A DNA stretch of 64,000 nucleotides from NCBI RefSeq assembly GCF_900220975.1, contig NZ_OBQD01000002.1:62001-126000 (forward strand), read 5' to 3'. Of this stretch, positions 1-64,000 are shown piece after piece. Each line of letters opens with the position of its first letter. Position 1 is the stretch's first letter. The translations under genes and the position numbers were made by a program. The notes beneath the pieces were generated by a model. That model ran no database searches. It was not told the origin of the DNA and saw only the letters and a program-made list of their open reading frames with translations. The DNA comes from Rhizobium subbaraonis. GTDB taxonomy: Bacteria; Pseudomonadota; Alphaproteobacteria; Rhizobiales; Rhizobiaceae.

Positions 1-190
1 GCACCGCGCCGCGGGCGCAGCCGCCACCGATCCAGCCCTCCGCAATCGTGCCGTCCTCAAGGATCACGGCCTTGGCGCCGGCCTTCGCCGCAGTAGCCGC
101 AACGGTGCGCACCACGGTCGCCATGACATACGGCGTGCCGGCACGCTTCAGGCCTTCCGCGATCTGGTCGATGTTCGGTTTCCTCATCAT
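1..190 (-). CDS. coxF: CoxF/XdhC-type protein, N-terminal part only
   Basis: Partial gene cut by the left edge; about 63 residues are visible. The translation starts MRKPNIDQIAEGLK and reaches the motif GWIGGGCARG, typical of the N-terminal domain of XdhC/CoxI/CoxF proteins, which help insert or protect the molybdenum cofactor of xanthine and CO dehydrogenases. Two adjacent ATG codons (190 and 187) are possible starts, with a GGAGG-like site upstream. It lies 15 bp after coxE on the same strand, matching the coxMSLDEF order of known carboxydotrophs, so CoxF is the likely identity; that name rests on position and the C-terminal half is not visible. Confidence 0.8.
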   Translation of the reverse strand, partial: MMRKPNIDQIAEGLKRAGTPYVMATVVRTVAATAAKAGAKAVILEDGTIAEGWIGGGCARGAV

Positions 191-205
191 GCGAGCCTCC
201 TCCGC

Positions 206-1384
206 TCACATCCCTTGAAGATGCGGTCTAAGTGCTGCGAGCGAATCCAACGTATTGGCCGCCGCAAAGAGATCGAGATGCGGCAGCGCCGCGGCCATGC
301 CGCGCGCCACTGGCTCGTAGCCGTTCCAGCCCTTCAACGGGTTCAGCCAGACGATCTTGCAGCCCCGCCGTTTCAGCCGCGCGAGCTCGCCGCCGATCAG
401 TTCGGGGGGATCGGTATCGTAGCCGTCGGACAGGATCACCACCACGGTCCTGCCGGTCACCATGCCGCGTGCATACTGGTCGTTGAACGCCTTGAGATTG
501 GCGCCGATCCTCGTGCCGCCGCCGAAACCGTTCGCCATCAGCGACAGGCGCTCGACGGCCCGAAGCGTATCGTTGTCACGCAGCGCATCGGAGATCCGCA
601 CGAGCCGTGTGTGCAGCAGGAAGGCATCGGTGCGGCTGTCGGCGCTGACGAGGCCCTGCAGGAAGGCGAGAAAGACGCGCGCATAGACCGTCATGGAGCC
701 GGAGACGTCACAGATGGCGACAATATTGACCGGCCGATCCGGACGGCGCCGGCGCAGCAGTTCCACCGGATCGCCGCCATGGGCGACAGAGCGCCGGGCG
801 ATCCGGCGCAGATCGAGCAGGGCGCCGCGGCGAGCGGCCCTGCGGCGCCGAGACCGGCGGTCCCGCAGCGAACGCGCAATCTGTCGGGCGACCGCTTCCG
901 CCTCCGCCAGTTCCTCCGGCGTGGTGAGACCGCGCAGATCGGCGCGGCGAACGGCCTCGATGCGCGAGGCGAGCAACCGTCCGCTGCCCCCCTCGCTTTC
1001 GCCCTCGCTGTCATTGTCCGGCATGTCCGGAATACCGCCACCGGTGCGGCCCTGCATCATTTCGCGGATTTTGGAGGTCGCGCGGGGCGGGCGGCGTTCG
1101 CCATCATGCCTGTGCACCGCCCTCTCGCGCCGTCGGCCATGATTGAGCCAATAGCCATCGAAGAGATCATCGAAGGCGCGGAAGCCTTCAGACCCATGGG
1201 CGCAGACCGACTTCAGCGCCAGCCTGACCTCGTTGCGATCCGTCGCATCGATGGCGCCGAGCGCGGCAAGCGCGGTCTCGTTCTCCGGCATGCCGGCATC
1301 GAGCCCGTTCAGCCGCAGATGCGCCATGAAGCCGGCCATGCGCTCCGACATGGTCTGACGATCCGGAAAGCGGGTCGTGCGCAT
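206..1384 (-). CDS. coxE: CoxE-like von Willebrand factor A domain protein
   Basis: 392 residues. The C-terminal half holds a VWA domain with a clear MIDAS motif (CDVSGSM) followed by the threonine and aspartate regions expected for metal coordination; the N-terminal half is charged and arginine-rich. CoxE proteins work with the MoxR-type ATPase CoxD in maturing the [CuSMoO2] centre of CO dehydrogenase at the membrane. The start ATG overlaps the coxD stop by one base (TGATG), indicating translational coupling. A frame extending upstream to 2068 is non-coding shadow. Product family is certain; the CoxE name follows from order between coxD and coxF. Confidence 0.92.
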   Translation of the reverse strand: MRTTRFPDRQTMSERMAGFMAHLRLNGLDAGMPENETALAALGAIDATDRNEVRLALKSVCAHGSEGFRAFDDLFDGYWLNHGRRRERAVHRHDGERRPPRATSKIREMMQGRTGGGIPDMPDNDSEGESEGGSGRLLASRIEAVRRADLRGLTTPEELAEAEAVARQIARSLRDRRSRRRRAARRGALLDLRRIARRSVAHGGDPVELLRRRRPDRPVNIVAICDVSGSMTVYARVFLAFLQGLVSADSRTDAFLLHTRLVRISDALRDNDTLRAVERLSLMANGFGGGTRIGANLKAFNDQYARGMVTGRTVVVILSDGYDTDPPELIGGELARLKRRGCKIVWLNPLKGWNGYEPVARGMAAALPHLDLFAAANTLDSLAALRPHLQGM

Positions 1385-2268
1385 CAGGCAGCCTTTCCGA
1401 CCAGACGCTGCTGCACCTCGATCGGTACGGCGGCGCGGTCCGCCTGGGTCTTCAGCAGGCAGACCAGCGTTGCCTGCAGCTCGACGGGATCGTCCGTAAG
1501 ATCGTTGATGCCGAGGCCGGCGATTGCCGCCGCCCAATCCAGCATTTCCGCCACGCCCGGCTTCTTCTCGAGGTCCTCCTTGCGCAACGCCTGGACGACG
1601 CCGACGATCTGCTCGCAGAGCCGCGCCTCGATCCCCGGCTGGCGGGCGGCGAGGATCGAAAGTTCCGTCGCGCGGTCGGGATAGTCGACATAGGAATAGA
1701 GGCAGCGGCGACGGAGCGCGTCGGAGAGGTCCCGCGTGCCGTTCGACGTCAGGATCACGTGTGGCCTGGTCCTTGCCGTGATCGTGCCGAGTTCGGGGAT
1801 CGTCACCTGGAAATCCGACAGGAGCTCCAGCAGATAGGCCTCGAACTCTTCGTCCGCGCGGTCCACCTCGTCGAGCAGAAGCACAGGCGCCTTGTCCTGC
1901 AGGATCGCTTCGAGCAGCGGCCGGGCGAGCAGGTATTTCTCGGAGAAAATCCGGTCTTCGATGTCCTCGCCGGGCGCGCCGCTCGCGGTCGCCGCCCGGA
2001 TGGAAAGGAGCTGCCGCTGGTAGTTCCACTCGTAGATAGCAGAGGCCGCATCCAGCCCCTCGTAGCATTGCAGGCGGATGAGGCGCGTGTCGAACAGTTC
2101 GGCGAGCGTCTTCGCCAACTGGGTCTTGCCGACGCCCGCCGCTCCTTCGAGCAGCAGCGGCTTGCCGATCGTCACGGCGAGATGCAGCGCCATGGCAAGG
2201 TCGTCTGCGGCGACATAGCCATGCTTTGCGAGTTCGTCCTTCAGCGTCTTCCAGCTCATCGTGATCAT
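1384..2268 (-). CDS. coxD: CoxD-like MoxR family AAA+ ATPase
   Basis: 294 residues. It carries a Walker A motif (GAAGVGKT, about residues 41-48), Walker B (VLLLDEVDRAD) and sensor region (ILTSNGTRDLSDALRRR), the layout of MoxR ATPases. In Oligotropha carboxidovorans CoxD is the chaperone-like ATPase needed to introduce sulfur and copper into the CO dehydrogenase active site. Start choice is uncertain: ATG at 2268 or the in-frame ATG three codons later, since neither has a strong ribosome binding site. It follows coxL after a 49-bp gap containing a hairpin and is coupled to coxE. Confidence 0.93.
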   Translation of the reverse strand: MITMSWKTLKDELAKHGYVAADDLAMALHLAVTIGKPLLLEGAAGVGKTQLAKTLAELFDTRLIRLQCYEGLDAASAIYEWNYQRQLLSIRAATASGAPGEDIEDRIFSEKYLLARPLLEAILQDKAPVLLLDEVDRADEEFEAYLLELLSDFQVTIPELGTITARTRPHVILTSNGTRDLSDALRRRCLYSYVDYPDRATELSILAARQPGIEARLCEQIVGVVQALRKEDLEKKPGVAEMLDWAAAIAGLGINDLTDDPVELQATLVCLLKTQADRAAVPIEVQQRLVGKAA

Positions 2269-2279
2269 CCCGGCAAGAA

Positions 2280-2306
2280 GGCGGGCCGGCCTCGTACCGA
2301 CCCGCC
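2280..2306 (-). other. hairpin between coxL and coxD
   Basis: Ten-base arms (2280-2289 and 2297-2306) pair with one mismatch around a 7-base loop, nearly all G-C. It sits directly after the coxL stop and 12 bases before the coxD start on the transcribed strand, with no T-run. It could stabilise the coxMSL message or reduce read-through into the maturation genes; this role is inferred. Confidence 0.45.
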
Positions 2307-2317
2307 CTCCCGCGTCC

Positions 2318-4738
2318 TCAGCCGTGAAGGCCGAGTTCGTGCGCCGTCCTCCAGATCCGCCAGTGATCGTGGGGCATGTGCGTCTGCGTCAACCCGAAGG
2401 CCCGGAAGGCGTCGTGCACCGCATTGGAGAAGGCCGGCACCGAACCGACATTCGGGCTCTCGCCCACGCCCTTGGCGCCGATCGGATGATGCGGCGAAGG
2501 CGTGACGGTGAAATCGGTCGTGTAATGCGGCGTCTCCCAGGCCGTCGGCAGGAAGAAATCCATCAGCGTGGCCGTCTTCACGTTGCCCATCTCGTCGTAG
2601 GCGATCTCCTGGCCCATGGCGATGGCATAACCCTCGGTCGCGCCGCCGTGCACCTGGCCCTCGATGATCATGGGGTTGATGCGGGTGCCGCAATCGTCCA
2701 GCGCGTAGAACTGCCGGATCTCGTGCTCGCCGGTATCGACGTCGATCTCCATCACGCAGATATAGGCGCCGAAGGGATAGGTCATGTTCGGCGGATCGTA
2801 GTAGCTCACAGCCTCCAGGCCCGGCTCGATGCCCGGGATCGCCTGGTTGTAGGCGGCAAAAGCGATCTCCTTCATGGTCTTGAACCGTTCGGGCGCGCCC
2901 TTGACCGCGAAACGGTCGATGTCCCATTCCACGTCGTCGTCATGGACCTCCAGCAGGTAGGCCGCGATCATCTGCGCCTTCGCGCGGATCTTCCGGCCGG
3001 CCATGGCGGTCGCAGCCCCCGCGACTGGGGTCGAGCGCGAGCCGTAAGTGCCGAGACCGTAGGGCGCGGTATCCGTGTCGCCCTCCTCCACCGTGATGTC
3101 GTCGGCGGGAATACCGATTTCCGAGGCGAGGATCTGCGCAAACGTCGTGGCGTGTCCCTGGCCCTGGCTGATCGTGCCGAGCCTCGCGATCGCCGACCCC
3201 GTCGGATGAATGCGGATCTCGCAACTGTCGAACATTCCGAGACCGAGGATGTCGCAGTTCTTGACCGGTCCGGCGCCGACGATTTCGGTGAAGTGCGTGA
3301 GCCCGATGCCGATCAGCTTCCGGGTCTTGCCCGCCTTGAAATCCTCAAGCCTCTGGGCCTGCTCCCGTCGCAATCCTTCATAGTCGACGGCCTTCAAGGC
3401 CTTGTCCCAGGCGGTGTGGTAGTCGCCGGAATCATATTCCCAGCCCAGCGCCGAGTGATAGGGAAACTGGTCCTTGCGGATGAAGTTCTTCGCCCGCAGT
3501 TCGGCTGAGTCCATGCCGAGCCTGATGGCCAGCACCTCGATCATCCGCTCGATGAAATAGGCCGCTTCCGTCACGCGGAACGAGCAGCGATAGGCCACCC
3601 CGCCCGGCGCCTTGTTGGTGTAGACGCCGTCGACCGCCAGATAGGCGACCGGGATGTCGTAGGAGCCCGTGCAGATGTTGAAGAACCCGGCCGGGAATTT
3701 GGTCGGGTCGGCGCAGGCGTCGAAGGCGCCGTGATCCGCAGTCACATGGCACCAGAGCCCCGTTATCCTGCCGTCCTTGGTCGCAGAGATCTTGCCCTTC
3801 ATCCAGTAGTCGCGGGCAAAGGCGGTCGCCATGAGGTTTTCCATGCGGTCCTCAACCCACTTCACCGGAACGCCGGTGACGATGGACGCTACGATGGAGC
3901 AGATATAGCCGGGATAGACGCCGACCTTGTTGCCGAAACCGCCGCCGATATCGGGCGAGATGATGCGGATATTGTGCTCGGCGATGCCCGAAATCAGCGA
4001 GGCGACGGTGCGCACCGCATGCGGCGCCTGGAACGTGCCCCACACGGTCAGCTTGCCGTTTACCTTGTCCATCGAGGCGACGCAGCCGCAGGTCTCCAGC
4101 GGACAGGGATGGGTGCGGTGGTAGTAAACCATCTCTTCCGCCACGACGTCGGCAGAGGCGAGCACCTTTTCGGTCGCGTCCCTGTCGCCCTGTTCCCATG
4201 TAAAGATGTGGTTGTGGTGCCGCCGTGGCCCGTGCGCACCCTCCGACTTTCCGGCCAGATCCTCGCGCAATACCGGCGCATCGGGCGCCTCCGCCTTGAA
4301 GGGATCGACGACGACGGGAAGTTCCTCGTAGTCGACCTCGACCAGTTCCACCGCGTCTGCCGCGATATAGCGGTTCTCGGCCACGACGAAGGCTACCTCC
4401 TGCCCCTGGAACAGCACCTTGCCGTCGGCGAGCACCATCTGGACGTCGCCGGCGAGCGTCGGCATCCAGTGCAGCTTCAGCGGCGCCAGGTCGGCGGCGG
4501 TCAGAACCGCTATCACGCCGGGAAGCGCCTTTGCCTTTTCGGCATCGATCGACTTGATGCGGGCGTGGGCATAGGGGCTGCGAACGAAATCGCCGAACAG
4601 CATGCCGGGCAGCTTGATGTCGTCGACATAATTACCCTTGCCCTGGGTGAAGCGCGCGTCCTCGACGCGCTTGCGGGCGGATCCAAGCCCCTTGAGGGCT
4701 GCTGTGCGCTCGGTTTTCGGGGGTGTCATCTCGTTCAT
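2318..4738 (-). CDS. coxL: CO dehydrogenase large (molybdopterin) subunit, form I
   Basis: 806 residues, normal for CoxL. This subunit binds the Mo-Cu molybdopterin cytosine dinucleotide centre that oxidises CO with water to CO2. The diagnostic loop reads AYRCSFR with Cys385, three positions before the copper-ligating Cys388 of O. carboxidovorans; form II enzymes have AYRGAGR instead. Other active-site residues fit the same offset: Gln237 in GTFQAPH and Glu760 in KGVGES. The start ATG overlaps the coxS stop (ATGA), so M, S and L are translated in series. An upstream in-frame extension to 4927 lies inside coxS and is rejected. Confidence 0.97.
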
Positions 4739-5226
4739 TGCGCCGCCTCCTTGACCGCGTTGAGCTCGGCCGCCGCAGCGAGGATCGCCTTGACGATGTT
4801 CTGGTAGCCGGTGCAGCGACAGAGATTTCCGGACATGCCGAAACGGACCTCCTCTTCGGTCGGATCGGGATTTTCCTGGAGGAAGCGATAGGCGCGGGTG
4901 ATCATTCCCGGCGTGCAGAAGCCGCATTGCAGACCGTGGTGTTCCTTGAACATCGTCTGCAGCACATGCAGCCCGTCCGGCGTTCCGAGACCCTCGATCG
5001 TGGTGACGTTGGCGCCGTCAGCCTGAGCGGCAAAGACCGTGCAGGATTTCACCGACCTGCCGTCCATGTCGACCGTGCAGGCGCCGCAATGGGTGGTCTC
5101 GCAGCCTATGTGCGGTCCGGTGATCGAAAGCTCCTCTCGGAGCACGTGGATCAGCAGTTCGCGCGGCTCGGCGAGAAGTTCGACCGGCTTGCCGTTGACG
5201 GTCAGCTTGATATGCATCTTGCCCAT
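4735..5226 (-). CDS. coxS: CO dehydrogenase small [2Fe-2S] subunit
   Basis: 163 residues. The N-terminal plant-ferredoxin-like domain carries the cysteine set [10 protein letters not shown] plus SCTVF, and the C-terminal helical domain carries CGFCTPGM and LCRCTGY; together these ligate the two [2Fe-2S] clusters that pass electrons from the Mo-Cu site to FAD. An AGGAGG ribosome binding site lies 5 bases before the ATG. The gene starts 12 bp after coxM and overlaps coxL by 4 bp. The family is shared with other xanthine-oxidase-type enzymes, but pairing with form I CoxL settles the role. Confidence 0.96.
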
Positions 5227-5238
5227 GAGATCCTCCTT

Positions 5239-6093
5239 TCAGGCGCGCGACGCCGCACGTTCGATCGCGCGGCGCAGGATGACGGCAGCGGTATGGCGCT
5301 TGAATTCCGCCGGTCCCTTGTTGTCGTCCTGAGGATTGATGACGGCCAGCATCGCCCTGACCGCGTTCTCGACGTCGGCCTCCCCGAGCGGGGAGCCGGC
5401 CAGCGCTTGCCCGGCCGCCTCGCACCAGACGGGCGTATCGGAAAGATTGGTCATCGCGATCGACGCGGCGGAACAGTTGCCGTCCGATTTCGCGATTATG
5501 ACCGATGCCGCCGCGGTGGCATAGTCGCCCGTCTTGCGCTTCTGCTTGACATAGGCCTGGCCGCCGGCCGGCGCCTGGAAGCTTATCGCCGTCAGGATCT
5601 CGTCGTCCGCACGGGCCGTGAAATAGGCGGCCTCGTAGAAGTCACGCGCCTTGATCTCGCGCGCGCCGTCCGGTCCCTGCAGATGGTAGGTGGCGTCGAG
5701 ACACTGCATGAGGCCTGGCATGTCGTTGCCGGGGTCGCCGTTTGCGACATTGCCCCCGATCGTGCCGACGTAGCGCACCTGCGGGTCGGCGATCTGCAGC
5801 GCCGCCTCGCGGATAATCGGGGCGGCACCGGCGAGCGCGGCATTCCCGATCAGTTCTTGCTGGGTGGTCATCGCGCCGATCGTCACGGTGTCGCCGTCGA
5901 TGGCGATCCCCTTCAGCGCGCCGATCTTTTGCAGGTCCACCAGATGCGCGATATCGGTCATGCGCATCTTCATCAGGGGAATGAGGCTGTGGCCGCCGGC
6001 AATCACGCGGGCGCTGTCGCCGAGATCGGCCATCAGTTTCACCGCCGCCTCGACGGTGTCCGGGCGGTGATAGTCAAAAGGTGCCGGTATCAT
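5239..6093 (-). CDS. coxM: CO dehydrogenase medium (FAD-binding) subunit
   Basis: 284 residues. It has the two FAD pyrophosphate-binding motifs of this family, AGGHSL (about residues 32-37) and TIGGN (about 111-115), followed by the C-terminal CO_deh_flav_C domain. It accepts electrons from the CoxS clusters and passes them to the quinone pool. A GGGAGG site sits 6 bases before the ATG. It is the first structural gene of the operon; the 164-bp upstream region, with direct repeats, separates it from coxC. Confidence 0.96.
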   Translation of the reverse strand: MIPAPFDYHRPDTVEAAVKLMADLGDSARVIAGGHSLIPLMKMRMTDIAHLVDLQKIGALKGIAIDGDTVTIGAMTTQQELIGNAALAGAAPIIREAALQIADPQVRYVGTIGGNVANGDPGNDMPGLMQCLDATYHLQGPDGAREIKARDFYEAAYFTARADDEILTAISFQAPAGGQAYVKQKRKTGDYATAAASVIIAKSDGNCSAASIAMTNLSDTPVWCEAAGQALAGSPLGEADVENAVRAMLAVINPQDDNKGPAEFKRHTAAVILRRAIERAASRA

Positions 6094-6188
6094 CGATTTC
6101 CTCCCAGAAACGAAGCGCGCCGGCAGGCACGCCTCTGAAAAGAAATGATGAACCCCGTTCGGCCTGCCGCAACGTCAAACGCCCTGGG

Positions 6189-6236
6189 CGCGAACGGTTC
6201 TGCACGAAATGCGAAATAGCTGCACGAAACGCGAAA
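6189..6236 (-). promoter_or_regulatory. direct repeats upstream of coxM, probable LytTR-type operator
   Basis: On the minus strand two 17-base repeats (TTTCGCGTTTCGTGCAG at 6236-6220 and TTTCGCATTTCGTGCAG at 6216-6200) differ at one base and are 20 bp apart; a third partial copy (GTTCGCG) ends at 6189, 20-21 bp further on. Repeats spaced about two helical turns are typical of LytTR-domain regulators, and such a regulator (coxC) is encoded immediately upstream. A TTGACG at 6178-6173 could be the -35 element, but no good -10 is visible. The site begins about 96 bp upstream of the coxM start. Confidence 0.65.
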
Positions 6237-6257
6237 GCACTTGAATTCAGTCCTGCC

Positions 6258-7403
6258 CTAGATGCTGAGCGCGCTGCGGACGCGCGGCACGAAGGCGCGG
6301 CTGACGGGCGCGGACTTGAGGGCGGCGACGCCCTCGAAAAGACATCGGCCGTTGTCCTTGGCGCGTTCGAAGGCAGCCACCTGTTCGATGTTGACGAGAT
6401 AGCTGCGGTGGGTGCGGACGAAGTGCTGCGGGTCGAGCCTTTTCTCGACGGCCGATATGGACAAAGGACAGAACAGCTTTTCGTCGGCGGTGTAGATGAT
6501 CGAATAATGCCCCTCGGCGCGGATCGCGGCGATCTTCGAGGGCTCGATGAAATGGATGCGCTTGTCGCGCTCGTAAGGCAGGCGGCTGTTTTCCGGCAGA
6601 TGGCCGTCCGCCGGAGCCTTGAAGTGAGTGGGAACGACCGCTGCTGCGGCAACGGCCGGAGGCGGCGCGGTCGCCGTCGCGGCTGGCGCTTTCTCCCCGG
6701 TCAGAACGAAGTTGGTCGCCGTCAGCAGGAAGGTGCCGCAGATCACGAAGGCCGACAGCATCACGAGCAGCGCCAGCACGCCGTTGTCGATGATCGGCGC
6801 CACGTCCCCCGAACCGCCGCCGATGCGGAACCCGGTCCAGCCGACGGCGACGAAATGGACGAGCACTACCGACAGTCCAAACGTGACGGCGCCGATGAAG
6901 ATGCCGCCGGTCGTCCGCCTGGAATAGGAGATGCGCAGCGCCAGGATCCCCATGATCGTCGCGCCGGTGATGGCGAGCACCACCCCCTGTGGATCGAAGG
7001 TCGGCAGGCAGCCGCGGATGCCGGACATGCCGACATAGTGCATGGCAACGATGCCGTTGCCGAGGATGGCGCCGGCAATCGCGGTGTGTGTCCAGGTCCG
7101 TCCGGCATAGTGCATGACCAGAAAGGCGATCCCGCACATCAGGACGGCGATCAGCGCCGAGCCGAGCGTGTTGATCGCGTCGTAGCTGATCGGCACCGGC
7201 AGGCGCATGGCCAGCATGGCGACGAAATGCATCGACCAGATGCCGCCGCCAAGCGCCATCGACGCCATCACGATCATGAACTTTCGCCTGAAGTCGGGCA
7301 GCGCATTGATTCCCCGCGTCAATGTCAGTCCCGTGAACGAGGCCATGATGGAGACCGCGATGGACGCAAACACCAGAACAAGATCGTAGGTAGGTGCCAG
7401 CAT
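6258..7403 (-). CDS. coxC: CoxC-like MHYT membrane sensor with LytTR DNA-binding domain
   Basis: 381 residues. The N-terminal half (about 1-240) is a multi-helix membrane domain with repeated MHYT-type motifs (SMHFVAM, VMHYAG, AMHYVGM), a proposed metal-binding gas sensor. The C-terminal 100 residues form a LytTR DNA-binding domain (FVRTHRSYLVN; ending APVSRAFVPRVRSAL). An alanine/proline-rich linker joins them. CoxC and CoxH of O. carboxidovorans have this architecture, and coxC lies directly before coxM there too. It likely senses CO or redox state and binds the repeats downstream of its own gene. No strong ribosome binding site precedes the ATG. Confidence 0.88.
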   Translation of the reverse strand: MLAPTYDLVLVFASIAVSIMASFTGLTLTRGINALPDFRRKFMIVMASMALGGGIWSMHFVAMLAMRLPVPISYDAINTLGSALIAVLMCGIAFLVMHYAGRTWTHTAIAGAILGNGIVAMHYVGMSGIRGCLPTFDPQGVVLAITGATIMGILALRISYSRRTTGGIFIGAVTFGLSVVLVHFVAVGWTGFRIGGGSGDVAPIIDNGVLALLVMLSAFVICGTFLLTATNFVLTGEKAPAATATAPPPAVAAAAVVPTHFKAPADGHLPENSRLPYERDKRIHFIEPSKIAAIRAEGHYSIIYTADEKLFCPLSISAVEKRLDPQHFVRTHRSYLVNIEQVAAFERAKDNGRCLFEGVAALKSAPVSRAFVPRVRSALSI

Positions 7404-7898
7404 GAAGCGAGTATCGCCTATTTAAGAGACAATGTGCCAGCCAAACTAGCAAGCTTTACCGGTAGCGTCATCTGCCGGACAAATATCTCAGTCCGGTCAT
7501 TTCCCGATGATCCTGGGCGGTTCGGGCCGCGCGAATGGTTGGCGCCGGCTGGTCGAAGCCAGTCGGGCTCTCTCATCCGTGTGGTCCCGACAAGAGAGCT
7601 GCCGTCGTAACATTCCACGCTGTGCTACCGTCGGACAGGACGTGGTGACCTGCAAGCTGCGGCACGTCGGCAAAGGAACCCGGATTTTGCCCACGGACCG
7701 AGAGCAGTTGCCGGTTCAGGAACGACCGCGATCGGTAGGGATGTACGGGGACGTCCAGTAACCGAGAAGATCTCGTGCCACCCGCCCCAGGCAAAAATCC
7801 CCGAGGATTTCTCGGCCAGCCGCGGCCTCCGGCAGTGCCCGCGGCCCTACCGCTAACGCTTCGACGTCAACCGGAGACGGACCAGTCCGGCGACAGCG
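7404..7898. other. 495-bp intergenic region between cox and polysaccharide operons
   Basis: No frame here resembles a protein I recognise. It should hold the promoter of coxC (near 7404-7500) and the 3' end of the polysaccharide operon. A short inverted repeat (aaatcc at 7795-7800, ggattt at 7805-7810) is the only stem seen and is weak. Confidence 0.5.
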
Positions 7899-10130
7899 TC
7901 AATAGGCACTGGACATGAATGCGCCGCTGACGACGGTCATGATAACGATCCGGAAATCCATCCAGATCGACCAGTGATCGATGTAAAGATTGTCGTATTT
8001 GGCCCGTAGTTTCATCATTTCGCAGGCCTCGAAGATTTCCTCGGGCGTGCCGCGCAATCCCTTCAGCTGTGAGAGGCCGGTGATACCCGGTCGGACCCGG
8101 TGGCGGTGATGCCAGTTCGGGATCATGTGTTCGAACGGCTTGCCCTTGAAATGAAAGCCGATCGGCAGCGGCCGCGGGCCGACGATCGACATGTCGCCGT
8201 TGATCACGTTGATAAATTGAGGCAGTTCGTCCAGCGAGGTCCGCCGCAGGAATGCGCCCACACGCGTGATGCGCGCGTCGCCGCGCGCCGTCAGCTGGTC
8301 ACCACGCACGTCTGCCTGTGAAACATACATCGAGCGGAATTTCAGCATCATGAAGGGCACCTGGTTGCGTCCGAGGCGCGGCTGACCGAAGAAGATCGGG
8401 CCTGAATCCTCCAGCTTGATCGCGGCGGCGATGACAAGCATCGGGATGAAGAGAACGGTGAGGGCGGCAATGGCAAAGATGAGGTCGAAGCCGCGCTTGA
8501 GCCCTTCGCGCGTGCGACTGCGCAGCTGCGCCTTCAACTGGACGAGATCGACGGAGTTGTCTTCGCCGACCTGGGCATGCCACATCGGTATGTCGAACAT
8601 CGACAGGTCGTGCACCAGCTGGAGCGCGTCCGCACCGCTTGTCCTGCCGGTCACGAGAAGGAGGTGATCAATCGCTTGGGACCGGATCGCATCGGCGATC
8701 CTGTTGCGAACGCTCGCCATCCCCACTCCGCCCATCGGGATGATGAGGGAGACGATCTGAAGCCCGATCGGCAATTCAGGCGCCTTGGGCGGGGCAGCCG
8801 ATGCCTGATCGACGACCAGACCTATCCGCGCCCCTTCCGACGAGATCAGCCTGGCGAAAACGAGGGCGGTCGCAGCGTTGAACAGAAGCGCAACGCCAAC
8901 CAGCATCATGAGAAACAGTTCATGCTTTCGATCGGTGAGATTGCCGGATGCGACGACGAACAGGGCCACCGGGAAAGCGGCAATGATGCTCGATTCGACG
9001 ACACCTATGACGCGGGCATGGGCGTCTCCCAACCGGGTCGGATCGAATTCCTTCAGCATGAATTCGGCGATGATGATGCAGGCGATGTAGCTGGCAGCGA
9101 TCAGCCATGTCACACGGTCCATCGCGCCGGCCGCCATGCCGCCTGCAACTACAAGGTTCCAGGCCAGTGCCGACGCGACGACTGTGCTGCCCGCGACTGC
9201 GGCCAGGAAGGCCAGTTGCACAAACGGACGCATCGAAGAGGGTGACACAACGAGCGCCAGCGGATTGGCTGCAGCCTCCGGCACACCGCCTGCCATCGCC
9301 GCTCGTCTGCTCGGCACTCCTGCATCGCAAGGCATGCGGGGACTGGTGAGAAACCCGTTCGATTTCCATAAGTAGCGCGCCAGGCTGTTGACGTGGTACT
9401 TGCGATGGCTTCCGGTCGCAGATTCCGAACTCGTGCGCAGATGGTGGTGGACGAACTCAAGGCCCGGATAGACGAAGGTGGAAAGCCCCGCCTTCCGCAG
9501 CCGGAAGCACAGGTTCACGTCCTCGTAGTACATGTAGAAGCCCTCGTCGAAACCACCGAAGGCCTCGAACACCGACTTGCGGATGAGCATGAAGGAGCCG
9601 TAGACCCAGTCGACCTTCGTGGGGCCATCGAGGGGAACGCCCTCCAGCAGGCTCCGGCGATAGAATGCCGGCCGGCGACGCCAGTCGTCGGCTCCGAAAC
9701 CGCGCAAGACGGCGATCCACATCGACGGAAAGGAGCGGAAGTTGCGCTGATCGGTAAGGTCGACGTTGAGGAGGCGGGCGGCGACGACACCGATCGATAT
9801 GTCATCCTCAAGGAACCGGACCGCATCGGCGACGCGGCCCGCGTGATATTTCGTGTCGGGATTGAGGATAAGCAGGACGCGCCCGTCCGCAATGCGCGCA
9901 GCCTTGTTGACGTTCGCGCCGAAACCGAGCCGTTCGGCATTCTGCACCACCGTCATCTCCGGCCGGTTTCCCCCGACCTTTGTGAGGAAGTCGGCCTCGT
10001 TGAGATTGTCTACCAGGATGACCTCGTAGGTCATCCCCACCATGCCGGCTCCGATCGTCGACAGGCAATCACGCACAAGCGCCCCGTGGCCGTGGCTGAC
10101 GATCAGTATCGATACGTCGACAGCTGTCAT
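7899..10130 (-). CDS. GT2 glycosyltransferase fused to polyprenyl-phosphate sugar-1-phosphate transferase
   Basis: 743 residues. Residues about 1-260 are a family 2 glycosyltransferase of the rhamnosyltransferase type (SILIVSHGHG, nucleotide-binding LNPDTK, acceptor-side YEDVNLCFRLRKAG). About 300-440 hold four membrane segments. From residue 545 runs a bacterial sugar transferase domain with its hallmark motifs KRGFDLIF, KFRSM, RTSLDELPQ, SIVGPRP and VRPGITG. This second part resembles a full-length WbaP/ExoY-type enzyme that loads the first sugar phosphate onto undecaprenyl phosphate. One polypeptide may start the repeat unit and add another sugar. The start overlaps the preceding gene's stop (ATGA). 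The reading frame is uninterrupted, so the fusion looks real. Confidence 0.88.
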   Translation of the reverse strand: MTAVDVSILIVSHGHGALVRDCLSTIGAGMVGMTYEVILVDNLNEADFLTKVGGNRPEMTVVQNAERLGFGANVNKAARIADGRVLLILNPDTKYHAGRVADAVRFLEDDISIGVVAARLLNVDLTDQRNFRSFPSMWIAVLRGFGADDWRRRPAFYRRSLLEGVPLDGPTKVDWVYGSFMLIRKSVFEAFGGFDEGFYMYYEDVNLCFRLRKAGLSTFVYPGLEFVHHHLRTSSESATGSHRKYHVNSLARYLWKSNGFLTSPRMPCDAGVPSRRAAMAGGVPEAAANPLALVVSPSSMRPFVQLAFLAAVAGSTVVASALAWNLVVAGGMAAGAMDRVTWLIAASYIACIIIAEFMLKEFDPTRLGDAHARVIGVVESSIIAAFPVALFVVASGNLTDRKHELFLMMLVGVALLFNAATALVFARLISSEGARIGLVVDQASAAPPKAPELPIGLQIVSLIIPMGGVGMASVRNRIADAIRSQAIDHLLLVTGRTSGADALQLVHDLSMFDIPMWHAQVGEDNSVDLVQLKAQLRSRTREGLKRGFDLIFAIAALTVLFIPMLVIAAAIKLEDSGPIFFGQPRLGRNQVPFMMLKFRSMYVSQADVRGDQLTARGDARITRVGAFLRRTSLDELPQFINVINGDMSIVGPRPLPIGFHFKGKPFEHMIPNWHHRHRVRPGITGLSQLKGLRGTPEEIFEACEMMKLRAKYDNLYIDHWSIWMDFRIVIMTVVSGAFMSSAY

Positions 10131-11362
10131 CGCATGAACTCGCTTATGATCTCGATCTTTTGCTCGACACGGCGCGACCAGTCGTGCGCCAGCATCGCTT
10201 CATGGCGACCGGCCGGGCTCGTCGTCGCGTCGGCAAGCACCGCCTCGCAGGCGGCGACGAAGGCGTCCGGCGTATCCGCAATGGCGACCAGCTCCGAATG
10301 GCGCCTAGCGACGGGAACGTCGCGACCGACGACGGGCAGCCCGGCGGCGAGATACTCGTAGCACTTTAGCGCATCGCCGTTGCGCGTGATGTCGTTGAGG
10401 GGAAACGGCATGATGCCGACATCCATTCCCTTCATGAAGCCTGGCAGGTCGGCATAGGCCTGCGGGCCGAGGACATGGATGTTGGGCACGTCGTCGAACA
10501 CCGAGCGGTCAAAGCCGAACCAGACATAGCCGACGAGCACGATGGACCATGTCGGACGCAGCCTTGCCATGGAGACGAGCAGCGGGACGTCGATCTTCCA
10601 CGGGTCGAGGCCGCCGACGTAACCGATCACCGGCCTCGGCAAGTGGGCGATCGATTCCGGCACCGGCGTTGCCGGGTTGAGGGCGGAGCCGAAGAATCCG
10701 ACATCGGCGGCGCAGTTGACCTCAAACGTCGCGGGATTGCTTAAGCGGCGGGGCTTGCACAGTTCCTCGGTAACGGCAAAGACCAGATCCGATGCGCGGC
10801 AGGTTTCCGCATCCAGCTGCCGCACCGTCCGCCTCTGCGCGTCCGTACTGGCAAGGGCGGCGTCGTCGTCGCCGTTTTCATAGATCTTCAGTCCGGCCGG
10901 AAAGGCCTCCAGCAACGCCCCGGAATTGTACATGAAGGTCCACAGGCAGATCTTGCGAAAGCCGAGCCGCCGCGCCTCGCGTCGTGCAAGCGCTGCGAGC
11001 AGGCGCCCGCTGAGATGCGCGGCGACAGGGGTTCGCGACTGACCGGGCATTGCGAAGGGCCTCGGCCGATATGCCCATATTCCGTCCGCCACCGGCCGCA
11101 AACCCCATTCCCCGCCGACTCCGCGGCTTTGAATGCGCGCCATGCGAAAGACCGATGACACGGATTCGAACGGCTCCACCACCAGCACCCTGTGACCGCG
11201 TGCGGCCAGGCCGAGGATGGTGTAGTCGGGATTGGACTTCACGACCCCCCAATTCGATGTCGCGATACAAACGATATCGAGCGGCATGCCGTCGGCACCG
11301 CATATCCTGGCAGCCCGGCCGCTTTTCGGACCGCGCTCTGTTTCGGCTTCCGGGATCAGCAT
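10127..11362 (-). CDS. glycosyltransferase, GT-B fold (GT4-like)
   Basis: 411 residues from ATG 11362; an alternative ATG at 11287 gives the more typical beginning MPLDIVCIATSNW. The C-terminal half shows GT-B nucleotide-sugar binding features (PRPVIGYVGGLDPWK, then KCYEYLAAGLPVV with the acidic E of the EX7E-like region). It probably adds a sugar to the lipid-linked repeat at the cytoplasmic membrane. It overlaps the methyltransferase gene upstream by 7 bp and the fusion glycosyltransferase downstream by 4 bp, so all belong to one transcript. Donor and acceptor cannot be told from sequence. Confidence 0.82.
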   Translation of the reverse strand: MLIPEAETERGPKSGRAARICGADGMPLDIVCIATSNWGVVKSNPDYTILGLAARGHRVLVVEPFESVSSVFRMARIQSRGVGGEWGLRPVADGIWAYRPRPFAMPGQSRTPVAAHLSGRLLAALARREARRLGFRKICLWTFMYNSGALLEAFPAGLKIYENGDDDAALASTDAQRRTVRQLDAETCRASDLVFAVTEELCKPRRLSNPATFEVNCAADVGFFGSALNPATPVPESIAHLPRPVIGYVGGLDPWKIDVPLLVSMARLRPTWSIVLVGYVWFGFDRSVFDDVPNIHVLGPQAYADLPGFMKGMDVGIMPFPLNDITRNGDALKCYEYLAAGLPVVGRDVPVARRHSELVAIADTPDAFVAACEAVLADATTSPAGRHEAMLAHDWSRRVEQKIEIISEFMR

Positions 11363-12171
11363 TCCGTCTTGCTCCCGCGATCCATCGTGACAAGACCGTA
11401 GTAGCTCAACGACCCGAGCGCGGGTGCACGCGCGATCAGGTGATCCAGTCCCGTCATGAGGCCGATGCCCCACCGATTGTCCAGGAAAGGCAGATAGCCC
11501 CCCATCCGGAGAAATACGATCTGGGGAAAGGACGTCCGCACACGGCCGGGAAAACTGGCTTGCAGTTTCGCAAGTCGGGCATGGTCGAGGGGATATTCGT
11601 CGTCGCTGGATTCCTTCTGTATGCTCAGACGTCCCGGAAGCGTCGCGCGTGCGAGCATCAGCAGCGGGTTGAGGCCCATTGTCTCGATGAAGGCGGCCTT
11701 GCCGCCCGGCTTGAGAACGCGTCCGACGCCGCGTGCCGCATTTTCGAGGTCCAGGTGATGCAGGACAAACCCTCCGCAGACAGCGTCGAAGCTCTCGTCT
11801 TCGAAGGTCAGATCCTTGCAGTCCATCACGGTGAAGGTGGTGCGATCGGAAACGCCGGATGTCTCGGCGCGCCGAATGCTGTAGCCAATGGAGCGCGGCG
11901 AGATGTCGACCCCCTCCACCACCGCACCACGATGCGCGAGCGCGACCGACAAGAATCCCCTGCCGCATCCAAGATCCAGGATGCGCATCCCGGGCTTCGG
12001 ATCGATGTGGGCCAAAACCGCTGCCACGAAGCAGTCGAGATCTAGATGCTTGAACCAGGGAACAGCGGGATCGCACAGATCGTCGGGTAATATCCGCAAC
12101 GCCTGCTCATCGGCAGCCGATCGTTCGACCACTTTGTCCCAGAAGTCAGCTTCGCGATCCGGTATCGTCAC
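11356..12171 (-). CDS. class I SAM-dependent methyltransferase
   Basis: 271 residues. It has the SAM-binding motif I ILDLGCGRGFLS, followed by GVDIS and a motif IV region FDAVCGGFVLHHL, a Methyltransf_11/25-type fold. GTG at 12171 is preferred because GGAGG stands 6 bases before it; an ATG at 12210 would add 13 basic residues and lacks a site. It lies in the glycosyltransferase operon and probably O-methylates a sugar of the surface polysaccharide, or caps the chain; no substrate-specific motif is recognisable. Confidence 0.82.
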   Translation of the reverse strand: MTIPDREADFWDKVVERSAADEQALRILPDDLCDPAVPWFKHLDLDCFVAAVLAHIDPKPGMRILDLGCGRGFLSVALAHRGAVVEGVDISPRSIGYSIRRAETSGVSDRTTFTVMDCKDLTFEDESFDAVCGGFVLHHLDLENAARGVGRVLKPGGKAAFIETMGLNPLLMLARATLPGRLSIQKESSDDEYPLDHARLAKLQASFPGRVRTSFPQIVFLRMGGYLPFLDNRWGIGLMTGLDHLIARAPALGSLSYYGLVTMDRGSKTEC

Positions 12172-12323
12172 TTTGCGCCTCCGATGTGGCCTCGGACTCG
12201 AAAATGCCAATGGCTAGTGCTGCGCTGACGCGCTTCGTTTTTTTCCTGAAAGCGAAAGGGCTTCGCGTCTCCGGTTGTCCGGCTGTCTTCGCGGTCAATC
12301 TGCCGCGCAGTCTCGAAAATGGT

Positions 12324-13397
12324 CTAGTGTCCGCTGGCGGACAGGGCTTCGTTGAGCGATCCGTCGGCCTGGCCGATCGAAAGAGCTTCGCTCTTGTTTG
12401 CAGCCAGATACCACAGCCTGAGGCGTCCGTTTTCCACCAAGGCCGCAGGCGCGAGCACCTGATGCTCGTCAGGAGCGCCCGGCGGCCCCCGCTTGACGAT
12501 AGGGCCGGAGCCGAAATCCCACGGCCCCTCCGGCGAACTGCCCGTCGCAACGCCGATCTCCCGTTCTTCTCCGCTCAGCCCGGTATAGAAAAGGAGATAC
12601 TCGTCAGGTCCCCGCTTGACGAGATAGGGTTCAGCGATCCCGTCCTTGCGCCAGTCGTTGAACTGGCCGGGACCCGCAATCGGCTTTTCCCCTTTCGTCC
12701 AACTGACGCCGTCCGTCGACGTCGCGCTCAGCAAGTATACCCCGCCGGCACCTATGGCGGAAAAGTCTGTATATGAATGGCCGACATACACCATATGGAA
12801 TACGCCATCATCCAGAAGTACAGTCGGACTATAGATGGCGTCGTTGTCATACCATCCTTTCGTAGGCGTCATGATCGGGTCGCTAGACAAACGTTCGAAG
12901 GCACCTCCGTCCTTGGAGGTGGCAAGCCATAAAGCGGCCGGGAAGCCGCGGGTGGGATTGCCGTTGTCCCGATATCCGGAAAAATAGAGCAACCACCGGT
13001 CGTCCTGCCGGACAACTGCAGCAGACTCGACGTTCTCGTCCCACTGGCCGCTTCGCCCGGCCATAACCACACCGTTGACACCGTCGAAGGAACCTGACGT
13101 CTTCCAGTCCTGCCCGTCCGGCGAGGATGCCTTTGCAATGACAGTGCGGCCCTTGCCGGCATCGAGATCGGTATAAAACATGACGTATCCGTCATTTGTC
13201 TTCACGATCGAGGGATCGGAAGCGATCACGCTTCCCCTGTAATACCATTCGGACTTCGCCAGGCCTGCGAAATTTTCTTCGGCCGCCACTTCGTTCTTGA
13301 ACAGCGGCGCATGGCCTTCAAGCATAGATTGAAGGCCGGCACCTGCGAAGATGCCGGCGAATGCTACGCCCGTCCAAACAAGAACTTTCTTCAGCAT
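12324..13397 (-). CDS. secreted five-bladed beta-propeller protein, GH43/GH32-like
   Basis: 357 residues. An N-terminal hydrophobic segment (LVWTGVAFAGIFAGAGL) acts as signal or membrane anchor. Repeated strands such as DPSIVKTNDGYVMFYT, ESAAVVRQDDRWLLYFSGY and AEPYLVKRGPDEYLLFYTG are typical of the five-bladed propeller of GH43/GH62/GH32/GH68 proteins, with Asp and Glu at blade starts. It would act on the polysaccharide outside the cytoplasm by trimming, modifying or binding. The start at 13397 begins the hydrophobic stretch; longer forms extend into the promoter region. It is the upstream-most gene of the block, diverging from rfbF. Activity is inferred from fold only. Confidence 0.72.
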   Translation of the reverse strand: MLKKVLVWTGVAFAGIFAGAGLQSMLEGHAPLFKNEVAAEENFAGLAKSEWYYRGSVIASDPSIVKTNDGYVMFYTDLDAGKGRTVIAKASSPDGQDWKTSGSFDGVNGVVMAGRSGQWDENVESAAVVRQDDRWLLYFSGYRDNGNPTRGFPAALWLATSKDGGAFERLSSDPIMTPTKGWYDNDAIYSPTVLLDDGVFHMVYVGHSYTDFSAIGAGGVYLLSATSTDGVSWTKGEKPIAGPGQFNDWRKDGIAEPYLVKRGPDEYLLFYTGLSGEEREIGVATGSSPEGPWDFGSGPIVKRGPPGAPDEHQVLAPAALVENGRLRLWYLAANKSEALSIGQADGSLNEALSASGH

Positions 13398-13575
13398 CTC
13401 GTATCTCTTTCCGGAGACGAAAAATGCGGAGTGCTCGTATTCTGGATCTACTACACGGGGAATAGATATTGTTATAGAGTGCCCCATGCATCCCGAATGG
13501 TCAACATAAGCTAAATTAGCATATCCTGCATCTCTGTACGAACAAAACGACTCCAAGAGCCGGGGGAGCCAGCCC
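13398..13575. promoter_or_regulatory. divergent promoter region of two polysaccharide blocks
   Basis: 178 bp separating the propeller gene (minus) from rfbF (plus). It is AT-rich relative to its surroundings and contains an 11-base hyphenated palindrome GCTAAATTAGC (13510-13520) and an AT-rich stretch near 13461-13475 that could serve as a -10 region. Both blocks must be transcribed from here; exact promoters cannot be fixed by eye. Confidence 0.4.
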
Positions 13576-14388
13576 GTGAGCGAACGAGAGGTCAGAGATT
13601 ATCCAGTCGTCATCCTTTGCGGCGGCGAAGGCACCCGCTTCGGACAGGCAACGCAGAACGTGCCGAAGCCGCTTCTGGAGATCGGCGGCGAACCGATGCT
13701 CCTCCACATCATGCGCATCTACGCCCGTCATGGGTTCCGGCGCTTCATTCTGTGCCTCGGCTACCGCGGGGCAATGATCAAGGACTATTTTCTCGGCCGG
13801 GACATTCGCGAGTCCGACCTGAGGCTCGACCTCGAGCATGGAACACAAACACTCCTGGGAGGAGCGACACCGCTCGACTGGGACATAACCTTCGCCGAGA
13901 CCGGACACAAGACCGAGACAGGCGCGCGCATACAACGCGTCTCCCAGTATATCGATACACCAACCTTCCTGCTGACTTACGGCGACGGACTTGCCGACAT
14001 TGACCTCGGAAGGCTGCTGGCGTTCCATCGCTCGCACGGGAAGATTGGCACTGTCACAGGCGTACGGGCACACTCTCAGTTCGGCGAAATGGTGCTGGAA
14101 GGCGATACGGTGCGTTCGTTCATCGAGAAGCCCCAGGTCAGCGCCATGATCAACGGCGGCTTCTTCATCTTCGAGCGGCGATTCCTGGAATACCTGTCGG
14201 CGGAAACCGATTGCATTCTGGAGCAGCAACCGCTTCGCCGGCTTGCGGGCGACGGCGAACTGAAGGTGTTCGAGCATAGCGGCTTCTGGCAGTGCATGGA
14301 TACGTTCAAGGACTACCGCGCGCTTAATGAAATGTTCGAACGCGGCGGCGCACCCTGGACGAGGACTGCGTCGGGACCAGCGCCATGA
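13576..14388 (+). CDS. rfbF: glucose-1-phosphate cytidylyltransferase
   Basis: 270 residues, the usual length. The N-terminal nucleotidyltransferase signature VVILCGGEGTRFG with downstream VPKPLLEIGGEPM and the later WQCMDTFKDY motif are characteristic of RfbF, which makes CDP-glucose from CTP and glucose 1-phosphate. A GGGGGAG site lies about 7 bases before the GTG start at 13576. It heads the plus-strand trio rfbF-SDR-rfbG with a 4-bp overlap to the next gene. It commits glucose 1-phosphate to CDP-linked 6-deoxysugars for the surface polysaccharide. Confidence 0.93.
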   Translation: MSEREVRDYPVVILCGGEGTRFGQATQNVPKPLLEIGGEPMLLHIMRIYARHGFRRFILCLGYRGAMIKDYFLGRDIRESDLRLDLEHGTQTLLGGATPLDWDITFAETGHKTETGARIQRVSQYIDTPTFLLTYGDGLADIDLGRLLAFHRSHGKIGTVTGVRAHSQFGEMVLEGDTVRSFIEKPQVSAMINGGFFIFERRFLEYLSAETDCILEQQPLRRLAGDGELKVFEHSGFWQCMDTFKDYRALNEMFERGGAPWTRTASGPAP

Positions 14389-15314
14389 GTGTGCTCGTCA
14401 CCGGTGCATCGGGCTTTGTCGGCAGCTGGCTGACGAGGGCCCTTGCCGATGATGGCTATCGCGTCGTCGCCCAGATGCGCCGGCCGCCGTCGACACTGTT
14501 CAACAGGCTCGGCCTGGATGCCCAGCCTCTCGTCGAGGTCGTTATCGATCACGACATCGCCGAAGTTGCAAGGAGGTGCCGGCCCGAGACCCTGTTTCAT
14601 CTGGCCGGCATGAGCCAGGTTGGCTACGCGCGGGAAAACCCGCTTCTGGCCTTTGAAACGAATGCCCGGCAGACGTGGCAGCTGCTGGACGTTGTGCGCA
14701 ACATGCCGGTTTCGCCAAGAACCGTGGTGGCCTCCACCGACGCCCTCTACGGCGAAACCGGTCACGCGCCAGCGACTGAAGCGCATGCCCTCGATGCGCT
14801 CGGACCGTACGAAGTCTCCAAGCTGATGGCGGACGCCGCGGCACGCGCCTATGCGCAATTCGGCCTGCCGGTCGTCGTCGCGCGCCTGGGCAACGTCTAT
14901 GGTTACGGCGACGAAAATCAGGCGCGCATCCTCCCCGGAACGCTTGACGCCATCCGCCACGGCCGCGCCCCGCGCCTGCGTGGTGGCGGCCGCGCCGTTC
15001 GCAGCCTCCTTCATGTCGACGACTGCATCGCAGCCCTTCGACTGCTGGCTGAACACGCCGCCGAGCCGGGCGTACGGGGCGAGGCGTTCAACGTGTCCGG
15101 CGAGCCGGCGATGACCACACATGCGATTGCCCGGCTGACGCTCGACGTGTTCGGCAGAGACGACCTAGAACCGGAAATCTCCGACGACGCACCCGGCGAA
15201 ACCTCACGGCGGTTCTCCAGTTCCGCCCGCCTCCGGGAAACGCTCGGCTGGAATCAGAAGATATCGATGACGGAAGGACTGTCGAGGATCAAGAAGGCGA
15301 TGGAGGCGGAATAG
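14385..15314 (+). CDS. NAD-dependent epimerase/dehydratase (SDR), likely CDP-sugar 4-keto reductase
   Basis: 309 residues of extended-SDR type. The N-terminal Rossmann motif is TGASGFVGSWL, and the catalytic Tyr-Lys pair appears as YEVSK with an upstream STDALYGE serine/threonine region. Lying between rfbF and rfbG with ATGA coupling, it probably reduces or epimerises the 4-keto-6-deoxy intermediate made by RfbG, giving a CDP-6-deoxyhexose. No RfbH-type 3-dehydratase is present in the window, so 3,6-dideoxy sugars are less likely. The exact product is unknown. Confidence 0.85.
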   Translation: MSVLVTGASGFVGSWLTRALADDGYRVVAQMRRPPSTLFNRLGLDAQPLVEVVIDHDIAEVARRCRPETLFHLAGMSQVGYARENPLLAFETNARQTWQLLDVVRNMPVSPRTVVASTDALYGETGHAPATEAHALDALGPYEVSKLMADAAARAYAQFGLPVVVARLGNVYGYGDENQARILPGTLDAIRHGRAPRLRGGGRAVRSLLHVDDCIAALRLLAEHAAEPGVRGEAFNVSGEPAMTTHAIARLTLDVFGRDDLEPEISDDAPGETSRRFSSSARLRETLGWNQKISMTEGLSRIKKAMEAE

Positions 15315-15316
15315 GC

Positions 15317-16441
15317 ATGGGCCAGACCATCGAGCAGTTGTTTCGCGACCGATCCGTCCTCGTCACCGGACATACGGGCTTCAAGGGCTCCTGGCTGTGT
15401 CTCTGGCTGCTGGCAATGGGGGCAAAGGTCACTGGCTTCAGCGATCGCGTTCCGACGGCGCCGGGCGCGTTCGAACTGATGGCGCTCGGCGCTGAACTGA
15501 CTGACAAGCGTGGCGATATCGTTGACGCTGAGAAGGTCCTGTCGGTCATCACGACCGCCCGGCCAAGCGTCATATTCCATCTCGCGGCACAGCCGATCGT
15601 CCGGCAGGGCTTCAGGCAGCCCTACGAGACGTTCGCAGCCAACGTGCTCGGCACCGTGTCGGTGCTGGAGGCGGCGCGGAAGGTTCCGTCCGTCCGGGCG
15701 GTGGTCGTCGTCACCAGCGACAAGGTCTACCACAACAACGGCGCCGTGCGGCGGTTCCGCGAAACCGACGCGCTCGGCGGACACGAACCCTATGGCGCAA
15801 GCAAAGCCGCAGCAGAGATCGTGACGATGGCCTACCGGTCCGAGGCGTTTCACGAAGGCGCTCAATCGCCGAACCGGCCGGCGATCGCCGCAGCGCGTGC
15901 CGGAAACGTTATCGGCGGGGGCGACTGGGCCGCGGACCGTCTCATTCCGGATCTCGTCCGCGCGATCGCCGATGGGCGCGATCAGGAAATCCGCCAGCCA
16001 AGCGCGATCAGGCCGTGGCAGCACGTTCTGGAACCTATTGGCGGGTATCTCTGTCTCGCCGGCGCGCTGGTCGACGACCCCGCCTCATCTCCTGGGGCGG
16101 TAAACTTCGGCCCGGACGAAATGGAACCGCCGGATGTGGCGCAGATCGCCACCCTGTTCCTCGACGCCATGCCCTCGCACCGGACCCGCCTGCTGATCAG
16201 GGAGAAGACTGCGGGAGAGGCCTCGACGTTGCGGGTCGATTCAGGCCTCGCCCTGAGGCAGCTATCCTGGCGGCCAGGCTGGAACACCCGCGAAGCGATC
16301 GCCAGGACGGCCGACTGGTACCGCGCCTGGCTTGAGCAAGGCACCGACATGCGGCGTTTCTCGCTGGAGCAACTGGAGAGCTACCGGCGGTCGAGCCCCG
16401 TCCTGGCTCTCCGCGCCTCAGCGCCTATGGGCCAGCACTGA
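15317..16441 (+). CDS. rfbG: CDP-glucose 4,6-dehydratase
   Basis: 374 residues. The N-terminal cofactor motif VTGHTGFKGSWL is the specific RfbG version of the SDR glycine motif; catalysis uses TSDKVYHNN and YGASK, and the downstream GNVIGGGDWAADRL stretch is also typical. It converts CDP-glucose into CDP-4-keto-6-deoxyglucose in the cytoplasm. It starts 2 bp after the preceding SDR, completing the operon. Its last 17 bp overlap the convergent kinase-like gene. Confidence 0.95.
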   Translation: MGQTIEQLFRDRSVLVTGHTGFKGSWLCLWLLAMGAKVTGFSDRVPTAPGAFELMALGAELTDKRGDIVDAEKVLSVITTARPSVIFHLAAQPIVRQGFRQPYETFAANVLGTVSVLEAARKVPSVRAVVVVTSDKVYHNNGAVRRFRETDALGGHEPYGASKAAAEIVTMAYRSEAFHEGAQSPNRPAIAAARAGNVIGGGDWAADRLIPDLVRAIADGRDQEIRQPSAIRPWQHVLEPIGGYLCLAGALVDDPASSPGAVNFGPDEMEPPDVAQIATLFLDAMPSHRTRLLIREKTAGEASTLRVDSGLALRQLSWRPGWNTREAIARTADWYRAWLEQGTDMRRFSLEQLESYRRSSPVLALRASAPMGQH

Positions 16442-17054
16442 AAGGCCGGCGCCCCGCCCGGTTGCGCAGTACAGCGACGGCATGCGCGCGCCCATTCGCG
16501 ATTTCGGCCAAGCGACTGCTCAAGTGGTCCATCCGTGTCACGTCTGATTCCGTGACGAGAATGACGCTCGGTACGACAGTCATCAAAAGTCCCGTATCGG
16601 CGGAGCGACCGAGGGCATGGGTGTCCCAGAAGACATAGCGATACTCCCTGAGTGCCGCCGACATCATTGTCTCGAGCACGCCGGCGGCAACCAGTTCGCT
16701 CATACCGGCGCCCGGCCTGCTGCCGGCTGGCAGTATGTCGAGATCACTGCCGACCTGGACCACCGCTTGCGGATAGAGATCGGGTTTGTCCCGAAGCTGC
16801 CTCAAGCCGGACTTGTCGACTGATCCGGCCAAGCGGGTCAGGTCGGACGTTGCTAGATCGGCATCGATCAAAAGTGCCTTTGCGCCATTGAGTTTGCGGG
16901 CGGCGCGCGCAAGTGCGATCGCAAGCGTTGTCGCGCCTTCTCCACCCACGCAGCCTGTTACGAGAAAGCTCTGCCGCCCTTCGCCGCGCCCCAGATCGGC
17001 CAGCAGACGCGCTGCGTCGTTGACGATAAGCTCGGAACGGACAAGCGGCGTCAT
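16425..17054 (-). CDS. CpsD/CapB-like polysaccharide ATPase lacking the P-loop lysine
   Basis: 209 residues, related to the cytoplasmic kinase domain of bacterial tyrosine kinases that pair with Wzz-type co-polymerases. The Walker A region reads TGCVGGEGATT, with Ala41 where the catalytic GEGKST lysine is expected; the Walker A' motif LLIDADL (Asp64, Asp66) is present. No tyrosine cluster exists at the C-terminus. It may be a catalytically weak or purely regulatory partner of the co-polymerase encoded just upstream, to which it is coupled by ATGA overlap. The change lies in a well-conserved context, not an obvious frame error. Confidence 0.78.
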   Translation of the reverse strand: MTPLVRSELIVNDAARLLADLGRGEGRQSFLVTGCVGGEGATTLAIALARAARKLNGAKALLIDADLATSDLTRLAGSVDKSGLRQLRDKPDLYPQAVVQVGSDLDILPAGSRPGAGMSELVAAGVLETMMSAALREYRYVFWDTHALGRSADTGLLMTVVPSVILVTESDVTRMDHLSSRLAEIANGRAHAVAVLRNRAGRRPFSAGP

Positions 17055-18706
17055 CGACCGGCCCCGCGCTCGCCGATCGCGCGGACAATCGTGTGACCGT
17101 CGACAAGGCCGGAAACATCCTGGTCGGTTCTCACCTTTGGTCTCAGCGCATCGAGCAGCAGGACGACGCCGCAGGCGGCAAGCACGGAAAGACCGGCCGC
17201 CAGCATCAGCAGCCGCATCCGGGACGAGGCCGGCGTGACGCCAGCCTGCGGCTCAGCGATGACGACAACATTGGAGATTTGCGCGGCTGCGATCTCCTGC
17301 GCGATGCGCGCATCGTCGCTCCCTTGCTGGAACCGCTGCTGCGTCAGGCGGAGGCGTTCGACGTCGCGCAGCTTCCGGCTGAGTAACAAAGCCGCTTCCT
17401 CGATCGACTTCAGCTCATCTTCCGCCTTTGCCAGATCGCGCGCGAGGGAAGCAGCCTTTCGCTCCGTCGAAGCCGATTGGAGAAGGGCCTCGGCACGATC
17501 CTTGAGAAGAGCCTCGCGTAACGGATTCGGCACCGTCACCGCTTCGCCAGGGACACGGGCGGGTTGATCCGAAAGATAGCTGTCGAGATCCTTGATCTGC
17601 TCCGACAGTCCTTCGACCTGCGGCGAGCGCGGTCCCGCACGCCGGCTCTCCGACTGGACCTGCAACCTGATGTCGAACTGCTTGAGTTCCAGAGCCTCAC
17701 GCAATGCGTTCGGTCGTTGAGAGGTGGAAGAGGGTATCCGTTCGGGCAGAGCCGCAAGCTGCCGATTGATCTCTCCGATGCGGGCATTGGCCGCCTCCAC
17801 CGTCGATCCTGCATCCTGCAGCGCGCGTATAAGCTGTTCGCGCCGCTGCACCGCCAGGCTCCTCTGGTCGTCAATCGACCACGCCGACAGTTTCTGTCGT
17901 TCCGTGCTGTAGCTGTCTTCCGCCACCAGCAGCGCCTTGTCCAGCTTTGCAAGCTCGCTTGCAAAAAAGTGCGGGACACGGTCGTCGGTGTAGATATCCT
18001 CTCGCTTGGCCATGTAGGTGGCGATGAAGCGGCGCAGCAGCTCCTCTCCTCTTCGCGGATCGGGATAGGACAACTGCAATTCGATGACGTCTGAACGCGT
18101 AACGTGGGAAATCGACAGATAGCGCTGCAGGGCGACGGTCACCATGTCGAGCTTGCTCAACTCTGGCAGGATACCGATCCTCACCAGAAGGCCGCGAACC
18201 TGCTCCTTGACATAGTTGACCGTATGCTTGACGAACCGCTTGACCTTCTGGACGAACGTCACCGCCTGGTCTTCCCCGTAGAAGAAATCTTCCCCCAGCC
18301 CCTCTACCACCGCTCGGACAATGCCCGGATCCTTCATGATCTGGACCTCGGCAGTGATGTCCTCGATGCGCTTGGAGATCGGGATGACCTGCTGCGTCGT
18401 CTGCGTCGAGACGGTCGGCGGCGCTGACAGCTCGTTGCCGAAGCGAAGCATCAGCTGTGCGCCCACGTCGTAGGTGGGGTTGATCAATAACAGATAGATG
18501 ATGCTGGCCAGTACCGCGATCACTGGCGCAATGGCGATCCATATCCAGTTGTGGGCCAGCGCGGTCAAAAGCTTGAGCACATCCGGCGGCGTCCATACGA
18601 CGCTTGAACGGGCATTGGTGACTGTCCGGCCGTCCTCCTGCTGTGGCGTCCGGTGAGCGTCCGTTTCGGCCCGCCGGCCGATCTCGCTGGCGCGGTACTG
18701 GTTCAT
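17051..18706 (-). CDS. Wzz/GumC-like polysaccharide co-polymerase
   Basis: 551 residues. Transmembrane segments lie near residues 53-73 and 497-519, flanking a long periplasmic, largely coiled-coil region, the arrangement of PCP-2a chain-length regulators (Wzz domain at the N-terminus). It should control polymerisation and couple it to the outer-membrane exporter. ATG 18706 is chosen because it overlaps the upstream stop codon (ATGA); an earlier start would read into that gene. The kinase domain sometimes fused here (as in ExoP) is encoded as the separate downstream gene. Confidence 0.87.
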   Translation of the reverse strand: MNQYRASEIGRRAETDAHRTPQQEDGRTVTNARSSVVWTPPDVLKLLTALAHNWIWIAIAPVIAVLASIIYLLLINPTYDVGAQLMLRFGNELSAPPTVSTQTTQQVIPISKRIEDITAEVQIMKDPGIVRAVVEGLGEDFFYGEDQAVTFVQKVKRFVKHTVNYVKEQVRGLLVRIGILPELSKLDMVTVALQRYLSISHVTRSDVIELQLSYPDPRRGEELLRRFIATYMAKREDIYTDDRVPHFFASELAKLDKALLVAEDSYSTERQKLSAWSIDDQRSLAVQRREQLIRALQDAGSTVEAANARIGEINRQLAALPERIPSSTSQRPNALREALELKQFDIRLQVQSESRRAGPRSPQVEGLSEQIKDLDSYLSDQPARVPGEAVTVPNPLREALLKDRAEALLQSASTERKAASLARDLAKAEDELKSIEEAALLLSRKLRDVERLRLTQQRFQQGSDDARIAQEIAAAQISNVVVIAEPQAGVTPASSRMRLLMLAAGLSVLAACGVVLLLDALRPKVRTDQDVSGLVDGHTIVRAIGERGAGR

Positions 18707-19941
18707 TGGACCGCCCCCCGCACCTCTGCCAATGTCGGGCACCTGGTGCTTGTCCGTCCGACGAAGACGAGATCGCCGGGTTGAAGCCTGGTCAGCGGGT
18801 CGGCCGCCATCAAGGTCGGCGTGGGTGCTCCTGTGTCTCGCAGCAGTGTAAGCCGGCAGGAAGCTGGCGATGCCATATCGGTAGCGGGTAATTCCGCCCC
18901 CGCCGCCTCGAGCGAGCTCGATATGGTCTTGATCGAAGCCCGGGCATCGAGAATCTCGAACTGTACGCCGGCCACCTCGCCTAGAAGCTCGAGGCGAAGC
19001 TGAAGATCGTATGCGGCACTTTCCTCGGAGAGCACGGCCTGGCGCGCCCTCGCCTGGGCCAGCGAGGCGACCGTCTGGCCCACCTGTCCCTGTATCTCGA
19101 CATAGTCGCGGCGAAGTTCGAGAATGCGGCTGGAGGTTATGCTGCCATCGGCAAACAGGGGTTCCAGGCGCTTCAGATCGCCCTGAACCAGTTCCAGTTG
19201 CGTTCGCAGGGACTGCGATACGGCCTCCTGCGAACTGATGTCCTCGCGATTGATCTGCGCAGAAGCGTCGATCCGCCGAAGTGCGATCGCACGATTTTCG
19301 AGCCGCGCAGCCAGCGTGCGCCGCTCGGTCGCAAACAGCAGCCCCGCTTCTTTCTCGCCGATCAGTTCCTTCGCCTCGGCGGGCAAATCGACCGCCTGCG
19401 AGCGCCGCATCTCGGCGACAAGCCGCTGCTCCTTGACGAGCGCGCGCGCAAGCCTGGCCTTCGCGCTGATCAGGCGTTCCCTGCCCTCGTTGATCTGCAG
19501 TTCTATCGAGAGGTCGTCGTTCGCGCGACGGCCCTGGCCTGCCAGCGCCAGCGCGTGCGCCACACGCATGCCCGGCGTGAAGGCGACCTCGCCCGGTCGG
19601 GAAACGTTGCCGCCGACGATGACCGGCCGCAGCCGATCGATCGTCAGCGAGAACGCCGTCTCTGAGAGACCGAACTTCCGGTCGATCAGCACACCGATCT
19701 CCTTGCGGGTCTGCTCCAGGTCGCGCAAGCCCGTAAGGGTTCCAAGTCCCGGCAGCGACAGCTGGCCGCCGCGGCCGATCTCGAAGACATCGGACAGGTC
19801 AGGTTGGCCGATGACCTTCAGCCTCACGCGATCGCCTTCCCCGATCGGGAGTGGCTCCATGTCTTGGGCGCGCGACGACGCATTCGCGAGGACCGCGAAC
19901 ACAAGAAAGATAGGGCAAAAGACCTGCGACAGACGGCTCAC
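18703..19941 (-). CDS. polysaccharide export protein (Wza/GumB-like) with long coiled coil
   Basis: 412 residues. An N-terminal signal sequence ends near ANASSRAQ. The Poly_export domain follows (IGEGDRVRLKVIGQPDLSD), then an SLBB-like segment (PVIVGGNVSRPGEVAFTPGM). Residues about 155-330 are rich in Leu/Ala/Arg/Glu and predicted coiled coil, longer than in Wza. It would form or contact the periplasmic/outer-membrane channel for the polymer. GTG at 19941 has AAGGAGG 4 bases upstream. It is first in the three-gene export operon. Confidence 0.87.
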   Translation of the reverse strand: MSRLSQVFCPIFLVFAVLANASSRAQDMEPLPIGEGDRVRLKVIGQPDLSDVFEIGRGGQLSLPGLGTLTGLRDLEQTRKEIGVLIDRKFGLSETAFSLTIDRLRPVIVGGNVSRPGEVAFTPGMRVAHALALAGQGRRANDDLSIELQINEGRERLISAKARLARALVKEQRLVAEMRRSQAVDLPAEAKELIGEKEAGLLFATERRTLAARLENRAIALRRIDASAQINREDISSQEAVSQSLRTQLELVQGDLKRLEPLFADGSITSSRILELRRDYVEIQGQVGQTVASLAQARARQAVLSEESAAYDLQLRLELLGEVAGVQFEILDARASIKTISSSLEAAGAELPATDMASPASCRLTLLRDTGAPTPTLMAADPLTRLQPGDLVFVGRTSTRCPTLAEVRGAVQ

Positions 19942-20454
19942 TACGCCTCCTTCAGTCGCTTCAGTGCATTGTCACCAACCAGGCTTACATTTCGCCATCA
20001 CGTGATCTGGATCCCCATCCCCGAATGCAAAGACCTGAATACGCACGACGCTCCCGCAGCCCAGCCCACCGAAACTCAAGCTTCTGAAATCAACGCTGTC
20101 GGCATTCCGCTACCGAATTGGCCTGCGCCCGGCCTTTGCCGCCTCACCTGGAAGCCTACCATCAAGCCGGGCCATCTCGCCGCTGATGCGTCTGTACAGA
20201 TGTGCCTCGCACTCTGCTGCGCAAACTGTCGAACGGATTGCGCCGCAGGTCAACCCGTCCGGCAAAAACGGTCGATCGAAAAGCACTCTTTGGCAAGCGT
20301 TTGCAGACAGCGAAAAACCTTATCTACGCTATTGCGTCCGCCGAAATAACCAGGTGCACAGTATTTAAATGTTACTTGCGGAGTTGTTGACGCTCTCCGT
20401 ATAGTCTTTTCCCAAGGTCGCTGTCGCGCCCGGAGTTGTGAGCGGAGCGCTGAT
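19942..20454. other. 513-bp divergent intergenic region of the export and polymerase operons
   Basis: No convincing gene. A perfect 10-base palindrome ATCACGTGAT sits at 19997-20006, about 55 bp upstream of the export operon start. Toward the polymerase gene, TTGCGG (20376-20381) and TATAGT (20400-20405) are separated by 18 bp and could form a plus-strand promoter in a locally AT-rich stretch. The unusual length suggests several regulatory inputs. Confidence 0.45.
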
Positions 20455-21960
20455 GTGAAACCGCAAGCAATCGGCCTTCGTTCCTGGTCAGCTTCATACG
20501 CCATCCTTTGCCTCGGCCTTGGGATCGCGGCGATACTCTCGCTCGGGCCCTTCAAGGGAATGCTTGCCGCGCTCGGCCTCATCGGCGTCTTCGTAAGCAT
20601 TTCACAGCCTCTCGTCGCGCTTGCGGTCGTGATCTTCGCCAATACGTCCCTTCAGGTCGTCGGCAGCAGCCACATCATCGGCCTCCCGAGCAGCCTGTCC
20701 AAGATCTTCGGAGCCATCGCCCTCGGCTCCGTCATCCTCCACATGGTGTTCGCCGGCTGGAAGCTGACAGCATCTGCGATCTACAAACCGATCTTCCTTT
20801 TTCTGGTCGTTGTGGTCGGCTGGGACCTCGCCCGGCGCTATCCCGAAACGGGCATGCTGGAAGGAACAAGCCGACTGCTGCTGACGATGTTGCTGACCGC
20901 GCTGGCTGCCACGATCGCCGGGCAGTCGCAGCGGGCTCTCGACGCGACCATAATGATCCTGTCGGCGGCCATGGCCCTTACGGGGATCATCGGCCTGATG
21001 GAACACTTCCTGCCTTCGCTCGCTATCGAATCCGATGACCCACGTCTCGCGCTCGGCGCTCTCGGGGGCGTGATCGACAGCGAGTCGCTCGATGGCGTCA
21101 TCATCAAGCGTATTACCGGCGGCATCGGCGACGCCAACTGGCTGTCTTATTCGATCGCGATGTCGATACCGCTCATTTTCTACGCCTGGCAGCGCTGGAC
21201 GGACTTCTGGACCCGCTCCGTCGTCGCAGCCTTCGGCCTGCTGCAAATGATCGCGCTGACGTTGAGCTACACGCGCACCGGCTTTTTCGGGCTCGGGATC
21301 GCCGGTCTGTTTCTGTGCATCCGTGGCGTCATACCGCTTCGCCTCGCGCTTGCCGCAGGCACGACGATGCTGGTGGGGCTGCTGATCTATCTTCCACCCG
21401 GTTTTCTGGACCGAATGTTCTCCCAAAAGTATCTCAGCGAGGGCAGCACCCCGCTACGAAGTCTGCTCGTGACCCGAGCCGCCGATATCTGGCTCGACAG
21501 CCCGATAGTGGGGCATGGGTACAAGGCTTTCGGCTTCAAGTTCTACGACGACGTCCGCGAGCATCTGCCAGACGACATCCGCCTCCGGGCGTGGATCGAC
21601 GATATGGAACTTGCCGTCAATGAAGGGCGAGAACTGGTCTCCAATATCGGCGCGCATAACCTACAACTCGAGATTCTGGTGGAATATGGCGCAGTTGGCC
21701 TGGTTCTCTTCTCCGCAATCTTCGTCGCAGCGTTCCGCGAACTCCGGAGGATGGAGAAGACCGGTCCGCCGCGACTGCGGCTGCTCGCCGTCGCCCTTGA
21801 GGCCAGCCTGCTCGCGTTTCTGGTCTGCAGCCTTTTCGGCCATGCAAAATTCCTGAAGTTGCTCTGGATTATCCTGGGCCTGGTGATGGCCGCACGGCGC
21901 ATCTCCGTCGTCGGCGACAGCCCCGTCCGTAGTCTGTTTGCGCCAAGAAGCGCCAGATGA
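20455..21960 (+). CDS. O-antigen ligase/polymerase-like membrane protein (Wzy family)
   Basis: 501 residues, about 11-12 membrane segments. The C-terminal Wzy_C/O-antigen ligase region has SYTRTGFFGLG and, after a soluble loop, the motif GAHNLQLEILVEYGAVGL, similar to the conserved HN...E.G..GL signature. It probably polymerises repeat units in the periplasm, matching the Wzx, Wzz and Wza homologues nearby. The GTG start at 20455 is preceded by GCGGAGCG; an ATG two bases earlier is out of frame. It overlaps the following glycosyltransferase by 4 bp. Confidence 0.85.
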   Translation: MKPQAIGLRSWSASYAILCLGLGIAAILSLGPFKGMLAALGLIGVFVSISQPLVALAVVIFANTSLQVVGSSHIIGLPSSLSKIFGAIALGSVILHMVFAGWKLTASAIYKPIFLFLVVVVGWDLARRYPETGMLEGTSRLLLTMLLTALAATIAGQSQRALDATIMILSAAMALTGIIGLMEHFLPSLAIESDDPRLALGALGGVIDSESLDGVIIKRITGGIGDANWLSYSIAMSIPLIFYAWQRWTDFWTRSVVAAFGLLQMIALTLSYTRTGFFGLGIAGLFLCIRGVIPLRLALAAGTTMLVGLLIYLPPGFLDRMFSQKYLSEGSTPLRSLLVTRAADIWLDSPIVGHGYKAFGFKFYDDVREHLPDDIRLRAWIDDMELAVNEGRELVSNIGAHNLQLEILVEYGAVGLVLFSAIFVAAFRELRRMEKTGPPRLRLLAVALEASLLAFLVCSLFGHAKFLKLLWIILGLVMAARRISVVGDSPVRSLFAPRSAR

Positions 21961-23138
21961 AAACTCCCTCCGGCAGCCGGCATGTGCTCTACGTTCACCC
22001 CAACTCCGAGGTCGGCGGCTCCGACATCGCCCTCGCCCGTACGCTGGAAGCCATGCGATCGACCGGCCAACGCAGTTCGGTCATCCTGCCATGCGACGGT
22101 CCGATTGTGGAACGACTGCGCGCAGCCGGCGCCGAGGTTCACTTCCTGCCGATGCAGCAACTGCGGACGCTGCCGTCCGTCAGCTACCAGCTTGGCTACC
22201 TGCTGAAATTCCTTCCGACCGTGCTGCGGCTGCGCGACAAGATCCGGCATATCGATCCGGATCTGGTCCACTCCAATTCACTCTACTGCCTGTACGGGGC
22301 ATGGGCGGCCAAACTCGCCGGCAAGCCTCACATATGGCATGTCCGGGAAATGGCCCCGTCCGTCCCCGTCCTGACGCCATTGTTTGCCGCCATGGTGCGC
22401 CGCCTTTCGACGATCATTCTGGCGATGTCGGCCCCGTGCGTGGATGCGCTTTACGGCGTCTGGCCGAGGCAGGTCGTCGTGATGCCCGACGCACTGGATG
22501 GCGACGCCTTCCGCAAATCGCTTCAGCCGGGCCGTTTGCGCACCGATCTCGGCGTAGCCGTCGACACACCGATTGTCGGCTTCGCCGCCCGTCTAGACCC
22601 CTGGAAGGGCTGCCATGTCTTTCTCGACGCCTGTGCACTTGTGGCGGCGCGGCATCCCGAGGCGATCTTCGTCGTCAGCGGCGGCTCTCCGCCAGGCCTT
22701 GAAGGATATGAACGGGAATTGAAGCGCAAGGCCGCCGCGCTCGGCCTTGGCGAAAGGCTGAAGTTCCTTGGCTGGCGCTACCGGCTGGACAGCATGGTCG
22801 ACCTGATGGACGGCCTTGACGTCTTTTGCCATACATCCATCACGCCGGAGCCCTTCGGGCTGGTCCTGCTCGAAGCCATGTCCGTGGGAACGCCGGTCAT
22901 TTCCGTGAAAGCGGGAGGACCTCTTGCGATCGTGGAGGATGGCGTATCCGGCATCCTGCTGCCGCCGGGCGACGCGCAGGCACTCGCCGAGCAGGTCTCC
23001 AGCTTGCTCAGGTTTCCGGACCGCGCAGCGGCGATCGGCGTTGCCGGGCGCCTACGGCAGGAGCAGGAATATTCCGTGCCGATGTTCGTGGAGCGCCTTT
23101 CGGCTATCTACGAACGGGCCTGCCTTTCGCCTGGGTGA
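21957..23138 (+). CDS. glycosyltransferase family 4
   Basis: 393 residues with the two-domain GT-B layout. The N-terminal domain has HPNSEVGGSDIALARTLEAM, and the C-terminal GT4 domain contains VGFAARLDPWKG and the donor-site EX7E motif EPFGLVLLEAMSVGTPVI. It transfers a sugar from a nucleotide donor to the growing lipid-linked unit. It is translationally coupled to the polymerase gene. Its last 35 bp overlap the convergent glycosyltransferase gene. Confidence 0.9.
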   Translation: MKTPSGSRHVLYVHPNSEVGGSDIALARTLEAMRSTGQRSSVILPCDGPIVERLRAAGAEVHFLPMQQLRTLPSVSYQLGYLLKFLPTVLRLRDKIRHIDPDLVHSNSLYCLYGAWAAKLAGKPHIWHVREMAPSVPVLTPLFAAMVRRLSTIILAMSAPCVDALYGVWPRQVVVMPDALDGDAFRKSLQPGRLRTDLGVAVDTPIVGFAARLDPWKGCHVFLDACALVAARHPEAIFVVSGGSPPGLEGYERELKRKAAALGLGERLKFLGWRYRLDSMVDLMDGLDVFCHTSITPEPFGLVLLEAMSVGTPVISVKAGGPLAIVEDGVSGILLPPGDAQALAEQVSSLLRFPDRAAAIGVAGRLRQEQEYSVPMFVERLSAIYERACLSPG

Positions 23139-24228
23139 GTTGCATGGCGCTATCGGTCATCTGACGGGCAAGGGCCGCAGCGGTGTGGTGTGCGAGGAAC
23201 CGGGCTCTTGCAGCCTGCCCCAGAACTTCACGCCGGACGGGTGCGTCGAGAAGCGCGACGAGTGCGGCTCGCAGTCCGTCGACGTCGTCAATCGCAACGA
23301 CAAGCCCTGCCTCTCCGTCCGCAATGACGCGCGGCATGTCGCCTGCCGCACTCACGATAAGCGCTTTCGCCCGCGCCATGCCCTCCAGGCAGGTCATTGG
23401 CAGGCTGTCCTTGCGCGATGGAACCACGATGACGTCACTTGCGTCGATCCAGTCTGTCGGCCTGTCCACAAAGCCGGTGAACGTAACCCGATCGGCGATG
23501 CCAAGCGTCGCCGCCATCTGTTTCAGTTCCGCCTCCGTCTCGCCGACGCCGACCAAAACCGCATGCCATCCGGCGTGAGTGGCCAGATTGCCCAGCGCCT
23601 TGAGAAATATATCCTGACCCTTGCCCGGGTGAAGCCGTCCCAGCACGGTGCAGACCACCACCTCCGGCGGCAGCCCGAGATCTCTGCGCGACGTCATTGC
23701 GGGCGCAGCGATGGCCGCTGCGTTCCATGCAACCGAGGAAGACCGCGCACCGCCCCTCCGCACCTCTTCAAGCGCGGCATAGGACCCGACGAGAACGTGG
23801 TCAGCCAGCCCAACCAGCCGGCGATCCACGGCCTCGTAGAAGCGGTGAACACCCTTGTGTGTATGGCCGAGCCAGCCGTGCATGTGGCAAAGCCATGGTA
23901 TTCCCAGGATTGGCCGGCTCATGGCGACCAGCAGGTTGGCACGCATGTCATGGGTATGGATCACATCGATCTTTTGCTCGCGCAGGATCCGTGTGAGACG
24001 CATCGCGCTCAGCGGAGACGACGCCAGTCCGTTCCACGGCAGCCAGACAAGCGGCACCGTTCCGTTTCCCGTAAGCCTGGCCTCCAGTTCCCGGTCGCGC
24101 CTGTCAGCCACAAACACCAGCAACGGCTCTGCATCCGGCTGACGGGCCAGCTCCGGCATCAGCCCCTCCAGCAGAGACTCGATCCCGCCGATCCGGCCAT
24201 ACCGGCTCTTGATGTGGGCGACCCGCAA
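23104..24228 (-). CDS. glycosyltransferase family 4
   Basis: 374 residues from a TTG start. The N-terminus RVAHIKSRYGRIGGIESLL and C-terminal motifs VCTVLGRLHPGKGQD and DSLPMTCLEGMARAKALI are typical of GT4 retaining glycosyltransferases. TTG at 24228 is chosen because it directly precedes the conserved N-terminus, follows the flippase stop by 4 bp and has GGGAGG about 10 bases upstream; ATG 24297 would overlap the flippase gene by 65 bp. It is third in the GT2-flippase-GT4 operon. Confidence 0.85.
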   Translation of the reverse strand: MRVAHIKSRYGRIGGIESLLEGLMPELARQPDAEPLLVFVADRRDRELEARLTGNGTVPLVWLPWNGLASSPLSAMRLTRILREQKIDVIHTHDMRANLLVAMSRPILGIPWLCHMHGWLGHTHKGVHRFYEAVDRRLVGLADHVLVGSYAALEEVRRGGARSSSVAWNAAAIAAPAMTSRRDLGLPPEVVVCTVLGRLHPGKGQDIFLKALGNLATHAGWHAVLVGVGETEAELKQMAATLGIADRVTFTGFVDRPTDWIDASDVIVVPSRKDSLPMTCLEGMARAKALIVSAAGDMPRVIADGEAGLVVAIDDVDGLRAALVALLDAPVRREVLGQAARARFLAHHTAAALARQMTDSAMQLTQAKGRPVRR

Positions 24229-24232
24229 CTGC

Positions 24233-25510
24233 CTAGGCCCTCCCTTCGAGAAAGCCGCCTCGCAGCCGATGATAGGCGGCACCACAGATGACGACACCCG
24301 TCAAAAGCCGCATCACGAAAACGGAGACGGCCGCTCCTGTCGCCCCATATGCGGGGATCAGCAGGAAGCCGGCGGTCCCGACAATAACCGCCTGGAACAG
24401 GCAGATCGCCAGCGTCGCACGCGGCTGCGTCATAACGACAAAAGACAACGCAACGGGCACGAAGGCAACCCAGCACATGACGGCGACGAAAAGCAGCTTG
24501 AACACCGGCACGGACTGGAGGTAGGCGGGACCGATGGTCATGCGGATCAAAGGCTCTGCAAACAGGAACACCACGAGACTGGCGATGGCGGCCAGAGGCA
24601 CGGTTAGCCGGCAGACGGAAGACCAGAGCTCCAGCGCGCCGCCATGCTTTGCGAGGTCTGCGACGCGGGGCTGCAATACGACCATCGCAAAACCCATGAC
24701 CATCTCCGGAACGAGCAGCAGCGGCAGCAAGGCGCCATAGAAACCCGCCTCCGCGGGCCCGCGCAGGCTGGTGAGCAGGAAGATGTCCAGCCGCTCTACG
24801 ACGGCACTGACCATGAGGGCCGGCGCCACCCATCGCACATAGCGCCATGTTTCAAGGCTTGCCTCCGCGGAGAAAGTGAAAAGCCTGCGCCGCGCCGCGT
24901 CCGACAGGACAAAGGCCATCAGGCAGACACAGAGCGCAGACAGGAGGTAGGCCGCCAGAAAGCTGGACGCCGTCAACGCTCCGCCAACCAGCAGGGCCGC
25001 CACGGAGACAACGCGGAAGCCTTGCAGGGCACCCTCCAGCAGCAACAGCCTGTCGAACCGTTCGCGGGACTGGCAGTCAGCCAGGTAGCCGCGATAAACG
25101 AACTCGAAGGCCGCCGCACCACCGGCCAGAACGACGGCCGTGGCCCATGCGCGATCGTGCAGAAAGAACCTCGCGATCGGCACCGCCAGCAATAGGGAAA
25201 GTGCAAATACTGCTGCCGCCAATCCGGTGCGGATCTGCTGGGCAGCACGCCATGCCTGAGCGGCGCGGTGAGGATCGGCGGCAAGTATCGGCGGCACGCG
25301 GCGAACGACATCGAGATCGAGCGGATCGCCAAGCGCGGTCGTCACCATCTTGATCGATGCCAGTGCGAAAGTGAGAAGCCCGACCTGGGCAACCCCGTCA
25401 GGGAGGGTGCCGAGGTGGCGGTATGCGACGGTAATCGCGACGAACCATAGTCCGAGGTAGAAAATACGGATACCTGACACCACAGCGGTTCGGCCCAGCA
25501 GCGGGCTCAT
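24233..25510 (-). CDS. polysaccharide flippase (Wzx/MATE-like)
   Basis: 425 residues with about 12 hydrophobic segments and few charges, the profile of Polysacc_synt/Wzx exporters. Such proteins flip undecaprenyl-linked repeat units from the cytoplasmic to the periplasmic face of the inner membrane. It is bracketed by glycosyltransferases and overlaps the upstream GT2 gene by 4 bp, consistent with that role. No enzyme domain is present. Assignment relies on topology and context more than on a sharp motif. Confidence 0.8.
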   Translation of the reverse strand: MSPLLGRTAVVSGIRIFYLGLWFVAITVAYRHLGTLPDGVAQVGLLTFALASIKMVTTALGDPLDLDVVRRVPPILAADPHRAAQAWRAAQQIRTGLAAAVFALSLLLAVPIARFFLHDRAWATAVVLAGGAAAFEFVYRGYLADCQSRERFDRLLLLEGALQGFRVVSVAALLVGGALTASSFLAAYLLSALCVCLMAFVLSDAARRRLFTFSAEASLETWRYVRWVAPALMVSAVVERLDIFLLTSLRGPAEAGFYGALLPLLLVPEMVMGFAMVVLQPRVADLAKHGGALELWSSVCRLTVPLAAIASLVVFLFAEPLIRMTIGPAYLQSVPVFKLLFVAVMCWVAFVPVALSFVVMTQPRATLAICLFQAVIVGTAGFLLIPAYGATGAAVSVFVMRLLTGVVICGAAYHRLRGGFLEGRA

Positions 25511-26496
25511 GAGCGTGCGGGCTCACTGAAATGCGCGATGCCTCGACGGCGTCGATGGTTCCGCAGCGCCCTGATGACCACCGGTGGCATCAGCGCCATC
25601 CCAAGGCGCAACCAACTCGCCGGCACCAACAGGACCCGCGGCTCCGCCCGCACGATCTGCCACGTCTTGCGGCCCACGCCTCGCAGGCCCGCGCCCATCC
25701 GCGTCAGATGCATCGTCTCGAACGCCTGCCGCGCCACCGCGGTCCGGGCCTCGTGCCGCCGTTTCATCAACGGGCTTGCCTCCGGCCAGGCGAATGCTGT
25801 CTCAAGACCTGCCATATGGTCATCGAACATCTTGCCGTCGGCATAGAGCTCGAAGGAAAGGCTGCTTTCGCGAACGCGATAGCGCGCGAGCGGTTCTTCA
25901 ATGAAAAGGACATCGCCCGCCAGACACAGCTTCAGGAAAAGCCAGCTGTCGGAGATCATCCCCCATTCCTCGTCCATGCCCCCCAGCGCCTTCACCGGCG
26001 CCATTCGCGACAAGACACACGAGTAGCAAAACCCCTCGGTGAAGGCGCGGACGAATGCATCACTGCCGCCGGACTTCGGGGGCCACCGACCGGTGAAACG
26101 CCCGATCGGGACGCCATCGTCATCGATCCAGATCGCGCCGCCATGCACCATCTTGGCAGTCGGATCCGCTTCCAGTCGGGCCACGGCGGTTGCAACGAAG
26201 CGCGGATCCAGAATGTCGTCGGCGCCGAGCACTATGAAGTAGTCGCCCCGCGCAGCCTTGATCCCGCGCGTGACATTGCCGGCAAAGCCCACGTTTTTGT
26301 CGAAACGGCGGTAGAGCAGCCTTGGATCCGAATAGCGCGCCATCAGTTTCGCCGTGCCGTCCGTCGAGGCATTGTCGAGCACGAGAACCTCGATATCGTC
26401 GAAGGTCTGTGCAAGCGCGCTGTCGACCGCCTGAGCGAGCCATCGGGCCGAGTTATATGTCGGGATTACAATTGTCGCGCGCGGATCATCCTGCAT
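25507..26496 (-). CDS. glycosyltransferase family 2
   Basis: 329 residues. The GT-A N-terminal motif ATIVIPTYNSARWLAQAVDS, the DNAS segment and the metal-binding-region sequence VLGADDILDP mark a GT2 enzyme; a basic, hydrophobic C-terminus (LLVPASWLRLGM) may associate with the membrane. The start is ATG 26496 with a GGAAGAG site; upstream extension to 26664 would cover the divergent deacetylase start. It leads the GT2-flippase-GT4 operon. Confidence 0.88.
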   Translation of the reverse strand: MQDDPRATIVIPTYNSARWLAQAVDSALAQTFDDIEVLVLDNASTDGTAKLMARYSDPRLLYRRFDKNVGFAGNVTRGIKAARGDYFIVLGADDILDPRFVATAVARLEADPTAKMVHGGAIWIDDDGVPIGRFTGRWPPKSGGSDAFVRAFTEGFCYSCVLSRMAPVKALGGMDEEWGMISDSWLFLKLCLAGDVLFIEEPLARYRVRESSLSFELYADGKMFDDHMAGLETAFAWPEASPLMKRRHEARTAVARQAFETMHLTRMGAGLRGVGRKTWQIVRAEPRVLLVPASWLRLGMALMPPVVIRALRNHRRRRGIAHFSEPARS

Positions 26497-26587
26497 GTTA
26501 CTCTTCCGTCGTTGGCAGGCGCCCGTCAGGGCAGCTTTTTTCACCGCCCCTCGAACGCAGCCCCTGATTGGACATTCCGAGGCACTC

Positions 26588-27574
26588 ATGAAGGAAAAGC
26601 TGATCAAAGCGCTCGATCTGGCCATTGCCAAGTTTCTTGCGGTACGCCGGAATGAAGAAGACACCCTGGTCGTTCTCGCCTTTCACAGCGTGATCGACAG
26701 CATGGAAGACCTGCAGACCGGCCTGCTCGACCCATTTCAGCCTATGACGGTCCAGGATGTCGAATTCGTCGCGACGCTGCTGCGCCGGCGAGGATTTCGC
26801 CTCGTGACCGGAAACGATCTCGATGCGGGAAACGTCCGCGGACCTGCCGCATGGCTCACCTTCGACGATGGTTACGCCAACAACCTGAAGCTTCTGCCAC
26901 TTGCTCGTCGCAACGACATGCCTCTTACGGTCTTCATATCTTCTGGCAACGTTGCGAGCGGAGAAGCCTTCTGGTGGGACGTCCTGTTTCGCGAAGAATC
27001 GAAACGTGGCACGCCTGCGGCGGCAATCGCTGCCCGGCGCGAAAGGCTTAAAGCCTGCCCTCCCGACGAAATCCGGGCGGCCATCGTGACAAGCTACGGC
27101 GAAGGTGCCATGCGCCCCGTCGCCGACATCGACCGCCCGATGACGCCTGCAGAGGTCGCAGCGCTCTCGCGCGAGCCGCTTGTAGAGATTGGCAATCACA
27201 CGCATTCCCACACGATCCTGACCGTTGTCGACAGCGGTACACAGCTGTCAGACATTCGCCGGTGCCAGGAAGAACTCCACCGCCTGACCGGCCGCCTTCC
27301 CATATCGATCGCCTTCCCCAACGGCGCCTTCGACCGAGGGACTCTCGCCGCCGCAGCCGAACTCGGCCTTCGGTTCGGCGTCACCTGCCTCCCCCGGCAG
27401 ACCCATCCGGCATCGTTCCAGACCGTCAACGACAGGTTGACCATCGGTCGCTTCGCTTCAATCCGTCACGGACGCATCGAGCGTGAAGTCGCGCTCGCCA
27501 CGGCCCGCACGGGTTTTGGCCAGCTTCGGGCGGAACGAGACAGGCGCCTCAACGCGGAGCGTTGTCGCGGTTGA
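26588..27574 (+). CDS. polysaccharide deacetylase (NodB/CE4 family)
   Basis: 328 residues. The CE4 motifs are present: TFDDGYANN (catalytic and metal Asp pair) and NHTHSHT (metal His pair), followed by SIAFPNGAFD. These enzymes remove N- or O-acetyl groups from sugars. The weak hydrophobic content at the N-terminus suggests a cytoplasmic or peripheral location, acting on lipid-linked intermediates. It is a single plus-strand gene between two minus-strand blocks, sharing a 91-bp divergent region with the GT2 operon. Confidence 0.86.
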   Translation: MKEKLIKALDLAIAKFLAVRRNEEDTLVVLAFHSVIDSMEDLQTGLLDPFQPMTVQDVEFVATLLRRRGFRLVTGNDLDAGNVRGPAAWLTFDDGYANNLKLLPLARRNDMPLTVFISSGNVASGEAFWWDVLFREESKRGTPAAAIAARRERLKACPPDEIRAAIVTSYGEGAMRPVADIDRPMTPAEVAALSREPLVEIGNHTHSHTILTVVDSGTQLSDIRRCQEELHRLTGRLPISIAFPNGAFDRGTLAAAAELGLRFGVTCLPRQTHPASFQTVNDRLTIGRFASIRHGRIEREVALATARTGFGQLRAERDRRLNAERCRG

Positions 27575-27641
27575 CGCGGACTGCCTCGGGCGATGTGGGT
27601 GTAGCCAACCCATGACGCGCAATCGCCTCCCTCCCCGCCAC

Positions 27642-28670
27642 CTAGCGCGGCAGCCCGGTTACATATTTTGTTGTCGGTCGGCCGCGTTCTGCGGCCAGAA
27701 CGGCGCCATCCGATACGGCATCGAAATAGAGGTGGAGGTTTTCGGCATACCAGTCGATCAGGCCCGGCAGTTCCGCCTCGAGGGTTGATTCCGGGTGCCA
27801 CCCAAGCGCCAGCAGCTTGTCGGCCACGACGCCGTAGCGGCTATCGTTGAAGGGCCTGTCGAGCCCGCGCTCGGCCAGCTGTTCGCAGCTCCTTCCCGTG
27901 TGCCGTCCGACGAGCTCCACCACTTCCATCACCGAGTGCTCACAAGCACCCGGTACGTTGTACACCTGACCGTGCTCGCCCTTCGTCACAAGGGTCACGA
28001 CCGCTCCACAAAAATCCCGGACATGCAGGAAGGAGCGCCTGGCGCTTCCATTTCCGTGAATCTTGAACTTCTCCCCGCGCAGGGCATCGCAGATCAGCTT
28101 GGGAACGAGCTTTTCGGGATATTGGCGCGGTCCGAAAATGTTGTTTGCGCGCGAGATGATCGTTGGCAGCATGTAGGACTTCGAATAGCAGTGAACGAAC
28201 ATCTCGGCGCTTGCCTTGGAAGCGGCATAGGGATTGGTGGGCGCCAGCGCGTCGTTGTCGAGAAACAGGTGGTCGTCCGCACCGCCGTAGACCTCGTCGG
28301 TGCTGAGATGCAGGAACAGCCCGACATTGTTGTCGATCGCCGCCTGCAGCAGCGCCACCGTGCCCGCGATGTTGCTTTCCAGAAATGGCAGGACGTTGCG
28401 ATAGGAGTTGTCGACATGCGATTCCGCTGCGGCGTGAACGACGAGGTCGACCCCCTTCAGCAGACTGCGCATCAGCGGCAGATCGCAAATGGACGCTTCG
28501 ATGAGGCGGACCTGGCCGGAACCCAAGGCGGCCGCCAGATGATCGCGGCGGGAAGCATAGCCGATCTTGTCGACGACTATAATTTCGGCCAACGGGAACT
28601 GGCTGCAGAAGCTATCCGCAAGATGCGAAGCAACAAATCCCGCTCCGCCAGTAATACATACTCGCTGCAT
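27642..28670 (-). CDS. dTDP-glucose 4,6-dehydratase-like SDR
   Basis: 342 residues. It starts with a variant Rossmann motif TGGAGFVASHLAD (Ala in place of the usual Gly after Val), followed by HLSTDEVYGG and YAASKASAE, the Thr-Asp-Glu and Tyr-Lys catalytic set of RmlB-type NDP-sugar 4,6-dehydratases. It should make a 4-keto-6-deoxy nucleotide sugar for the polysaccharide. GGAG lies 6 bases before the ATG. The nucleotide specificity is not certain from sequence; rmlA-like activity may come from the gene at 28983. It is separated from that gene by 312 bp and has its own probable promoter. Confidence 0.85.
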   Translation of the reverse strand: MQRVCITGGAGFVASHLADSFCSQFPLAEIIVVDKIGYASRRDHLAAALGSGQVRLIEASICDLPLMRSLLKGVDLVVHAAAESHVDNSYRNVLPFLESNIAGTVALLQAAIDNNVGLFLHLSTDEVYGGADDHLFLDNDALAPTNPYAASKASAEMFVHCYSKSYMLPTIISRANNIFGPRQYPEKLVPKLICDALRGEKFKIHGNGSARRSFLHVRDFCGAVVTLVTKGEHGQVYNVPGACEHSVMEVVELVGRHTGRSCEQLAERGLDRPFNDSRYGVVADKLLALGWHPESTLEAELPGLIDWYAENLHLYFDAVSDGAVLAAERGRPTTKYVTGLPR

Positions 28671-28982
28671 CTACAACTCCAGTAACCGAATTGATCGGGC
28701 ACGAAAGACGAAGAACGAGGTCCGTATTGCTGAACGGACACTAAACATATAAAGCACTAACGGAATTTTTATTCTTGGCTGAGGCCTGCAAGTCGCCCCG
28801 CCTCGGCTATAAAACAAATTATGAGCCGGAACCCCACATCTGTATTTCACTCGTCGTTAATATACCAAAAATGCCCATCGATCAATGCACCATGCCGGAA
28901 TGCGGCTCCCGGCTTGATCTCACCAGGTGGTCCGCGTCGGAATCGCACGCAAAATTCGCCGGCTTCGCGCCCGGGATTGCCA
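28671..28982. other. 312-bp intergenic region, AT-rich centre
   Basis: Lies between two minus-strand sugar genes. The stretch 28740-28870 is clearly more AT-rich than the surroundings and contains TATATG-like sequence near 28746-28751, suitable for a minus-strand promoter of the downstream dehydratase gene. The longest frame (62 codons, 28847-29035, minus) overlaps the neighbouring gene and resembles nothing I know. No terminator stem is evident. Confidence 0.45.
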
Positions 28983-29705
28983 TCATGTCGATAGCGGCGG
29001 AGGAAGGAAGAGCGCCGGATTCGCTTCGAACTCAACCTGCGCCCGCTCGTACTCGCCTAGGTTACCGATGTCGATCCAGTGAAAATCCTCCCTGTAGCCA
29101 ATGACGTTGCGCTCCGCGGCGATCAGTTTCAGGACGAGCGATGGCGCATCGAGGTACTGGCCCGGCTCGATCAGTTCGAGAATGGCGGGAGAGTAGACAT
29201 AGACGCCCATGGAGGCGGAGTATGACTTGGTCGGCTTCTCGTCATAGCCGACAATCCGGCGATCCGATGTGACATCGAGCACGCCGAGTTGGATCTGAAC
29301 CGTCGTCTCGACGACGCCCACGGTCAGGTCCGCGGCCCGCGCTTTGTGGACCCGCATCATGTCGGCATAGTCGACATTGGACAGGATATCCCCGTTCATC
29401 ACGAGAAACGGCTCGTCAAGGCCGGGTATCGTGCCGATCGCGCCGGCCGTGCCGAGCGGCTCGTGCTCGATGTGGTAGCGCACTTTCAGCCTTTTCGAGA
29501 TGGGACTTTGCTCGAGATAGGTCTGGATCAGCGCACCGAGATAGCCGATCGCGATCACCACCTCGGTAACCCCATGGTGAACCAACTGGCGCAGGATGAT
29601 CTCCAGAATGGGCAGTTCGCCGATCGGCATCAGCGGCTTAGGCAAAATCGATGTATATGGCCGTAATCGGGTGCCTTTACCCCCGGCTAGAATGACAGCC
29701 TTCAT
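28983..29705 (-). CDS. sugar-1-phosphate nucleotidyltransferase
   Basis: 240 residues of NTP_transferase fold: KAVILAGGKGTRLRPYT (nucleotide binding), LPKPLMPIGELPILE, and the acidic motif VMNGDILSNVDY. It activates a hexose 1-phosphate to an NDP-sugar; glucose-1-phosphate thymidylyltransferase or mannose-1-phosphate guanylyltransferase type activities are both possible. It is shorter than RmlA (about 290), closer to the short RfbF/RmlA-like enzymes found next to LegB-type dehydratases. It is third in a minus-strand trio with the SDR genes upstream. Confidence 0.85.
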   Translation of the reverse strand: MKAVILAGGKGTRLRPYTSILPKPLMPIGELPILEIILRQLVHHGVTEVVIAIGYLGALIQTYLEQSPISKRLKVRYHIEHEPLGTAGAIGTIPGLDEPFLVMNGDILSNVDYADMMRVHKARAADLTVGVVETTVQIQLGVLDVTSDRRIVGYDEKPTKSYSASMGVYVYSPAILELIEPGQYLDAPSLVLKLIAAERNVIGYREDFHWIDIGNLGEYERAQVEFEANPALFLPPPLST

Positions 29706-29719
29706 CGCTTGCTCCCCGT

Positions 29720-30709
29720 CTAGATCTGATACTCCGTCTCAAAGAAATCGATATTGGAACGCACCCACTCGGCCGTGCGCGCGATGCCTTCCTCCAACGG
29801 CACCTGCGGCGCCCAGCCAAGCACCGTCCTCGCCCGGGAAGGATCCGCGACGAGGCGCATGACCTCGCTCTTGTCCGGGCGCAGCCGGCTGTCTTCCACC
29901 ATAATCCGCGGCGTTCTTCCCAGCACACGGCATATGGTGTCGAACAGGTTTCCGATGCTCACCTCCACACCCGTGCCGAGCTGGATGACCTGGCCGGGTG
30001 CCTCCCCAGACTCCGCGATCATCATCGCCCCGGCAACCGTATCGCCGACATAGACGAGGTCACGCGTCGGCAGGAGCGAGCCCAGGCGAACCGTATCGGA
30101 GCGCAGCGCCTGAGAAATAATCGTTGGTATGATCGCGCGCGCGGGCTGGCGCGGCCCATAGGTATTGAAGGGGCGGCAGATCGCGACCGGAACGCCAAAG
30201 GCGCGGAAATAGCTGAGCGCCAGCTGGTCCGCGCCGATCTTGCTTGCCGAATAGGGGGATTGGCCCTGCAGCGGATGATCCTCGTCGATCGGCACCTTCA
30301 GCGCCGAGCCGTAGACCTCGCTGGTCGAAAAGACGACAAGCTTGGCGACATCATTCTGCCTGCAGGCCTCCAGCACGTGCATCGTGCCGTTGACGTTGGT
30401 CTGGACGACATCGACCGGGTGCACATAGGAATAAGGTATACCGATATGCGCGGCGAGGTGAAAAACGGTGTCCGCCCCGCGTACCGCCTCGTTCACGCCG
30501 GAGGGATCCTTGAGATCACCCATGATGAAGCGAATGCGCGACCGGAGATCGGGCGGCATGGAATCGACCGCGCCGCGGATGCCGCGCGAGGAATAGCGGG
30601 TGAAGACCGTGACCCGTGCGCCGGCCGCGACCAGCGCCTCGCAAAGATGGCTGCCGATAAAGCCGGCGCCACCGGTTACGAGTACGGGCCTGTCTGACCA
30701 GAACGTCAT
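29720..30709 (-). CDS. NAD-dependent 4,6-dehydratase, LegB-like
   Basis: 329 residues. Rossmann motif VTGGAGFIGSHL; catalytic set STSEVYG and YSASKIGADQ; the stretches IPYSYVHPVDVVQTNV, HPLQGQSPYSASK and FNTYGPRQPARAIIPTI closely resemble LegB-type UDP-sugar 4,6-dehydratases. It probably forms a 4-keto-6-deoxy NDP-sugar. ATG 30709 overlaps the upstream gene's stop (ATGA); an earlier start at 30805 would read through that gene. With the nucleotidyltransferase and the reductase it forms a self-contained NDP-6-deoxysugar module. Confidence 0.87.
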   Translation of the reverse strand: MTFWSDRPVLVTGGAGFIGSHLCEALVAAGARVTVFTRYSSRGIRGAVDSMPPDLRSRIRFIMGDLKDPSGVNEAVRGADTVFHLAAHIGIPYSYVHPVDVVQTNVNGTMHVLEACRQNDVAKLVVFSTSEVYGSALKVPIDEDHPLQGQSPYSASKIGADQLALSYFRAFGVPVAICRPFNTYGPRQPARAIIPTIISQALRSDTVRLGSLLPTRDLVYVGDTVAGAMMIAESGEAPGQVIQLGTGVEVSIGNLFDTICRVLGRTPRIMVEDSRLRPDKSEVMRLVADPSRARTVLGWAPQVPLEEGIARTAEWVRSNIDFFETEYQI

Positions 30710-31674
30710 CGGAGCACTTCCCTGTCTTCCGCCTGTGGACCTCGCGACAGCATGTCTTCGATCATGTCGGCGATCGACCGCTCGATGCGAATTTGCGGTC
30801 TCCATCCCGTATCTGCTTCGATACGGGCAATATCGGCATAGCTGACCGGCACCCGTTCAGGGCCAAACCGATGTTCGTCCGCCTCCCAATGGAAGGACGG
30901 CCCCATACGATCCCCAATTATGGAAAGAATATCGGCGATGGCAAGCGCTTTGCCGGATCCGATATTGTAGACGGATTGCGTTTTCCCGCGCAACGCCACC
31001 GCCTCGATCGCCGCAGCAACGTCGCGAATGTCGATGAAATCCCGCTTCGAGGTGACATTGCCCACCTTGAGGACTTCCCCCGGACTGTCGAGCGCGTGCC
31101 GCAGGAATGCCGCGGGAACGAGATGTGCCGGTTGCCCTGCCCCGGTCAGGTTGAAGGGCACCGCGCACACGACATCGAGCCCGTCCCTCGCCCCTGCCGC
31201 CATTGCGGCAAGCAGGGCGGCCGCCTTGCTCACCCCGTAGAGCGTAACCGGGCGGAGCGGATCGTCCTCGCGCGTGGCCCGATGCGAGGGCATTCCGAGC
31301 CCGTACTGCGCGGCGGAGCCGATCGTCACCAGCCGCAAAGGCAGGGCCGCAATCCTGATCGCCTCCAGCAGGGACAGGGTCGAACCGAGATTGTCTTCGA
31401 AAAGAAGCTGCTCGTCGTCTTGTCCCGGCGAGGGAACGCGACCTGCCGCATGAACGACCAGCTGCGGCCGGCAGCATTCGATAAGCCTCGCCAGTTCAGA
31501 GGGCTTCGAGAGAGAGACAACGATCCTTCGCACGCCGGGAGGCATCACATGTGCTGTGGGGCGACGCGAGACCGCGACCACTTCAGCGCCGCCGGCCGCC
31601 AGTCGCGCGACGACGTGTCGGCCCACGAAGCCGTTCGCGCCGGTAACGAGAACAATTTGCCCCGAAATCGCCAT
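30706..31674 (-). CDS. NAD-dependent epimerase/reductase (SDR)
   Basis: 322 residues. Rossmann motif VTGANGFVGRHV, serine region TIGSAAQYG and catalytic YGVSK, with the later SKRDFIDIRDVA segment, as in GDP-4-keto-6-deoxymannose reductase-like enzymes. Likely it reduces or epimerises the product of the adjacent LegB-like dehydratase. GGAG lies 6 bases before ATG 31674, which is favoured over an ATG nine codons upstream. It is first in its operon; 268 bp upstream separate it from the ABC transporter genes. Confidence 0.85.
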   Translation of the reverse strand: MAISGQIVLVTGANGFVGRHVVARLAAGGAEVVAVSRRPTAHVMPPGVRRIVVSLSKPSELARLIECCRPQLVVHAAGRVPSPGQDDEQLLFEDNLGSTLSLLEAIRIAALPLRLVTIGSAAQYGLGMPSHRATREDDPLRPVTLYGVSKAAALLAAMAAGARDGLDVVCAVPFNLTGAGQPAHLVPAAFLRHALDSPGEVLKVGNVTSKRDFIDIRDVAAAIEAVALRGKTQSVYNIGSGKALAIADILSIIGDRMGPSFHWEADEHRFGPERVPVSYADIARIEADTGWRPQIRIERSIADMIEDMLSRGPQAEDREVLR

Positions 31675-31942
31675 GCCACGCTCCGTGACAATTGGGACCA
31701 AACCGACATCCAGGCGTCGAAAACAGACTAACTTTCAACCGCAACCAGACCGGCCAAAGCATCCTTTCGTCGATTGTGCGAGTCTGCTGGCCGCCCGCGC
31801 CGCGGCCGTATCCGGATCGATATAGCTCCGGTGCCTCGCGATCAAAATGCGCGCAACTCAACCCATACACGGCAGGAGTGTAAGTGCGATCGAACCATCA
31901 GGCAATAACATCCTCGCGTGAATCTCCCTCAGCGACCGCTGT

Positions 31943-32683
31943 TCAGTGATGCGCGAGGATTTCGCCGAGAAATGCGCGTGTACGCTCGTGCTTCGGGGCG
32001 CTGAAGAAGGATTCGGGGTCATTTTCCTCGACGATCTGCCCGTCGGCCATGAAGATCACCCGGTCTGCGACCTGACGTGCGAAGCCCATTTCATGCGTCA
32101 CGCAGATCATCGTCATGCCGTCGCGCGCCAGCGAGACCATGGTGTCGAGAACTTCCTTGACCATTTCCGGATCGAGCGCCGAGGTCGGCTCGTCGAACAG
32201 CATCGCCTTCGGCTCCATGCAAAGTGCACGCGCAATGGCGACACGCTGTTGCTGGCCACCGGAAAGCTGGGCGGGGTATTTTTCAGCCTGATCGCCGATC
32301 CTCACCCGCTCGAGATACTTGCGTGCTGTCGCTTCCGCCTCGCTACGGGAAAGCTTGCGAACGCGCATCGGCGCTAGAATGCAGTTTTCCAACACGGTCT
32401 TGTGCGGAAAGAGATTGAACTGCTGGAAGACCATGCCGACTTCGCGACGGACCGCATCGACGGCCTTCTGGCTGTCGTTCAGACGATGCCCGGCCACGAC
32501 AATCTCGCCGCTCTTGATCGTCTCCAGATGGTTGATGCAGCGGATCAGCGTTGACTTGCCGGATCCCGAAGGGCCGCACAGCACGATCTTTTCGCCCTTC
32601 GCAACAGTCAGATTTATATTCTTGAGCGCGTGGAAGGCGCCGTAATATTTTTCGATGTGCTGCATTTCGATCATGGATGCCAC
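31943..32683 (-). CDS. ABC transporter ATPase, polar amino acid family (GlnQ/HisP type)
   Basis: 246 residues with Walker [10 protein letters not shown], signature LSGGQQQR and Walker [14 protein letters not shown]; overall sequence is that of GlnQ-type ATPases. It energises uptake with the two permeases just upstream and the binding protein at 37279. GTG 32683 has GGAGGAG upstream; an ATG three codons later is possible. It ends the catabolic operon, whose other genes (AroQ-like, dehydrogenases) suggest the transported compound is not an ordinary amino acid. Confidence 0.93.
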
Positions 32684-32698
32684 GTGTTTCTCCTCCTT

Positions 32699-33343
32699 TT
32701 ACTTTGCCTGCCCGGCCGCCATGCGGCGTTCGAGCGTCCGCCCCCACAACGACAGCGGCCAGCACATCGCGAAATACATCGCGCCGACCACGCCGAACAC
32801 GAGCAGCGGCCTGTAGATCTGATTGGATACGATTGTGCCAGCGCGGGCGAGCTCGATAAAGCCGACGATCGCGGCCAGCGACGTCCCCTTCAGCAGTTGC
32901 ACCAGAAAACCGACCGTCGCCGGCAGCGAAAGCTTGAAGGCCTGCGGCAGGACGACGTCGAACATGCGGCTGACCCCGTGAAGGCCCAGCGCCTGGGCAG
33001 CCTCGCTCTGCCCCTTTGGAACGGCCTGGATGGCGCCGCGCCAGATTTCGCCCAGAAACGCCGAAGCATGAGCCGTCAGGGCGACGGATACAGCACCCCA
33101 GGCCGGCAGGTCGAAGCCGATCAATGGCAGTCCGAAATAGGCGACGAAAAGCTGCATGAGAAGCGGCGTTCCCTGAAAGAGGCCGATCCAGCAGATCGCC
33201 GGCACACGCAGCCAGGCCGACGGCGAAACACGCATCAGTGCGACGACGAGGCCGAAGAAGATTCCGCCCGCAAATCCGATGGCGGTCAGAAACAGCGTCC
33301 AGGCCAGACCCTGCAGCAGATAGGTGAATTCCTGAATTCCCAT
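32699..33343 (-). CDS. ABC transporter permease, polar amino acid family
   Basis: 214 residues, five or so membrane helices, with the EAA-type cytoplasmic loop EAAQALGLHGVSRMFDVVLPQAF that contacts the ATPase. A typical HisM/GlnP-like permease, membrane half of a heterodimer with the 33354 product. An AGGAGG site sits 5 bases before its ATG. It lies 10 bp from the second permease and 15 bp from the ATPase gene. Confidence 0.93.
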   Translation of the reverse strand: MGIQEFTYLLQGLAWTLFLTAIGFAGGIFFGLVVALMRVSPSAWLRVPAICWIGLFQGTPLLMQLFVAYFGLPLIGFDLPAWGAVSVALTAHASAFLGEIWRGAIQAVPKGQSEAAQALGLHGVSRMFDVVLPQAFKLSLPATVGFLVQLLKGTSLAAIVGFIELARAGTIVSNQIYRPLLVFGVVGAMYFAMCWPLSLWGRTLERRMAAGQAK

Positions 33344-33353
33344 GTCGCCCTCC

Positions 33354-34016
33354 TTACCGTTGCGGATAGCTGAAGGCCCAGCGGCCTATGGCGGCAAGGC
33401 ACCACATGGTGACCAGCGAAATCACCAGATAGATGCCGGTCAGCGTGAAGTAGACCTCGAAGCTGCGGAACGTTTCGGCTTCGATCCGCTGCCCGACCGA
33501 CGTCAACTCATAGGCCGAGATCGAAGTGCAGATGGCCGTCGTCAGCGTCAGCAGGATGAACTGGCTGGACAGCGAAGGATAGATCGCACGCAATGCCGGC
33601 GTCAGCACGATCAGCCGGAAGACCTCGTGCTTGTGCAGGCCGAGCGCCAGTCCGGCTTCCGTCTGGCCTTTCGGAATGCTTTCCACACCGCCGCGGATGA
33701 TCTCGATCGCATAGGCGCCGCCATTGACGCCGAGTGCGATCACAGCTGTCATCGTCGGGTTGAGCCGGATGCCGGCGAGCGGCAATGCGAAGAAGACGAA
33801 GAAGATCTGCACCAGGAACGGCGTATTGCGCACGACTTCCACAAAGGCCGTCACAAGCAGGGACGGCAGCCACATCTGCATTCTGAGGATGACGACACCC
33901 GCGATGCCGATCACCATGGCGATAATCATGCCGGAAAAGGCAAGGAACAAGGTGCCGAGCGTTCCGAAGAGCAGGGACTGCCAGGCGTCGGTCACCACAC
34001 TGAAATCGAGTGTCAT
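33354..34016 (-). CDS. ABC transporter permease, polar amino acid family
   Basis: 220 residues with N-terminal membrane helix (TLGTLFLAFSGMIIAMVIGIAG) and the loop EAGLALGLHKHEVFRLIVLTPAL matching the EAA motif. It is the partner of the 32699 permease. A GGGGGGAG site precedes the ATG. It follows the aldo-keto reductase gene by 28 bp, so transport and enzyme genes share a transcript. Confidence 0.93.
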   Translation of the reverse strand: MTLDFSVVTDAWQSLLFGTLGTLFLAFSGMIIAMVIGIAGVVILRMQMWLPSLLVTAFVEVVRNTPFLVQIFFVFFALPLAGIRLNPTMTAVIALGVNGGAYAIEIIRGGVESIPKGQTEAGLALGLHKHEVFRLIVLTPALRAIYPSLSSQFILLTLTTAICTSISAYELTSVGQRIEAETFRSFEVYFTLTGIYLVISLVTMWCLAAIGRWAFSYPQR

Positions 34017-34044
34017 GGGCTCCCCCCGTTAATGTTGGATATCC

Positions 34045-34875
34045 TCATTGGTCCCAATCCGGTGCCCAGTCGAAGCTGGAATAGCGCTCGCCGCGGGCAA
34101 GCCCGTGGATCGCAACCATGTCCTCGCCCGAGAGTTCGAAATCGAAGATGTCCAGGTTGGCGCGCATGTTTTCAGGACGCGAGGAGCGCGGGATTGCTCC
34201 GACATTGTCCTGCTGCACGAGCCAGCGCAGCGTGACCTGGCCGGCGCTCTTGCCACATTTGCGGCCGATCTCGTTGAGCAGTTCGGACTTGAATACCTTA
34301 CCGCGGGCGATCGGCTGGTATGCGTTCAGGAGCATGTCCGCCCGACGCATGCGCGCCAGGAGCTTTTGCTGCGACAGGAAGGGGTGATATTCCACCTGGT
34401 TGCAGAACAGGTCCGCCTTGTGGACATCCAGCGCCTCGTCGAGCAGGGCGACGGTGAAGTTGCTGACGCCGATCAGGCGCGTACGCCCCTTTTTCTTCTC
34501 CTCGGCGAAAGCGGCAAGCGTCTCGCCGAGTGGAACCTCGCGCGTCGGCCAGTGCACCAACAGGAGATCCACCTGATCAAGGCCCAGCCGCTCGAGACTT
34601 TCCCCGACGCGGCTGGCGACGTTCTCGGGCGAAAGGTCGTTGAACCAGATCTTCGTTGTGACGAACAGCTCGTTGCGCGGCACACCCGAGGCACGGATCG
34701 CCCGGCCGACCTCGGCCTCGTTGCCGTAGCGGATAGCGGTGTCAATCTGCCGGTAGCCGAGTTCGATGGCGGTTCGAATGGCCGCCTCGCCGTCCGGTCC
34801 GGTCAGTTCGAACGTCCCGAGCCCGAGCGCGGGGATGGCTTCGCCGCGGATGATCTTTCTGGCCGGTGAACTCAT
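34045..34875 (-). CDS. aldo/keto reductase
   Basis: 276 residues of the AKR5-like group (2,5-diketogluconate reductase type). The catalytic tetrad is complete: Asp45 and Tyr50 (IDTAIRYGNE), Lys75 (TTKIW), His108 (LLVHWP); the C-terminal IPRSSRPENMRANLDIF is the NADPH-binding end. It reduces or oxidises a carbonyl/alcohol of the transported compound. ATG 34875 overlaps the upstream stop (ATGA). It is part of the unbroken series aroQ-Gfo-TIM barrel-AKR-permeases-ATPase. Confidence 0.9.
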   Translation of the reverse strand: MSSPARKIIRGEAIPALGLGTFELTGPDGEAAIRTAIELGYRQIDTAIRYGNEAEVGRAIRASGVPRNELFVTTKIWFNDLSPENVASRVGESLERLGLDQVDLLLVHWPTREVPLGETLAAFAEEKKKGRTRLIGVSNFTVALLDEALDVHKADLFCNQVEYHPFLSQQKLLARMRRADMLLNAYQPIARGKVFKSELLNEIGRKCGKSAGQVTLRWLVQQDNVGAIPRSSRPENMRANLDIFDFELSGEDMVAIHGLARGERYSSFDWAPDWDQ

Positions 34876-35699
34876 CGCTGGCTCCTTCCATGAACTGTTC
34901 CAAGCAGTGCGAGGCTCGCCTGCCTGGCGCGCCGTGCCCATTCTGCGGGCGAGAGACCGGCTGTCTGCCGGTCATTGGGAACCTCCACGGCGACCGGCAG
35001 TCCACCCGGTAGAGCCCCGAATATGGCCGCCAGATCGATCGCCCCGTCACCGGGAAGGAACCGCTCATGGCGCGCCGCGAAATTCAGCGCCTCGCGGGTA
35101 TCCGGAATTTCCGCCGGCCCGTCGCAGATCTGCGCATAGTGCATCCATTTCTCAGGAATCTCTGCGATCAGAGCCGCAGGCGTCCGCGACCGCGAGACGT
35201 GCAACGCGTCTACGATGACGCCCTGGTTGGGCTGGCCCGCCGCCTTCAGCACGCGTAGCGCTGCGGCCAGGTCGTGCAACTCCGACTGCGGCATGAATTC
35301 GAGATCCATCGCCAGGCCGAACGGTGAAGCGGCTTCGCACAGCGCGGCAAAGGAGGCGGTCAGCCGCCCTTCGTCCGGATCGTCGCCAGCGACGAGTATG
35401 GCGCGGGCTCCGAGCCGCCCGGCGCAGTCGAGGAACGACAGATAATCCGTCGCTCGGAAATCAGGCGCGATGCGGATCATCTCGACATCGAACACGCTCA
35501 TGCCGAGGTCGGTCATCAGCGTGCGAAGGTCGCGAACCCGTGCCGGGTCGTCCATAAGGGGAAACGCGATGCCGCCGGGCGCTGCTGGCAGCATGCGAAG
35601 CCCCACATGGTCGTATCCTGCTTCGGCAGCGACCCGTACCGCCTCTTCCGGGCCGATCCCGAGGCACGTCAGGAAGGACAGGGAAAGCTCTCTCGTCAT
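34872..35699 (-). CDS. TIM-barrel isomerase/dehydratase with 3-dehydroshikimate dehydratase-like metal site
   Basis: 275 residues of the sugar phosphate isomerase/epimerase (AP_endonuc_2) fold. Four metal ligands can be placed: Glu134 (LEFMP), Asp164 (VDALHVSR), Gln190 (AQICDGPAE), Glu239 (VEVPND). This Glu-Asp-Gln-Glu set and its spacing match the QuiC-type protein encoded at 61159 (134, 165, 191, 239) rather than the Glu-Asp-His-Glu of many epimerases. Next to an AroQ-like gene, a 3-dehydroshikimate dehydratase or related dehydration role is plausible but inferred. ATGA overlaps couple it to both neighbours. Confidence 0.82.
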   Translation of the reverse strand: MTRELSLSFLTCLGIGPEEAVRVAAEAGYDHVGLRMLPAAPGGIAFPLMDDPARVRDLRTLMTDLGMSVFDVEMIRIAPDFRATDYLSFLDCAGRLGARAILVAGDDPDEGRLTASFAALCEAASPFGLAMDLEFMPQSELHDLAAALRVLKAAGQPNQGVIVDALHVSRSRTPAALIAEIPEKWMHYAQICDGPAEIPDTREALNFAARHERFLPGDGAIDLAAIFGALPGGLPVAVEVPNDRQTAGLSPAEWARRARQASLALLGTVHGRSQR

Positions 35700-36757
35700 T
35701 CCTCCGTCCCGTCCTCTTCGAGCATTTCCGAAAGCGTGACGGTTCGGTCCTCCCTTGCCGCGCGCGCAACGGCCAGCGTGGCGGCCAGCGTCGCCCTGCC
35801 ATCTCTTGCCGAGATCAGGGGTTGCTCCTCGCGCCGGATCACGGCGAGGAAGTGATTGAGCTGGGCCAGATAGGTCGGCAATCCGGGGGCGCCGCGATAT
35901 TCCCGCACGAGCGGATGCTGCCAGTGCTCGCCCTCGTTGGCGTGCCGCCAGAGGTAGAGGTCCGAGACCGAAAGGGCGGCCTTGCTGCCCGCCAGAAACA
36001 ATGACGGGCCGGGCTGGGCGGGGTGATAGAGGGCCTGGCCCGACGTATACTCCCATGCCCAGGGGCTGACGGCGTTGTCGGAGATCAGAAAGGTGCCCAG
36101 CGCACCGTTGACGAAGCGGATCGAGATGCTGGCGGTATCTTCGACCTCGAAGCCACGCTGCGCGTTCGAGGTGAAGGCACGGATGCTCTCGATCTCGCCG
36201 ACGAGGTAACGCAGCACGTCGATGTCGTGGATGAGATTGATGAGGAGCACGCCCCCACCCGCCTTGCGACGCCACTCCATGTTGAAATAGTCGGTGGGCT
36301 TGTCGAACATCGTCATGCCGTTGACGCCTACGAGCCTGCCCAGGGCACCGCTCTCGATCGCCTGCTTGGCCGCACGAATATCCGGACTGTGGCGACGCTG
36401 ATGCCCCACCAGAACCGGCACGTCATAGCGTTCTGCCGCCGCGCAGATCTGCGCGGCCGCGCCAACGCTCTCGGCGATGGGCTTCTCGATCAGGCAGGCG
36501 ACGCCGCGTTCGATGCAGGCAATCGCAGCCGGCGCATGAAGCTGGTTCGGCAGGGCGACGATCGCCCCGTCAGGTCTGATTTCGTCCAGCATCGCAAGAT
36601 AATCCGTGCGATGCGGCACCGAAAGGCGCTCGGCCAGGGACGCAGCCTCGGGCGACGGATCGCAGACAGCCGCAATTTCAACCTCGGGGTGGGACGCAAG
36701 GAGCTCGGCATGTTCCCGACCGATCAGGCCGGCGCCCAACAATGCAATTCTTGTCAT
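35696..36757 (-). CDS. Gfo/Idh/MocA family NAD(P)-dependent oxidoreductase
   Basis: 353 residues. N-terminal Rossmann domain with GAGLIGREHAELL and acidic AAVCD; the family's EKPIAES lysine motif near residue 92-98; C-terminal domain with GGGVLLINLIHDIDVLRYLVG carrying the catalytic His/Asp. Such enzymes oxidise ring or sugar hydroxyls (inositols, glucose derivatives). In this operon it is the best candidate for the first oxidation step of a cyclitol or quinate-like substrate. It overlaps the aroQ-like gene and the TIM-barrel gene by 4 bp each. Confidence 0.9.
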   Translation of the reverse strand: MTRIALLGAGLIGREHAELLASHPEVEIAAVCDPSPEAASLAERLSVPHRTDYLAMLDEIRPDGAIVALPNQLHAPAAIACIERGVACLIEKPIAESVGAAAQICAAAERYDVPVLVGHQRRHSPDIRAAKQAIESGALGRLVGVNGMTMFDKPTDYFNMEWRRKAGGGVLLINLIHDIDVLRYLVGEIESIRAFTSNAQRGFEVEDTASISIRFVNGALGTFLISDNAVSPWAWEYTSGQALYHPAQPGPSLFLAGSKAALSVSDLYLWRHANEGEHWQHPLVREYRGAPGLPTYLAQLNHFLAVIRREEQPLISARDGRATLAATLAVARAAREDRTVTLSEMLEEDGTEE

Positions 36758-37188
36758 TTCGTCATCTCCGCCATCGCCCTGAGGGCAATCCTGTAGCCGT
36801 AGGCGCCAAAGCCAGCCATGACGGCCGTCGCGGTCTTCGAGACGAGCGACTTGTGATAGATTTCCTCCCGCTGGTGCACGTTCGATATGTGCAGTTCGAT
36901 CTTCGGGCCATTGAACATCTTCAACGCGTCCAGAATGGCGATCGACGTGAACGTGTAGCCTGCCGGATTGATGATAATGCCGGCCGCTTGCGTCCGCGCC
37001 GCGTGAATGGATTCGATGATCTCGCCTTCGAAATTCGACTGCCTGAAGTCGATGGCGACGTTCAGTTCCTTCGCATCGCCCTCGCACCAGCCGCGGATTT
37101 CGTCGAGCGTCGTGCTGCCGTAGATTTCAGGCTCGCGCTGTCCCAGCAGATTGAGATTGGGGCCGTTCAGGATGAATATTGTTCGCAA
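36754..37188 (-). CDS. AroQ-like type II 3-dehydroquinate dehydratase, divergent active-site loop
   Basis: 144 residues, normal length. The N-terminal motif FILNGPNLNLLGQREPEIYG contains the family's Arg and Tyr, and HISNVH carries the conserved His-Ile-Ser. The loop that normally reads NPxAYTHTS reads NPAGYTFTS here, with Phe80 replacing the usual histidine. It may be a catabolic or substrate-shifted paralogue, not the biosynthetic aroQ. TTG 37188 is the likely start, with GGAGG 7 bases upstream; ATG 37209 lies before that site. It is the first enzyme gene after the binding-protein gene. Confidence 0.85.
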   Translation of the reverse strand: MRTIFILNGPNLNLLGQREPEIYGSTTLDEIRGWCEGDAKELNVAIDFRQSNFEGEIIESIHAARTQAAGIIINPAGYTFTSIAILDALKMFNGPKIELHISNVHQREEIYHKSLVSKTATAVMAGFGAYGYRIALRAMAEMTK

Positions 37189-37220
37189 TGCCTTTCCTCC
37201 CAAGGGCAATTGTGGAGCGT

Positions 37221-37239
37221 CGGCCGCAATGTGCGGCCG
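37221..37239 (-). terminator. hairpin after the binding-protein gene
   Basis: Perfect 7-bp stem CGGCCGC/GCGGCCG with a 5-base loop, between the binding-protein stop (37279) and the aroQ-like start (37188). Such stems commonly protect the abundant binding-protein message and limit read-through into the rest of an ABC operon. No T-run follows, so it is probably an attenuating or stabilising stem and not a full terminator. Confidence 0.5.
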
Positions 37240-37278
37240 CGCCTATTCCTCTGATTGATGTGGGTGGGCGCTTCGCGC

Positions 37279-38106
37279 TTACTGCACCGTGAAGGGCACG
37301 CCTTCGAGTTTCTCGGGGAACTGCGGCATAGACGCGTCGAGATACTTCTTATTGATGGCTTCCAGCCGGCCATCGGCCTTGATCTTGTCGATGAAGCTGT
37401 TCAGCCATTCGTTCATTTCCTTGTCGCCAAGCTTCGAGCAGATACCCATCCACTGTTCGTTGAACACCAGCTTCTGCTCGAAGTCGTTGCCCGGGGCGGC
37501 CTTGTCGAGGTTGATCTTGTAGGTGGTGTTGCCACCGATTGCATCGACCTGCCCCGAGACAAGCGCCTGGATCGTCGAACTGTCGTCGTCGAAGCGGCGG
37601 ATATTGGGAAGGTCGCCGAGAAGCGTGGTGATCGCCTTGTCCTGAGCGGCGCCGCGCGGCACGCCGATCTGGAGATTGCGTGCGTCCTCGATCGTCTCGA
37701 TCTTGTTCTTCTGGCTCGACAGAAGAATGATCTTCAGGCCGGCGTAGGGCTTGGAGAACTGCACCACCTTGGCGCGATCGGGATACATGCCCATCACGGC
37801 CATCTGAAGGTCGACCTTCCCGGTCACCAGATTCGGAATGCGCGCGGCGACCGCGTTCGGCACGAACTCGACCTTGACCCCGAGCTCCTCGCCAATCAGG
37901 CGCCCGACATCGACGTCATAGCCGATGTTCTGGCCGCTGGCATCGATGGATCCCCAAGGCGCCTGCTCGCCCATGACGCCGATGCGCACGACGCCGGCTT
38001 CCTTGATGCTTTCCAGGGCCTGAGCATTCGCCGTAGACGAGATGCCTGCGAGACCCAAACCCGCCATCAAGGCGAAAGCTGCTGCACGAACTGAAAACAT
38101 ACCCAT
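37279..38106 (-). CDS. ABC transporter substrate-binding protein, polar amino acid family
   Basis: 275 residues. A signal peptide (VRAAAFALMAGLGLAGISSTANA) precedes a type II periplasmic binding fold of family 3 (GVVRIGVMGEQAPWG, IGYDVDVGRLIGEEL, GIPNLVTGK-like RIPNLVTGKVDLQM). It captures the substrate for the permease/ATPase genes downstream. ATG 38106 lies just after GGAGGAG; ATG 38100 is an alternative. It is the first gene of the operon, and the TetR-type operator is 107 bp upstream. Confidence 0.92.
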   Translation of the reverse strand: MGMFSVRAAAFALMAGLGLAGISSTANAQALESIKEAGVVRIGVMGEQAPWGSIDASGQNIGYDVDVGRLIGEELGVKVEFVPNAVAARIPNLVTGKVDLQMAVMGMYPDRAKVVQFSKPYAGLKIILLSSQKNKIETIEDARNLQIGVPRGAAQDKAITTLLGDLPNIRRFDDDSSTIQALVSGQVDAIGGNTTYKINLDKAAPGNDFEQKLVFNEQWMGICSKLGDKEMNEWLNSFIDKIKADGRLEAINKKYLDASMPQFPEKLEGVPFTVQ

Positions 38107-38212
38107 AACTCCTCCGCTGGGTTGCTGACCTAATTCACTTCCTCCGACCAAGCCTCTGAAAGGACGGCAACTCCACCATCGCCAGCCCATTCCAAACAAC
38201 TCGATTACAATT

Positions 38213-38228
38213 AACCAACCAGTTGGTT
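38213..38228. promoter_or_regulatory. palindromic TetR-type operator
   Basis: Perfect inverted repeat AACCAAC-CA-GTTGGTT in the 218-bp region between the binding-protein gene (minus) and tetR (plus). The position fits repression of both directions by the adjacent TetR protein, with release by the pathway substrate. Binding is inferred from the symmetry and location. Confidence 0.75.
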
Positions 38229-38324
38229 GATGTCAATTAATGCTCTATAAGTCGTCGACAGATGGTTCATGCCGCCCTGATTGGCGTTATGAACAACAGT
38301 GGACAGAACCCGGCGACGTGGAGA

Positions 38325-39026
38325 ATGGCGACGATGGCGAGCGACGACAGTGAAAACGGCACGGGCACACCGGGCAGCGGCGAGCGCGCGCCGAAGCGTC
38401 GCCGGAGCGCGCTGCTCGATTCGGCCATCGTCGAGTTTTCCACCTATGGTATAGGAGGCGCGCGGGTCGACAGGATCGCCGAGCGCGCCAACACCAACAA
38501 GGCCATGCTCTACCATTACTTCGGGAACAAGGACGACCTCTACCTCGCCGCCCTGCAGGATATCTATGCCGGCATCCGCGGAGCGGAGAACGAACTGGAG
38601 CTCGACCTCTCGGCCCCCGAAGCCGCCATCCGCACGCTCGTCGCCTTCACCTTCCGCTACTACGTCGACAATCCCGCCTTCGTGCGGATGATCAACACCG
38701 AAAACCTCCATCGCGCCGTCCATCTTCGGGCAGCCGGAGACATGGCCGCGCTCAACCGGTCGATCCTCGACAGGATCAAGGCGATTCTGGACCGGGGCGT
38801 CGCGGAAGGCATCTTCCGCGAGGGCATCGATCCGCTCGACCTCTACATCTCGATTTCTGCGCTCGGCTTCACCTACATCTCCAACCAGCACACGCTGGCG
38901 GTCCTGTTCGGCCGCGACCTCACGACCGACGAAGCCATAGAAAAGCGCCTCGAATCGATAACCGATATGATTCTGCGGTTCGTCCGGTCGGATCGACATC
39001 AGGCGGCCTCCGACAGCGCGCGATAG
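38325..39026 (+). CDS. TetR family transcriptional regulator
   Basis: 233 residues from ATG 38325. The helix-turn-helix lies near the N-terminus (AIVEFSTYGIGGARVDRIAERANTNKAMLYHYFGNKDDLY, shown in the family as the TetR_N pattern), followed by a helical ligand domain of the TetR_C type. It diverges from the ABC operon and probably represses it through the palindrome at 38213. The start is uncertain: ATG 38262, 38289, 38325 and 38334 are all in frame, with a TGGAGA just before 38325. The 3' end overlaps the convergent epimerase gene by 28 bp. Confidence 0.9.
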   Translation: MATMASDDSENGTGTPGSGERAPKRRRSALLDSAIVEFSTYGIGGARVDRIAERANTNKAMLYHYFGNKDDLYLAALQDIYAGIRGAENELELDLSAPEAAIRTLVAFTFRYYVDNPAFVRMINTENLHRAVHLRAAGDMAALNRSILDRIKAILDRGVAEGIFREGIDPLDLYISISALGFTYISNQHTLAVLFGRDLTTDEAIEKRLESITDMILRFVRSDRHQAASDSAR

Positions 39027-39904
39027 TGTTCGACCGTCCGGGCAATGCCGTCCTGCAACGGCGTCCGCGGCATCGGCCCGAGAAGGCCGTCATAGGGCGT
39101 CTCGGCGATCTCCGCGGCCATGGGAATGTTCGGACCGACGAAGTCGATGGAAGCCGACGGTATCTCGCTGCGGATGGCCTCGATGACCTCGGAAACGTCT
39201 GCGGTGCCCCCAATGAGTGAGAAGGCGTGCGCACCGTCGAATGGTCTGGTGGCGGCTGCAGCGAAAACGGCGGCGGCATCGGCGACGAAGACCAGGTCCT
39301 GCCGGCCGGAATAGCCGATCGTGTAGGGACGGCCTGCAACCGCCTCGCGGCAGGCGATGGTCGGGCCGGCGGTCAGGCCGACCTCGCGTCCGGGACCGTA
39401 GACGACCGTGGGACGCAGCCCGACGCTTGCGATCCCCTCGTCCAGCCAATAGGCGCGGGCCACACCCTCGCACGCCAGCTTGAAGGCGCCATAGAGCGTG
39501 ACCGGCAACGGATTGGCCCCATCGTCCGGGCCGAACACCGCAGCACTGCTCGCATAGGCGACGCGGGCAATTCCGCGAGCCTTTGCCGCCTCGAAGACGT
39601 TCAGCGTACCGATGACGTTGACCGTTGCCCCCCGCGCCGGATCGGCCTTGCAGGCCGGCGTCAGCAATGCGGCCAGATGGATGATGGAAGAGCACCCGCG
39701 CGCCGCTTCACTGACGGCGGCGGCATCCGTGACGTCGCCCTCGACCCACTCGACCCGGTCCGCTTCGTCACCGGCGATTTCGCGCAGGACGCGCCGGTCC
39801 GAAGAGCGGTCGAATATCCGCGCCGGATGACCCGACTGCGCAAGCGCCCGGACGATCCAGCCGCCAAGGAAGCCGCCGCCGCCGGTGATCAGAACCGGCT
39901 TCAT
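38999..39904 (-). CDS. NAD(P)-dependent epimerase/dehydrogenase (SDR)
   Basis: 301 residues of extended SDR type: Rossmann motif ITGGGGFLGGWI, active-site YASSAAVFG and YGAFK (Tyr-Lys). Similar proteins oxidise sugar acids or epimerise NDP-sugars; the catabolic neighbours favour a dehydrogenase acting on a small hydroxy compound. It is coupled by ATGA to the dimeric-barrel gene upstream. The substrate is not identifiable. Confidence 0.82.
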   Translation of the reverse strand: MKPVLITGGGGFLGGWIVRALAQSGHPARIFDRSSDRRVLREIAGDEADRVEWVEGDVTDAAAVSEAARGCSSIIHLAALLTPACKADPARGATVNVIGTLNVFEAAKARGIARVAYASSAAVFGPDDGANPLPVTLYGAFKLACEGVARAYWLDEGIASVGLRPTVVYGPGREVGLTAGPTIACREAVAGRPYTIGYSGRQDLVFVADAAAVFAAAATRPFDGAHAFSLIGGTADVSEVIEAIRSEIPSASIDFVGPNIPMAAEIAETPYDGLLGPMPRTPLQDGIARTVEHYRALSEAA

Positions 39905-40599
39905 GGCTTCACCCGCATGTCGTCGTCGGTCAGCGTATAGGCCGTTTCATAAATCGTCGTGACCGGCGCGACCAGCAGCCCGGTCGTCGCGGCCAGACCC
40001 TCGATCGCCGGGACCGCAGCCTCCAGACCGGCCCGCGAAGCCCCCTCGGCGAGAATGACGACATCGAACTCCCGCTCGGACATGGTGCTGCGAAGTTCCG
40101 TCTCGCGAGTGCGCACCCCGGAGACTTCGCTGCGCGCCAGCCCCACGTGAACACAGCAGATGCCGGGAAGAGCCAGTATCGCATCGGCCAGAGCCTGCGC
40201 CTCCCCCTCTATCGCCGCGCGGGCACCCGCATCGGTCAAGTCGAAACGGATCGTCGCCATGCTGCCGCCGTTCCCTCGGCCGGCCTCAGCGATGCGCTCG
40301 CAGGCGACGCGCAGAAAATTCTGGAAGCTCGGCGCCACGGCGGCCGTCCATGGCGTGGGATTGTTCAGCCGCTGGAGATAGTCCGCCGACCGGAACACCT
40401 CGACCGTATCGGCCGCATAGATGGTGCCGTAGACGTGGCGGACGGCCTGGGGGTCGTGCAGCCGCTTTCCCGTCCGGAAGCCGGGTATCGAAAGCCGCTC
40501 GGGCATATGCTCACGCGTGTGCCACTCGATGTATTCGCCATGCTCGCCTTCGGCAATATCGTGCCAGATCGCCAGAAAGGCAGACCCCTTCAATGCCAT
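39901..40599 (-). CDS. tandem dimeric alpha/beta-barrel (EthD-like) protein
   Basis: 232 residues. The first half (FLAIWHDIAEGEHGEYIEWHTREHMPERL) has the His-rich pattern of EthD/DUF4286-like dimeric barrels that bind small hydrophobic or keto compounds; the second half looks like a diverged second barrel. Such proteins often accompany dehydrogenases in degradation clusters, sometimes as lactone isomerases. ATG 40599 lies 8 bases after GGAGG. Function unknown. Confidence 0.65.
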   Translation of the reverse strand: MALKGSAFLAIWHDIAEGEHGEYIEWHTREHMPERLSIPGFRTGKRLHDPQAVRHVYGTIYAADTVEVFRSADYLQRLNNPTPWTAAVAPSFQNFLRVACERIAEAGRGNGGSMATIRFDLTDAGARAAIEGEAQALADAILALPGICCVHVGLARSEVSGVRTRETELRSTMSEREFDVVILAEGASRAGLEAAVPAIEGLAATTGLLVAPVTTIYETAYTLTDDDMRVKP

Positions 40600-40678
40600 T
40601 TCATGCTCCTCCCAGTCCTCCAACCGGCCGGCTTGATCGACCAACTTGACAATCAGGCCGCTTCCGCTTCATGTAGAC

Positions 40679-40707
40679 TACTAGAATGTTAGTATGTTGC
40701 AATTGTC
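40679..40707 (-). promoter_or_regulatory. minus-strand promoter with overlapping inverted repeat
   Basis: A consensus -35 TTGACA lies on the minus strand at 40707-40702; 17-18 bp downstream is TTCTAGT. The inverted repeat TACTA-N6-TAGTA (40679-40683 and 40690-40694) covers the -10 region, so a repressor bound there would block RNA polymerase. It drives the dimeric-barrel/epimerase pair; the plus-strand SDR operon starts 47 bp beyond and may share control. Confidence 0.45.
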
Positions 40708-40753
40708 AAGCCGCGAGTTTTCGATGCGCGAGCGCTGACGGGAGGAGGAACGT

Positions 40754-41494
40754 ATGCAGCAGAGCGAGACGTCACGGGTTGCGATCATCACCGGAGGCGC
40801 GGGCGGCCTTGGGTATCCCATCGCCGAGCGGCTGGCAGCCCAGGGGCACAAGGTCGCGATCTGGGACATCAACGGCGAGCGTGCGCAGGCGGCCGCAGCA
40901 AAGCTTCCCAATGCGAAGGGCTACGAGGTCGACGTGACCGACCCCGACGCGGTGCACGAGGCAACCGCACGGGTCGTCAGCGATCTCGGGCCGCTCGGCA
41001 TTCTGGTCACCTGCGCCGGCCATAACGGGCCGCTCAGGGAATTCGCCGAGTATCCCCTCGACGGCTGGCGCTTCGTCATGTCGCTCAACCTCGACGCGGT
41101 TTTCCACTGCTGCCAGGCAGCCGTCCGGGAAATGCTGAAGACCGGATACGGACGCATCGTCAACATGGCCTCGATAGCGGGCAAGGAAGGCAACCCGAAC
41201 GCGGTGGCCTATTCGGCTTCGAAGGCGGGCGTGATCGGCCTCACCAAATCGATCGGCAGAGAGCTGGCGACAACCTCTATTCGCGTTAACTGCGTGACGC
41301 CGGCTGCGATCGAGACGGAGATGCTCGAGCAGCTGACCCCCGAATTCAAGGCTTACGTCACATCCAAGATCCCCGTCGGGCGTCTCGGCCGCGCGGAAGA
41401 AGTGGCCGCACTCGTGTGCTGGCTCACGTCCGAAGAATGCTCGTTCTCCACCGGCGCTGTTTTCGACGTTTCCGGCGGCCGCGCGACCTATTGA
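40754..41494 (+). CDS. short-chain dehydrogenase/reductase, FabG-like
   Basis: 246 residues, classical SDR. NAD motif TGGAGGLG, structural NAG-like CAGHNG, catalytic Ser (MASIAG) and YSASK. The acidic WDIN after strand two favours NAD over NADP, as expected for a catabolic dehydrogenase. GGGAGGAGG precedes the ATG. It leads a plus-strand run with the TIM-barrel gene 9 bp downstream and the GntR gene beyond. Confidence 0.9.
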   Translation: MQQSETSRVAIITGGAGGLGYPIAERLAAQGHKVAIWDINGERAQAAAAKLPNAKGYEVDVTDPDAVHEATARVVSDLGPLGILVTCAGHNGPLREFAEYPLDGWRFVMSLNLDAVFHCCQAAVREMLKTGYGRIVNMASIAGKEGNPNAVAYSASKAGVIGLTKSIGRELATTSIRVNCVTPAAIETEMLEQLTPEFKAYVTSKIPVGRLGRAEEVAALVCWLTSEECSFSTGAVFDVSGGRATY

Positions 41495-41503
41495 GGCGGG
41501 CCG

Positions 41504-42328
41504 ATGCACGGACAACACCTGCTTTCCCTCGCCTTCCTGACCGTCCAGGGATGCCCGCCGATCGAACACGTAAAATGCGCAGCCGCCGCAGGTTATGACG
41601 CCGCGGGGCTGCGACTCATCGCCCCGCACGGCCTGTCGCTCGCCCACCCGATCGTCGGCGATCGGCCGTTGATCCGCGAGATCCGCACCGTCGCAGCCGA
41701 TCTCGGCATCTCCTTCCTCGACGGCGAAGTTTTCACCTTGCTGCCGGACACGGACGTGGAGGCATGGCTGCCCGTCATCGAGACCGCCGGCGAATTCGGC
41801 ATGCCGATCATGCAGATCACCTGCGAGGACCCGGAGCTATCGCGCGCGGCGGACAATCTGGCGCGCATCGCCGATGCTGCGGCCGATCAAGGGATGAAGA
41901 TGGCCATCGAATTCATGCGCTGGCGCAACGCGGCAACCATCGAGGATGCGGAAGCACTGGCCTTGGCTTCAGGTCGCGGCAATGTCGGCATCCTGCTCGA
42001 TACTCTGCATCTGTCACGCTCCGGTGGCAATCCAGCCGCCGTCGCCGCCCTGCCGCAGGACCATATCCTCTATCTCCAGCTTTGCGACGCACCGGCCGAG
42101 CAGCCCGCCGACAATGCGGCCTGTATCGCGGAAGCGCGCAGTGCGCGAATGCTGCCGGGCGACGGCGGATTGTGGCTTGAGGAATTGATGGCGCTGCTTC
42201 CGGCAAGCATTGCCATCAGCGTGGAAACGCCGCACAAAGGCGATACGGAACTCGACTTTCTTGAGAGGGCACGCAGGGGCATGGCTGCCACGCGCGCGTT
42301 TCTCGACGGACTGCCGGGCCGATCATGA
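41504..42328 (+). CDS. TIM-barrel isomerase/dehydratase, paralogue of the 34872 product
   Basis: 274 residues of AP_endonuc_2 fold. Metal ligands Glu136 (AIEFMRW), Asp166 (LLDTLHLSRSG), Gln192 (LQLCDAPAEQ) and Glu241 (SVETPH) repeat the Glu-Asp-Gln-Glu pattern of the 34872 and 61159 proteins. Shared stretches with 34872 (FLT.QG/FLTCLG near the start, CDxPAE, MLPGDGG/FLPGDGA) show the two genes arose by duplication. Probably a dehydratase or isomerase in the same pathway. Confidence 0.82.
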   Translation: MHGQHLLSLAFLTVQGCPPIEHVKCAAAAGYDAAGLRLIAPHGLSLAHPIVGDRPLIREIRTVAADLGISFLDGEVFTLLPDTDVEAWLPVIETAGEFGMPIMQITCEDPELSRAADNLARIADAAADQGMKMAIEFMRWRNAATIEDAEALALASGRGNVGILLDTLHLSRSGGNPAAVAALPQDHILYLQLCDAPAEQPADNAACIAEARSARMLPGDGGLWLEELMALLPASIAISVETPHKGDTELDFLERARRGMAATRAFLDGLPGRS

Positions 42329-42466
42329 GCATCGGCCGCCAGTTGAACGACCGCGAGGAACGGACGTCCTCCGCGGCCCCAACGCCGGCAGGGTGGCCCG
42401 TTTCGAAATGATGGTGTGGACGAATTGGATGAGTGTGCACGCGAGAGGTCGGGGAGGCATCGCGAA

Positions 42467-43189
42467 GTGGAACGTAGAACACGTGGCTCATTGACCGCCC
42501 GCGTCACGGAGCGCCTGCGCAGCGCCATTCTCGACGGAGAACTGGAGCTTGGTGACGCGCTTTCCGAGGACAAGCTGGCAACCATACTCGGCGTGAGCCG
42601 CAGCCCGGTGCGCGAAGCGTTCACGGCGCTCGAGCAGGAGGGCTTGATCGACATCCGGCCCCAGCGGGGCAGCTTCGTGTTCCTCCCAAGCAGGGAAGAT
42701 ACGGAAAACCTTTGCGAGTTCCGCCGGATGATCGAGCTTGAGGCAATGCGGCTGGCCATGCAGAAAAAGCGTAGCGAAACGCTTGCGGCGATGACGGCCG
42801 CGGCGGAAGAGATGCGGGAGGCCATCCTCGCCGAGGACAATCTTCGCAGTTCCAGCGCCGATACGCGCTTCCATAGCGTTGCGATCGAGAATTGCGGAAA
42901 CCCTTACCTTATCAACGCCTACCGGCTCGTGGCCGCAAAAGTGGGCGCATTGAGATCGCACCGGTCGACGTTGCCTACGCGCCGGCAGGCGAGCGAGGAG
43001 CACTTCACGATCCTGTCGATGCTCGAGGCCAACGACATGAACGGCGCCATGGAAGCACTCGGAACCCACATTCTCATGATGGCCAAGCGCTACAGCCTGG
43101 AACCGATCGCGGTGCCTGGCGCGACCGGACGATCGGGCAAGGCGACGCGCAACGCCTCGTTCGACCATATCGGCCCGCTCCCCGACTGA
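42467..43189 (+). CDS. GntR family regulator, FCD type
   Basis: 240 residues. Winged helix N-terminus with SLTARVTERLRSAILDGELE and the recognition element LGVSRSPVREAFTALEQEGLI; the FCD ligand domain follows with DTRFHSVAIENCGNPYL and a late HFTIL histidine. FCD regulators bind small organic acids. GTG 42467 is preferred, since GGGGAGG stands 9 bases upstream; longer forms to 42416 lack a site. It is downstream of the SDR and TIM-barrel genes it may control. Confidence 0.88.
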   Translation: MERRTRGSLTARVTERLRSAILDGELELGDALSEDKLATILGVSRSPVREAFTALEQEGLIDIRPQRGSFVFLPSREDTENLCEFRRMIELEAMRLAMQKKRSETLAAMTAAAEEMREAILAEDNLRSSSADTRFHSVAIENCGNPYLINAYRLVAAKVGALRSHRSTLPTRRQASEEHFTILSMLEANDMNGAMEALGTHILMMAKRYSLEPIAVPGATGRSGKATRNASFDHIGPLPD

Positions 43190-43198
43190 GCCGGCCTT

Positions 43199-43214
43199 CT
43201 AGAGCATGCTCTAG
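43199..43214. terminator. perfect 16-bp palindrome between convergent genes
   Basis: CTAGAGCATGCTCTAG lies between the GntR gene and the convergent M24 gene and supplies the TAG stop codon of the latter (43213-43211). It resembles the short TCTAGAGCATG-type intergenic palindromes frequent in rhizobial genomes. It may act as a bidirectional transcript end; no T-run is present. Confidence 0.5.
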
Positions 43215-44389
43215 CGCCCCAGCGAATTCCAGCCGCGCGCGGCATCGCCGAAGCCGATGCACCCGTCATCGGTCACGGCAACGGTGTCCTCCAGCTTGAT
43301 GAAACCGAGATGCGGATGCTGCAGTGTCGTCTCGATGGACAGGACCATGCCGGCACGCAGCGGCCGATTGCGGTGGGCCGCCGGGTAGGGAATCGGGCCG
43401 TCATCGAGAAGGCGCGGTGCCTCGTGGGAAATCAGCCCCATGCCGTGCGCGACGAAACTCAGCTTTCCCTCGCATGGGCGCGACATGCGCCCGGCAACGG
43501 CCTCGAAGATCTCCGCGCCCATCGCACCCTGCCGGATCGGCCGGCGCGCAAGCTGTTGTATCTCCTCGATCGCGGCAAGCGCGTCTTCGAGCTCCGGCGA
43601 GGGTCGCCCCAATATGCCCATGCGGCAGAGATCGCCGATATAGCCACGATAATTTCCGCCGGAATCGAGCGACAGGATATCGCCCTCCCGGATCCGCTGG
43701 TCGGAGGGCGCGCGGTTCAGATCTTTGCCCGCCGTGATCAGGCAATATTCGAAGTTGAGTCCGCGCCGCACCTCCTCCTGCCGCAGGATTTCGACGACAT
43801 CGCGCTTGGCAAGTCCGGGCTCGATACGCGCAAACGTGGCCAGCATCGAATCGACGACCCCCTCGGAGGCAATCCTGAGACACTCCAGTTCCGCAGGCGA
43901 CTTGATCGCCCGCAATTCCTCCAGCACTTCGACGCAATCCGTAAGCCGCACGGCGGGCAAGCCGTCCTGCAGAGCCTTCATCGCATCCGCCGGGAGGAAC
44001 CCTGCCTCGACGCCGATGGACGATAGTCCGATCCCGGCGGAGGTGACGTATTCCATCGCATAACGCATCGCATCGACCGATCCGCGCGCGCGCAGATCGA
44101 GATGGCTGGGCCAGAGACTTCCGAGATCCCGTTCATAGGCCTCATTGGGATTGCCGACATAGCCGGTGAACTCAGGATGGCCGCGCCGATAGATAAAGAT
44201 GGGCAGGTAGCGGCTTAGACCCGTTGCATCCATGTAATCGAACATGAAGAAGCGGTAGCCGCCCAACAGGTGCTGCACATTGTGCTTGGATGTCACAAGG
44301 AGCAGATCGAGGCCCCGCTCCTCCATCAACCGATCGAGCAGGCCGGTATCAAACGGCGCGACACCGGAAGCACCATGTTCGGCTTTCAT
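43211..44389 (-). CDS. M24 family metallopeptidase-like hydrolase (Xaa-Pro aminopeptidase/creatinase fold)
   Basis: 392 residues: an N-terminal creatinase-like domain and a C-terminal pita-bread domain with the metal ligands in order, Asp (SLDSGG), Asp (IGDLCRMG), His (HGMGLISHE), Glu (SIETTL) and Glu (LEDTVAVT). M24 members include Xaa-Pro peptidases, creatinases and DMSP lyases (DddP), so peptide cleavage should not be assumed. ATG 44389 has GGAGGAGGA upstream. It lies alone on the minus strand between plus-strand catabolic genes. Confidence 0.83.
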   Translation of the reverse strand: MKAEHGASGVAPFDTGLLDRLMEERGLDLLLVTSKHNVQHLLGGYRFFMFDYMDATGLSRYLPIFIYRRGHPEFTGYVGNPNEAYERDLGSLWPSHLDLRARGSVDAMRYAMEYVTSAGIGLSSIGVEAGFLPADAMKALQDGLPAVRLTDCVEVLEELRAIKSPAELECLRIASEGVVDSMLATFARIEPGLAKRDVVEILRQEEVRRGLNFEYCLITAGKDLNRAPSDQRIREGDILSLDSGGNYRGYIGDLCRMGILGRPSPELEDALAAIEEIQQLARRPIRQGAMGAEIFEAVAGRMSRPCEGKLSFVAHGMGLISHEAPRLLDDGPIPYPAAHRNRPLRAGMVLSIETTLQHPHLGFIKLEDTVAVTDDGCIGFGDAARGWNSLGR

Positions 44390-44594
44390 TCCAAATCCTC
44401 CTCCTGCGCCATGCAAGCAGTCTCGGCACACTCACCACACGGTCACCGGCCGATTGGCCGCGCCCCTCCCGCCCGGATGCCGCAAGCGATTGTTGACATA
44501 CAGTACCTCAGCTTGCAAGTTGACGCTTCGTCGGAGGCAAGGGCGTGCGGCTGGAATGGGCGGCGACGCCCATGAAAAAGGGGAGGAGAAAGGA

Positions 44595-45593
44595 ATGCAG
44601 GCGCTCGTCTATCTCGGGAAAGAAAACATGGAGTACCGGGAGCTCGACGACCCTCGCCCTGGTCCGGGTGAAGCGGTGGTGCGCGTGGCAGCCTGCGGCA
44701 TCTGCGGTTCCGACATGCATGGTTATCACGGCTACGACCCGCGGCGCATACCGCCGATGATTATGGGGCACGAATTTGCCGGCGTGGTGGAAACCGGGCC
44801 GATGACGGGCAAGCGCGTCACGGTAAATCCGTTGCTGACCTGCGGCCGCTGCAACGCCTGTATCTCTGGTGCGCCGCAGCTTTGCGAGGAACAGCGCAAT
44901 ATAGGACTGCCTCCGCATGCGGGGGCTTTCGCCGACAAGGTGGTGGTCCGCGAAGCCAATCTGGTGCCGATCCCCGATGAGATGGATTTCGTTACCGCCG
45001 CACTCAGCGAACCGGTCGCGGTCGCCTACCACGCCGTCCGGATCGCAACTCGCCTGTCAGACCGCCCTCTTTCTGCTCGGCGCATCGCGGTTCTGGGTGG
45101 CGGCGCCATCGGGTTGGCCACGGCCCTTGTGGCCTTGTCCCAGGGAGCGCGGCAAGTTTTTCTGGGCGAGACGAACGCGAACAGACGAGCGACCGCACGC
45201 TCTGCAAATGGCGATATCGTCGCCTACGAGCCCGGCGGCGCGGACGAACCTGCCATCGCCAGCGTGGACCTTGTCTTTGACGCCGTAGGCGCGCAGGCCA
45301 CGCGGGAGGCCGCCTTTCGCATGACGCGGCGCGGCGGCACCATCGTACATCTCGGCCTTTTGCCGGGTGGCGACGGCGTCGACGTTCGCCGCCTGACGCT
45401 CGCAGAAATCGCCTTCGTCGGATCCTACTGTTATTCCACGATCGATTTCCGCGAGACCGTGGCCCTGCTCGCATCCGGAGGTCTGGGCCCGTTGAACTGG
45501 GTCGAGACAAGGAAAATGTCCGATGGCGCAGCAGCGTTCGCCGCTCTCGATCGGGGGCTCGCAGATGCGGCAAAGCTCGTCCTGGTCAATTGA
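44595..45593 (+). CDS. zinc-dependent medium-chain alcohol/polyol dehydrogenase
   Basis: 332 residues. Catalytic zinc ligands Cys37 (CGICGSD), His59 and Glu60 (GHE); the structural zinc loop has four cysteines in TCGRCNACISGAPQLC; NAD binding is shown by VLGGGAIGLA. Family members oxidise sorbitol, galactitol, threonine or cyclic alcohols. An AGGA site immediately precedes ATG 44595, with GGGAGG upstream. The GntR gene follows 81 bp on. It adds another alcohol-oxidising step to the catabolic island. Confidence 0.9.
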   Translation: MQALVYLGKENMEYRELDDPRPGPGEAVVRVAACGICGSDMHGYHGYDPRRIPPMIMGHEFAGVVETGPMTGKRVTVNPLLTCGRCNACISGAPQLCEEQRNIGLPPHAGAFADKVVVREANLVPIPDEMDFVTAALSEPVAVAYHAVRIATRLSDRPLSARRIAVLGGGAIGLATALVALSQGARQVFLGETNANRRATARSANGDIVAYEPGGADEPAIASVDLVFDAVGAQATREAAFRMTRRGGTIVHLGLLPGGDGVDVRRLTLAEIAFVGSYCYSTIDFRETVALLASGGLGPLNWVETRKMSDGAAAFAALDRGLADAAKLVLVN

Positions 45594-45674
45594 CCTGCAC
45601 CGTAAACAGGTCCTCCCCCTTATCGCTGCAAAGGAATGTCTGTAACGATTGGCCGTCCCAGCCGGTCATAGGAA

Positions 45675-46409
45675 ATGACGCGTCCCATGAACGAACATGA
45701 GAGCCTGAAAGCCGACAGGAACATCAATCCGATGAAAATAAGTCCCATCAGGCCGCAGTCCCTTGCGGAAATTGTCGCCGATCGCTTGAAGGCCGCAATT
45801 CTTCGCCGGGAACTGGCGCTGGGCGAGGCGCTTTCGGAGGAAAAGATCGCGGCCGCCATGGAAGTCAGCCGCACGCCCGTGCGCGAAGCATTGACCATGC
45901 TGCAATTGCAGGGGCTCATCACCATCCTGCCGCGCCGAGGCAGCTTTGTCTTCAAGCCGGATCAGGCGACCTTGCATTCGCTGGTCGAGTATCGCCTCCA
46001 GCTCGAACTGCTGGCTGCGGACTGGGCGACGCAGCGGGCGCCGGAAGCCCTGCATTCGGCGCTTCGACAGGCGCTGGCGCTCATGGAAAAGGCGCGCGAC
46101 GAAGACGATTCATTTGCCTATGCCACGGCGGACACGCAGTTCCATGAGGCATTCATCGCCCATTGCGGCAATCCGCTGGTCATTGAAGCCTACGGGATCG
46201 CCGCCGGCCGGCTGGCGGCGATCCGATCGCATCTTGCCGAACAACTGGGCCTGCACCGGCAAAAGACCCTGCAAGAACACCACCAGATCGCCCGCGCCGT
46301 TGAGGCAAGAGATGCCGATCAGCTGCGCCTTCTCCTGAAGCAGCATATAGAGGCGATGGAGCCCAACTACGCCAATGCGTTGGCCCTGTTGGACATGCGA
46401 TCCGGCTGA
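45675..46409 (+). CDS. GntR family regulator, FCD type
   Basis: 244 residues. Winged helix with SLAEIVADRLKAAILRREL and VSRTPVREALTMLQLQGLI, then an FCD effector domain (DTQFHEAFIAHCGNPLV, HHQIARAVEARD). It is clearly related to the 42467 regulator, suggesting duplicated regulation of two halves of the pathway. ATG 45675 is the earliest start; a later ATG (45690) is possible. A strong hairpin follows immediately. Confidence 0.88.
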   Translation: MTRPMNEHESLKADRNINPMKISPIRPQSLAEIVADRLKAAILRRELALGEALSEEKIAAAMEVSRTPVREALTMLQLQGLITILPRRGSFVFKPDQATLHSLVEYRLQLELLAADWATQRAPEALHSALRQALALMEKARDEDDSFAYATADTQFHEAFIAHCGNPLVIEAYGIAAGRLAAIRSHLAEQLGLHRQKTLQEHHQIARAVEARDADQLRLLLKQHIEAMEPNYANALALLDMRSG

Positions 46410-46439
46410 CGCCCGGCCGGCACCGGCCGGCCGGGCGTC
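46408..46439 (+). terminator. strong GC-rich hairpin after the GntR gene
   Basis: Perfect 13-bp stem (46408-46420 with 46427-46439) and a 6-base loop; the left arm begins inside the TGA stop codon of the GntR gene. It is the most stable stem noticed in the window. The lack of a T-run means factor-independent termination is not certain, but it should mark the transcript end. Confidence 0.65.
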
Positions 46440-46543
46440 GCTCAGCGACTGCGACAAGCGAAATATCTCGACTTGACGTTTCTATGCCACCCTGATGCAC
46501 ATATGCAGCCAGCGCACTGCAATCGAACACAAGGAACGAAAAC

Positions 46544-47599
46544 ATGGAATACCGCCTCCTCGGTCGTTCGGGCCTGAAGGTCTCGACCATCACGATGGGA
46601 ACCATGACCTTTGGTGGCAAGGGTTGGGCAAAGACGGTTGGCGACCTCGGCGTCTCCGACGCCCGGCGACTGGTCGACATGTGCCTCGATGCAGGCGTCA
46701 ATTTCATCGACACGGCGGATGTCTACTCCGAAGGCGCCTGCGAGGAAGTGTTGGGGGAAATCATCGGCGGTCCGCGCCGCAATGGCCTGCTCATCGCCAC
46801 CAAGGCGCGCTTTGCGATGTCGCCGGATCCCAACGATGTCGGTTCCTCGCGCTACCATCTCATCCGTGCCTGCGAGGCAAGCCTGCGGCGATTGAAGACC
46901 GACGTCATCGACCTCTACCAGTTGCACGAATGGGACGGCGTCACCCCGCTTGAAGAAACGATGGAGGCACTGGATCAACTCGTCCGCCAGGGCAAGGTGC
47001 GTTATGTCGGCTGCTCCAACTTCTCCGGCTGGCACATCATGAAGGCGCTGGGGGTGAGCGACAGAGACCGGCGATCGCGCTTCGTAAGCCAGCAGATCCA
47101 TTACACGCTCGAAGCGCGCGAAGCAGAATACGAGCTCCTTCCGATCTCCGTCGATCAGGGCCTCGGCGTCCTTGTCTGGAGCCCGATCGCCGGCGGCCTG
47201 CTCTCGGGCAAGCACCGCCGAAACCAGTCCGCGCCGGAAGGGACACGGCAGTTCGCCGGGTGGACGGAGCCGCCGATCCGGGACGAGGACCGCCTGTGGA
47301 ACATCGTCGACACGCTGGTGGCAATCGGCAACGAGCGCAACGTCTCCGCGGCCCGCGTCGCACTATCTTGGCTGTTGGGCCGGCCGGGTGTCACCTCGGT
47401 CATCATCGGCGGGCGCACGCCCGAGCAGTTCAGCGACAATCTGGCAGCAGCCGAGCTGACCCTGTCGGATGAGGAGCGTGGTCGGCTTGATGCCGTCAGC
47501 GCGCCGCCCGTCCTGTACCCCTACTGGCACCAGCTCAATACCGCCAGCGACCGGTTGGGCGAGGCGGATCGGGTCCTCCTCGGTCCACACCTCAAGTAG
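46544..47599 (+). CDS. aldo/keto reductase
   Basis: 351 residues of the larger AKR group (YajO/AKR11-13 like). Catalytic residues: Asp56 and Tyr61 (FIDTADVYSEG), Lys in IATKARF, His in YQLHEWD; the NADP-binding end is TSVIIGGRTPEQF. It probably handles aldehyde or ketone intermediates of the catabolic island. A TTGACG near 46473 may be its -35. The gene ends in an 8-bp overlap with the convergent FUSC-like gene. Confidence 0.88.
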   Translation: MEYRLLGRSGLKVSTITMGTMTFGGKGWAKTVGDLGVSDARRLVDMCLDAGVNFIDTADVYSEGACEEVLGEIIGGPRRNGLLIATKARFAMSPDPNDVGSSRYHLIRACEASLRRLKTDVIDLYQLHEWDGVTPLEETMEALDQLVRQGKVRYVGCSNFSGWHIMKALGVSDRDRRSRFVSQQIHYTLEAREAEYELLPISVDQGLGVLVWSPIAGGLLSGKHRRNQSAPEGTRQFAGWTEPPIRDEDRLWNIVDTLVAIGNERNVSAARVALSWLLGRPGVTSVIIGGRTPEQFSDNLAAAELTLSDEERGRLDAVSAPPVLYPYWHQLNTASDRLGEADRVLLGPHLK

Positions 47600-48767
47600 A
47601 AGTGGGGGCTCTCGCGACGGAGTTCCTTGAAGCACGGGCGGCGTGATGCTCGGCAAGATACCGTCTGTCATCAAGCGTCGAGCATAGGATGGCGAGCACG
47701 ACGCCGATAGCGGCGCCGAGGAGGGTGTCCAGCACGCGCTCGGGCACCATCCCCGGGCCTGCAGCGTGCGGTGCCGCCAGTTGGCTCATGAGCAAGGCCA
47801 TCGGAGTGACGAAGATCTGGCCCAGCGCATAGTTGAAACCGATGACGATTTCGGTTGCGAATTGCAGGGCAGCAAGTAACGCGACGATCGTCCAGACAGA
47901 CGGCTGCTGGACCAGAACCATCCATACGACGACGGCACCGATGATCGTGCCGGCCGTCCGTTGCAACGCGCGGTTCATGCTGATGTGCAGATGGGTTCCC
48001 TGGATGACGGCAACTGCCCCGATGGCTGCCCAAGCGGGATGAGCCGCACCCAGCGCATGCGCCGAAAGGGCTGCGACCGCTGCCCCGAGAGCAACACGGA
48101 TGGCCGCGATGACCCGGTGAGCGACCGGCCGGCGCGGCTCGCCAACAAGGGAATTGCCCTCCTCCGGAAGCTTGCGCAGGGCTTCCGTCAATGCGCAGAC
48201 GGCAAAGGCAATGAGGGCGACCGACGCAGTTGCAATCGCACGCTCGACGACAGCCGAGCCGGAAGCCACCGGCCCCATCGACGCGCCGGCAGCGAACACA
48301 AAGATGAGCGGGCCCGGCGGGCCGAACTGCCCGGACACACAGACGAAGGAAAACAGGCCGGAGCAAACGGCAAGCACCAGCAACTGGATGGCGGGAGATG
48401 CGCCGAGCCAGGTCGCCAGCGACATGACGACGACCGCGAAGGTCTGCCAGAACGCACAAAGAATAAGGACCCTGCCCCGGCTCGCGCGCGGCGCGAACCG
48501 ACCGAACAGCGCGACGAGCGCTCCGAGCGAAGCAAAGCCGATCAGATGCGGCCAGGGCGAGAGAAGGACGATCGGCAGTGCGAGCGCCGCGGTCGCCGCC
48601 GCCTGGAAACCGGCCAGCGCTGCATTGCGCAGGGAAGGCTGCTGTGCCAGCCTCATGCTCTCGCGGACCTGATGCGTGTGGAGAACGTGCCGCGCTGCAT
48701 CTACCCGGCGAGCCCTAGACACAGCAGATGACTCAGCTTCGGTGGCCAAAGATATTCTGGTGTTCAT
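47592..48767 (-). CDS. FUSC-like inner-membrane protein, putative aromatic acid/fusaric acid exporter
   Basis: 391 residues. Two blocks of membrane helices (about residues 48-200 and 235-360) are separated by a short soluble part; the second block with HPAWAAIGAVAVIQGTHLHISMNRALQRTAGTIIGA is the conserved FUSC_2 motif, also seen in AaeB-type efflux proteins. It may export aromatic acids or toxins. It is coupled to the upstream marR gene (ATGA), which fits induction by its own substrates. No HlyD-type partner is adjacent, so a stand-alone role is likely. Confidence 0.82.
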   Translation of the reverse strand: MNTRISLATEAESSAVSRARRVDAARHVLHTHQVRESMRLAQQPSLRNAALAGFQAAATAALALPIVLLSPWPHLIGFASLGALVALFGRFAPRASRGRVLILCAFWQTFAVVVMSLATWLGASPAIQLLVLAVCSGLFSFVCVSGQFGPPGPLIFVFAAGASMGPVASGSAVVERAIATASVALIAFAVCALTEALRKLPEEGNSLVGEPRRPVAHRVIAAIRVALGAAVAALSAHALGAAHPAWAAIGAVAVIQGTHLHISMNRALQRTAGTIIGAVVVWMVLVQQPSVWTIVALLAALQFATEIVIGFNYALGQIFVTPMALLMSQLAAPHAAGPGMVPERVLDTLLGAAIGVVLAILCSTLDDRRYLAEHHAARASRNSVARAPTST

Positions 48768-49237
48768 TCGGAAGCTTCTCTTCGGCGCCGCGTCTGTATG
48801 TCGGACAGCCGTTGTTCGATCTTGTCGAAGTGCTGGAGCATTTCGGCGATCTCGCTGTCGGAGATATCCGCCAGCATCTCCTCCTCGCCTTTGGCCAGCT
48901 CCCGCCGGATTTCGGCAACCCGTTCCTCGCCCTTCGCCGTGAGATAGATCAGCCGCGCACGACTGTCGTTATCATCGATGCGACGCTCGGCCAGTTCCTG
49001 CCTGCAGAGGATATCGAGCAGGCGCACGAGGCTGGAACCGTCAATTCCGACAAGCGCTGCCAGTTCCTTCTGCGAAACGCCGCCGCCGGTTTCCTGCAGG
49101 TGGATCAGAGGCGCCCAAGTGGCGTCCGAAAGACCCGATTCGGCAAGGCGTACATCAAGGGCCCGCCGCCAGCGGCGGGCAAGCAGTGAGAACCGTATCC
49201 CGAAGCGGGACCGCAGAGAGGGGTCATCTTTGATCAT
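48764..49237 (-). CDS. MarR family transcriptional regulator
   Basis: 157 residues. Winged helix with VSQKELAALVGIDGSSLVRLLDILCRQELAERR and the basic wing DDNDSRARLIYLTAKG, typical of MarR proteins that respond to phenolic acids. It controls the FUSC-like gene with which it shares a transcript. ATG 49237 is preferred; a TTG at 49255 would fall in the operator palindrome. No ribosome binding site is seen in the 15 bases between palindrome and ATG, so the message may be nearly leaderless. Confidence 0.88.
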   Translation of the reverse strand: MIKDDPSLRSRFGIRFSLLARRWRRALDVRLAESGLSDATWAPLIHLQETGGGVSQKELAALVGIDGSSLVRLLDILCRQELAERRIDDNDSRARLIYLTAKGEERVAEIRRELAKGEEEMLADISDSEIAEMLQHFDKIEQRLSDIQTRRRREASE

Positions 49238-49252
49238 GAAAGCAGTGAAGCA

Positions 49253-49286
49253 CAATTTAGTTTGATTTGCAATTCAAACTAAATTG
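49253..49286. promoter_or_regulatory. 34-bp near-perfect palindrome, MarR operator
   Basis: Arms CAATTTAGTTTGA (49253-49265) and TCAAACTAAATTG (49274-49286) are exact inverted repeats, and the centre is also symmetric apart from one base pair, giving 16 of 17 matching pairs. It lies immediately upstream of marR and 196 bp before the small membrane gene on the other strand. Its AT-richness suggests it contains promoter elements. Confidence 0.85.
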
Positions 49287-49481
49287 CCGGCGGAGACTTT
49301 CGCGGCTACCGCTCTCGCGATCTTCGCAGCTATCGCCCCTGACATTTGCTTTGTGCTATCGGAGGACGAACAATGGACCGCCAGACCGTTCCGGCCGACG
49401 ACGGTTGAGCGAGGCTGCCACTCCGGCAATTCTTGCCGGCGACGGCATGCCGCGGGGAACGCAGAGATCAGGGGAACGACC

Positions 49482-49751
49482 ATGCATATGTTGCTTGTCA
49501 TCATCGGGGGCGCCGCAATGCTCTGCGTCTTCGCTCTATTCGGAAAGCTCTGGGGCGGCGACGCCGTCGGAGCGGCAACCGCGGCGAAGATCTTCGTACC
49601 CGCATGGCTGGCCGTGTCCTTAACCAACATGTGGGTGGGCGTGACGAAAGCCGGATACACGGTCGCTCAGGAGTTGCCGATCCTGCTCGTGGTCTTCGCG
49701 GTTCCGGCAGCGCTTGCGGCGGCGCTGGCTTGGCAGCTGGAAAAGAACTGA
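49482..49751 (+). CDS. small three-helix membrane protein upstream of the K+/H+ antiporter
   Basis: 89 residues. Three hydrophobic segments (about 3-21, 36-54, 68-86) with charged loops; ends LEKN. No domain recognised. It begins at ATG 49482 after AGGGGAAC; a second ATG follows two codons later. The gene ends 3 bp before the kefB-like start, so the two are coupled. Small membrane proteins of this kind next to CPA2 antiporters may be ancillary subunits; that is inference. Confidence 0.75.
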   Translation: MHMLLVIIGGAAMLCVFALFGKLWGGDAVGAATAAKIFVPAWLAVSLTNMWVGVTKAGYTVAQELPILLVVFAVPAALAAALAWQLEKN

Positions 49752-49754
49752 TCC

Positions 49755-51557
49755 ATGGCGACGGAACCCCTTGCTCATGCCGCCGAAGCGGCCTCCCATC
49801 ACGGCTTTGCTCTCGCACCCATCGTCATCCTGCTGGGGGCGGCCGTCATCGCTGTCCCGCTGTTCAAGCGCCTGGGGCTCGGCTCCGTGCTCGGCTATCT
49901 CGCCGCCGGACTGGTCATCGGTCCGTTCGGCATAGGGCTGTTTTCCGATCCACAATCGATCCTGCACGTCGCGGAACTCGGCGTCGTGATGTTTCTGTTT
50001 GTCATCGGCCTTGAGATGCAGCCATCGCGGCTGTGGTCGATGCGCGGAGAAATCTTCGGCCTTGGCCTCGCCCAGGTTGCCCTCTGCATCGGCTTGCTCA
50101 CCTGCGTCGGCCTGGCACTTGGCTATCCGGTGGCACAGAGTTTCGTCGCGGGCACCGGTTTCGTGCTGACCTCGACCGCCATCGTCATGCAGATGCTCGA
50201 GGAGCGCCGGGCGATGGGCCTGCCCAAGGGACGCAGGATCGTAGCGATCCTGTTGCTGGAGGATCTCGCTATCGTGCCGCTGCTGGCGCTGGTCGCGTTC
50301 CTTGCACCCGGAGGGGCAGACGCCACGCTCGCCGACCGGATGACCGGCGTCGCGATCGGCCTTGCTTCCATCATCGGCCTGGTCCTTGCCGGGCGCTATC
50401 TTCTCGATCCGCTGTTTCGTCTTCTCGGCAAGGCGAAGGCGCGCGAGGTGATGACGGCAGCCGCGCTGTTCGTCGTGCTCGGCGCGGCGCTGGCCATGCA
50501 ACTCGGCGGCCTCTCGATGGCGATGGGCGCCTTTCTGGCCGGCGTGCTTCTGTCGGAATCCTCGTTCCGGCATCAACTCGAGGCCGACGTGGAGCCCTTC
50601 CGCGGCATCCTGCTGGGCCTCTTCTTCCTGGGTGTCGGGATGTCGCTCGACCTCGCGACCATCGCCGCCAACTGGCACCTGATCGCCATTGCCGTCGTGG
50701 CCTACATGGCATTGAAGATATTCGGCATCTATACGGTTGCCCGCCTCTTCAGAGCCGGCAGGCGGGAGGCGATCGAGCGTGCGGTGCTGATGGCCCAGGG
50801 GGGCGAGTTCGCCTTCGTGCTCTATGCCGCCGCCACCGCGGTGGGGATCATCGACAGGCAGGCCAACGCCATGCTGACCGCGACGATCATCGTCTCCATG
50901 GCGCTTACCCCCATCATGATGATCCTGCATGATCGCCTCGTCCCTAAAACCCGACCGTCGATGGAGGGGGTCGAAACCGCCGACGGCCTCTCGGCAAGCG
51001 TGCTTCTGATCGGCTTCGGCCGTTTTGGCCAGATCGTCAGCCAGCCGCTTCTCTCCAACGGCTGCTCGATCTCGATCATCGAAACGGACACGGACGCGAT
51101 CCGCAATGCGCGCGACTTCGGCTTCAAGGTCCACTACGGCGACGGCTCCCGCCTCGACATCCTCCACGCGGCCGGAGCGCATGACGCACGCATGGTCATC
51201 ATCGCCGTCAATGATCGGGCGCTGAGCCTGAAGATCGCCGAACTTCTTCGTTCAGAATTTCCCATGGTTCCGGTGCTCGCGCGGTCCTTTGACCGCGAGC
51301 ACGCCATGGAACTCATCCAGGCCGGCGTGGAATGGCAGATCCGCGAAACCTTCGAATCCGCCCTGGCGCTGGGAGAGAAGGCGCTTGCGGTGATGGATGT
51401 CGACGACGCGGAGCGGCAGCGCGTTATGGAGGACGTTCGCCGCCGCGACAGCGAACGCCTCGCCATCGAAACAGCCGAGGGCATCTATGCCGGGCGCGAC
51501 CTGATCCACGGAAACGCCCCACAGAAGAAGGTGCCGGCAGGCCCCGGGAGCGCGTAG
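49755..51557 (+). CDS. KefB/KefC-type K+/H+ antiporter (CPA2) with RCK domain
   Basis: 600 residues, usual length. About 12 membrane segments with the conserved starts (LGLGSVLGYLAAGLVIGPFG, LGVVMFLFVIGLEM) form the Na+/H+ exchanger domain; from about residue 410 a TrkA-N/RCK domain has the NAD-binding motif LIGFGRFGQIV. KefB/C export potassium in exchange for protons during electrophile stress. No glutathione-dependent KefF/KefG ancillary protein is seen, but a small membrane protein precedes it. Confidence 0.93.
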   Translation: MATEPLAHAAEAASHHGFALAPIVILLGAAVIAVPLFKRLGLGSVLGYLAAGLVIGPFGIGLFSDPQSILHVAELGVVMFLFVIGLEMQPSRLWSMRGEIFGLGLAQVALCIGLLTCVGLALGYPVAQSFVAGTGFVLTSTAIVMQMLEERRAMGLPKGRRIVAILLLEDLAIVPLLALVAFLAPGGADATLADRMTGVAIGLASIIGLVLAGRYLLDPLFRLLGKAKAREVMTAAALFVVLGAALAMQLGGLSMAMGAFLAGVLLSESSFRHQLEADVEPFRGILLGLFFLGVGMSLDLATIAANWHLIAIAVVAYMALKIFGIYTVARLFRAGRREAIERAVLMAQGGEFAFVLYAAATAVGIIDRQANAMLTATIIVSMALTPIMMILHDRLVPKTRPSMEGVETADGLSASVLLIGFGRFGQIVSQPLLSNGCSISIIETDTDAIRNARDFGFKVHYGDGSRLDILHAAGAHDARMVIIAVNDRALSLKIAELLRSEFPMVPVLARSFDREHAMELIQAGVEWQIRETFESALALGEKALAVMDVDDAERQRVMEDVRRRDSERLAIETAEGIYAGRDLIHGNAPQKKVPAGPGSA

Positions 51558-51616
51558 TCCCGGCGCGGCGATTTCCAGCGGATGATCTGAGGGGAACCAG
51601 CGGCTCCCCTTCAATG

Positions 51617-52373
51617 CTATACAGCGTCGAGAATGCGGCGTTGCAGATCGACGGCCTGCGGATCGGCCAGTTCCTGGCGCGGGCGATCGAGATCGATGTC
51701 GATGTCGAGCGCAATTGCCCCCTCGCGCAAGACGACCACACGGTCGGCCAAGGCGACGGCTTCGGCGACGTCGTGGGTGATCAGGACCGTCGTAAAGCCA
51801 CGCTGGGCCCAGATGCGCTCGAGCAGGCGGTGCATTTCGATGCGCGTCAATGCGTCAAGCGCACCGAAGGGCTCGTCGAGCAACAGGATCTGCGGCCGAC
51901 TGACAAGCGCGCGGGCGAGCGCCACGCGTTGACGCTGGCCGCCGGACAGGACACTCGGCCAATCCTGCTCGCGACCTCCCAGCCCGACATCCGCAAGGGT
52001 AAGCTGCGCCGTCTCCCGCCAGTTCGAACCGCGCGCGATGCCGACATTTTCGACGACGCGCTGCCAGGGCACCAGCCGTGCTTCCTGAAAGAGCAGGCGG
52101 ACGGCGGGATGGAGGCGCTCGACCGTCTCTCCCGCGATGGAGACGCGACCGCCGCTCGCCGCATCGAGGCCGGCGATCAGCCGCATCAGCGTCGACTTGC
52201 CGCCCCCGGAGCGCCCATCGACCGCGAAAAACTGTCCTGTGGGAACTTCCAGGGTTGAAGCTGCTGAGAACGCTGAGCTTGCCGAAGGATTTTTCGACAC
52301 GGTTGAGCGAGATCGGCAGTCCGCCGTTCCCTTCCTGTTGATCGGGCAGCGTGGAAATTTCAGCGAGGCTCAC
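51617..52373 (-). pseudogene. frameshifted SsuB/TauB-type ABC ATPase
   Basis: The first 40 codons (GTG 52373; ending FGKLSVLSSFN) and the rest (LEVPTGQFFAV, Walker A GRSGGGKST, signature LSGGQRQR, Walker B ILLLDEPFGALD) are in different frames. One extra C in the CCC run at 52252-52254 (minus strand) explains the break: removing one base gives a continuous SsuB-like ATPase of about 250 residues. Together with the truncated permease upstream and no binding protein nearby, this looks like a decaying sulfonate/nitrate-type transporter. A sequencing error cannot be excluded. Confidence 0.8.
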
Positions 52374-52876
52374 CGTCTTGCTCCTGTATCTGCCTGGTAG
52401 GCGGGGTGCCAGACGAGCATGCGCTTCTCGATCGCGCGGGTGGCCACGTCAGCGGCCTTGCCGAGCAGCGCATAGACGATGATGCCCAGCAGCACAACAT
52501 CAGTCTGCAGGAACTCCCGCGCGTTCATCGTCATGTAGCCGATGCCGCTGGTGGCGAAAATCGTCTCAGCAGCGATGAGCGTCAGCCACATGAAGCCGAG
52601 CGCGTAACGAAGTCCGACGAGGATCGGGGGAAGCGCACCCGGCAGGATGATGCGCCGGATCAAAGCCTTGCGGTCCAGCCCGAAGACGGAAGCCATTTCA
52701 ACGAGTTGCGGATCGATGGTGCGCACGCCGTGGAAGGTGTTGATGTAGATCGGGAAGAACACGCCGATCGCAACGAGGAAGATCTTCGCCGTCTCGTCAA
52801 TCCCGAACCACAGGATCACCAGCGGGATCAGCGCAAGATGCGGAATGTTCCGCACCATCTGCAGCGTTTCTATTGT
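52370..52876 (-). pseudogene. SsuC-type ABC permease, N-terminal truncated
   Basis: About 162 residues from ATG 52858 (MVRNIPHLALIPLVILWFGIDE ... GIIVYALLGKAADVATRAIEKRMLVW, quoted in parts) match the C-terminal two-thirds of SsuC/TauC permeases, which are usually about 260 residues. The frame stays open upstream but similarity stops near 52876, where AT-rich sequence with an inverted repeat begins. The first membrane helices are missing, so the product is probably non-functional. Its stop overlaps the ssuB-like GTG start. Confidence 0.78.
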
Positions 52877-52887
52877 AACTATAGAAA
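52867..52887. repeat. inverted repeat at the permease truncation point
   Basis: Arms TTTCTAT and ATAGAAA (7 bp each) flank a 7-base spacer in a locally AT-rich segment. It falls where SsuC similarity ends. It may be an operator or the trace of the rearrangement that removed the permease 5' end. Confidence 0.4.
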
Positions 52888-53194
52888 ATCGAGAACGCGC
52901 TTTTCAACCTCTCTGCGATGATTAGATTTTTCTCCTAGAAATCAGTGGGAAATGCCCGCCACAGCAGAATCCTGTGCTTTTCTGCGCCTGCAGAGAATGC
53001 GCGCCCGACGCCTTTACCGTTCTCGTCATTCCCACGAAGGCACCGCGACCATGCACTGCGCGCAGCGCATTCATTCTGCCGACGCTCAGCTTGACTCCAC
53101 TTTTATCGCCACCGCCGAAATTGCCGATCGCCTCTCGTGCGCATTTCGTTTTCCTGCTATGCGCCCAGCCATCACCCAAGGAGGAGGACCACCG
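52888..53194. other. 307-bp non-coding region
   Basis: Separates the broken transporter genes from the TIM-barrel gene at 53195. A plus-strand open frame runs through it but its translation is basic and low in similarity to anything, and no ribosome binding site supports a start before 53195. It should include the promoter of the 53195 gene. Confidence 0.45.
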
Positions 53195-54061
53195 GTGAAG
53201 CTGGGCATAGATTCCTACACGTTCCATCGTTATTTCGGCGAGACCTACGCCGGTCTCGAGACGGACCCCGGCAGCCGTTGGACGGTGTGGGACTTTCTCG
53301 ACCGCGCCAGCAGCCTCGGCGTCGAGGCCGTCTCGCTCGAATCGTGCTTTCTGCCGGTCGGCGACAAGGATCTCACCGGCGAGATCCGCCGCCGCCTCGA
53401 TCTTCTGGGACTGGAGCGGGTCTGGGCTTGGGGACATCCGCGCGGCTTTCACTCCGGCAAGACGCCGCAGGCGCTCGAAGGCGCGCTCGCCAGCCTTGCG
53501 GATGCGGACGCAGTCGGGGCGAAGGCCATGCGCATCTGCGCCGGCGGACGCGGCACAAGGCCCGCAAGCTGGGCCGAACACAAGGCGAGCCTGCTCCCGC
53601 CGCTGATGCAACTGCTGCGGGCCGCAGAGGCGCGGAAGATCGTCCTCGCCGTTGAAAACCACATCGACCTTCTGACCGACGAGATCGTCGACCTCGTCGA
53701 GACGATCGGTTCGCCCTATTTCGGCATCTGCCTCGATACCGCGAACAATCTGCGCATGCACGAGAACCCGAAGGATGCCATCCGTCGCATGGCCCCCTAT
53801 GCACGCGCCACGCACATCAAGGATATCATGGCGCGCGGCGGCGATCCCGACACGATCGCCTTCTGGCCCAGTGTTCCGGTCGGCGAAGGCCTGATCGACA
53901 TGTCTTTTGCTCTCACGGCACTGCGAGGGGCGGGCTATGACGGCGTGCTCGCAATCGAGATCGACTATTTGGCACCAGGCTACGGCGACGAGGCCGCGGC
54001 GCTGGAAAAAAGCTTAAGCTATGTCAGGTACTTGCTCGCCGGCAACGCCGCGGGCGATTAA
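53195..54061 (+). CDS. TIM-barrel sugar/cyclitol isomerase or epimerase
   Basis: 288 residues of AP_endonuc_2 fold. Metal ligands are Glu154 (LAVENH), Asp181 (CLDTANN), His207 (THIKD) and Glu255 (LAIEID), the Glu-Asp-His-Glu pattern of xylose isomerase-like epimerases such as tagatose epimerase and IolE relatives, unlike the Gln-containing set of the three other TIM-barrel proteins here. GTG 53195 follows AGGAGGAGG; frames extending to 52952 are not supported. It precedes a binding-protein gene by 241 bp. Confidence 0.8.
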   Translation: MKLGIDSYTFHRYFGETYAGLETDPGSRWTVWDFLDRASSLGVEAVSLESCFLPVGDKDLTGEIRRRLDLLGLERVWAWGHPRGFHSGKTPQALEGALASLADADAVGAKAMRICAGGRGTRPASWAEHKASLLPPLMQLLRAAEARKIVLAVENHIDLLTDEIVDLVETIGSPYFGICLDTANNLRMHENPKDAIRRMAPYARATHIKDIMARGGDPDTIAFWPSVPVGEGLIDMSFALTALRGAGYDGVLAIEIDYLAPGYGDEAAALEKSLSYVRYLLAGNAAGD

Positions 54062-54302
54062 CCTGATGTTATGAGGAATGCCAATTTAGTAAGGGAAATT
54101 CATCCATCGAGCCGATAGGCTGGACCAATCGGACACTGCGGAGGAGCGCGCTGGCCCGGTTCACGGGAGACAAGTCACGGCCGAGCACCAGGCCGGCTTG
54201 CGCGGCAGCCGCAAACGACATGACGAAACGAACTGCAACTCACTTTCGGCCCGGCACGCAAAGACGATGCCGCCGCCCGAGAATCCGCGAATGGGAGGAC
54301 AC

Positions 54303-55430
54303 ATGACCCGCAAGACACTTCTGGCTCTGACGACCGCGTTGATGACGACCATCGGCATCGCCCACGCCGAAGAAACCGTGAAGATCGGCATCGTCGCCGA
54401 GCTCTCCGGCGCCGGCGCCCCCTCCGGCACGAACTGGAACGAAGGTGCCCTGCTCGCCGTAGAAGAAATCAACGCCCAGGGCGGCATTCTCGGCAAGCCG
54501 ATCGAGGTCACCAGCTACGACACCCAGACCGACCCGCAGATCTCGCGCGCCCTGGTCCAGAAGGCGATCGACGCGGAAGCCTACGTGATCTGGGGCACGA
54601 TCTATTCCGGCTCCACCGTGGTCAACATGCTCGTCGCCAAGCAGAACGGCGTGCCGCAGTTCACGGGATCGGAAGCGCCCGCGATCGTGGAGAAGGGCAA
54701 TCCCTACATCTTCCGCACGTCGATGGGCGCTCAGAAGGGCATTCCGGGCCTGACCAAGTACTTCTCCGACACGCTGAAGGTGAAGAAGATCGGCATCGCC
54801 TGGGTCAACAACGAGTTCGGCAAGGGCGGCCACGACGTCTTCCTGAAGGAGATGGAGAACGCCGGCATTGAAGTGGTCATCGACGTACCCTCCGAACAGG
54901 CACAGACCGACTACGGTGCCGACATCGCCAAGCTGAAGGCCTCCGGCGCGGAAGCCGTCTTCGTCTACATGAACCAGGAGGAATCCGCCCGCTTCCTCGT
55001 CGAGGCGCGCAAGCAGGCGCTGCCGATGCCGCTGGTGGGCGAAACCACGCTGAACGACCAGAAGGTGATCGACCTCGCAGGGGCGGCCGCCGACGGCGCC
55101 ATAGCCCGTGTCAATCTGCCCGTGACCGCACCGGAAATCGCAGCCGTCGCGCAGAAATTCGAGGCAAAGTATGGCCACAAGCCGATTCAGGACGCGATCA
55201 AGGGCTATATCGCGGCGTGGACGACCAAGTACGTCACCGAAATGGTCGGCAGCTTCGACCGCGAAGCCTTCGTGCAGAAGATGCATGGCCTGTGCCTGGA
55301 AGCGAAGGACTATCCGAACATCCTGCTCGACACCTGCTGGGACGAGCGCGGCGAAATGTCCCGTCCGAGCTTCATGGTCGAGGTGAAGGACGGTCAGTCC
55401 GTCGTCGTTTCCACGGTCCCAGCCCTCTGA
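54303..55430 (+). CDS. ABC transporter binding protein, branched-chain amino acid/aromatic type
   Basis: 375 residues. Signal peptide TRKTLLALTTALMTTIGIAHA, then a Peripla_BP_6 (type I) domain beginning TVKIGIVAELSGAGAP and LLAVEEINAQGGILGKPIE. Such proteins bind branched-chain amino acids, or aromatic acids such as 4-hydroxybenzoate and protocatechuate. No Liv-type permease or ATPase lies in the window, so it is an orphan that may feed a system elsewhere. Context near pca genes suggests an aromatic ligand. GGGAGG precedes the ATG; a hairpin follows. Confidence 0.9.
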   Translation: MTRKTLLALTTALMTTIGIAHAEETVKIGIVAELSGAGAPSGTNWNEGALLAVEEINAQGGILGKPIEVTSYDTQTDPQISRALVQKAIDAEAYVIWGTIYSGSTVVNMLVAKQNGVPQFTGSEAPAIVEKGNPYIFRTSMGAQKGIPGLTKYFSDTLKVKKIGIAWVNNEFGKGGHDVFLKEMENAGIEVVIDVPSEQAQTDYGADIAKLKASGAEAVFVYMNQEESARFLVEARKQALPMPLVGETTLNDQKVIDLAGAAADGAIARVNLPVTAPEIAAVAQKFEAKYGHKPIQDAIKGYIAAWTTKYVTEMVGSFDREAFVQKMHGLCLEAKDYPNILLDTCWDERGEMSRPSFMVEVKDGQSVVVSTVPAL

Positions 55431-55440
55431 GCCGCCGTCG

Positions 55441-55476
55441 TCGCCCCGCCCGGCCTTGCCGCCGGGCTCGGGGCGA
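55441..55476 (+). terminator. GC-rich hairpin after the binding-protein gene
   Basis: TCGCCCCG (55441-55448) pairs with CGGGGCGA (55469-55476), and the inner CCCGGC (55449-55454) with GCCGGG (55461-55466), leaving a two-base bulge and a 6-base loop. It stands 10 bp after the stop codon and 22 bp before the SMP-30 start. Likely a terminator or message-stabilising stem; no T-run. Confidence 0.6.
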
Positions 55477-55497
55477 TGAGGAAAGCGACGTTTTCGA

Positions 55498-56379
55498 ATG
55501 GCGCAAATGATGAACTACCAGGTGCTCGACGCGGAAGCGAGCCGGCTCGGCGAGTGCCCGATCTGGTGCGAACGAACCGCGCGCCTGTGGTGGGTCGACG
55601 TGCTGACGCCGACCCTCTGGAGCTACGATCCGGCAACAGGAGAATGCCGCCGCCACCCGGTCACCGCCCGCCGCATCGGCTCGATCGGGCTCCGCGAAAC
55701 TGGCGGATTGCTGCTTGCCTGCGACAACGGGCTGTTCGCCTACGCACCGGAATCGGGCACTCAGGAATTCCTCTGCGATCCGGAGCCGGGAAAGGCCGGG
55801 CATCGCAAGAATGACGGGAGGGCTGATCCGGCCGGCAATTTCTGGGTCGGAACATTGCGGGAGGCGGACTACGCCCCGGTCGGTGCGCTCTATCGCGTCG
55901 GGGTCGATCGGAACGCGATAGCAGAAGCCGAAAACCTCGCCATCCCGAACGGGCTGGCCTTCGACCCCGTGCGCAAGCGGATGTATTTCTGCGATACGCG
56001 CGCCTATGAGATCTGGGCCTGCGACTACGACGCCGAGACCGGCCAGCGCGGACGAGCGCGCAGCTTCGCCAGGACTGTTGCCCCCGCCCGCCCCGACGGA
56101 AGCTGCATCGATGCCGACGGGCATCTCTGGAACGCGGAATATGCCGGCGGCCGACTCTTGCGGTTTGCGCCATCCGGCGAGGTCTCCATGGCCATCGACC
56201 TGCCGGTGACCTATCCGACTTGCTGCTGTTTCGGCGGCAGCGACTTCGATGAACTCTATGTGACCTCGGCCGCCGAACCGCTGACAAATCCTGAACGGGC
56301 CGCGCAACCGCTCGCCGGCAAGGTGCTGGTGTTCCAGCCGGGTGTAAGGGGCAGGCCGGAACACCGCGTCCGGTTCTGA
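55498..56379 (+). CDS. SMP-30/gluconolactonase family lactonase
   Basis: 293 residues forming a six-bladed propeller. The divalent-metal ligands can be placed at Glu19 (LGECPIW), Asn105 (KNDGRADPAGNFWVGT), Asn151 (IPNGLAFD) and Asp200 (RPDGSCID). These enzymes hydrolyse sugar or cyclic lactones made by dehydrogenases. It lies after the binding-protein gene and before pcaQ, and may process a lactone from the catabolic routes of the window. ATG 55498 is the first of two nearby starts. Confidence 0.9.
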   Translation: MAQMMNYQVLDAEASRLGECPIWCERTARLWWVDVLTPTLWSYDPATGECRRHPVTARRIGSIGLRETGGLLLACDNGLFAYAPESGTQEFLCDPEPGKAGHRKNDGRADPAGNFWVGTLREADYAPVGALYRVGVDRNAIAEAENLAIPNGLAFDPVRKRMYFCDTRAYEIWACDYDAETGQRGRARSFARTVAPARPDGSCIDADGHLWNAEYAGGRLLRFAPSGEVSMAIDLPVTYPTCCCFGGSDFDELYVTSAAEPLTNPERAAQPLAGKVLVFQPGVRGRPEHRVRF

Positions 56380-56430
56380 CGTCCGGACTTCGCGTTCTTC
56401 ATTCACGAAACGAAGATGCCGTGCACGCCC

Positions 56431-57372
56431 TCAGATCCGCACGGCGGGAGCCGCGTCCGAGGCCACCGAGCGGATAGCCTGGATCAGCAGCGTCAGCGGC
56501 AGGGAAGGCAGCGTATCGGCGCGCGTCGTCAGGCCGACCGGGCCGCGCGTATCCGTCGTCTCCATCGGCAGGGCCGCCAGCACACCATCAGCGATATCGG
56601 CGGCCACGACGCCTTCGGAGATGATCCAGACCGCATCGCTGATGCGCAGGAAGGCGCGCCCGAACGCATCCGAGACGGTCTCGATCTGCGTCGGCAGCGC
56701 CGGCACGCCGTTGGCGATCAGGTACTGCTCGACGATCGGGCGGATCACCGAATTGCGCGTCGGCAGCAGGACCGGGAAATCGCGCAACCGGTCGAACACG
56801 GATACGCCCGTTGCCAGCAGCGGGTGACCGACCCGCACGACGAAGCGGACCTGTTCGGAATAGAGATGCTCGAAAACGAGGCCGGTCATCTTTTCCGGGG
56901 ATGCAAGGCGGCCAACGACGAGATCGAGTTCTCCGACACGCAGTTGCTCGATCAGAACCGCGTTCTCGCCGGTGACGATCTTGACCGGGCTGCCGGTGCG
57001 CTCCGCCAGAAAGTGAGTCATCGCCTTGGGCATGATGCGAACGGAGACGGTCGGCAATGCGCCGATGCGGACCGGAGGCGCGGAGCGGGCCATCTCGTAG
57101 GAAACCGAATCGACCGCCTGGCGAAGCGCCGTCAGTGTCGCCGCCGCGTGTCGCAGGAACACCTCGCCATGGCTGCTGGTTCGGATCCCCCGCCCGTCCC
57201 GCTCGAACAGGACGATGCCGAGGATCTCCTCCAGTTCACGGATGGTCTTCGTTACCGCCGGCTGGCTGACACGCAGCGTGGCCGCCGCCCCGTTGACGCT
57301 CTTCTGGCGCGCCACCTCCACAAAACTCTGCAGATGGCGAAATTTGATGCGGGGATCGACCGGGAGAACCAT
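56431..57372 (-). CDS. pcaQ: LysR family activator PcaQ
   Basis: 313 residues. N-terminal helix-turn-helix (FRHLQSFVEVARQKSVNGAAATLRVSQPAVTKTIRELEEIL region) and a LysR ligand domain. Divergent orientation to pcaDCHGB, length and the characteristic DPRIKFRHLQSFVEVAR start identify PcaQ, which activates pca genes with beta-carboxy-muconate/muconolactone-type inducers. Its ATG overlaps the operator palindrome, so PcaQ bound there would also repress its own gene. Confidence 0.93.
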   Translation of the reverse strand: MVLPVDPRIKFRHLQSFVEVARQKSVNGAAATLRVSQPAVTKTIRELEEILGIVLFERDGRGIRTSSHGEVFLRHAAATLTALRQAVDSVSYEMARSAPPVRIGALPTVSVRIMPKAMTHFLAERTGSPVKIVTGENAVLIEQLRVGELDLVVGRLASPEKMTGLVFEHLYSEQVRFVVRVGHPLLATGVSVFDRLRDFPVLLPTRNSVIRPIVEQYLIANGVPALPTQIETVSDAFGRAFLRISDAVWIISEGVVAADIADGVLAALPMETTDTRGPVGLTTRADTLPSLPLTLLIQAIRSVASDAAPAVRI

Positions 57373-57386
57373 AACCTACAGGTTAT
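57371..57386. promoter_or_regulatory. PcaQ operator
   Basis: ATAACC-TACA-GGTTAT is a perfect 16-bp palindrome in the 87-bp pcaQ-pcaD intergenic region, matching the ATAACC-N4-GGTTAA type site described for PcaQ in Sinorhizobium meliloti and Agrobacterium. It overlaps two bases of the pcaQ start codon. A half-like TTAACC lies about 30 bp toward pcaD. Confidence 0.88.
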
Positions 57387-57459
57387 CTCTAGAGGAGAAA
57401 AACTCATTTTACTTAACCGGATCATCATTGCAATATGGCTTTCAAGAGGAGATTGACCG

Positions 57460-58257
57460 ATGAGATTTCTGAAGGTCGGCGACGCGGCGATCCACTATCG
57501 CGCGATCGGCATCGGCGAAGGCAAGCCCGTCATCGCCTTCATCAATTCGCTGGGCACGGATTTCCGCATCTGGGAACCGGTCATGGCGGCGCTGGGCGAC
57601 GGCTACGCATACGTGCTGCACGACAAGCGCGGCCACGGCCTGTCGGACATCGGCAAACCGCCCTATGCGATCGAGACCCATGCCGACGACCTGATAGCGC
57701 TGCTCGACCATCTCAAGGTCGGAAACGCAGTGATCTGGGGGCTTTCCGTCGGCGGCCTCATCGCGCAGGCCGTCCATGCGAAACGGGACGATCTTGTCCG
57801 GGCGCTGGTTCTCTCCAACACCGCCCACAAGATCGGATCGCCCGACATGTGGAACGACCGGATTGCTGCCATCCTGAAGGATGGTCTCGGCGGCATGATC
57901 GATCCCATCATGGAGCGCTGGTTCACGCCGTCCTTCCGCGGAGCGGACAATGCCGTCTACGCCGGATGCCGCAACATGCTCGGCAGGCAGCCGGTCGAGG
58001 GATATTGCGGCACCTGCGCTGCGATTCGCGATGCGGACTACACCGATGCCGTCGCAAGAATCGCGGTGCCGACGCTCTGCGTCGTCGGCGACCAGGACGG
58101 CTCCACCCCGCCCCCCCTGGTGCGATCGCTGGCCGATCTCGTGCCCGACAGCCGTTTTGCGGTGATCGAGGGCTGCGGCCACATCCCCTGCATCGAACAG
58201 CCCGCAGCCTACGCTGCAGCTGTCGGGGCCTTCCTGAAAACCTTGCCGGAGTCCTGA
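57460..58257 (+). CDS. pcaD: 3-oxoadipate enol-lactonase
   Basis: 265 residues of alpha/beta hydrolase fold. The nucleophile elbow GLSVGG holds Ser96, and the catalytic His lies in EGCGHIPCIEQP; the acid Asp is in VVGDQDGST. It hydrolyses beta-ketoadipate enol-lactone to beta-ketoadipate. A GAGGAG site precedes the ATG. First gene of pcaDCHGB under PcaQ control; pcaC follows after 3 bp. Confidence 0.94.
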   Translation: MRFLKVGDAAIHYRAIGIGEGKPVIAFINSLGTDFRIWEPVMAALGDGYAYVLHDKRGHGLSDIGKPPYAIETHADDLIALLDHLKVGNAVIWGLSVGGLIAQAVHAKRDDLVRALVLSNTAHKIGSPDMWNDRIAAILKDGLGGMIDPIMERWFTPSFRGADNAVYAGCRNMLGRQPVEGYCGTCAAIRDADYTDAVARIAVPTLCVVGDQDGSTPPPLVRSLADLVPDSRFAVIEGCGHIPCIEQPAAYAAAVGAFLKTLPES

Positions 58258-58260
58258 GCC

Positions 58261-59417
<1,157 letters not shown>

Positions 59418-59418
59418 C

Positions 59419-60039
59419 ATGGTTCAACCGCTTGGCTACCTCAAGGAAAGCGCCTCGCAGACCGCAGGTCCCTACGTGCACATCGGCTGCACGCCGAATT
59501 TCGTCGGCATTCACGGTGTCTTCGAGAAGGACCTGGGCTCCGGCGCCCTCTACAACGAGCAGACGCGCGGCCAGCGCATTACCATTCGAGGGACCGTCTA
59601 CGACGGCGGCGGAAACGCCCTGAAGGACGCCCTGGTGGAGATCTGGCAGGCCGACGATGCCGGCTTCTACAACAGCCCGAGCGAAACGCGCGGCGCTGCC
59701 GACCCGAACTTTGTCGGCTGGGGCCGTTCGCCGGGCGACATGGACACCGGCGAATTCGTCTTCGAGACGATCAAGCCCGGCCGCGTGCCTTTCAAGAACG
59801 GCCGCTGGATGGCCCCGCACGTGACCTTCTGGATCGTTGCGCGCGGTATCAACATCGGGCTTCACACGCGGATGTATTTTCCCGAGGAGGAAACGGCAAA
59901 CGCAGAAGATCCCATTCTCGCGCGCATCGAACACAAGGTCCGCGTCCCCACGCTGATCGCCAAGAAGGAAGGCGACAACACCTATCGCTTCGACATTCGC
60001 CTTCAGGGCGAGGGCGAAACGGTGTTCTTCGACATCTGA
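59419..60039 (+). CDS. pcaG: protocatechuate 3,4-dioxygenase alpha subunit
   Basis: 206 residues, normal for PcaG. It has the shared intradiol dioxygenase core (VYDGGGNALKDALVEIWQAD, PHVTFWIVARG) but lacks the iron-binding Tyr/His pair of the beta subunit, as expected for the structural subunit that shapes the substrate pocket. It forms the alpha-beta protomer with PcaH. Confidence 0.96.
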   Translation: MVQPLGYLKESASQTAGPYVHIGCTPNFVGIHGVFEKDLGSGALYNEQTRGQRITIRGTVYDGGGNALKDALVEIWQADDAGFYNSPSETRGAADPNFVGWGRSPGDMDTGEFVFETIKPGRVPFKNGRWMAPHVTFWIVARGINIGLHTRMYFPEEETANAEDPILARIEHKVRVPTLIAKKEGDNTYRFDIRLQGEGETVFFDI

Positions 60040-60046
60040 AACGATC

Positions 60047-61105
60047 ATGAGCCTTACCCCCTTCGAGCATCCCTTCCTGTCCGGCCTTCTGGGCGACGAC
60101 GAGATTTCGTCGCTCTTTTCGGCGGAAGCCGACATCGATGCGATGATCCGTTTCGAAACCGCGCTGGCCGAAGCAGAGGCGGACTGCGGCATCATCGCAA
60201 AGGATGACGCGACGGCCATTGTCGAGGGGCTGTCCGGCTTCGCGCCGGACATCGCGGCGCTGAAGACCGGCGTCTCCAAGGACGGGGTCGTCATCCCGGA
60301 ACTCGTTCGGCAGATGCGTCAGGCAGTCGCCGCTCCCGCACGGGAGAAGGTGCATTTCGGCGCCACGAGCCAGGACGCGATCGACACGAGCCTTGTCCTG
60401 CGCCTGAAAGCGGCAACGGATATCCTTGCAACAAGACTGGCGGCGACAGTCGCCGGTCTCACGACGCTTTCGCAACGCGACGGGCAGCGGCCGCTCATGG
60501 GCTATACCCGCATGCAGGCGGCCATTCCGATCACCGCCTGCGACCGGATCTGCGCCTGGCGCGCTCCACTGGAGCGGACAGCGGCACGACTTGCCCATTT
60601 CGCCGCGCACGGTTTCGCCGTCCAGTTCGGTGGCGCTGCGGGTACGCTGGAAAAGCTTGGGGACCGCGGGCCTGCCGTGCGCGCCGCGCTGGCCACGCGG
60701 CTCGGCCTTGTCGACCGGTTGCAGTGGCACAGCCAGCGCGACACACTCGCCGAATTCGCAGGCCTCCTCTCGCTGGTCACCGGCAGCCTCGGCAAATTCG
60801 GGCAGGACGTGGCCTTGCTTGCGGAGATGGGCAGCGAGATCCGGATCTCCGGCGGCGGCGGCTCATCGGCGATGCCGCACAAGCAGAACCCCGTCTCGGC
60901 GGAGCTTCTCGTGACGCTCGCGCGTTTCAATGCGGCGCAGCTTGCAGCGATGCACCAGGCGGTGGTGCACGAACAGGAACGCTCGGGCGCCGCCTGGACG
61001 CTGGAATGGCTCGTCCTTCCGCAGATGACAGCTGCCACCGGCGTTGCCCTGTTGACTTCGCTGAGATTGCTCGGCCAAATCGAAGTACTGGGAAAAAGCG
61101 AGTAG
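60047..61105 (+). CDS. pcaB: 3-carboxy-cis,cis-muconate cycloisomerase
   Basis: 352 residues of the fumarase/aspartase superfamily; the signature GGGGSSAMPHKQNP contains the catalytic serine loop, and FGATSQDAIDT is the upstream conserved region. It forms gamma-carboxymuconolactone from the PcaHG product. It is at the short end for PcaB (often 350-450 residues), a length common in rhizobia. It ends the pca block; the QuiC-type gene starts 53 bp downstream. Confidence 0.94.
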   Translation: MSLTPFEHPFLSGLLGDDEISSLFSAEADIDAMIRFETALAEAEADCGIIAKDDATAIVEGLSGFAPDIAALKTGVSKDGVVIPELVRQMRQAVAAPAREKVHFGATSQDAIDTSLVLRLKAATDILATRLAATVAGLTTLSQRDGQRPLMGYTRMQAAIPITACDRICAWRAPLERTAARLAHFAAHGFAVQFGGAAGTLEKLGDRGPAVRAALATRLGLVDRLQWHSQRDTLAEFAGLLSLVTGSLGKFGQDVALLAEMGSEIRISGGGGSSAMPHKQNPVSAELLVTLARFNAAQLAAMHQAVVHEQERSGAAWTLEWLVLPQMTAATGVALLTSLRLLGQIEVLGKSE

Positions 61106-61158
61106 TTTCCGCAGGATCGCGGCCAAATGCGAAAGCTGGCATCAGGAGGAGAGAGACT

Positions 61159-63057
61159 GTGCGGACTTCGATAGCGACGGTATCCATCAGCGGAGAATTC
61201 CCGGACAAGATGGCAGCCATTGCCAAGGCCGGTTTCAGCGGTGTCGAGATCTTCGAGAACGATTTCCTGACCTATGACGCCTCGCCGCGCGAAGTGGCGC
61301 AGATGGCGCGGGACTTTGGGCTGGAGATTACGCTTTTCCAGCCGTTTCGGGATTTCGAAGGCATGCCGGAGCCGCACCGCGCCCGCGCCTTCGAGCGCGC
61401 GCAGCGCAAGTTCGACATCATGGGAGAACTCGGCACCGATCTGATGCTGATCTGCTCGAACGTGTCTCCGATTTCGCTCGGCGGGATCGATCGCGCGGCG
61501 GCCGATTTCCATGAACTGGGTGACCTGGCAGCCAAACACGGCGTGCGCGTCGGCTATGAGGCGCTGGCCTGGGGCCGCCACATCAACGACCACCGCGACG
61601 CGTGGGAAATCGTCCGCCGCGCCGATCATCGAAATGTCGGCCTGATCCTCGATTCCTTCCATACGCTTTCGCGCAAGATAGACGTCAATTCCATCCGCTC
61701 CATTCCGGGCGACAAGATTTTCATCGTCCAGTTGGCGGATGCACCGCTGATCGACATGGATCTGCTCTATTGGAGCCGCCATTTCCGCAACATGCCCGGC
61801 GAGGGCGATCTGCCGGTCGTCGATTTCATGCGTGCCGTCGCCGCAACCGGCTATGACGGTCCGCTTTCACTCGAGATATTCAACGACCAGTTCCGTGGCG
61901 GTTCCGCCCGCGCGCTCGCCGAAGACGGCCATCGCTCGCTGGTCTACGTGATGGATCAGGTCCGGCGCCTCGAACCGGATATCCGCATCGACGTGCCGCC
62001 GATGCCCGATCGCATCCAGGCCACCGGCGTATCCTTCGTCGAGTTCACGACGGCGGAGGCGGAAAAGGACAATCTGGTGACCTTGCTCAAGTCACTCGGC
62101 TTCCGCAAGACAGCCCGCCACCGCAACCGCAATGTCGATCTCTACACGCAGGCGGACATCCGCATCGTCGTGAATTCCGACGATTCCGGCGACAGCTTCG
62201 CCGGATCCTCGTATTTCGTGCATGGTACGAATGCCTATGCCTACGGCATGAAGGTGGAAAACGCGCAGGATGCGCTGGCCCGCGCCGCAGCGCTCGATGC
62301 TCCTGTCTTCTCCGAGCCGCGCCGCGCCGGTGAGACCAGCGTTCCGGCGATCCAGGGCGTCGGCAACGGCGTCATCTATTTCCTCGACGACACGCCGGCA
62401 CTCGCTTCGATATGGGACACCGAATTCACACCCGTTGACGATCCGGGCGAGGGGGACGCCGGACTGAAGCGGATCGATCATCTCGCCCAGACGACCCACT
62501 ACGACGAGATGCTGACCTGGCTTCTTTTCTATACCTCGATTTTCGAGACGCGCCGGACGCCCATGGTCGACGTCGTCGATCCGGGTGGGCTGGTCCGCAG
62601 CCAGGCCATCGAAAGCCTTTCGGCAAACGGCTTTCGCCTGACGATGAACGGCGCCGACAGCCGCAAGACCTTTGCCGGCAAGTTCCTCGCGGAGGGCTTC
62701 GGCTCCAGCATCCAGCACATCGCCTTCACCACCGACGACATTTTTGCCACCGCAGGCGCGCTGGCAGCGCTGGATTTTCATGCCCTGCCGATCTCGCGCA
62801 ACTACTACGACGACCTTGAAGCGCGTTTTGGTCTGGAACCGTCCTTCTCCGACGCTCTTCGGGAGGCAAGCATCCTCTATGACCGCGACGACAACGGCGA
62901 ATACTTCCAGATCTATAGCCGCACCTTCGGCGAGGGCTTCTTCTTCGAAATCGTCGAGCGGCGCGGCGCCTATAACGGCTACGGCGCGATGAACGCCCCG
63001 TTCCGCATCGCCGCGCAGAGAAGATTGCTCCGGCCGGAGGGCATGCCGAAGCGATAG
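61159..63057 (+). CDS. quiC: 3-dehydroshikimate dehydratase fused to HPPD-like domain (QuiC type)
   Basis: 632 residues. The N-terminal TIM barrel has metal ligands Glu134, Asp165, Gln191 and Glu239, as in Pseudomonas putida QuiC1. From about residue 285 to the end are two vicinal-oxygen-chelate modules; the second holds His (RIDHLAQ), His (IQHIAFT) and Glu (EIVERR), the iron ligand pattern of 4-hydroxyphenylpyruvate dioxygenase. It turns 3-dehydroshikimate into protocatechuate, the substrate of PcaHG encoded just upstream. GTG 61159 has AGGAGGAGAG before it; frames extending upstream into pcaB are not supported. Confidence 0.9.
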   Translation: MRTSIATVSISGEFPDKMAAIAKAGFSGVEIFENDFLTYDASPREVAQMARDFGLEITLFQPFRDFEGMPEPHRARAFERAQRKFDIMGELGTDLMLICSNVSPISLGGIDRAAADFHELGDLAAKHGVRVGYEALAWGRHINDHRDAWEIVRRADHRNVGLILDSFHTLSRKIDVNSIRSIPGDKIFIVQLADAPLIDMDLLYWSRHFRNMPGEGDLPVVDFMRAVAATGYDGPLSLEIFNDQFRGGSARALAEDGHRSLVYVMDQVRRLEPDIRIDVPPMPDRIQATGVSFVEFTTAEAEKDNLVTLLKSLGFRKTARHRNRNVDLYTQADIRIVVNSDDSGDSFAGSSYFVHGTNAYAYGMKVENAQDALARAAALDAPVFSEPRRAGETSVPAIQGVGNGVIYFLDDTPALASIWDTEFTPVDDPGEGDAGLKRIDHLAQTTHYDEMLTWLLFYTSIFETRRTPMVDVVDPGGLVRSQAIESLSANGFRLTMNGADSRKTFAGKFLAEGFGSSIQHIAFTTDDIFATAGALAALDFHALPISRNYYDDLEARFGLEPSFSDALREASILYDRDDNGEYFQIYSRTFGEGFFFEIVERRGAYNGYGAMNAPFRIAAQRRLLRPEGMPKR

Positions 63058-63063
63058 CGCGCG

Positions 63064-63996
63064 ATGAGGGAACTGACACTCAGGCAGATCGAAGTCATCA
63101 GGGCGGTGATGATCGCCGGCACCATCCAGGGTGCCGCGGATCTCCTGAATGTGTCCGCGCCCGGCATCAGCAGGCTCCTAAAGCACGCGGAGGGCGGGCT
63201 CGGCGTCCGCCTGTTCGAGCGCAAGGCAGGCATTTTCGTTCCGGCGGCGGAGGCGCAGACGATTTTCGAGATGCTCAATCTCGTCTATCGCCAGATGGAG
63301 AGCCTGAATGCGGCAGTCTCTTCGCTCCAGAAGGGACACGATTTTGCGCTCTCCATCGCTTCGGCCCCGTCGATCGCCAATTTCGTCGCCGTGCGCGTCA
63401 TTCGAACCATCCGCCAGCGCTTCCCGGATCTCAGGGTGGAACTCAACATCCTGAAGATCGAGGAGACACTGGACTACCTGCTGCTGGAGCACGGCGAAGT
63501 CGTCATCATGAGTTCGCCGGTCGACAACCCCGCGGTGCGCAACAAGCCCCTGGCGCGCGGTCGTCTGCTGGCGATCGTGCCGGAAGGCCACCCGCTGGCG
63601 GCACTCGAAAAGGTCTCCGTCCATGACCTCGCGCGCTATCCCTTCATCGGCGTCGACCCCGGCGATCCCTATGGCAGCACGCTCGCTCAGCCATTCAGGG
63701 ATGCCGGCATTGATCTGCGTCACACGGTCAGAGGGCGCTTCTCGCAAACCATCCTCGGTCTCGTGCAGCAGGGGCTGGGGGTGGCGCTGGTCGACGAATT
63801 CTCGGTCGGAACCGCCAACATTCCCGGCATCGTACGCCGCCCGCTGCAGGAGCCGGCGATGATTACCCCCTATGCCATCCACAAGCGCGGCCGCCAGTTG
63901 TCGAGTTTCGCCGAGTTTACGATCAAGTGCTTCCAGAACGAGCTCGCCGCTGCGACAGCGCGGCAGATCTGGGATCCGGCTGGACCTCCGGGATAG
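63064..63996 (+). CDS. LysR family transcriptional regulator
   Basis: 310 residues, complete (TAG at 63994-63996). N-terminal helix-turn-helix LTLRQIEVIRAVMIAGTIQGAADLLNVS, with LLKHAEGGLGVRLFERKAG, then a LysR substrate domain. The N-terminal style (RQIEVIRAVM...GAA..LN.S.P.ISRL) resembles regulators of opine/amino acid or quinate catabolism. Six bp after quiC on the same strand, it may regulate quiC; effector unknown. Confidence 0.88.
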   Translation: MRELTLRQIEVIRAVMIAGTIQGAADLLNVSAPGISRLLKHAEGGLGVRLFERKAGIFVPAAEAQTIFEMLNLVYRQMESLNAAVSSLQKGHDFALSIASAPSIANFVAVRVIRTIRQRFPDLRVELNILKIEETLDYLLLEHGEVVIMSSPVDNPAVRNKPLARGRLLAIVPEGHPLAALEKVSVHDLARYPFIGVDPGDPYGSTLAQPFRDAGIDLRHTVRGRFSQTILGLVQQGLGVALVDEFSVGTANIPGIVRRPLQEPAMITPYAIHKRGRQLSSFAEFTIKCFQNELAAATARQIWDPAGPPG

Positions 63997-64000
63997 GAAG

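Follow-up and report, generated by a model that had tools for sequence, protein, structure and literature searches.

A rebuilt copy of common rhizobial quinate genes probably makes up a putative ring-acid island of Rhizobium subbaraonis

Introduction

Among the plant-derived carbon compounds available to root bacteria are quinate and related ring acids. Which compound of this kind, if any, is degraded by the gene island at 31943..47599 of a 64,000-nucleotide stretch of R. subbaraonis DNA (the window), and does the island encode a route of its own? An earlier note, made from the letters alone, had seen what looks like an undescribed catabolic route for a cyclic polyol or quinate/shikimate-like compound. 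That interpretation is partly supported, but a new route standing by itself it is not; paralogues of the AroQ, Gfo and transporter genes make up an operon that is common in rhizobia. Judged by comparison with other genomes, the island is probably a rebuilt, duplicated copy of these quinate genes and would lead from ring-acid uptake to protocatechuate.

Results

Gene order and conservation

The minus-strand operon runs from 38112 to 31943 and encodes, in this order, a solute-binding protein (SBP, SBP_bac_3 family, 37279..38112; PF00497, 107.9 bits), a type II 3-dehydroquinate dehydratase (AroQ, 36754..37209), a Gfo/Idh/MocA dehydrogenase (Gfo, 35696..36766; Pfam), a QuiC/Lmo2234-like TIM barrel (TIM1, 34872..35705; PF01261, 61.5 bits), a DkgB-like aldo-keto reductase (AKR1, 34045..34875; PF00248, 177.3 bits; NF008377, 251 bits against a cut-off of 327), two HEQRo-type ABC permeases (33354..34016 and 32699..33343; both above the TIGR01726 cut-off) and a GlnQ-like ABC ATPase (31943..32683; NF007027, 323.1 bits, cut-off 379). 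Every gene previously named in this operon was found in its place, and 'unbroken' is the right word because the gaps from SBP to ATPase are 69, -13, -10, -4, 28, 10 and 15 bases.

The further dehydrogenases, second TIM barrel, M24 protein and regulators of the earlier note are likewise all present, but in several short divergent units rather than one operon. These are a TetR regulator, divergent from the operon (38262..39026, plus strand; PF17938, 147.1 bits; PF00440, 49.2 bits); on the minus strand, an extended SDR of the epimerase/dehydratase family (EPIM, 38999..39904; PF01370, 120.5 bits) with the conserved family DUFx (39901..40605); on the plus strand, an SDR dehydrogenase (40754..41494; PF13561, 200.7 bits), the divergent TIM barrel TIM2 (41504..42328; PF01261, 71 bits) and the regulator GntR1 (42416..43189; profile scan); a minus-strand hydrolase of creatinase/prolidase fold (M24, 43211..44389; PF00557, 108.1 bits); a plus-strand Zn-dependent alcohol dehydrogenase (ADH, 44589..45593; PF08240, 88.2 bits) with the regulator GntR2 (45675..46409); and a second aldo-keto reductase (AKR2, 46544..47599, plus strand). 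DUFx had no Pfam or NCBIfam match and its best chain among solved structures reached E 0.62, which is not credible; its 14-member alignment has 24 invariant columns.

The block from SBP to GntR1 is kept in four other genomes, and by this retention its grouping is more than chance. The R. rhizolycopersici island (L004, L093) is 92-100% identical to the window proteins, and those of G522 (L137), G483 (L138) and G537 (L140) are 60-91% identical. None of the five islands lacks AKR1, TIM1, DUFx, SDR or TIM2, and GntR1 is present in L093, L137, L138 and L140; EPIM was not found in L137, where the other genes of the block are kept. R. rhizolycopersici and L140 have ADH, which was not found in L137 or L138, and among the four other island genomes M24 and GntR2 occur in R. 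rhizolycopersici only. AKR2, not seen in L137, L138 or L140, is a doubtful member.

A 20-bp palindrome, TCAACCAACTGGTTGGTTAA (38211..38230, minus strand), lies between promoter-like boxes in the SBP-TetR gap. It is kept in the SBP promoter of all five islands and, in a one-strand scan allowing up to 4 mismatches, was absent from the other loci scanned; the number of matches expected in the window is 0. We presume that it is the TetR operator.

AroQ belongs to a subfamily with both C5-hydroxyl contacts replaced

AroQ is a member of its family by two profiles (TIGR01088, 177.9 bits, cut-off 169.85; PF01220, 184.6 bits, cut-off 23.3). The catalytic and carboxylate residues Arg19, Tyr24, Asn75, Asp88, His101, Ser103 and Arg108 (Mtb numbering) are kept, and the pair that contacts the C5 hydroxyl is changed, His81 to Phe and Arg112 to Tyr (residue roles as given in PMC6011038). 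Among 57 distinct sequences, the window's included, positions 81/112 read Phe/Tyr in 44, His/Arg in 12 and Phe/His in one; Phe/Arg and His/Tyr occurred in none of the 57. The host's housekeeping AroQ (C46) is of the His/Arg type. By this alignment, the two dehydroquinate C5-hydroxyl contacts are swapped together in a catabolic AroQ subfamily. In the AroQ tree, island and quinate-type sequences form a clade of 17 rows (98/97), within which the island accounts for six rows (97/82).

The gene neighbourhoods came from 39 AroQ stretches chosen by AroQ score rather than at random, 34 with Phe/Tyr and five with His/Arg. QuiC1 was found in 20 of the 34 wide Phe/Tyr stretches, and QuiC1, AroE or pca genes in 24 (a 30% LysR match in L148 being left out of the count); the ten stretches in which none of the three was found are L095, L100, L103, L137, L138, L140, L146, L148, L149 and L156. 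Among the His/Arg stretches, one in five (L107) had such genes.

That exactly both C5-hydroxyl contacts change together made a substrate without a C5 hydroxyl attractive at first. The idea was rejected because QuiC1, so often beside this AroQ type, needs the 5-hydroxyl for its elimination; since clusters with QuiC1 show the swap too, dehydroquinate stays compatible with it.

Gfo and the transporter are related to those of quinate-type operons

By tree, the island Gfo is sister to the Gfo of two quinate-type operons (L175 and L142; eight rows, 100/100). Its closest relatives outside the island lie in QuiC1-AroQ-Gfo-AroE operons; the Gfo of R. leguminosarum bv. trifolii WSM2304 is less closely related. 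By such a position in QuiC1/AroQ operons, Gfo is a candidate quinate or shikimate dehydrogenase. AroQ was found within 1.5 kb on either side of five of 29 Gfo relatives and not of the other 24. The subfamily extends beyond quinate-type clusters, as one relative, in Agrobacterium fabrum, belongs to a sugar operon. The earlier note's statement that the oxidation is not by the usual YdiB or PQQ quinate dehydrogenase cannot be claimed, because the genome contains four shikimate-dehydrogenase-type proteins as well as two membrane-bound PQQ enzymes from the glucose/quinate/shikimate dehydrogenase family.

Solute-binding proteins of this family hold the alpha-ammonium group of amino acids with an Asp. 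When the window SBP was aligned with AncQR, AncCDT and another 15 distinct SBPs, this Asp was replaced by Asn in all 17 SBP rows (16 distinct, the window's included); the conserved Arg is retained in the window SBP. At the two motifs inspected, the island SBPs depart from those of the quinate type. By similarity, the island transporter appears related to that of the rhizobial quinate-type operons, and the comparison, together with the loss of the ammonium site, supports the view that a polar-amino-acid-type ABC system would import a quinate- or shikimate-like cyclic polyhydroxy acid.

TIM barrels, QuiC1 and the pca block

Among solved structures, TIM1 matches Lmo2234 best, and IolI and QuiC1 share the next rank. 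The likeness was dropped as proof of a QuiC2 function; the QuiC2 of Listeria may be Lmo2234, and a literature search on Lmo2233/QuiR gave nothing useful. Against the NCBIfam equivalog for QuiC dehydroshikimate dehydratase, the single-domain TIM1 scores 33.8 bits (cut-off 1200). It firmly keeps seven of ten DSD active-site residues (list from PMC7442255); the eighth, Arg64, is matched in one alignment (8/10) and not in two others, the HMMER alignment shifting the Arg column. As 13 further TIM-barrel proteins from this genome served as controls and the best of them also kept seven (L179; L182 kept six), TIM1 was dropped as a certain dehydroshikimate dehydratase and is only a plausible one. TIM2 (pocket letters TQEMDHQARE) was correctly noticed as a second TIM barrel, but more of its pocket positions are changed than in TIM1; its clade in the tree holds only the five ABC-type islands.

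The pca block was also correctly placed at 57460, but pcaB and an adjoining QuiC1-type gene had been missed. A minus-strand pcaQ regulator (56431..57372; TIGR02424, 431.8 bits, cut-off 303.8) precedes the plus-strand genes at 57460..61105, comprising pcaDCHG (57460..60039; pcaD above the TIGR02427 cut-off, pcaC, pcaH and pcaG by identity to annotated loci) and pcaB (60047..61105; called by position and a 352-aa frame). The two-domain QuiC1-type dehydroshikimate dehydratase follows (61144..63057, plus strand); it scores 625.6 bits with NF042435, aligned from residue 7 to 626 out of 635 and short of the strict cut-off of 1200, and has all ten DSD active-site letters of QuiC1 (columns verified against 5hmq alignments). 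By sequence, a dehydroshikimate dehydratase and pca genes thus lie within reach of the island, in the same window. The second dehydration had been given to TIM1, which need not be the only enzyme for it because a QuiC1-type gene stands next to pca in the same window.

Related islands and a second cluster

TRAP-type islands (Sagittula sp. MA-2 and P11; genome G471) also have AroQ near EPIM, SDR, a TIM barrel and an FAD enzyme, and resemble the island in AKR1 (68-70%), ADH (61-64%), M24 (61-63%), DUFx (56-57%) and GntR2 (65-68%). They differ in their TRAP transporters; no Gfo was found there, the AroQs of MA-2 and G471 take two distinct positions within the TRAP clade, and their TIM barrels are by tree not orthologues of TIM1. 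M24 alone proved a poor guide: around its relative in Microvirga ossetica (62%) no other island gene was found, and the one in Phyllobacterium (51%) belongs to a different operon. At E 1e-110, M24 was matched in two of 245 genomes of the class, its own included.

A second cluster, consisting of FAD1 (closest named function, ChcC2), FAD2, AroE-like, Gfo2, TIM3, NIPSNAP and HAAT genes, occurs at >=73% (at least) in all five island genomes and in two of 341 other genomes of the family (raw genome counts). FAD/AroE/Gfo/TIM clusters in genome C59 (451-476 kb), R. sullae pWSM1592_2 and Rhodococcus rhodochrous pGD02.2.1 share Gfo, TIM and AroE-type relatives, with EPIM in C59 and R. sullae and AKR in Rhodococcus. 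They differ in their ChcC2/ketosteroid-dehydrogenase-like FAD proteins and HAAT or MFS transporters, and no AroQ was found in these three stretches.

Discussion

A ring acid as the class of substrate is well supported by comparison, because AroQ and Gfo are sister to quinate-type operon genes and a QuiC1-type gene lies beside pca. We put at even chances a more specific reading, in which this TetR-controlled island arose from a duplicated rhizobial quinate-type operon and acts on a cyclic polyhydroxy carboxylate of quinate/shikimate type, probably an epimer, reduced form or conjugate of quinate and not quinate itself. The last point we infer from the operon duplication and the changed SBP motifs, and co-distribution with the second cluster speaks for it too. 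Without inducer, TetR would sit on the palindrome between the promoter-like boxes. With inducer present, the SBP/ABC system would import the carboxylate, Gfo would oxidize a ring hydroxyl to a ketone with NAD, AroQ would remove the C1 hydroxyl beta to this ketone, and TIM1, as a metal-dependent QuiC-like enzyme, would eliminate the next hydroxyl to yield protocatechuate for the pca enzymes. AKR1, SDR, EPIM and ADH, which like M24 and DUFx are given no defined step, may move hydroxyl or ketone groups in isomers of non-standard form; the QuiC1 beside pca could be a second exit.

More tentatively, the island and the second cluster might form one undescribed alphaproteobacterial pathway that oxidizes a non-standard cyclohexane polyol carboxylate, desaturates it with a flavin enzyme and makes it aromatic through two eliminations, with an AroQ rebuilt at its C5-hydroxyl site. 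Its substrate could then be a reduced or epimeric quinate or shikimate, or a conjugate opened by M24.

Somewhat unlikely, in our view, is ordinary quinate/shikimate use, with the island as the working quinate operon of its lineage, oxidation by Gfo and/or AroE, dehydration by AroQ and QuiC1/TIM1, and the extra genes handling minor side products. The island AroQ may indeed simply serve quinate because the strain's other catabolic AroQ, of TRAP type, is a fragment; AroQ and Gfo are paralogous to quinate-type operon genes, as are, judged by similarity, SBP, permeases and ATPase, and the frequent QuiC1 beside Phe/Tyr AroQs fits as well. A TRAP version lies on a 1.6-Mb plasmid of an S. meliloti strain, and PMC3597991 cites that S. 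meliloti requires a segment of a symbiotic megaplasmid to use quinate. However, G483 (L138/L139) and G537 (L140/L141) retain both operons, with an SBP-AroQ-ABC operon adjoining pca in addition to the island; the SBP motifs differ from the quinate type, QuiC1 lies outside the island operon, and the five genes kept throughout (AKR1, TIM1, DUFx, SDR, TIM2) are not all needed by a three-step pathway.

Catabolism of inositol, another neutral cyclitol or a sugar by IolG-, IolE- and IolM-like enzymes, with AroQ recruited, is very unlikely: the scores that suggest it are all far under their cut-offs (Gfo/IolG equivalog, 149.7 bits against 355; TIM2/IolE equivalog, 29.2 against 290; ADH/IolM, 141.2 against 450), the carboxylate-binding Asn75 and Ser103 of AroQ and the SBP Arg are kept, pca and QuiC1 share the window, and profile scans named no island protein IolB, IolC or IolD. 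Least probable of all is an amino-acid, opine or ectoine-like pathway, to which the ectoine-hydrolase-like M24 (54.2 bits against DoeA, cut-off 613) and the best NCBIfam scores of the transporter subunits (amino-acid and ectoine transporters) could point, as no SBP row has the ammonium-binding Asp and the profile scans of the island proteins named neither an aminotransferase nor a deaminase.

Comparison with quinate pathways

The double-swap AroQ subfamily, the SBP without ammonium Asp and the island-specific promoter palindrome are new facts that came out of these comparisons. The known quinate/shikimate pathways of qsuABCD and quiC1 include a dehydroquinate dehydratase and, in the place of Gfo, an AroE-type dehydrogenase. 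In qsuABCD (C. glutamicum) and quiC1 (P. putida), a dehydroshikimate dehydratase feeds protocatechuate in quinate/shikimate use (PMC7442255), the likeness to our scheme; the island differs in its transporter, Gfo and extra genes. Closest are the rhizobial quinate-type operons of WSM2304 pRLG202 (QuiC1-SBP-AroQ-perm-perm-ATP-Gfo-AroE-pca) and, in similar order, R. anhuiense pRA_T24_2, whose degradation of quinate is itself suggested by gene content; our literature searches turned up no published function for their Gfo gene. Three questions become directly testable by this comparison: whether a Gfo/Idh/MocA enzyme acts as a quinate-type dehydrogenase in operons of the R. leguminosarum type, by what means a dehydroquinase functions once the two residues that contact the C5 hydroxyl are both exchanged, and which compound is broken down by the additional genes that have come together more than once. 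The rhizobial quinate-type operons share with the island the SBP, Phe/Tyr AroQ, two permeases, ATPase and Gfo, together with QuiC1 and, in WSM2304, adjoining pca genes, whereas the island lacks AroE, adds TIM1, AKR1, TetR, EPIM, DUFx, SDR and TIM2, and has AroQ, Gfo and SBP with clades or motifs of their own.

Layout and spread of the island

The stretch (contig C59, 62001–126000) belongs to a genome of 6.6 Mb; the closest genome found in the search, G005, is listed in the same genus. The island opens with a tightly spaced reverse-strand operon, from the solute-binding protein (SBP) gene to the ATPase gene (38112 to 31943), in which overlaps of 4–13 bases occur among AroQ, Gfo (a Gfo/Idh/MocA dehydrogenase), the TIM barrel TIM1 and AKR1, the other gaps being 10–69 bases. 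TetR, EPIM (an extended SDR)-DUFx, SDR-TIM2-GntR1, M24, ADH-GntR2 and AKR2 follow in alternating directions. Searches of Pfam and NCBIfam bore out the gene families; DUFx (39901–40605) has no match in either. This protein was matched at 1e-15 in 33 of 337 genomes of the class, its own counted, and 14 aligned members of its family share 24 invariant columns, including Trp14, Asp16, Trp28, Glu32 and His33.

The SBP-to-GntR1 block was also found in R. rhizolycopersici, G522, G483 and G537, although EPIM was not found in the G522 copy. AroQ matches at 1e-47 occurred in 82 of 346 family genomes, those of at least 85% identity only in the window's own genome (G000), G005, G522, G483 and G537 (next best, 71%).

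The SBP–TetR gap holds a near-palindrome, TCAACCAACTGGTTGGTTAA (38211–38230, reverse strand), whose pattern occurs once in the window and never in 100 shuffles. It recurs in all five islands with 0–2 mismatches, and in none of the other compared loci, quinate-type operons included, on a one-strand scan at ≤ 4 mismatches that covers the opposite strand at ∼2, the site being nearly palindromic. Immediately upstream in all five islands stands TTGACA, which corresponds to a consensus promoter box; the palindrome would thus sit between promoter boxes. We infer a putative TetR-bound site.

Kinship with quinate-type operons

The same AroQ subtype was found in SBP-AroQ-permease-permease-ATPase operons carrying at least two of QuiC1, AroE, pca and Gfo, i.e. 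rhizobial operons whose gene content suggests a role in quinate use. All four partners are present in R. leguminosarum WSM2304 and G593, QuiC1, AroE and Gfo in R. anhuiense and G246, QuiC1, AroE and pca in G417, and QuiC1 and AroE in G497. G035 has AroQ-ABC genes with AroE, Gfo and pca, the SBP being absent from the stretch; G023 and G538 have SBP-AroQ-permease genes without any of these partners. A variant with AroE and QuiC1 but a TRAP transporter is frequent, and S. meliloti MABNR56 carries a TetR-AroE-DctPQM-AroQ cluster on a 1.6-Mb plasmid. In S. meliloti, a large segment of a pSym replicon is required for quinate and protocatechuate use (as cited in PMC3597991). Separately, an AroQ match (E 1e-30) was present in 363 plasmid records, 106 of them from Klebsiella; the Klebsiella records among the 60 matches listed all carry one and the same type II dehydroquinase, 47.6% identical to the window protein.

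In the AroQ tree (62 rows), the island clade (six rows, the window counted twice; support 97/82) has as its sister group the AroQs from ABC operons (11 rows, 100/99; joint 98/97), and the TRAP type forms a separate clade (31 rows, 98/97). The Gfo tree (53 rows, matches < 36% identity left out) pairs the island Gfos (six rows, the window twice; 100/99) with the R. anhuiense and G593 enzymes as sister groups (100/100); those of WSM2304, G035 and G246 fall elsewhere. From these positions, the core of the operon seems to have arisen by duplication, as regards AroQ and Gfo and, judged by identity, the transporter too. Both operon versions are present in G483 (L138 and L139) and G537 (L140 and L141). 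Across the order, an AroQ lay in the stretch (1.5 kb flanks) for five of 29 Gfo relatives and for none of the other 24.

The AroQ pocket and the binding protein

In type II dehydroquinase, His81 and Arg112 bind the C5 hydroxyl of dehydroquinate, Asp88′ the C4 hydroxyl, and Asn75, Ser103 and the main chain the carboxylate, as described in PMC6011038. Among 57 distinct AroQ sequences from the compared loci, window included, 44 have Phe81/Tyr112, one Phe/His and 12 His/Arg; none combines Phe with Arg or His with Tyr, and the remaining nine inspected positions are invariant. The window AroQ is Phe/Tyr and the housekeeping enzyme (contig C46) His/Arg. Outside this set, the Sagittula and S. meliloti AroQs have Phe and Tyr, and a second AroQ in the R. 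anhuiense quinate-type operon (L175, 10094–10549) has Gln at the His81 position and retains Arg. QuiC1 lies in 20 of 34 wide neighbourhoods of Phe/Tyr AroQs (stretches chosen by AroQ score), so dehydroquinate is probably still the substrate of these enzymes in such settings. The exchange of the two residues, no description of which was found in the literature searched, does not prove another substrate and remains a mechanistic puzzle.

In amino-acid SBPs, an Asp contacts the α-ammonium group of the ligand. This Asp, present in AncQR and AncCDT, is replaced by Asn in all 17 aligned SBP rows (16 distinct, L022 being the window again) from five islands and eleven quinate-type operons, and the Thr-x-Thr preceding the conserved Arg is altered in them. 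Island rows read AVMGMYPDR and GGNTTYK, and ten of the eleven quinate-type rows ATMAMLPD/ER and GGNIFY (L107 differs slightly). These changes argue for a carboxylate ligand lacking an amino group, and for unlike ligands in the two operons.

TIM barrels, pca genes and dehydrogenases

At ten positions aligned with the QuiC1/QsuB active-site residues listed in PMC7442255, 31 QuiC1 rows read RLELDHQSRE; TIM1 and 13 further rows read RLEMDHQARE, as do 14 of 16 TIM3-like rows, TIM2 TQEMDHQARE and the Lmo2234 fragment TNEMDHQSR-. Two results speak against this match. When the alignment was enlarged by 13 further PF01261 proteins from the same genome as controls, TIM1 kept seven of ten, Arg64 falling in a gap; among these controls L179 likewise had seven, L182 one fewer and the other eleven 3–5. 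HMMER, too, placed the TIM1 Arg at another column than Arg64. A profile of 26 TIM1-like proteins scored Lmo2234 at 99.5, IolI at 59.8 and QuiC1 at 59.2 bits among solved structures. A dehydroshikimate-type dehydratase is a plausible assignment for TIM1. A further PF01261 barrel lies at 52952–54061 (85 bits, 53297–54010), with ORFs downstream at 54198 and 55498, the latter SMP-30-like by eye.

The earlier note had a cyclic polyhydroxy acid oxidised by Gfo, dehydrated twice and fed to pca. pcaQ, pcaDCHG and pcaB do lie within the window, but a QuiC1-type protein at 61144–63054 had been overlooked (NF042435, 625.6 bits across almost the whole length of the model, below the strict cut-off of 1200). 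The genome also encodes four shikimate-dehydrogenase-type proteins, and two more of its proteins, at 1172 and 1092 bits (cut-off 832.65), belong to the glucose/quinate/shikimate family of PQQ membrane dehydrogenases; Gfo is therefore not the sole candidate for quinate oxidation. The proposed substrate class and direction of flow appear sound by comparison.

A second cluster on the same contig

AroE2, TIM3, FAD1, FAD2, NIPSNAP, IclR, a HAAT transporter, Gfo2, EPIM and AroE3 lie at 451–476 kb of C59, 350 kb from the island (fetched loci L082, 11406–17314, and L083, 8108–16114). The closest named NCBIfam function is ChcC2, 4-oxocyclohex-2-ene-1-carboxylate 5-dehydrogenase, for FAD1 (503.7 bits, cut-off 900) and 3-ketosteroid-delta-1-dehydrogenase for FAD2 (442.8, cut-off 789; then ChcC2, 394.8). 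AroE2 has lost the first Ser of the SxS substrate motif. FAD1 at ≥ 73% occurs in seven of 346 family genomes (raw count), namely the five island genomes, G394 and G465; it adjoins the island in G483 and G537, and in G522 lies ∼30 kb or less from pcaQDCHG, QuiC1, AroE3 and HAAT genes. Similar clusters occur in Celeribacter, R. sullae and others, and a Rhodococcus rhodochrous operon combines MFS, AroE and one FAD protein with relatives of AKR (37%), Gfo (25–30%), FAD1 (50%) and TIM1 (45%). The cluster is possibly an aromatisation pathway for cyclohexanecarboxylates.

Comparison with TRAP-type islands

In Sagittula sp. MA-2, P11 and G471, AroQ lies near GntR2, EPIM, SDR, AKR1 and ADH, and also near a TRAP system, a TIM barrel, M24, DUFx and a FAD protein, a gene content that ties the window's ADH, M24, GntR2 and DUFx to the same theme. 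This link has limits: Gfo was not found in these three islands, none of whose TIM barrels is sister to TIM1, and, unlike the island AroQ, those of MA-2 and G471 fall within the TRAP clade, in two separate places. This strain's own TRAP-type AroQ is a fragment following DctM (contig C85; L166, 807–890), and its TRAP quinate-type cluster looks inactivated; the G005 counterpart has one in-frame stop. The 'undescribed route' of the earlier note shrinks: judged from sequence comparison, the island would be a paralogous offshoot of the common rhizobial quinate-type operon, joined by an unexplained set of extra enzymes.
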